A DNA stretch of 21,992 nt from a bacterium (GTDB lineage Bacteria; Patescibacteria; JAEDAM01; Absconditabacterales; Absconditicoccaceae), in the NCBI GenBank assembly GCA_017442645.1, contig JAFRZH010000028.1:1-21992 (forward strand), given 5' to 3'. Shown here piece by piece: positions 1-21,992 of the stretch. The translations under genes and the position numbers were made by a program. The notes beneath the pieces are model-generated. The model was not told the origin of the DNA, did no database searches, and saw only the letters and a program-made list of their open reading frames with translations. Positions within the stretch are counted from its first letter, which is position 1; every line of letters begins with the position of its first letter.

Positions 1-3
1 AAA

Positions 4-75
4 AAGAGAAAAAAATCTGAACAAAAAATAAAAAACGATTTATAAATAAAAATCAGACTTTTCTCTTCTTTTTTG
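4..75 (+). terminator. Inverted repeat, probable terminator of a gene left of the window
   Basis: The left arm at 4-20 (AAGAG, an A-run, TCTGA) pairs with the right arm at 53-67 (TCAGACTTTTCTCTT), apart from a bulge in the A-run. A run of T follows at 69-75. The loop of about 32 bases is AT-only and long for a classical terminator. Both arms carry the recurrent AAAA(G)TCTGA motif. No gene is seen in 1-194; the infB start follows. Confidence 0.45.
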
Positions 76-194
76 TAAAATTCATAAGAAAGAAACTTTA
101 TTTTCATTTTTTCATAATGAAAAAAGTCTGAATTTCTCTTGAAAAAACAATCTGCTTTATTACAAGTAAAATAACTTTATTTTTTCAAAAATGA

Positions 195-2651
195 ATGCCA
201 ACAATTGCTGCAAGTATCAAAAAATCATGAGTTTCTAAGGAAGATTTTGCTAAAGCTTACAAAAAAATAAGAGGAGAAGAACTTCCCAAAACTGGGAATA
301 TTACAGATGAAGAATTCGAAAAAATTTCCGAAGAAATAAAAAAAGATGGAAATCAAGGAGGCGGATTTTTAAAATCAGATGAAATTCTTTTTGGAGGAAA
401 GAGTTTTTTTTCAGGATTAGGATTTAAAGAAGAGAAAGAAGAAACAGAGAAAGTAGATTTAGATGAATATTTTGATTTAGGGAAAGAAGAAACTGAAGTT
501 ACTATGGTAGATCTCATTTCTTATAGCACAAAAAAGAGTCAAGAAAACGAAGAAAAAAAAGATAAGCTAAATAAACAAAAGAAAAATGAGAAAAAACCTG
601 AAACATATTCTCGCAACACCAAAGCTACAGGAAACATCAAAATCGAACAAAGTACCTATACTGCAAAAGAGAAAAATAAGTCTGAATGATCAAACTTTTT
701 CGAAGAACAAAGAAGAAAAAATGAAGAAAGAAGATTAGCTCAAGAAAATCAAAAATCTCAAAAAAATCCTCGTGGAGAAAAAGATTTCAAAAATAAACCA
801 GAAAAAGAAAATAATACTACTAAAGCTCCTTTTCAACCCAAAAAGAAAAAAGAAGCTACAACATCAGAAACCTTAGTAAAAAAATCTGAACTTTTTATGG
901 ACGATAAAATCACCGTAAAAGAATTTTCTGAAAAAATCGGAGTTCCTGTGACAGAAATTATCAAAGAACTCATGAAAAATAAAATTTTAACCAATATCAA
1001 TGCTTCATTGGATTTTGATACGGTTTCTTTGATTGCTGCAGAATTTGGAGTAGAAGTAAAGAAAAACGAAGTACAACTCGATATGGATAGTTTTATCAGT
1101 GGAGACCTTCAAAAAATTCTTGACCTTGATAAAGAATGTGATCATCTCATCGAAAGAGCCCCAGTCGTAACGGTAATGGGACATGTTGATCATGGAAAGA
1201 CTTCTCTTCTCGATTACCTTAGAAAAACAGGAGTAGCAGAAGGAGAAGCAGGAGGAATTACTCAGTCTATCGGTGCTTCTATGGTTGAATGTAAAGGAAA
1301 GAAAATCACCTTTATCGATACTCCAGGACACGAACTTTTTACCTCTTTGAGAGCGAGAGGAGCAAAACTTACGAATATCGCAGTGATCGTAGTTGCTGCT
1401 GATGATAGTGTTATGCCTCAGACTATCGAATCTATCAACCATGCCAAAGCGGCAGGAGTTCCTATCATTATTGCAATCACTAAAATCGATAAACCAGGGA
1501 AAAATACCGACCAAATTTTATCTGATATCGCTGCTCAAGGATTAACTCCTGAAGCTCGATGAGGAGAAACTCCTGTGATTGGAATCTCATCTAAAACAGG
1601 ACAAGGAATCGACGAACTTCTCGAACAAATTCTTCTCCAAGCAGAAATGCTCGAACTTAAATATAATCCAAACAGATCTGCAGTGGGAGTTGTAGTGGAT
1701 TCGTATAAAGATGAAAAACAAGGGGTGGTGACAAGTATGATTATCCTCACAGGAACTTTGCAAATGGGAAATATCGTTCTTGCTTACAATACTTATGGTA
1801 AAATCAAAAGAATGAATGACCGAAAAGGACATCCAGTGAAAAAAGTGACCGGAGGAGAACCTGTACAAGTGCTTGGATTCGCAGAACTTCCAGAAGCTGG
1901 TAGAATTGTCGAAGTAGTAAATAATGAAAAAGAAGCTCAAAAGAAAGTTGCTTTGATTCAATCTCAGAAAAAAGAGAAAAATGCTGAATGAGCAGTCCAA
2001 GAATTCCTTGCGAAACTCAAGAATGCCGAGAATAACAAAGTTTCAGAATTGCCACTTATTTTGAAAGCAGAAGGAGCCTCAAGTCTTGAAGCTTTGATTC
2101 AAGCAGTACAAACCCTTGAAATGCCTAAAAATGTTGCAATCAAAATCATCCATAGCGATGTAGGACAATTTTCTGAGAGTGACGTGTCTTTATCTCAGGT
2201 TTCTAAAGCTCTTTTGATTGGATTTAATGTCTCTATCAATAGTCTTTTGAAAAAGAAAGCAGAACAGCAAGGAGTTGAAATCAAATCTTTTGATATTATC
2301 TACGAATTAACAGAATATCTTTCAAATCTTCTTCAAGGAATGGTTGAAGTCGAACAAGAAGAAGTGACAATCGGGAAACTCGAGGTGAAAGGTATTTTCT
2401 ATACTTCTTCGAAAGAGATGACCATCGGAGGAATGGTGATTGAGGGTAAAGTAAAAAATAAAGTAAAATTCAGACTCCATAGAGGAGATGAAATTATTTC
2501 CAACGGAGCTATTCTTTCCCTCCAGAGAAATAAAGATCAAGTAAAAGAAGTAAATTCTGGAGATGAATGTGGAATGAAAGTCAAAGTAGGAAAGAAAATT
2601 CAAGAAGGAGATATTTTGGAATTTTATGAATTACAAGATAAAAAAGAGTAA
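195..2651 (+). CDS. infB: Translation initiation factor IF-2
   Basis: IF-2 is the GTPase that brings initiator fMet-tRNA to the 30S subunit and promotes 50S joining. The 818-residue reading contains four UGA codons (228, 687, 1560, 1989), read as Gly. Residues 1-234 are a charged, low-complexity arm, and an IF2_N-like domain follows at about 235-290. The GTPase domain shows G1 GHVDHGKT (329-336), G3 DTPGHE (375), G4 TKID (429, the Thr variant of NKxD) and G5 SSKTGQGID. Domain II and the C-terminal domains are complete. At 1557-1562 CGA-UGA precedes GET where the family has WGG(D/E)T, which supports CGA as Trp. The start is the ATG giving MPTIAAS. An in-frame ATG at 117 is possible, but its extension looks non-coding. 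There is no Shine-Dalgarno sequence. A hairpin terminator follows. Confidence 0.95.
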
Positions 2652-2654
2652 TTT

Positions 2655-2891
2655 CTACCACTCTTCTTCATCAGGGGAATCAGACTCCCCTATTTTTTTT
2701 CATTCAATAATATCTTGCTTTGTATCTGTAGTTTTCTTAGAAGTATTTTTCTTTGGAAAAAGATTTTTTTTTAGTTCAATGATTCACTTTTCCAAGAAAC
2801 CAGGCTTTTCTTCTTTTTCGATGTCTTTAGTATATTTTTCTCCCATAATCAATCCTATGAGTCGTTTATTAAGTTTCTTTTCAAGTGACAT
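2655..2891 (-). CDS. Small charged protein of unknown function
   Basis: An open frame of 78 residues runs from ATG at 2891 to TAG at 2655-2657, with two UGA codons read as Gly (EKG-IIEL and IEG-KKIG). The product is hydrophilic and rich in Lys and Glu, with no membrane segment or signal peptide, and ends in an acidic stretch (SPDEEEW). I do not recognise the family. It converges on infB with three bases between the stop codons, and the infB terminator hairpin lies inside its 3' coding end. It is the last gene after the methyltransferase on this strand (72-base gap). With only TAA and TAG as stops, a frame this long can occur by chance, so confidence is moderate. Confidence 0.5.
2673..2700 (+). 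terminator. Intrinsic terminator of infB
   Basis: A perfect 6-bp stem AGGGGA/TCCCCT (2673-2678 and 2686-2691) encloses the 7-base loop ATCAGAC and is followed by A and eight Ts. It lies 21 bases after the infB stop, within the 3' coding end of the convergent small gene. Confidence 0.85.
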
Positions 2892-2963
2892 GGGTTGTAG
2901 AAAAAATAAAATTAATCTTTTATCATTGTAAAAAAAACACATCAGAAAACAAGAAGTATTTTG

Positions 2964-3509
2964 CTATTTATAAAGCATTACAGCATCAAATCCCTGTTTA
3001 TTTTGGATGATTTTAAAAGGAATATGCTCCTTAAATTTGAAAGTATTGGAAATAATCACTGCATCTTCCTTTTTATTTTCAAAAACTCGATTCTCTATTT
3101 TTTCCATTTGTTCCGCTCGAAGATAGATATAAATATAATCATAGTCTTTTAGATTCGCTTTCAAAAAATCACTCTTTATAAGAGTAATATTTCAGATTTT
3201 TCCTCTTTTATTTAAAATTCTTCAAAGGGAAAGAGCGAATCGATTGATATCATATCCAGTTGCCTGTTTCAGATTAAATTCTTTCACAAAAAATCTTAAA
3301 GCCTTACCATCTCCACATCACAAATCTATTAATGTAGTATGAGGCTTAATTTCAAGAAATTTCATAAGATTCAAACTTCTATCGAAACTGGAAATATAAG
3401 GAGCTTTCTTTTTTTTAAAAAAAAGAGGAGTTAAAAAATAAAAGTAAAGAAAGAGAAGTCCTAGTACAATTAAGCCTCATATTCATAAGACAAGATATTC
3501 TTTATACAT
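2964..3509 (-). CDS. Membrane-anchored class I SAM-dependent methyltransferase, FAM173-like
   Basis: The 181-residue reading has five UGA-glycines. A hydrophobic N-terminal segment (about residues 5-27, LVLGIGGLIVLGLLFLYFYF) is a likely membrane anchor. SAM motif I is DLGCGDGK (62-69), with its first Gly from UGA. ATGYDIN follows as the acidic motif II region, then SDFLKANLKDYDYIYIYL and AEQMEKIENRVF. The pattern of a GYxxN motif, a D-F/L-W/K-like segment and a YLxxxxMEK segment resembles the FAM173/ATPSCKMT lysine methyltransferase family, which in eukaryotes modifies ATP synthase subunit c. The substrate here is unknown. Three CGA codons occur (3242, 3119, 3089) and may be Trp. The start is ATG at 3509; a 201-base TTG-initiated ORF within it is only the UGA-free 3' part. 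Confidence 0.75.
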
Positions 3510-3813
3510 AAAACATTTTTAAAAATAAATCGTATCATAATAATAGTGATTTTGTATTGAGATGCAATTCTTGATAAGATTATCTTTTTTTTAGTAAAAT
3601 TTCTCTTGTTTTTCTGCTCATTTTCTCTATCAATATAAAAGGACTAAATAGTTCGTGAATAGTAAGTATTATTTTCTTTACACAACGATTTAGGGAGACG
3701 GTATAATCTTTCCTAGAAAGATTCGAGCTACCCACTTTAAAATTTCGTTGGAAAATCTTTCATTTGCGGCTATTTGGTTTTTTAGAAAATTTTAAAATCC
3801 CATATAAAATCCT
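3510..3813. other. Intergenic region between divergent genes, with a candidate structured RNA element
   Basis: This 304-base AT-rich gap separates the methyltransferase (-) from the RNHCP gene (+). I see no convincing coding frame. Bases 3683-3750 can fold: the closing stem is CAACGA/TCGTTG, then GGG/CCC, then an apical hairpin AATCTTT-CCTAG-AAAGATT (7 bp). It matches no riboswitch or tRNA that I recognise, and the strand is undecided. A TATAAA sequence ends about six bases before the RNHCP ATG, which would fit a leaderless transcript, but no matching -35 box is clear. Confidence 0.4.
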
Positions 3814-4122
3814 ATGAAAAAAATCAATGAAAGCTTTACTTGTATTCATTGCGGACAGTTTGTCCCTTTAGCGCCCAAAACTTGTAGAAATCATTGTCCA
3901 AAATGTTTTTGTTCACTCCATTTAGATGATAAGATTCCAGGAGATAGAACAAGTACTTGTAAAGGGAAAATGTTTCCCATCAATTACGAAATAAAAAATG
4001 GAGAATTTAAAATTCTTTTTCAATGTGAAACCTGTGGAAAATTACACTGGAATAAAAAAGCAGAAGACGATGAAATTGATACCCTTTTAAAAATAGTACA
4101 AGAAAAAAGAATTAATCCATAA
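3814..4122 (+). CDS. RNHCP domain-containing zinc-ribbon protein
   Basis: The 102-residue protein carries the signature that names the RNHCP family: FTCIHCG near the N-terminus, then RNHCPKC and later CETCGKLHW. These CxxC pairs look like zinc-binding knuckles. The family is small and cytosolic with no established function. No UGA codon is used and the frame is complete under any code. The start ATG has no Shine-Dalgarno sequence, and an AT-rich -10-like TATAAA lies just upstream. The last 11 bases overlap the 3' end of the convergent sortase gene. Confidence 0.85.
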   Translation: MKKINESFTCIHCGQFVPLAPKTCRNHCPKCFCSLHLDDKIPGDRTSTCKGKMFPINYEIKNGEFKILFQCETCGKLHWNKKAEDDEIDTLLKIVQEKRINP

Positions 4123-4948
4123 TTCTCTTTGCAAAAACCATCATTCTCTTATCCGTTCTTCAAATAGGATAACATCCCATAAGAACGAGATACTCCTCAT
4201 CTTTATGAGCATAAGAAAGATAAGTTTCATTAACTTTTTTAGGAGTAACAACAACCGTTTCTACAACTTCATACTGATAAAGTTTTCCCTCTCGGACCAA
4301 TTCAATAGTATTTCATTTACGAAGAGAAGGAATATTACGAAAAATAGTCCCATAAGGATTCTTTTCTCGATACTCTTGAGAAGTATGTCAAAAAAGGAAA
4401 ACCGTTCCTTTCTCTCCAGGATTTGCACTTCATGGATATTTTACGACTCCATTTTTAAGTTCCTCCGAGAAAACGCCTTTTTCTCATGCATCTTTCAATT
4501 CAGCTTCCACAATAGGAGCACTAAGACTAATTTCTTCACTAATAAGTCTATTGGTTGGAGGAAGAATATTAAACTCAAAATCATAAGTATCAAGTTTTGA
4601 TCTAAGATATTTTTGTATTTCTTCAGCGGGAGCTTTTTCATTGGAAACGATTCCTTCATATTGAGAAATCAAATTTTGAATATTTTCTTCTCTCTTCTCC
4701 TTTAGAAGAATCATTTGTTCAGAAGTTTGTTCTTTTAAGGTAGAAATAATACTATTTTTAGCACTAGAATGATGAACAGCATCTGAAAAAGAATCTTTCA
4801 TCAATTGTGCGTTAGTAATAAAATAGGTTCCACAAAAAATAAAAAGAAAAATAATCAAAAAAACTTTCAGTTCATTCAAAACTTTTTTAAAAGAAAAAGT
4901 TTTGGTATGTTGCATTTGATATTCTAAATCTTCCAAAGTTTGATACAT
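4112..4948 (-). CDS. Sortase family transpeptidase
   Basis: Sortases cleave a C-terminal sorting signal and attach surface proteins to the envelope or polymerise pilin. The 278-residue product has one membrane segment (about 32-50), an extracytoplasmic region of predicted helix, then the catalytic barrel: GHTS with His188, NPYGTIF, and MGCYPIGRTDKR with Cys259 and probable catalytic Arg268. Five UGA codons encode Gly, including those in GHTS and CYPIG, so only the N-terminal half is open under the standard code. A CGA codon precedes EKNPYG (4369-4367), where sortases often have Trp. The start chosen is ATG 4948 (MYQTLED); a GTG at 4963 is in frame. No LPxTG-type substrate is seen in the window. 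Class not assigned. Confidence 0.85.
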
Positions 4949-5006
4949 AAGAAACAAAAACACAAAATAAAATCCATCTTTATTTTACACAGAAAAAAAA
5001 TAAAAG

Positions 5007-5045
5007 AAAAAAAGTCTGACTCTTTTAAAAAAGAAAAGTTGACTT
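5007..5045. repeat. Inverted repeat carrying the AAAAGTCTGAC motif
   Basis: AAAAAGTC near 5009-5016 pairs with GACTTTTT near 5041-5048, and the inner bases are partly complementary (CTTTT/AAAAG). It lies between the divergent sortase and SbcC-like genes, so a terminator role for neighbouring genes is unlikely; upstream control or an uptake-type repeat are alternatives. Arm edges are approximate. Confidence 0.4.
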
Positions 5046-5082
5046 TTTAAGAAAAACCTTTTTATCTTCATTGGAAATAAAA

Positions 5083-7656
5083 ATGCAGAGTGTACCAAAT
5101 CTTATTGCAATTTATTATCAAAATATTGGTCCTTTTCAAAAATCCTGTTCCCTTCTCTTCGATGAGGGGAAATATTTGATCAAAGCACCTATTGGAAGTG
5201 GAAAATCCTTTCTCTTTTTTGATGGTCCAACCTATGCTCTCTACGGAAGTACAGGAGATAAAAAGACAACAGGGAGTAAAGGAAGAGATATTCTAAATAA
5301 AAGAAGCTCTCAGGGAGAAATATCACTCCTTTTTGAAGTAGATTCCTTTTACTATCTCATCAAAAGGAAAATCTCTCGTAAAAAAATTCAGTCATCTTCT
5401 GCTTCTACATTCTATAAAGTCCATTACCTCGGAGAAAATATCCTACAAGATATTAGAAAAAAAATCCAAAAATCTGATATTCTCTTGCGAGATTACAATA
5501 TTATTGAAGAAATCAGTCATTTTAACGATCTTTTCTCGTTCGAACAAGTTTCATTCAAAAACGAAACAGATTTACAAAATAATCTCAATGCAAACCTCCT
5601 TCTAGATAAAACCGTTTTTTTAAACACTATTTTTCTCCTTCAAGACTCTAAAAATGTTTTCGAATGCGATCCTCAAGAAAGAATTCTCATTTTAAAAAAT
5701 GTCTTCTGACTTATGGGAATTGATGCGGGAAAAGAGATTTTATCTGATGAAAAAAGAAACCTTGAATCCAAGAAGAAAGTTCTCGGAGACTTTGAAAAAG
5801 AGAATGAAAAGCTCACCTGACAGTTAAAGAATCTCTACAAAAGCTATAATGATTTAAAAAAATGTGATTATTTAAAAGATACATTTTGAGACAGTGAAGA
5901 TTTTTTCGATGAAATAGAAGAATTTATCGATAAAATTGCATTGGATAATTTTTCAATTTCAAAACTCGATAAAAATATTTTCCTCAATATCAAAAAAATA
6001 ATTGGAGAAAAAAATAAAGATTTTCAAGCACTTTTAACAGCAAAAAAACTCCTCACAGAACAATACACAAGCCAAAAACTAGGGCTTCAAACCAATCAAG
6101 AAGAACAAAAAAGGAATACCCTTTTGCTTGAAGATCTAAAAAATAAAATCAAAGAATTTGATGAACATAAAATTGAAAAAGCAAAACAAGAAAGAGATCA
6201 GATTTTTTCCTCCTTTTCTCAAATTGATAAAACGGTAAATTACGCTCTTTTCAATAAAGCAACCCAAAACAATACATTTAAACGAGAAGAAAATGAAGCC
6301 CCTCAACAAATCCAAAATTTTGAAGAAGCACGATTATTTTTAGAAAAATGTGCAGAAAAAGGGAAACATACCAAACAAGAAATTACTCACCTCCAAGACC
6401 TCCAAAAGCAAAACCAAGAAAAACAACAATTTTGGAATGAAAAACAAAAAGGTGAATTAGAAAATCTCAAAGAAAAACAAAAACTTTTACAACAAGCCGT
6501 AGATGAAGCGAGACAAAATTACAAAAATTGCAGTACCAATATCGATAATGAAAAACTTTTTTCATGTGACAAGATACAGGGAAACTGTCCTTATATCACA
6601 TTGATAAATAAAAAACATTTCGAAGAAAGGGAAAAAGAACAACAAAAATTTTTAGAAATTTTAGAACAAAAAGAAAAAGAACTCAAAGAATTTAATTTCA
6701 CAGAAAAATTTCAAAAAAAAGAAGAAGAAAAATCTGATTACGATTTTGAGAAGAAACATCAAGAACTCAGTGAAAAAATCAAAAATTCCGAGAAACTTTG
6801 TGAAGATTTGAGAGATTTTCTCTTACAAGCACAATACTCAGAGATGAAACAAAAAAACGAAGAAAGAAGTAACATGTTTAAAGAATTTCAAATCAAAGAT
6901 AAAATTTTTAACCAATTATTTGAAGAAAAAGAGAAAATCCAAAAATATCAACAAGAAATAATTGCAGGAGAAACGAAACTTGAAAATCTAAAAAAGCAAG
7001 AAGAAGAACTCCAACAACAATTTCAAAAAACGCAGGAACAATTACAAAAACAAGAAGAAGAACTTCAAAAGATATCCTCTCAATCTTTAGAAAAAAATAA
7101 TCTAGAAATAGAAAATTTTTTAAAAAGTTATGAAAATATCGAATGACTCCTAGCAGATTTTTTCGAAAAAAAACAAACCATCAAACAAGTTGAAGAAAGA
7201 CTCGAAAAAATCAAAAATCTCTACAACATTCTCAATTCAGAATTGGTAGTTTATTCTTTTCAAAATTTTCTTCCTGTTTTAACAGAACATATCAATATTC
7301 TCTTATCAAGTATTGTTTCTTTTTCTCTCAATATGAAACCAGAACCTAAAACAAATGGAGATCTAGAATTAAAAATTCTTTTCAATGATGAAAAAGGAGA
7401 AAGAGACGTTTCAAGCCTAAGCTGAGGACAAAAAACAGTATTAAAACTTGTGCGAATGCTCGCGATTTCTAGCTATTTAAAGACTCCCCTCCTCTTTTTA
7501 GATGAAACCATCAATAATCTTGACGGAGAAGCTGTTTCTCGCGTTGCAACTTTAATAAATAACTTTGTAAAAAGTAATACGATAAAATTTTATACAATTA
7601 CCCACAATAGTGAAATCCAAGCAATGAACATTTGGGATCAAACCATACATTTTTAA
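5083..7656 (+). CDS. SbcC/Rad50-like coiled-coil ATPase
   Basis: The 857-residue SMC/Rad50-type protein probably acts in DNA end processing or repair. The N-terminal ATPase half has P-loop APIGSGKS (35-42). Long Lys/Glu/Gln-rich coiled coils follow, interrupted near the middle by FSCDKIQGNCPY (Cys495 and Cys502). This sits where Rad50 has its CxxC zinc hook but has six residues between the cysteines. The C-terminal half has LSGGQ (779-783, first Gly from UGA), Walker B LLFLDETINNLD (Asp807, Glu808) and an H-loop ITHNSE. There are five UGA codons (5707, 5818, 5887, 7144, 7423). The start is ATG 5083; an upstream TTG at 5071 is also in frame. No SbcD/Mre11 nuclease gene is in the window. It could be a distinct CPR RecN/SbcC relative. 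Confidence 0.85.
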
Positions 7657-7690
7657 TTAACTTCCTAAAAAAGCAGAAGTTAAAATTTTC
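7657..7690. terminator. Hairpin at the convergent 3' ends of the SbcC-like and pilin-like genes
   Basis: A perfect 8-bp inverted repeat TTAACTTC/GAAGTTAA (7657-7664 and 7676-7683) with an 11-base loop is followed on the plus strand by AATTTTC. It starts one base after the SbcC-like stop codon and overlaps the last codons of the opposite gene. The T-tract is weak, so efficiency is uncertain. Confidence 0.5.
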
Positions 7691-8196
7691 ATAATTGCAT
7701 AAGAAAACGTAATAATCACAACACCAATAATAGCATTTTTGATAGCACTCGATCCTTGTGAAGGACCACTGTTATGAAAAATTGCAACTGCATAACAATA
7801 TCATGCATAGAGAATCATAACTGCCCCAATAAGAATTCATACCTGAGAAATAAATCTAATAAGATAAATAAGATACTCTAAAATAGAATCCCAATTAATA
7901 ACTCATGCAGCCATTTTTTCTTCTAAAGAATACTTATCACTACCAGCAATTTGCTGATATCTCTCCATAACACTACTTCAACTATCTACTTCATCAGAAT
8001 CCACTTCTTCTCAAACAATTTTTTCCGTAGCTCAAGAATATTCTTTTCCATTACTCACAATTTTTGTAATTTTTTGAATATTGGTTTTATTGGTAACTTC
8101 AGGAAGAATATGAAATTGATTTTTCACATCAGCATAAACTCCCAAAGAGTAAAATGCCATACAAAAAAGCAATCAAGTTAAAAGAAATTTTTTCAT
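7657..8196 (-). CDS. Small secreted two-helix membrane protein, VirB2/TrbC-like pilin candidate
   Basis: The 179-residue reading uses seven UGA codons as Gly, so no long frame exists under the standard code. An N-terminal signal peptide (MKKFLLTGLLFCMAF...VYA, cut near residue 22) is followed by a polar region rich in Ser, Glu and Asp. Two hydrophobic helices lie at about 112-134 and 150-172, joined by a short polar loop (HNSGPSQGSSAIKNA). This layout matches the VirB2/TrbC pilin family, common in CPR genomes, although no sequence motif proves it. It lies 27 bases after the secreted protein at 8224-9177 in the same direction and is probably co-transcribed with it. It could instead be an uncharacterised membrane protein. 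Confidence 0.6.
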
Positions 8197-8223
8197 ATTT
8201 CTAGACAAAAAGGATAAAAAGAG

Positions 8224-9177
8224 TTATTTGCAATTTGGAGTAATTTTCTGAGAAAGTTTCATGATATTACCAAAAGAATCAGAAATTTTGATAAGAGTTT
8301 TCGAAAGATTCTCATTTCTCAATTTTATATAAGAAAGATTATTTTGAGTTCGGGTTTGAAAATATCTCAAATTACTTGAAACCTTCGTATAAATAAAATC
8401 AGAAATATTCCCCCCAATTCTTTCTTCTACCACAGATACACACTTATTTTGAACTGATTCACGAGTGATATCATCAAAATCTTTAGCCGCTCAATTTGAT
8501 AAAAAATAGAAAAAAGAAGCCAGATTACAAACATTAGTATATCTATCCAATAACGTTACCCCCGAAGAACTATAATTCGACAGAATTGTTTGATTATTTC
8601 GCTGCCCTCCATCTCCACTCCAAAAATAATAAATTTTATCTTCTACCGAAGGGTTATTCAAATACCCTAAAAGTACTCCTGTAGTAGGAGTCCAATATTG
8701 TTGATAAAGCCTATCTATTTCACTATTAGATTGTCCTTCTTTTTTTTCCTTAATTTCCTTCAATTGAGTATATCGCTCTAAAGCAATCGGATCCGGTTGT
8801 ACTTCATCCTTATATACTGCTTTACCGTCCAATTTTCTCATTAAAATATCAAAAAAATGATCAAAAATAAAGAAAGATTCAGGTACTTGATCTTTTTCAA
8901 GGTGGTCAGGATTATTTGTACAGATTTCTCCATGATTTTTCTGAAAATTTTCATTTCGACAACATATGGTCTGAAGATTCAAAAAAGCTCTTTGATATTC
9001 CTTTTCAGAAAGAACTTTTTCTAAAACATGAGCATGTTTTTCATTTGCATTTTGATAAGAGGTTAACCAAATTCAGGAATAAAGAGCCAAATCACAATTC
9101 CCCAATTTTTCTTCAGCAAAAACACTCCCAAAAAAGGTTCCCAAAAGAATAAAAATGAAAACAAATATTTTTTTCAT
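8224..9177 (-). CDS. Secreted protein of unknown function
   Basis: The 317-residue protein has a clear signal peptide (MKKIFVFIFILLGTFFGSVFA, cut before EEK) and no further membrane segment. Cysteines occur at NCDL, TICC, EICT, NVCN, NKCV and the C-terminal PNCK, compatible with disulfides outside the cytoplasm. Two UGA codons are read as Gly. The middle section is acidic and Gln-rich, and the last 80 residues look helical. I do not recognise a family. It is the first gene after a sigma70-like promoter (9221-9249) and is followed by the VirB2-like gene, so the two may form one surface system. Confidence 0.7.
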
Positions 9178-9220
9178 GAATCTTACAAAAATAAAAAAAC
9201 TTTAATATAAAACTTTATTC

Positions 9221-9249
9221 ATTATAAGACTTTTATTCTTTTTTTTCAA
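9221..9249 (-). promoter_or_regulatory. Sigma70-like promoter of the secreted-protein/pilin-like operon
   Basis: Read on the minus strand, TTGAAA (9249-9244) and a perfect TATAAT (9226-9221) are separated by 17 bases. Transcription would start near 9214, about 37 bases before the ATG at 9177. It is about 65 bases from the divergent pilus promoter, so the intergenic region 9178-9379 serves both operons. Confidence 0.7.
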
Positions 9250-9315
9250 ATTTCTCCAACAATTTATCAAAATCTTTACAAAAATCTCTACAAAATCTTT
9301 AGAAGATGTGAAAAT

Positions 9316-9344
9316 TTGCTTTTTTTTATCGTTTCCAATATAAT
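9316..9344 (+). promoter_or_regulatory. Sigma70-like promoter of the type IV pilus operon
   Basis: TTGCTT (9316-9321) and a perfect TATAAT (9339-9344) are separated by 17 bases. Transcription would start near 9351, about 29 bases before the first ATG at 9380. No Shine-Dalgarno sequence lies between. Confidence 0.7.
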
Positions 9345-9379
9345 CAAGTATCTTTTATTTTAGAACTTACAGACCTATT

Positions 9380-9937
9380 ATGGCAACATCAATGTCAATT
9401 GAAAATAGTAAAAAGTACTTTTTCTTATTTCTAGGGATGCTTATCATTGGATTGGGATATTGTGCATACTTATATGGATACGCAACCATTGGAGAAAGAA
9501 GTCTCGTAGCATTGAGAGAAGAATCATCTCAACTTCAACAACAAAATGCAACCTTTTTCCAGGATCCGCTTTTTGAAAAATTTTCCTTTAGCAAAAAACT
9601 AGAAAACGAAAACTTTCAAATGCCATGGTCTGATCATATCGAGAAAGTAAGTAGAATTTTGGAAGATATTACAGACGTAGGGACAGGAAGTTATAACATT
9701 ATTTTAGAAGATTTTCAAATTTCATTGGAAAGTATTAGTTTAAAAGGATCAGTTTCTAGCCTTCGTGTACTTTACAATATGTCCAATAATGCTAATGCAA
9801 AAAAACCTTTACTCCAAAGATTTCAAGAGTTAGAATTTTTGAAAGATATTGCAATTCAGACCTATGATAAAAAAAATGGAGAACTAGGATATAGTTTCGT
9901 TTTAACTGCTAAAGTAGAAAATAACTATGACAAATAA
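9380..9937 (+). CDS. PilN-like type IV pilus assembly protein
   Basis: The 185-residue protein has one membrane segment (about residues 14-34, FFLFLGMLIIGLGYCAYLYG) after a short cytoplasmic tail. A predicted coiled segment and a periplasmic domain follow, with ISLESISLKGSVSSLRVLYN, a pattern typical of the PilN/PilO ferredoxin-like fold. These proteins form the inner-membrane alignment complex of type IV pili. The family's N-terminal INLLPWR motif is absent, so the assignment rests on topology and position. It is the first gene after the promoter at 9316-9344 and overlaps the next gene by 11 bases. No UGA codon is used. Confidence 0.6.
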   Translation: MATSMSIENSKKYFFLFLGMLIIGLGYCAYLYGYATIGERSLVALREESSQLQQQNATFFQDPLFEKFSFSKKLENENFQMPWSDHIEKVSRILEDITDVGTGSYNIILEDFQISLESISLKGSVSSLRVLYNMSNNANAKKPLLQRFQELEFLKDIAIQTYDKKNGELGYSFVLTAKVENNYDK

Positions 9938-10913
9938 TGCACTTTTAGAAAGATTAATGGGAAATAATCCTTGACAACAAGTTTCAACATCCAGTAGTGA
10001 TACAAGTTCTTCTCCCAATACCACGGGGAACTTTTCCATGAGTCCAACGGTAGTAGTGGAAGATGAAGCCACAACCATCAGAGTCGTAACGGTAAAATAC
10101 AAAATCTATACTGCTTGTATCCTTTTGATTATGGGAATCATCGGAATCAATTATTACCCAAATCTGCAGAAAAACTACGATAATATCGCAAAACAAAGAG
10201 ACAGTTTTACAAAAGAAATTAATCGTTTACAACAAGAACATACCAACTTAGTAGCAGATCAAGCATTTATGCAAGAAATTGTAGAGGAACATGATCATTT
10301 ACTAAGATGTTTAAACGAAGAAGATACAGAAATTTGTAGTCCCCTTTGGCTCAAACGAAGTGATACCACTGAAGACACCATAAAAAAATGTACCCAATGA
10401 TCTCTCTCAAAAGATGAAGAAAGTGAATGTGAACTTGCTCGTTATAAACGAAATAGAGGACTTTCTATTCCTATTTCATTTCTCCAACTCCATTCACTTT
10501 ACGCTAAAAATATGATTATCGATGAAAGAAAAATTTTAAGAAATCTGAATGAATACCTCATTCAAGATGGATTCGAAAAAGGATATGAAGCTAAGAATGG
10601 AACCATTCGTTCTATCAATATTGGAAATCCCATAGTACAAGACGAAAAAGGAGTTTTCTTTTCCGTTCCAATTTCATTTACCATTGTTTTCAATAATCAA
10701 CAAGATCTCGTTTCCTTCGTACATAATGTAGAAAGAAAATTAATTGAAAATCCTATCGACCGTATCCTCTATAAAATTCAAACAATTTCTTATGACATCG
10801 TCGACAGTAATGAAGAACAAACAAGTACAATGGATTTGATAGCATATTATTATTACAATCCAGAAAATGAAAACTATAATCTCGAAGAAACAGACCTTGA
10901 TGAAGAAAATTAA
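9927..10913 (+). CDS. PilO-like type IV pilus assembly protein
   Basis: The 328-residue reading has two UGA-glycines (9972, 10398). It has a Ser/Thr-rich cytoplasmic N-terminus of about 50 residues, one membrane segment (about 59-76, IYTACILLIMGIIGINYY), a coiled coil (LQKNYDNIAKQRDSFTKEIN...), and a C-terminal domain with FFSVPISFTIVFNNQQDLVS resembling the PilO periplasmic fold. The tail is acidic. A Cys-containing insert (CLNEED...ICSP...CTQ) lies between coil and domain. PilO pairs with PilN to connect the platform to the secretin or cell wall. The start ATG 9927 overlaps the PilN-like stop, suggesting coupling. Two CGA codons here could be Arg or Trp. Confidence 0.6.
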
Positions 10914-10949
10914 AAAAAACGCTCAGACTTTTACCTTTTATTTCTTTCC

Positions 10950-12074
10950 ATGGAATCTTCTCCAAAAAAAACTAAAAATTCTGACTTCTTAGATGGAATC
11001 ATTAGAGACTTACTTGCTTCTATAGATAAGTCGAATTTTAATGGGAAAGAAAAAATTCTCTTCTACAAAGAATTGGTATATATGCTCAAAGGAGGAGTTT
11101 CTCTAGTGGATACCATGGATACTCTCTATCACAGTTCAGAAAATCAAGCTATCAAAATGGTAGCAAAACAACTAGAATATTATGTAAGACAAGGAAAACC
11201 TCTTTCTTATGGAATCAGTAGACTTCCAGAATATTTCGATGAAGGAGACGCCGCCATTATCAAAACCGGAGAAACAAGTGGAAATCTTCCAACCGTTCTT
11301 TCCTCTCTCGCAGAAGAATACGCCTATATCGACGAAATTAAACAAAAATATATTGGAGCAATGATTTATCCTTGCTCTTTGATCGTCATTTCCGTTGCAG
11401 CAGTTATTTACCTTTTTGCTTCCGTACTTCCAGGAATTTTTGGAACCATTATGTCTGCAAACGTAGAACCTCCAACCGTAACCAAAATTTTGAAAGATAT
11501 TTCAGATTTTTTCGTTAATTATTGGAAAATAATGTTATGAGGACTAGGATTAGCAGGATTAATAGGATTTTTCTATTCCTCTACGGAAAAAGGAAGAAAA
11601 AGACTCTATACTTTTTTGATCAATCTTCCCATCGTTTGAAAAATGACCAATTCCTATTACCTCATCAAATGGGCAAGATACCTCAAATTAATGAATGGAG
11701 CAGGAATGGACTACGTTGAAACCTTCCGTCTTCTCCGTGATATCTTACAAATTCCCCTTTATCAACAAATGATTGAAGACGTGTTAGTTGATATTTCTAT
11801 GGGAAAACCATTAACAGAACCTATGAAAAAACATGATGACATCATTCCAGGAAATGTTATTGCATTGATCAAAGTGGGAGAAGAGACAGCAAATCTCGAA
11901 CATTCTATGGACAATGTGATCGAAATCTACCAAGAAGAACTCGATAATTCGATCAAAAACTTTTCTAAAGCTATCGAACCAATTATCCTCGTTTTCGTAG
12001 GAGGAATCGTCTTAATGATCGCTATGGGAGTTTTTGGACTTATCTTCTCCGTAATGGAATCCGTAGGTTTGTAA
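10950..12074 (+). CDS. pilC: Type IV pilus inner-membrane platform protein PilC (GspF family)
   Basis: The 374-residue protein has two GspF repeats. The first contains FYKELVYMLKGGVSLVDTMD and EGDAAIIKTGETSGNLP; the second has LIKWARYLKLMNGAGMDYVE and GNVIALIKVGEETANLEHSM. Membrane segments lie near 138-160, 197-213 and at the C-terminus (PIILVFVGGIVLMIAMGVFG). PilC is the platform on which the PilB and PilT motors act; neither motor is in this window. Two UGA codons (11538, 11637) encode Gly in a membrane helix and in LPIVG-K, splitting the gene under the standard code. It follows the PilO-like gene by 36 bases, a gap holding an inverted copy of the AAAAGTCTGA motif. Confidence 0.92.
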
Positions 12075-12094
12075 TTGTATCGTAAAATAAAAAA

Positions 12095-12673
12095 ATGAAA
12101 AAAGTCTGACTAAAACAACATATTCTTTCTTTCAAAAAAACATCTCTTACTAAGGCGTTTACCTTGATCGAGATGGTTTTCGTAATGATTATTTTGGGAA
12201 TCATGACAATGATGACTCTAAAAATGACAACAGAACAAATCGAAAAAGTACAACATAAATCCGTAAAAGAATCCCTCCTCTCTACTTACCAAAAATATTA
12301 TACCAAAAATCTCACTTCCTCTTATCATAAGGGGAAACGTTATGAAAACCTTATCATTACATTTGCAACAGGAGAGAATCACTTTGATTTTACTTTCAGT
12401 GGGAAAAATCAAACAGAAGAAAATACCGGGACTTTTGAAGGAGCTTTTACTATCGAAGAACTTTCTTTTAGTGGAGGTACAGTCCCAAAAGAACAGATCA
12501 CCCTCACCTTAACTCCCTATCAATTAGGATGTTCCATTTCAGATAATTCAGATAATTCAGATAATTTAAAACTCAAAATTCTCGTGCAAGAAGAAAAAGA
12601 ATATTGCTTTGAAATTTCTCCCAAAACCTGTAGAATGACAGGAGGAGATGATTGTACAACATCTGAAGAGTAA
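12095..12673 (+). CDS. Type IV prepilin-like protein
   Basis: The 192-residue protein begins MKKV-UGA-LKQHILSFKK and carries a class III (prepilin) signal, TKA|FTLIEMVFVMIILGI. The leader is about 25 residues, cleavage is predicted before Phe, and Glu sits at mature position 5, followed by a hydrophobic helix. The residue before the cut is Ala instead of the usual Gly. The head region is polar, with a 9-base triplicate encoding SDN three times and three Cys near the C-terminus. The ATG at 12095 is preferred over the ATG at 12164, which would remove the signal; this needs UGA 12107 read as Gly. It is probably a major or minor pilin of the adjacent system. Confidence 0.8.
12539..12565 (+). repeat. 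Three tandem copies of TCAGATAAT in the prepilin gene
   Basis: Three perfect 9-base units stay in frame and encode Ser-Asp-Asn three times in the pilin head. Copy number could vary by slippage without frameshift. Confidence 0.85.
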
Positions 12674-12702
12674 AATCCATAATTTACCTTAATATTTTAA
12701 CC

Positions 12703-13398
12703 ATGTTCAAAAAACGCCCCAAAAAAATAAAAGCATTTACTCTCCTTGAAGTACTTTTTGTGATTGCAGTTTTCTGAGTGGGGATTTTAGCAGTACTCCA
12801 CGGGATCAATCAAACCGTCCTCCACAAAGAACTCACAAAAATGAAAATCCAAGCTTCTTTTCTCTGAAGAGAAAGTATCGAAATATTATATAATGTCAGA
12901 AAAGGAAATGCTTACAAAGAACTTCCTTGGAACTGCATTCCTAAATATCTTAATACCCAAAATAGCAATACCTCAAATAACAACATAGAAGATTTCTGCA
13001 ATGGACAACGAGGAAGTTGAGGGTTACTAGGAACAGGAGTAGGATTAAAAATAGCAATGGGGACGGGAAATGAATTTTTTAGCCTGAAAACTGGGGACAT
13101 TACAAATAATTTCGAAACAAACTTCGAAACATTCAGACTTTATGAACTTTTTTCTGGAGATTATATTACTTACGTATATTCATGAGAATGTATAAAAGAA
13201 GAAAAGGAAAACGGTTATTCTCTCTGTGAAGATACGCCCTTTGCAAGATATGTTATCTTCAAAGCTCTCACTGAAAGTTGAACAGAATTACCAACCGATA
13301 AAGTAGTAAAAGTAGAATCTCACATTCTCTATAATAATAGTTCTCTCCTAACTGGAGAAGAAGTTATCGAAACCATTCTAGGAAATTACGATATTTAA
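12703..13398 (+). CDS. Type IV prepilin-like protein (PilV/GspI-like minor pilin)
   Basis: The 231-residue reading has five UGA-glycines, so under the standard code nothing long is visible here. The N-terminus MFKKRPKKIKA|FTLLEVLFVIAVFGVGIL is a prepilin signal: a short basic leader, Ala at -1, Phe at +1, Glu at +5 and a hydrophobic helix. EVLFVIAVFGVGIL followed by a short head resembles the PilV/GspI class, but head sequences are poorly conserved. Four Cys occur in the head. It lies 29 bases after the preceding pilin gene and 16 bases before the next. One CGA (NGQ-CGA-GSGG) could be Trp. Confidence 0.8.
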
Positions 13399-13414
13399 AT
13401 TGATACTCTCCACA

Positions 13415-14086
13415 ATGAAAAAACTCAAAAAAGCTTTTACCCTCATGGAAACCCTGATCGTATTAACCATCATCGGGATTCTTTCCACCTCTCTGATCAA
13501 AGCATACACGATTATCTCAGAATTAGCTTTTACCATAGAGCAAGAAAAAAACTTACAAAACGAAGCACTTCTCCTCGTACAAACTTTACAATCAATTGCA
13601 GACGATGCAACCATTGATTATAGTAAATATAAGGGAACACTTTCCTGAAATAATCTTACAGGAACGTTGTATTTGACAGGAGGTCATTACTCTTGAGCAT
13701 CTCTCTACACTACAGGAAATTGTATAGAGATTAATAATACTGCTCGAAGAATCCAAACAAATATGAAAGTCTCTGAACAATTATTTGAGAATTCATGATG
13801 TCAACTCGTACTCAATCTCGAAGGGAAAGAAATTCCTTTACTCAATACTCAAGCATTCGTAACCACAGAAGCCCTCTTCAAAATTATCCCTTACGATTCA
13901 ATCAAAGAAATCTATAGTGGAGCTACGGATAATAATACTATTTACAATCAACTGTATCCAACTTCCTTTATCATCTATCTGCACCTCTATTCTCATTTCT
14001 TTGAAGAAGAGGGACAAAATCGCATCGATTTACCTTTAGAACTTTTCTTTAATATGAATGAATCATACAATGATACAAGTATTTAA
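13415..14086 (+). CDS. Type IV prepilin-like protein (third pilin of the operon)
   Basis: The 223-residue protein starts MKKLKKA|FTLMETLIVLTIIGIL, a prepilin signal with an eight- or seven-residue leader, Ala before the cut and Glu at mature position 5. The helix continues as STSLIKAYTIISELAF, then a polar head with TGGHYSGASLYTTGNC and a second Cys. Three UGA codons (13646, 13688, 13796) encode Gly. ATG 13415 is used; a TTG at 13400 is in frame but less likely. It resembles PilW/GspJ minor pilins by operon place only. Its end overlaps the PilX-like gene by 29 bases. Confidence 0.78.
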
Positions 14087-14960
14087 AAAAAGAAAAAAAA
14101 ATAAAAATCTGAAAGGAAATATTTCTATCCTTTTTATCTTCATTTTACTCGCTACTTCGACGATTGTCCTCTTAGCAATGAATGAAATCAGACATCTTAT
14201 GGAATATGGAGATACTACCGATGATTATTTTAAAATGTATTACCTCTGAAAAGCGGGGATAGAACTCGCAATGACAGAGGTGCAAACCCGTGGATACGGA
14301 TTTAATTGGAGTATTAAAAGTGGAGACGCTATCTTACAAAATTTCGATACGGGAGCAATAGAAGAAAATGAACCGCAAAATTACTTCACCTATACCATTA
14401 CAGGAAGACCAACGCAATTTACTGCTCAACTCCAAACAGGCGATATCTTCATGATCCCTCTATTTTATGATTCAGGGAACAACAATACCTCTACAACAAT
14501 AACTCACTCTTGAGTTTTAGCAACAAAAGAATATTACCATAATTACGAACCCCCAAGTAATATTACCTTATCATGATTTAATAATAATGTACTTTTTACC
14601 TTAATGCAGTTCGATTCTGGACTTAATACTATGGAAGAGATCTGTCAATATACATGAGAAAAACTAAACTGGGAACAGAATCAATGTTTTACTGGAATAC
14701 TAGAAGCTATAAAAACAAGTGACCCTTCTAACAACAGAGCATATCTCGCAATAAAAAATTATACTTGAAACGATACTCTTACTATCACATGACAAGACAA
14801 TAGTACAAATTGAGGAAAACTATGAGTACCTCTCTATAAATCAGAAATCACCGTAAATGCTCACTATCAAGATGAAGAAATGGGAATGGAAATAACATAC
14901 AATAGACCCGTTCCTGCCTTCATGGGAATGAGTGCATGATTAGCGAATTCACAAAACTAG
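14058..14960 (+). CDS. PilX-like type IV pilus-associated membrane protein
   Basis: The 300-residue reading contains nine UGA codons, the most in the window. A basic N-terminus (KKRKKNKNLKGN) precedes a membrane segment ISILFIFILLATSTIVLLAM, then NEIRHLMEYGDTTDDYFKMYYLGKAGIE. This is the arrangement of PilX_N-type proteins, in which the helix is followed by Tyr/Ala-rich sequence and AGIE. The rest is a Thr/Asn-rich extracytoplasmic domain that looks beta-rich, ending ANSQN. No FTLIE prepilin motif is present. The last gene of the pilus operon, it ends in TAG four bases before the convergent FemAB-like stop. ATG 14070 is an alternative start. Confidence 0.65.
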
Positions 14961-14964
14961 AAAA

Positions 14965-15987
14965 TTAATGCTGAAATTTTTTATACCATTTAAAAACCTG
15001 GTAAAGAAAACCATTACAAACAAGATCAAAATTTCCATAATACTCAATTTTTTCTCATCCAAGTGATTCTTTAAAATCACTAACTCCTTTGAGATGATGT
15101 TCTGGGAATCCCGTAGGTGCACCTCCCATAGCATCTACATATTTTAATCAATGCTCTCTTGCATACTCAAAAAGTTTAAATTTCAAAAAATGATGACCTC
15201 CTATATTTTGATATTTTCTATTTCCAAATCCATATAAATAAGTCATCGTATTTCCTCTAAAAAGTACAATACTTCCTCCAACAATATCCCCATCCAATTC
15301 CGTCACAAAAACCGTTCCTTTATGCTCTTTCTTGAGATAGGTAACTAATTTGATAAATTGATCTTCAGGGATAATACCAAAATGTTTTTTCCCACTAATT
15401 TCCTTCCAATCATGATAAAAAGATTCCTGTTCTTGCTCTGTTTCTAGAGTTTTAAACAGAATATTCTTTTTCATCGCTTTTTTTACTTTAGTTCTACAAG
15501 AATCATGCATTTCCTCAAGTAAAACCTCATCCGTCTTCTGAATGTCATAGATAATATTGGAAACAGGCATATTTTCTCTAAAAGCGACCTTCAAACCATA
15601 TGTTTCTACTATTTTTTTTTCAAGAATTAATCTCTGATTTTTCACCTGTTCTTTAAATACTTCAGAAAGTTTCTTACCATTTTTAAAACGAGTAATTTCA
15701 TTCATCAATCAAAGTTGTAAACAAATCACTCCCCTCTTTTTTTGTAAAAGTTTTTTTATTCTTTCAAGCTCCTTTTTTACATATTTTTCATCATCAGGAA
15801 GAATAACTCCCATAATTTGATACCATTTCAAAAGGAAAGGTCAGATTTTTTTTTCTTTGATAATACAAAAATAAGACTTTCAAAAAAGCTCAATCTCTGT
15901 GGTAGATTTCTGATAAATACTGCTCTGAATTTCTTTCCATAAATCAGACTGATACAAAATCTCCATATCTTCTTTTGTAGTCATCAT
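14965..15987 (-). CDS. FemAB/FemX-like peptidoglycan bridge aminoacyltransferase or related GNAT protein
   Basis: FemABX enzymes use aminoacyl-tRNA to add residues to the lipid II stem peptide. The 340-residue reading has five UGA-glycines. The first half contains DLWKEIQSSIYQKS and the strand ICLQLG. RTKVKKAMKKNILF matches the family's R-N-x-R-K-A-like region. The GNAT core is VFVTELDGDIVGGSIVLFRG and MTYLYGFGNRKYQNIGGHHF. The end has DAMGGAPTGF and GVSDFKESLGGEKIEYYGNFD, a typical FemAB C-terminus whose Gly-Gly uses UGA. It is the last gene of a lepB-hsp20-femAB cluster, 14 bases after hsp20. GGAAG a few bases before the ATG may be a weak ribosome binding site. The amino acid transferred cannot be told. 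Confidence 0.78.
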
Positions 15988-16001
15988 TCTTCCAAAAAAA
16001 T

Positions 16002-16370
16002 TTAAAAGTCTGACTTGTCATCAGCTTCATACTCCACTTCAAGTTGAATTCTTTCAGGGACAATGGCCTTAGGTACTATAATTTCCAAAACATTATCAAA
16101 AGTCAATTTACTTTGAATCCTATCAAAATAAACCTGAGGAGGGATATCTATAGTTAATCTCACAGGACCTCGATAACATTCTTCCTGAATAGCGATACAA
16201 GAATCTTTCAAAAGTCTTTTTTCTCTCATTCCCTTGATAGAAATTTTATAATCCTCGATTTTAACCTCAACCGATTCTTTTTTAACTCATCCTAAAGGAA
16301 CAAGAATAACCACTTCTTGAGGAGATTCATACATATCATAAGGGACTGAAGGAATTTCGCTTTCTTTCAT
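16002..16370 (-). CDS. Small heat-shock protein, HSP20/alpha-crystallin family
   Basis: The 122-residue protein is an ATP-independent chaperone (holdase) by family. PYDMYESPQEVVILVPLGG and VEVKIEDYKISIKG form the first strands of the alpha-crystallin domain, followed by EECY-CGA-GPVRLTIDIP and FDNVLEIIVPKA. In CPR HSP20 proteins the central motif commonly reads ECYWG or ECFWG, so CGA at 16172-16170 fits Trp (residue 67). One UGA encodes Gly in VPLGG. It ends in DDKSDF, whose codons form an inverted AAAAGTCTGAC motif. It lies 18 bases after lepB in the same direction. Length is at the short end of the family. Confidence 0.75.
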
Positions 16371-16388
16371 AAGTAGAGAATAAAAGAA

Positions 16389-17000
16389 TTAAAATTCTGA
16401 AGTATATTTTGGATAAAGTCTCATCTGAACCCTTCCAAGGATATACTCATCAGGAACTACATAATTAGCTCCTTCATAACATTGAAGTCCAAAACAGCAA
16501 AGAGAATCAGTTGAAAATCCTCTATGATCCCCCATTGCAAACAAACCTCCTTCTACCTTAAACTCATCTTGTCCACAAGTTGCAAGCGTTTTAGTATTTG
16601 CTGGAAGATAAGATTCCTGAAGTTGTTCACAATTTAATCCTTCCTGAGATTTAATAGGAGAATTTGTCGTATTATCAGAAGAACAAACATAAACTGCTCC
16701 ATTTCTCACGATAACCGTTTCCCCTGGGAAAGCAATAACTCTCTTGATATAGGGAACTTTTTTTTCAGGAGGGACAAAAACAATCACATCGCCTCTTTCA
16801 AAAGTCGAAAAATTCTTCGTAAACTTCTCTACAATGATCCAATCTTTATTTTGAAAAGTAGGAAGCATACTCTCCCCAATCACCGTATAAGGAGTAAAAA
16901 TAAAAAATCTAATAAAAAGAATGATTCCTATCGTAAGTACAAAAAAAGCCAATAAATCATACATCTCAACGCAAAGAATCTTAATCTTTTCTTTTCTCAT
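16389..17000 (-). CDS. lepB: Signal peptidase I
   Basis: This membrane-bound Ser/Lys protease removes signal peptides from exported proteins. The 203-residue product has one N-terminal membrane helix (about 15-35). The catalytic serine is in GESMLPTF (Ser44), and the general-base lysine in YIKRVIAFPGE (Lys86). The late conserved box is MGDHRGFSTDS, a normal GDxRxxSxDS variant. The Cys-rich insert between boxes is longer than in many homologues. No UGA codon is used. Its likely clients in this window include the secreted protein at 8224-9177 and the VirB2-like protein. It is the first gene of a lepB-hsp20-femAB cluster; no strong promoter is evident before it. Confidence 0.95.
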   Translation of the reverse strand: MRKEKIKILCVEMYDLLAFFVLTIGIILFIRFFIFTPYTVIGESMLPTFQNKDWIIVEKFTKNFSTFERGDVIVFVPPEKKVPYIKRVIAFPGETVIVRNGAVYVCSSDNTTNSPIKSQEGLNCEQLQESYLPANTKTLATCGQDEFKVEGGLFAMGDHRGFSTDSLCCFGLQCYEGANYVVPDEYILGRVQMRLYPKYTSEF

Positions 17001-17052
17001 CTCTTTTTCAAAAAATTAAAACATTCTCTATTTTTTATTTTTCTTCCCTATG

Positions 17053-17100
17053 CTAAAAAAAAAGAAACTGGAAGGAGAATTAAAATAAGATTCCCCCTCC
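17053..17100 (-). terminator. Intrinsic terminator of ssb
   Basis: On the minus strand GGAGGGGGAAT (17100-17090) pairs with ATTCTCCTTCC (17080-17070) over 11 positions, two of them G-U, with a 9-base loop. AGTTTC and a run of about ten Ts follow. It lies 25 bases past the ssb stop and before lepB, so ssb is probably transcribed alone. Confidence 0.85.
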
Positions 17101-17125
17101 AAAACCATTCAGATTTTTTTCTTTC

Positions 17126-17545
17126 CTAAAAAGGATTTTCTTCATCTAACATATTTCCATCTTCTGGAATAATTTCATCAGTATCTTCAGTTTCTCCCAT
17201 ACCTTCTCCCTTAGAATCAAGGAAAATAAAACTATCAACAATAATTTCTGTATAATATTTTTCTACTCCAGTGCTATCTTGATATTTTCTTGTTCTAAGT
17301 CTTCCTTCGATATAGATTCTTTTTCCTTTTTTCAAATATTTTTCCAATACCTCAGCACCTTTACCATAAGCAACACACTTATGATATTCTGCATCTTCAA
17401 CAATAAGTCCTTCTTTATTTTTAAATTTTCTGTTTGTTGCAACAGTAAAATTTACAACGGCACTTCCTGTTGATTCAATTGTTTTTGCTTGAAGATTGTT
17501 TGTTGCTCTTCAGATAATCATCACTTTGTTCAAATCCATAGCCAT
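17126..17545 (-). CDS. ssb: Single-stranded DNA-binding protein
   Basis: SSB coats single-stranded DNA in replication and repair. The 139-residue reading is an OB fold: MAMDLNKVMIIGRATNN (Gly from UGA), TGSAVVNFTVATNRKF, AEYHKCVAYGKGAEVLEKYLKKGKRIYIEGRLRTRKYQD and YYTEIIVDSFIFL. An acidic tail ends in DEENPF, the partner-binding tip (compare DDDIPF). The start ATG 17545 restores the first beta strand, which the standard code would lose at the single UGA (17510-17512). TATAAT-like sequence lies within about 10 bases of the ATG. A strong terminator follows. Length is shorter than E. coli SSB because the linker is short. Confidence 0.93.
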
Positions 17546-17725
17546 TTTTACATAATTATATAATAAATCTACTTCAAAAAGAAGCAACTTATAATTATTT
17601 TTCTTTCTGATAAAATCAAATGTTTTTTATTTTTTATGCTTCTTTTTTTTCAAAAAAGATATATACTTTTTTCTCAAAAAGCTATGGAAAGAAAAGACAA
17701 TGATTTCTATTGGATTCAAAAAGAC
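17546..17725. other. AT-rich intergenic region between ssb and the L10 operon promoter
   Basis: It contains the start region of ssb on the minus strand and the upstream side of the rplJ promoter on the plus strand. A 40-codon open frame (17636 to a stop near 17757) is present but overlaps the rplJ promoter and has no homology that I recognise. Nothing else is supported. Confidence 0.4.
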
Positions 17726-17753
17726 TTGATTTCTCAAAAAGAATTCTTATACT
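17726..17753 (+). promoter_or_regulatory. Sigma70-like promoter of the rplJ-rplL operon
   Basis: TTGATT (17726-17731) and TATACT (17748-17753) are separated by 16 bases. Transcription would begin near 17760, just before the L10 leader fold. Confidence 0.65.
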
Positions 17754-17759
17754 AATATT

Positions 17760-17881
17760 AGCTTTACCTGAGAAAGTAGGTCGCGGAAGCGATAAATCCT
17801 ACCGAGGTTATCTTATAGAATCCGATGATGTCAATCATTTTTCTGTATAATAACCGCCTCTAAAGCGGATATTTTTATTTT
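17760..17881 (+). ncRNA. Ribosomal protein L10 leader with attenuator
   Basis: The fold is an outer ACCT/AGGT stem (17766-17769, 17805-17808), internal GA-rich sequence on both sides (TGAGAAA and CGA) typical of a kink-turn, a GTAGG/CCTAC stem (17776-17780, 17798-17802), and a hairpin TCGC-GGAA-GCGA capped by a GNRA tetraloop. CCTACCGAGG is characteristic of the Rfam L10_leader class, which L10(L12)4 binds to repress its own operon. Downstream, CCGC-CTCTAAA-GCGG (17854-17868) followed by ATATTTTTATTTTT forms a terminator-like hairpin 15 bases before the rplJ ATG. Regulation by attenuation is inferred. An ATGAT/ATCAT hairpin (near 17825-17838) could take part in switching. Confidence 0.85.
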
Positions 17882-17895
17882 TGAATACTATTTGG

Positions 17896-18408
17896 ATGGC
17901 GATTTCTAGACAACAGAAAGAACAATTGCTCAAACAATATGTTCAAGATCTTGAATCTGCTAGCAATGTTGTAATTCTTCAACAAAATGCAATCGAAGTT
18001 CCTACTGCAACACAAGTAAGAAAAGAAGTTGTTGGAGTTGATGGAAAATTCAACGTAGTAAGAAAGAGACTTTTCATGAAGGCTCTCGAAAAAGCAGGAT
18101 ATGAACCAATCAATCTTGACCAAATGGAAGGATCAGTAGTTGTTCTCTACGCAAATTCAGACGAATACGGACCACTCAAGGCCGTAAATAAATTCGCAAA
18201 AGAATTTGTAAAAGCAAAAGCAAATTCATCATTCAAGTTTCTCGGAGCTTGGTATGATAAAAAATGGAATGATGGAGAGTATGTTACAGAATTAGCAAAT
18301 ATTCCTTCAAGGGAAGAATTGCTTTCAAAATTGGCATACCTTTTCAATTACCCACTTCAACATTTCGCTGCAACTGTGGATCAGATTGCAAAGACAAAAG
18401 AAGCTTAA
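17896..18408 (+). CDS. rplJ: 50S ribosomal protein L10
   Basis: L10 is the base of the ribosomal stalk and binds L7/L12 dimers and 23S rRNA. The 170-residue product starts MAISRQQKEQLLKQYVQDL, then VVILQQNAIEVPTATQVRKEV, VVRKRLFMKALEKAGY and SVVVLYANSDEYGPLKAVNKFAKE, matching the family order. The C-terminal helix that binds L7/L12 is at about 140-168. ATG 17896 is preferred over the in-frame TTG at 17881, which lies in the attenuator T-tract. No UGA or CGA codon is used. It is followed by rplL after 50 bases and preceded by an L10 autoregulatory leader. Confidence 0.95.
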   Translation: MAISRQQKEQLLKQYVQDLESASNVVILQQNAIEVPTATQVRKEVVGVDGKFNVVRKRLFMKALEKAGYEPINLDQMEGSVVVLYANSDEYGPLKAVNKFAKEFVKAKANSSFKFLGAWYDKKWNDGEYVTELANIPSREELLSKLAYLFNYPLQHFAATVDQIAKTKEA

Positions 18409-18458
18409 TGATTTCACAAGCTTTAAAAATGTATTTTATTCATTATTGTTATTAAAAA

Positions 18459-18845
18459 ATGGCTGAATTAACTGCAAATCAACAAAAAGTTATGGATCTT
18501 ATCAAAGACATGACTGCTATCGAATTAAATGGACTTGTAAAAGCTATGGAAGAAGAATTTGGAGTAACTGCTGCTGCAATGGTAGTTGCTGGAGGAGCTG
18601 CTGCTGGTGGAGATGCTGGAGCTGCTGCTGGATCTGATACTGTTAATGTAGAATTAACTGAAGTTGGACCTCAAAAAATCGCTGTTATCAAAGTTGTAAA
18701 AGAAGTTTTGGGAGTAGATCTTAAAGCTGCTAAAGAATTAGTAGAAGCTGCACCAAAAGTTATCAAAGAAGGAGTTAAAATGGAAGAAGCTGAAGGTCTT
18801 AAAGCTAAATTGACTGAAGCTGGAGCTGTTATCAACTTTAAATAG
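18459..18845 (+). CDS. rplL: 50S ribosomal protein L7/L12
   Basis: L7/L12 forms the multimeric stalk that recruits translational GTPases, including the IF-2 encoded in this window. The 128-residue protein shows the N-terminal dimerisation helices (MDLIKDMTAIELNGLVKAME), an Ala/Gly-rich hinge (about 45-58), and the conserved C-terminal domain with KIAVIKVVKEVLGVDLKAAKELVEAAP and a final AGAVINFK. No UGA codon is used and Gly is coded GGA or GGT throughout, in contrast to most neighbours. No Shine-Dalgarno sequence precedes the ATG. It ends in TAG before a strong terminator. Confidence 0.97.
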   Translation: MAELTANQQKVMDLIKDMTAIELNGLVKAMEEEFGVTAAAMVVAGGAAAGGDAGAAAGSDTVNVELTEVGPQKIAVIKVVKEVLGVDLKAAKELVEAAPKVIKEGVKMEEAEGLKAKLTEAGAVINFK

Positions 18846-18860
18846 TATTTCAAAAAAAGA

Positions 18861-18915
18861 AAAAATCTGACTCTCCGATTACGAAACTCTCGTGATTTGA
18901 GATCAGATTTTTTTT
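18861..18915. terminator. Bidirectional terminator between rplL and mscL
   Basis: AAAAATCTGA (18861-18870) pairs with TCAGATTTTT (18903-18912), extended by CTC/GAG. An inner hairpin ACGA-AACTC-TCGT lies within. The T-run follows on the plus strand, and the A-run gives a U-tract for mscL on the minus strand. Both arms are copies of the recurrent AAAA(G)TCTGA motif. Confidence 0.8.
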
Positions 18916-18927
18916 ATTTTCAAAGTT

Positions 18928-19230
18928 TTAAGCCAAACTTAAATTCATATATTTTACTACCAAGAAAATACAAAAAGCTACAATAACAAAATCCAATAAT
19001 CTTGCTAAAACTTTTCCATAAAGAACTCCTCTCCAAGATAAATCTTCCAATTTTTCAATCTTTAACTTTTTCAAAAGTGGAGAGAAAATCAAAGGCATAA
19101 TCAAATCCTCAATCAAAGATTTTGTCACTTCTGCAACTTTGGTTGCAATAATAAGCCCAATCGTAACTCCTATCACATTAAACGTAGATAAGAAAGTCAC
19201 AAACTCAGTCCACAAACTAACGTCTTCCAT
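18928..19230 (-). CDS. mscL: Large-conductance mechanosensitive channel
   Basis: MscL is a membrane pore that opens under hypo-osmotic shock. The 100-residue protein has TM1 (about 10-30, TFNVIGVTIGLIIATKVAEV), the conserved SLIEDLIMPLIF segment (compare SLVDDIIMP), a loop, and TM2 (ARLLDFVIVAFCIFLVVKYM). It is shorter than typical bacterial MscL (about 130 residues), with a reduced loop and almost no C-terminal bundle. ATG 19230 is chosen because a promoter with predicted start near 19255 would leave the upstream in-frame GTG (19257) outside the transcript. GGGAAG just before the ATG could act as a ribosome binding site. No UGA codon is used. Confidence 0.85.
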   Translation of the reverse strand: MEDVSLWTEFVTFLSTFNVIGVTIGLIIATKVAEVTKSLIEDLIMPLIFSPLLKKLKIEKLEDLSWRGVLYGKVLARLLDFVIVAFCIFLVVKYMNLSLA

Positions 19231-19261
19231 CTTCCCATAATTAAAAAATAAAAACACCTAC

Positions 19262-19289
19262 CTTATAAATAAATTATCACGAAAATCAA
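19262..19289 (-). promoter_or_regulatory. Sigma70-like promoter of mscL
   Basis: On the minus strand TTGATT (19289-19284) and TATAAG (19267-19262) are separated by 16 bases. Transcription would start near 19255, about 25 bases before the chosen ATG. It lies just after the PLD-family stop. Confidence 0.6.
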
Positions 19290-19303
19290 ACCTATTCATC
19301 AAA

Positions 19304-20347
19304 CTAAAATGGTTTCATTTTTTCCCAATCCTTTTCAAATTGAGAAAGAAATTCTTCGACAAATTGAGGATCTATGAGGATAATTCAGATTTCTCTATTA
19401 TTATCTAAAGAATTTTGAGAAAGATTCATGGAACCAAGAATAAAATACCTTCTGTCGATCAAAATCATCTTGGTATGATTGTAAAATTGCGTAAATTTAC
19501 GTGCAATTCAAGGTCCAAAATATTCGACAAGATCAGTATTATCATCCGTATCTGCCACTAAAAATCTCATTTTCACTTTAGAAAATTGCTGTTTCAAAAT
19601 ATCTAAAAGAGCTAAATCAGTAATATACTGCGTTTGAATAAGGATTTCTTCTTGTGCATTATTCAGAAAAAGTTCAATAATCTCTCTACAATTCTGCGGA
19701 CAGACCACCAAATTAGGATGAAGATCTTCTTTTGCAAGTGGACTTCCATTTCGATCCCCTGAAAAAAGTTCCTGCAAATTTTTCAAAATTTCCGCATTCT
19801 CTGTGTAGAAAAAATGTTCACGATTGGATTCATAACTTGATTTGGTAAGATTCGCCGTCTGAATCCAAGCTCCGACCTCATTCAAAGTAATTTTACTATG
19901 GGTATACGTGGTTCCCATTTGTTTATCGGATTTAAATTCAATCCCCTGATATCACGAAAAATCGGATTCCAACTGCTTAATCGGATTGGAATATTGTTGA
20001 TATTTTTGGTCTTCAATGATAACTTGAATCTTTTTCCCTTGACCAAGAAGTTTTTTGAACTGATCTTTGAAAAAAGGACTCGTAAATTCATACGTTTCAA
20101 GCTGTAAATTTTCCGAAGTTTGAGATAAAAAATCTTGATACTTTTGGTAAAGGATTTCTTGAGGTCCTTGAAGAAAGATCCCTGAAACATTCTGCACTTG
20201 AGGAAGAAAAGTTTCTCGAAGAAGCTCAGACTTTTTTTCTTTTTCTCAAATCTGGTGCCAACCTTCTCAAAATTTGAATTGCACTCAAAAAACACAAAGG
20301 CAAACAAAGAAGACAAAAAAAATAAGGAAGTAATAACGATTTTTCAT
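19304..20347 (-). CDS. Phospholipase D-family protein, exported or membrane-anchored
   Basis: The 347-residue reading contains six UGA-glycines. A hydrophobic N-terminus (MKNRYYFLIFFVFFVCLCVF) is a signal peptide or anchor. Two HKD-like motifs are present: YTHSKITLNE (His150, Lys152, with Glu157 in place of Asp) followed by IQTANLT and SNRE, and NHTKMILID (His291, Lys293, Asp298) followed by LGSMNLS and NNREIG. The family includes phospholipases, cardiolipin synthases and nucleases, so the substrate is open. HPNLVVCPQNCREIIE and ILIQTQYITD separate the halves. A CGA codon at FSGD-x-NGSPL (19753-19751) falls where related proteins often have DW. It begins 9 bases after the helicase stop and is probably co-transcribed with it. 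Confidence 0.85.
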
Positions 20348-20356
20348 AAAAAAAGA

Positions 20357-21685
20357 TTAACAGTCTGAATTAAAATAGGTATTCGTTAAAGTTTGTTGTT
20401 TCGCCTGTTGAATGAAGTCCAAAACTTGTTTATCGAAAATAAAATCTCTCATTTGCAAAGGCCTCGTCATCGAGATCCCCTCCAAGGTTTTACATCTACT
20501 CAAAGCGACATACGTCTGTCCATGAGCAAAAATTCCTCCCGTAAAATCTAGAATCACTTTATCAAAAGTCTTTCCTTGCGATTTATGAATCGTACAAGCC
20601 CAAGCGAGTTTAAGAGGAACCTGATTGAAAGATCCAACCGTTTCCGTCTCAAATTTATTTTTCGTATCATCGTAATAATATTGACTTACTTTCCAATTGT
20701 ACGGAATGACTTCCACTGTATCCCCTCAAAAAATTTGCACTCGGATTTTTTCTTCTTCTAGTTTTAGAACAAGTCCCAACGTTCCATTTACTCGCCTTTC
20801 CGCTGGATCATTTGCCACAAACATCACTTGAGCTCCAATTTTCAAGGTTAATTCTGCTTCAGTAGGATACGAAGATTCATTGATTGCACCTTTAATCGTC
20901 GCAAAATAGGTTCTTTCCTGTGTTTCTAACTCATCCAATTTTTCTTGATTAATCTGATTCACGATCGCATTTTTCCCTGCTAAATAAATATCTCACGGTT
21001 CAAGATTCACCTTTGTTTCTTTGACCTTTTGATTGAAAGATTGAAGCATTGCTTCATTCACTTCTCCTTCTCTAATCTTATTGAGAAAATCGATAAAATA
21101 CTCATCCGTCTGACGATAAATCTTCTCCAATTCATGATAAAAAAGCTTAAATTTCTTCTTTCCCATCACTTTACTTGAAAAGAAATACGGACTTTCATAC
21201 CCATTCATTTTCAAAATTTCTTCTTCATCTCTAGTCACTACCGGAGGCAACTGAAATAAATCTCCAATCAAGATCATTTGCACTCCTCCAAACGGAAGAT
21301 TATTTCCACGAACAATTCTCAAAAACTGATCCATATAATCAAAAAGATCTGCTCTCACCATCGAAATTTCATCGATCACAATACTATCCAATTCCGTATA
21401 CATCGGATCCCCGATCAAATATTTAGCTCTCGCTTTAATCTTTTGGAGCGTCGTTTTGGGAGAAAATTTAAAAAAAGAATGAATCGTCTGACCTTTTGCA
21501 TTGAGTGCAGCTACTCCCGTTGGAGCAAGGACCACCACTCTTTTTTGAGTATGAGCAATAAACGTGCGAAGAAGTGTCGATTTTCCCGTTCCTGCTTTTC
21601 AGGTAAGAAAAAGATTTGCATCCGTATGCTCCATTCCATATAATGCAATTTTCCACCATTCATCCAATTTTAATTCCATCTTCAT
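20357..21685 (-). CDS. PIF1-like/RecD2-like superfamily 1B DNA helicase
   Basis: The 442-residue helicase has motif [11 protein letters not shown] (28-37, first Gly from UGA), motif Ia [20 protein letters not shown], motif [10 protein letters not shown] (Asp105, Glu106), motif [14 protein letters not shown], a late segment [23 protein letters not shown], and motifs [16 protein letters not shown] and [13 protein letters not shown]. These define the PIF1-like group, 5'-3' helicases that act on replication and recombination intermediates. Homologues generally read RWVNGT(I/L)G, so CGA at 20794-20792 (residue 298) fits Trp. Three UGA codons split it under the standard code. The start is ATG 21685, with a second ATG two codons later. 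A PLD-family gene follows. Confidence 0.92.
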
Positions 21686-21758
21686 CTGCGAAGTAAAAGT
21701 CTTTTATTATTTATCGTTTCAAGAGAGAAATGCAAATGAGTTTTTGGTAATTGTTTTT

Positions 21759-21798
21759 CAAAAAATAAAAAAAAAGAGAAAATCTGATAGATCCTCTC
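21759..21798 (-). terminator. Intrinsic terminator of the right-edge RNA
   Basis: On the minus strand GAGAGGATCT (21798-21789) pairs with AGATTTTCTC (21785-21776) over ten positions, two of them G-U, with a 3-base loop. A long T-run (21775-21759) follows. It lies 73 bases before the helicase ATG, so it either ends an independent RNA or attenuates the helicase operon. Confidence 0.85.
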
Positions 21799-21992
21799 GT
21801 TCTTCCCTACTAAAGACCGAGTATCTTACACTGCCGATTTTAACCGCATTCATACCTTTTCAGTATAACGTATCTCACGGTTTAGGCTATCCTAAATACA
21901 AGAGTTCCCTGAGATAACAAATTCCTACTTTGTTTATCTTTATGCTGTCCGAAGACATTTTCATAAAGAGAAGTTAAAGTTTTAACAAGTCA
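21776..21992 (-). ncRNA. Unidentified structured RNA, 3' part (5' end beyond the window)
   Basis: No gene frame is supported here, but the minus strand has several clean hairpins in a row. CTTTATG/CATAAAG encloses TGTC-TTCG-GACA (21938-21968), a stable C(UUCG)G tetraloop on this strand. AACAAA/TTTGTT follows (about 21917-21936), then ATCTCA/TGAGAT enclosing TTTAGG-ATAG-CCTAAA (about 21870-21915), and ATAC/GTAT around 21855-21869. The region ends at a strong terminator. The UUCG loop and U-tract set the strand. I find no RNase P, tmRNA, SRP or 5S signature in the visible part. Possibilities include the 3' domain of a housekeeping RNA or a leader of the helicase operon. Confidence 0.55.

Follow-up and report, generated by a model that had tools for sequence, protein, structure and literature searches.

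Gene content and codon usage of the window

The window, by which we mean the whole stretch of 21,992 nucleotides that was analysed, has a GC content of 31.8%. Towards one end lies an IF-2 gene (117..2651, forward strand; Pfam GTP_EFTU, IF-2, and IF2_N) that contains two CGA and six TGA codons, and towards the other a Pif1/RecD-like helicase gene (20357..21685, reverse strand; Pfam PIF1). Between them are genes for a methyltransferase, a sortase, an SbcC-like ATPase, an HSP20 protein, and a PLD-family protein, together with pilin-like and other ORFs. We counted codons, stop codons included, in 24 reading frames picked from the ORF list. These 6,764 codons comprise 25 CGA, 20 CGT, 5 CGC, 122 AGA, 11 AGG, 32 TGG, and 71 TGA codons, and not one CGG. 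The original prediction had set the number of CGA codons at about twenty, which was too low, and had rightly reported that CGG does not occur in frame. AGA is the main Arg codon (122 of the 158 AGA, AGG, CGT, and CGC codons), as in the Absconditabacteria code, and the GC content of 0.318 lies within the range for that code (0.26–0.38). Opening TGA raises the coverage by long frames from 0.49 under standard stops to 0.90, and counting CGA as Trp raises the Trp share of codons from 0.47% to 0.84%. A search of the window for tRNA genes, including a tRNA(UCG) or tRNA(CCG) with G73 and without A20, found none.

The six CGA codons on which the original prediction was based are all in frame (1557, 1821, 4369, 16172, 19753, and 20794). 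Others lie on the forward strand in the SbcC-like ATPase at residues 140 (5488..5490), 405 (6283..6285), 421 (6331..6333), and 795 (7453..7455); the last is past the LSGGQ stretch and stands opposite Leu in five SMC alignments among the matches listed. On the same strand, CGA is found in ORF 9927-10913 at residues 144 (10356..10358) and 175 (10449..10451), and in the pilin-like ORFs 12652-13398 (residue 120, 13009..13011) and 13400-14086 (residue 116, 13745..13747). On the reverse strand, it is in frame in a small ORF, 2655-2942 (residue 27, 2862..2864), in ORF 8224-9177 at residues 74 (8956..8958), 135 (8773..8775), 193 (8599..8601), and 276 (8350..8352), and in the PLD-family protein at residue 44 (20216..20218), outside the aligned part.

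Residues of homologs at the CGA columns

Ten of the 25 CGA sites entered a Codetta-type test, with alignment columns from relatives that we took to follow the standard code; the scores given below for single columns are Trp-minus-Arg. Three columns carry essentially the whole margin. The first is IF-2 residue 481 (TPEA-x-GGET, 1557..1559, forward strand; +5.97), which belongs to the GTPase part of the protein and is a conserved Trp position. Trp occupies it in 24 of 30 distant relatives (Tyr in three, Phe in three), in 110 of 119 close relatives according to their public translations (Arg in the other nine), and in four of the five solved IF-2 chains among the matches listed, the fifth having Tyr. 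The second is residue 199 of the PLD-family protein (FSGD-x-NGSPL, 19751..19753, reverse strand; +5.64). The 14 relatives covering it have Trp (six), Cys (four), Ala (two), Thr, and Ser, and never Arg; the alignment of the internal repeat of this protein extends over the HKD motif only and stops short of the residue. The third is helicase residue 298 (AER-x-VNGTLG, 20792..20794, reverse strand; +3.69), with Trp in 64, Phe in 25, Tyr in 8, and Arg in 3 of 100 relatives, and with Trp in two and Tyr in three of the five solved chains among the matches listed. IF-2 481 and helicase 298 had originally been described as typically Trp.

The remaining seven columns total about −0.4. HSP20 residue 67 (EECY-x-GPV, 16170..16172, reverse strand; +0.98), also expected to be typically Trp, turned out to be a Tyr column: Tyr is present in 22 of 29 relatives, and neither Trp nor Arg occurs. 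Helicase residue 315 (20741..20743, reverse strand; +0.86) is variable, with Leu in 15, Thr in 14, Ile in 9, Glu in 9, Lys in 8, and Val in 7 of 100 relatives and other residues in fewer. The methyltransferase, encoded on the reverse strand, has three CGA codons. At residue 90 (3240..3242; +0.78), 20 of 30 distant relatives have Pro, and the 24 close relatives have Arg (seven), Pro (four), Phe, Leu, Val, or Trp (two each), or other residues found once. Residue 131 (3117..3119; +0.14) is Leu in 19 and Phe in 4 of 28 distant relatives, and Leu in 11, Phe in 7, Arg in 3, Trp in 2, and Met in 1 of the 24 close ones. Residue 141 (3087..3089; −2.30) speaks against Trp among distant relatives (Lys in 14, Gln in 4, Arg in 2 of 26); the close relatives have Trp in 12, Phe in 6, Arg in 5, and Ile in 1 of 24. 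IF-2 residue 569 (ND-x-KGHPV, 1821..1823, forward strand; −0.58), which had been thought often aromatic, is Asp in 19 and Glu in 5 of 30 distant relatives, and in the public translations of the 119 close ones it is either Arg (61) or Trp (58), with no other residue. Both CGA codons of the sortase are on the reverse strand. Residue 224 (4292..4294; −0.28), an uninformative column, faces Thr, Val, and Asp in two, two, and one of five relatives, and residue 199 (EY-x-EKNPYG, 4367..4369) lies opposite a gap in five alignments among the matches listed.

The close relatives are known by their translations, not by their codons, and many rows look like near-duplicates. The IF-2 shares 80–81% identity with entries named SR1 and Absconditabacteria (P0124, P0125) and 82% with one entry named Peribacteria (P0127), values that express similarity only and no tree. 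Two relatives of the helicase are likewise named Peribacteria, and those of the methyltransferase Gracilibacteria and Absconditabacteria. A scan of genome contigs with IF-2 returned one locus only (L001), from an Acidobacteriota of standard code and 53% GC, and no Absconditabacteria DNA. No match was obtained when viral contigs were scanned with the IF-2 alignment, when HSP20 was compared with plasmids by tblastn, or when positions 117–12074 of the window were compared with phages by megablast.

Meaning of CGA and competing readings

Summed over the ten columns, the scores for CGA are +4.9 nats for Trp, −1.2 for Tyr, −4.3 for Phe, and −10.0 for Arg. The Trp pattern at the CGA columns is beyond chance: the Trp-minus-Arg margin was not reached in any of 20,000 random ten-column sets or in any of 20,000 draws from the 43 Arg-codon columns, and Trp was the best residue in only 3 of the 20,000 random sets. 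Among the other codons, 51 had five or more columns, and for 48 of these the procedure recovered the expected residue, including Arg for AGA and CGT, Trp for TGG, and Gly for TGA. Gly scored best at TGA (+6.5 nats, n = 14) and Arg at CGT (+13.6, n = 7); for CGC, with a single column, Arg came fourth at +0.6. The standard code of the scored relatives is an assumption; among the 100 helicase rows retained, four have Arg at a Trp column or at several of them and may share the CGA reassignment. A predominance of Arg at CGA columns had been named as the outcome that would overturn the Trp reading; at the 10 of 25 sites scored, Trp is instead the best residue.

Could CGA still be Arg, with NCBI table 25 unchanged and the Trp columns lost through ordinary substitution? 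Three of the ten columns (methyltransferase 141, IF-2 569, and sortase 224) do favor Arg over Trp, and Arg is present at some CGA columns in public translations. However, the summed score of Arg lies far below that of Trp, and the relatives' Arg residues fall at Trp and Lys columns and are entirely absent from conserved Phe, Tyr, Gly, and Leu columns. In the helicase, for instance, Arg appears in 6 and 10 of the 119 relatives at two Trp columns that have TGG in the window, and the relatives' public translations have none at conserved Phe, Tyr, Gly, and Leu positions or at most of the remaining ones. Arg confined in this way is explained more readily by a mistranslated Trp codon than by substitution, and we give an unchanged CGA very little credence. 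Another aromatic meaning, Tyr or Phe, appears still less probable: HSP20 67 is a Tyr column and Tyr ranks second in the overall score, but Trp leads it by 6.1 nats, and at neither IF-2 column do the close relatives have anything but Trp or Arg.

A CGA codon that is ambiguous, part Trp and part Arg, because the identity of its tRNA(UCG) is mixed or shifting, is unlikely in our judgment. In its favor, distant relatives have charged or small residues at some CGA columns (methyltransferase 141 and IF-2 569), and experiments alone can reveal ambiguous translation, according to a statement in PMC8629427. Against it, CGA stands at a conserved Trp position within the IF-2 GTPase part, and no CGA column is Arg-invariant in the alignments of 119 IF-2, 119 helicase, and 24 methyltransferase relatives, as the original prediction had also maintained for invariant Arg residues. 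The Arg residues that it had assigned to AGA do use this codon (IF-2 412 and 414, helicase 397, SPase 87, and sortase 269, earlier numbered 268), and helicase residue 191, an invariant Arg in the 119 helicase relatives, is encoded by CGT.

CGG-to-UGG RNA editing is known in plant organelles. By this precedent, Trp could arise from editing rather than decoding, a possibility that we reject as next to negligible because a single C-to-U edit would turn CGA into UGA, which scores as Gly here.

The window thus very probably derives from the chromosome of a tiny, uncultured bacterium that belongs to the Absconditabacteria (SR1) or is closely related to them, in which UGA means Gly, CGA means Trp, and AGA and CGU, probably with AGG and CGC, mean Arg. 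The alignments lend support to these meanings of CGA, UGA, AGA, and CGU. CGA as Trp with UGA as Gly, as first proposed, is the best fit to the codons of the window, and the residues of close relatives agree with it, while few columns carry the support. A tRNA with anticodon UCG would be charged with Trp by the tryptophanyl-tRNA synthetase, and the ordinary tRNA-Trp(CCA) would be kept alongside it. UGA would be read by a tRNA-Gly(UCA) and CGU and CGC by an Arg tRNA. In this we follow the model published for the clade.

Relation to published codes and to a phage contig

Bacteria very rarely reassign sense codons. The Codetta survey that appeared in eLife in 2021 is reportedly the work of Shulgina and Eddy. 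Its passages on the clade predict both CGA and CGG as Trp in Absconditabacteria (PMC8629427), as the original prediction had said of such a survey. CGA as Trp in this group is therefore already published, and the window adds support at the level of individual sites. The window shares several features with the predicted code: UGA means Gly, CGA falls at Trp columns, GC is low, most Arg codons are AGA, and CGU means Arg. Unlike in the prediction for both codons, CGG is missing from the window altogether (PMC8629427). CGA accounts for 37.0 per 10,000 codons in the window, right at the published upper limit of "less than 37", which refers to Pfam-aligned codons only (PMC8629427). The same source predicts CGG as Trp for some Gracilibacteria, the sister group. 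Anaerococcus and a clade of RFN20 Bacilli, where CGG is Trp, resemble the window in their low GC and in the capture of an Arg CGN codon by Trp; their CGG is read by tRNA(CCG) and their CGA is presumed to be Arg, whereas in the window it is CGA that appears to have moved (PMC8629427).

NCBI table 25 translates UGA as Gly, as in the window, but keeps CGA as Arg, so that all 25 CGA codons of the window would be mistranslated with it. Some public entries show Trp where TGA should give Gly. Judging from these translations, the public proteins of the group seem to be mistranslated in two ways, with Arg for Trp and, in some entries, with Trp for the Gly encoded by TGA. Errors of this kind corrupt conserved sites, to the detriment of annotation, structure prediction, and proteomics databases.

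When we scanned for tRNA(UCG) ending in G73-CCA, at least 120 stretches came up, and 14 of 120 passed a filter on GC and open TGA. These candidates were dropped: those among the matches listed were ordinary-looking phage tRNA clusters, apart from L049, in which no tRNA was found.

Separately, a phage contig with UGA as Gly, IMGVR_UViG_3300003309_000015, has CGG at Trp columns and an Arg-like CGA. A scan with the minor tail protein yielded, apart from the phage itself, only a single short partial match, and the L010 terminase had no match among solved structures. Our search of the open-access literature found no report of Gracilibacteria phages with such a CGA/CGG split, and the main-text portions of the phage-code paper PMC10746230 that we consulted mention neither CGA nor CGG. 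The split, with CGG as Trp and CGA as Arg, may be new. Whether the CGA/CGG pair has been divided in more than one way among organisms and phages with UGA as Gly, with CGA as Trp in the window and CGG as Trp beside CGA as Arg in the phage, seems to us an evenly balanced question. With the phage split, the CGA/CGG question could be tested in another type of genome as well.

Gene content and codon usage of the window

The window (21,992 bases, 31.8% GC) has a good reading only with TGA open, long frames then covering 0.90 of it against 0.49 with standard stops. Pfam matches identified IF-2, a methyltransferase (MTase), an RNHCP protein, a sortase, a T2SSF/PilC protein, a FemAB-like protein, HSP20, signal peptidase I, SSB, ribosomal proteins L10 and L7/L12, MscL, a PLD-family protein, and a Pif1/RecD-like helicase; an SbcC-like ATPase matched below the cut-off only. 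The presence of ribosomal proteins and IF-2 points to chromosomal DNA. Named IF-2 relatives were labelled candidate division SR1 (80% identity), Absconditabacteria (81%), and, in one case, Peribacteria (82%). From sequence similarity, we take the organism to be a member of the Absconditabacteria. A run of seven ORFs (9380–14960, + strand) resembles a type IV pilus set, in which one T2SSF/PilC protein is recognized by Pfam and the others, including four pilin-like ORFs (12095–14960), were named by appearance only. An ordinary ribosomal-protein leader, L10_leader (Rfam RF00557, 51.9 bits), lies upstream of the L10 gene at 17749–17886 (+ strand).

Across 24 reading frames chosen from the listed ORFs, which total 6,764 codons with stops counted, there are 25 CGA, 20 CGT, 5 CGC, 122 AGA, 11 AGG, 32 TGG, and 71 TGA codons. 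CGG, which the original prediction had not seen in frame, is absent from this count. Twelve of the 25 CGA codons belong to six genes above the Pfam cut-off (IF-2, MTase, sortase, HSP20, PLD, and helicase), four to the SbcC-like ATPase, and nine to frames with no match above that cut-off. All six CGA sites quoted in support of a Trp meaning (IF-2 481 and 569, helicase 298, HSP20 67, sortase 199, and PLD 199) are indeed CGA, and the Arg residues named beside them are encoded by AGA.

CGA columns against distant relatives

One scan of genome contigs reached no relative of the window's clade, and we therefore used genomes in the phylum of a genome holding an Acidobacteriota contig. IF-2 was matched in 40 of 40 genomes (30 loci taken) and, among 149 genomes, HSP20 in 101 (30 loci taken), the MTase in 31 (30 loci taken), PLD in 23 (26 loci), and the sortase in 7 (7 loci). 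For the helicase, 100 of the 120 matches listed were used (P0021–P0120), the 20 closest being left out because they may share the code. The numbers aligned were 30/30 for IF-2, 29/30 for HSP20, 25/26 for PLD, 6/7 for the sortase, 30/30 for the MTase, and 100/100 for the helicase, and ten of the 25 CGA columns had enough coverage to be scored by Codetta-type log-odds, which assume the standard code in these relatives. Four of the 100 helicase rows (P0024, P0043, P0079, and P0092) have Arg at one Trp column at least and may not follow it.

Summed over the ten columns, Trp ranks first (+4.9 nats), as predicted, with Tyr at −1.2, Phe at −4.3, Thr at −6.8, and Arg at −10.0. The Trp-minus-Arg margin of 14.9 nats was matched by none of 20,000 random ten-column sets, in three of which Trp was the best residue, and by none of 20,000 draws from the 43 Arg-codon columns. 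In the same run, AGA (n = 31), CGT (n = 7), and AGG (n = 4, with Lys close behind) were returned as Arg, TGG (n = 6) as Trp, and TGA (n = 14) as Gly; Arg ranked fourth at the single CGC column. Of the 51 codons represented by five columns or more, 48 gave the expected residue, the misses being TCA, AAC, and ATA. Three columns carry the margin, IF-2 481 (+5.97), PLD 199 (+5.64), and helicase 298 (+3.69), and the remaining seven sum to about −0.4. Arg is preferred to Trp at MTase 141 (−2.30), IF-2 569 (−0.58), and sortase 224 (−0.28). The HSP20 column, put forward as typically Trp, proved to be Tyr in 22 of 29 relatives and Trp in none.

The reading of CGA as Trp is very probably correct and already known in kind. 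The codon survey referred to in the original prediction is a 2021 eLife paper that predicted CGA as Trp for Absconditabacteria (PMC8629427), and a 2026 paper restates the decoding of CGG and CGA as Trp in Absconditabacterales (PMC13092985). No further report of the reassignment was found in searches of open-access literature, subscription papers falling mostly outside this scope, and the main texts of two papers on such bacteria (PMC11452946 and PMC8080830) mention neither codon. What the window adds is site-level support, a CGA rate (37.0 per 10,000) at the ceiling of the published account, and the lack of CGG. Decoding of CGA would most likely fall to a Trp-charged tRNA(UCG). The model published for the clade assigns tRNA(GCG) to Arg at CGU/CGC, and tRNA(UCG) and tRNA(CCG) to CGA/CGG (PMC8629427). 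No tRNA gene lies within the window, where the L10 leader is the only Rfam match at the curated cut-off.

CGA columns in close relatives and solved chains

Public translations of close relatives have Trp in 110 and Arg in 9 of 119 at IF-2 481, Arg in 61 and Trp in 58 of 119 at IF-2 569, and Trp in 69, Phe in 25, Arg in 17, and Tyr in 8 of 119 at helicase 298. MTase 141 is Trp in 12, Phe in 6, Arg in 5, and Ile in 1 of 24, and MTase 90 and 131 hold mixed residues (n = 24). Among near-invariant IF-2 columns, Arg occupies 70 of 238 Trp cells, 161 of 6,013 Lys cells, and a single cell elsewhere, many rows resembling near-duplicates so that cells are not independent. The two Trp columns concerned are the two CGA columns, 569 contributing 61 of the 70 cells. 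At near-invariant helicase columns, Arg fills 16/238 Trp, 48/593 Lys, 11/833 Gln, 2/356 Glu, and no other cells; the Trp columns holding it, 331 and 362, are both TGG in the window. Judged from translations only, which carry no codons, Arg at Trp columns fits database translation of CGA as Arg. Among the five solved chains displayed for each protein, residue 481 of IF-2 is Trp in four and Tyr in one, and residue 298 of the helicase Trp in two and Tyr in three.

Opposite the window's TGA at 1560–1562, 25 of the 119 IF-2 relatives (P0122–P0240, public translations) have Trp. Some public entries of the window's group seem to have been translated with TGA as Trp.

TGA-recoded phage contigs and possible further recoded contigs

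A helicase scan of IMG/VR identified L010, a TGA-recoded phage contig whose helicase has TGA codons where the family has Gly; relatives were gathered by terminase and portal. Among the phage contigs, IMGVR_UViG_3300003309_000015 (G151; stretches L264, L267, and L268) is in two pieces, in which opening TGA raises coverage from 0.33 to 0.81 and from 0.19 to 0.60. Where its TGA sites can be aligned (76 sites), the partner codon is mostly TGA (56 comparisons) or a Gly codon (37); by coverage and alignment, G151 is TGA-recoded, with zero TGA in its portal gene. It has 19 CGA and 18 CGG among 10,950 codons, and 29 of these 37 sites have no partner in relatives. CGG is opposite TGG in nine of nine comparisons (three sites, one of which is likewise CGG in L010), and CGA is opposite AAA (5), AGA (4), ACT (4), CTT (2), CAA (1), and never TGG in 16 comparisons (five sites), three of the partner contigs being 95–99.9% identical to one another, so that only about two lineages are in effect compared. 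One CGA occupies a portal column with AGA in six of six relatives. A split in which CGG means Trp and CGA Arg is possible in this phage, unlike the reading of CGA as Trp in the window. CGG as Trp, if true, would agree with the CGG change predicted for some Gracilibacteria. These phage records yielded no tRNA.

Coverage of IMGVR_UViG_3300012979_000041 (L007) is 0.92 with TAG open against 0.59 with standard stops, which suggests a TAG-recoded phage contig. Two contigs of about 46% GC (L015 and L016) are possibly TGA-recoded, their coverage rising from 0.63 to 0.93 and from 0.69 to 0.95 with TGA open.
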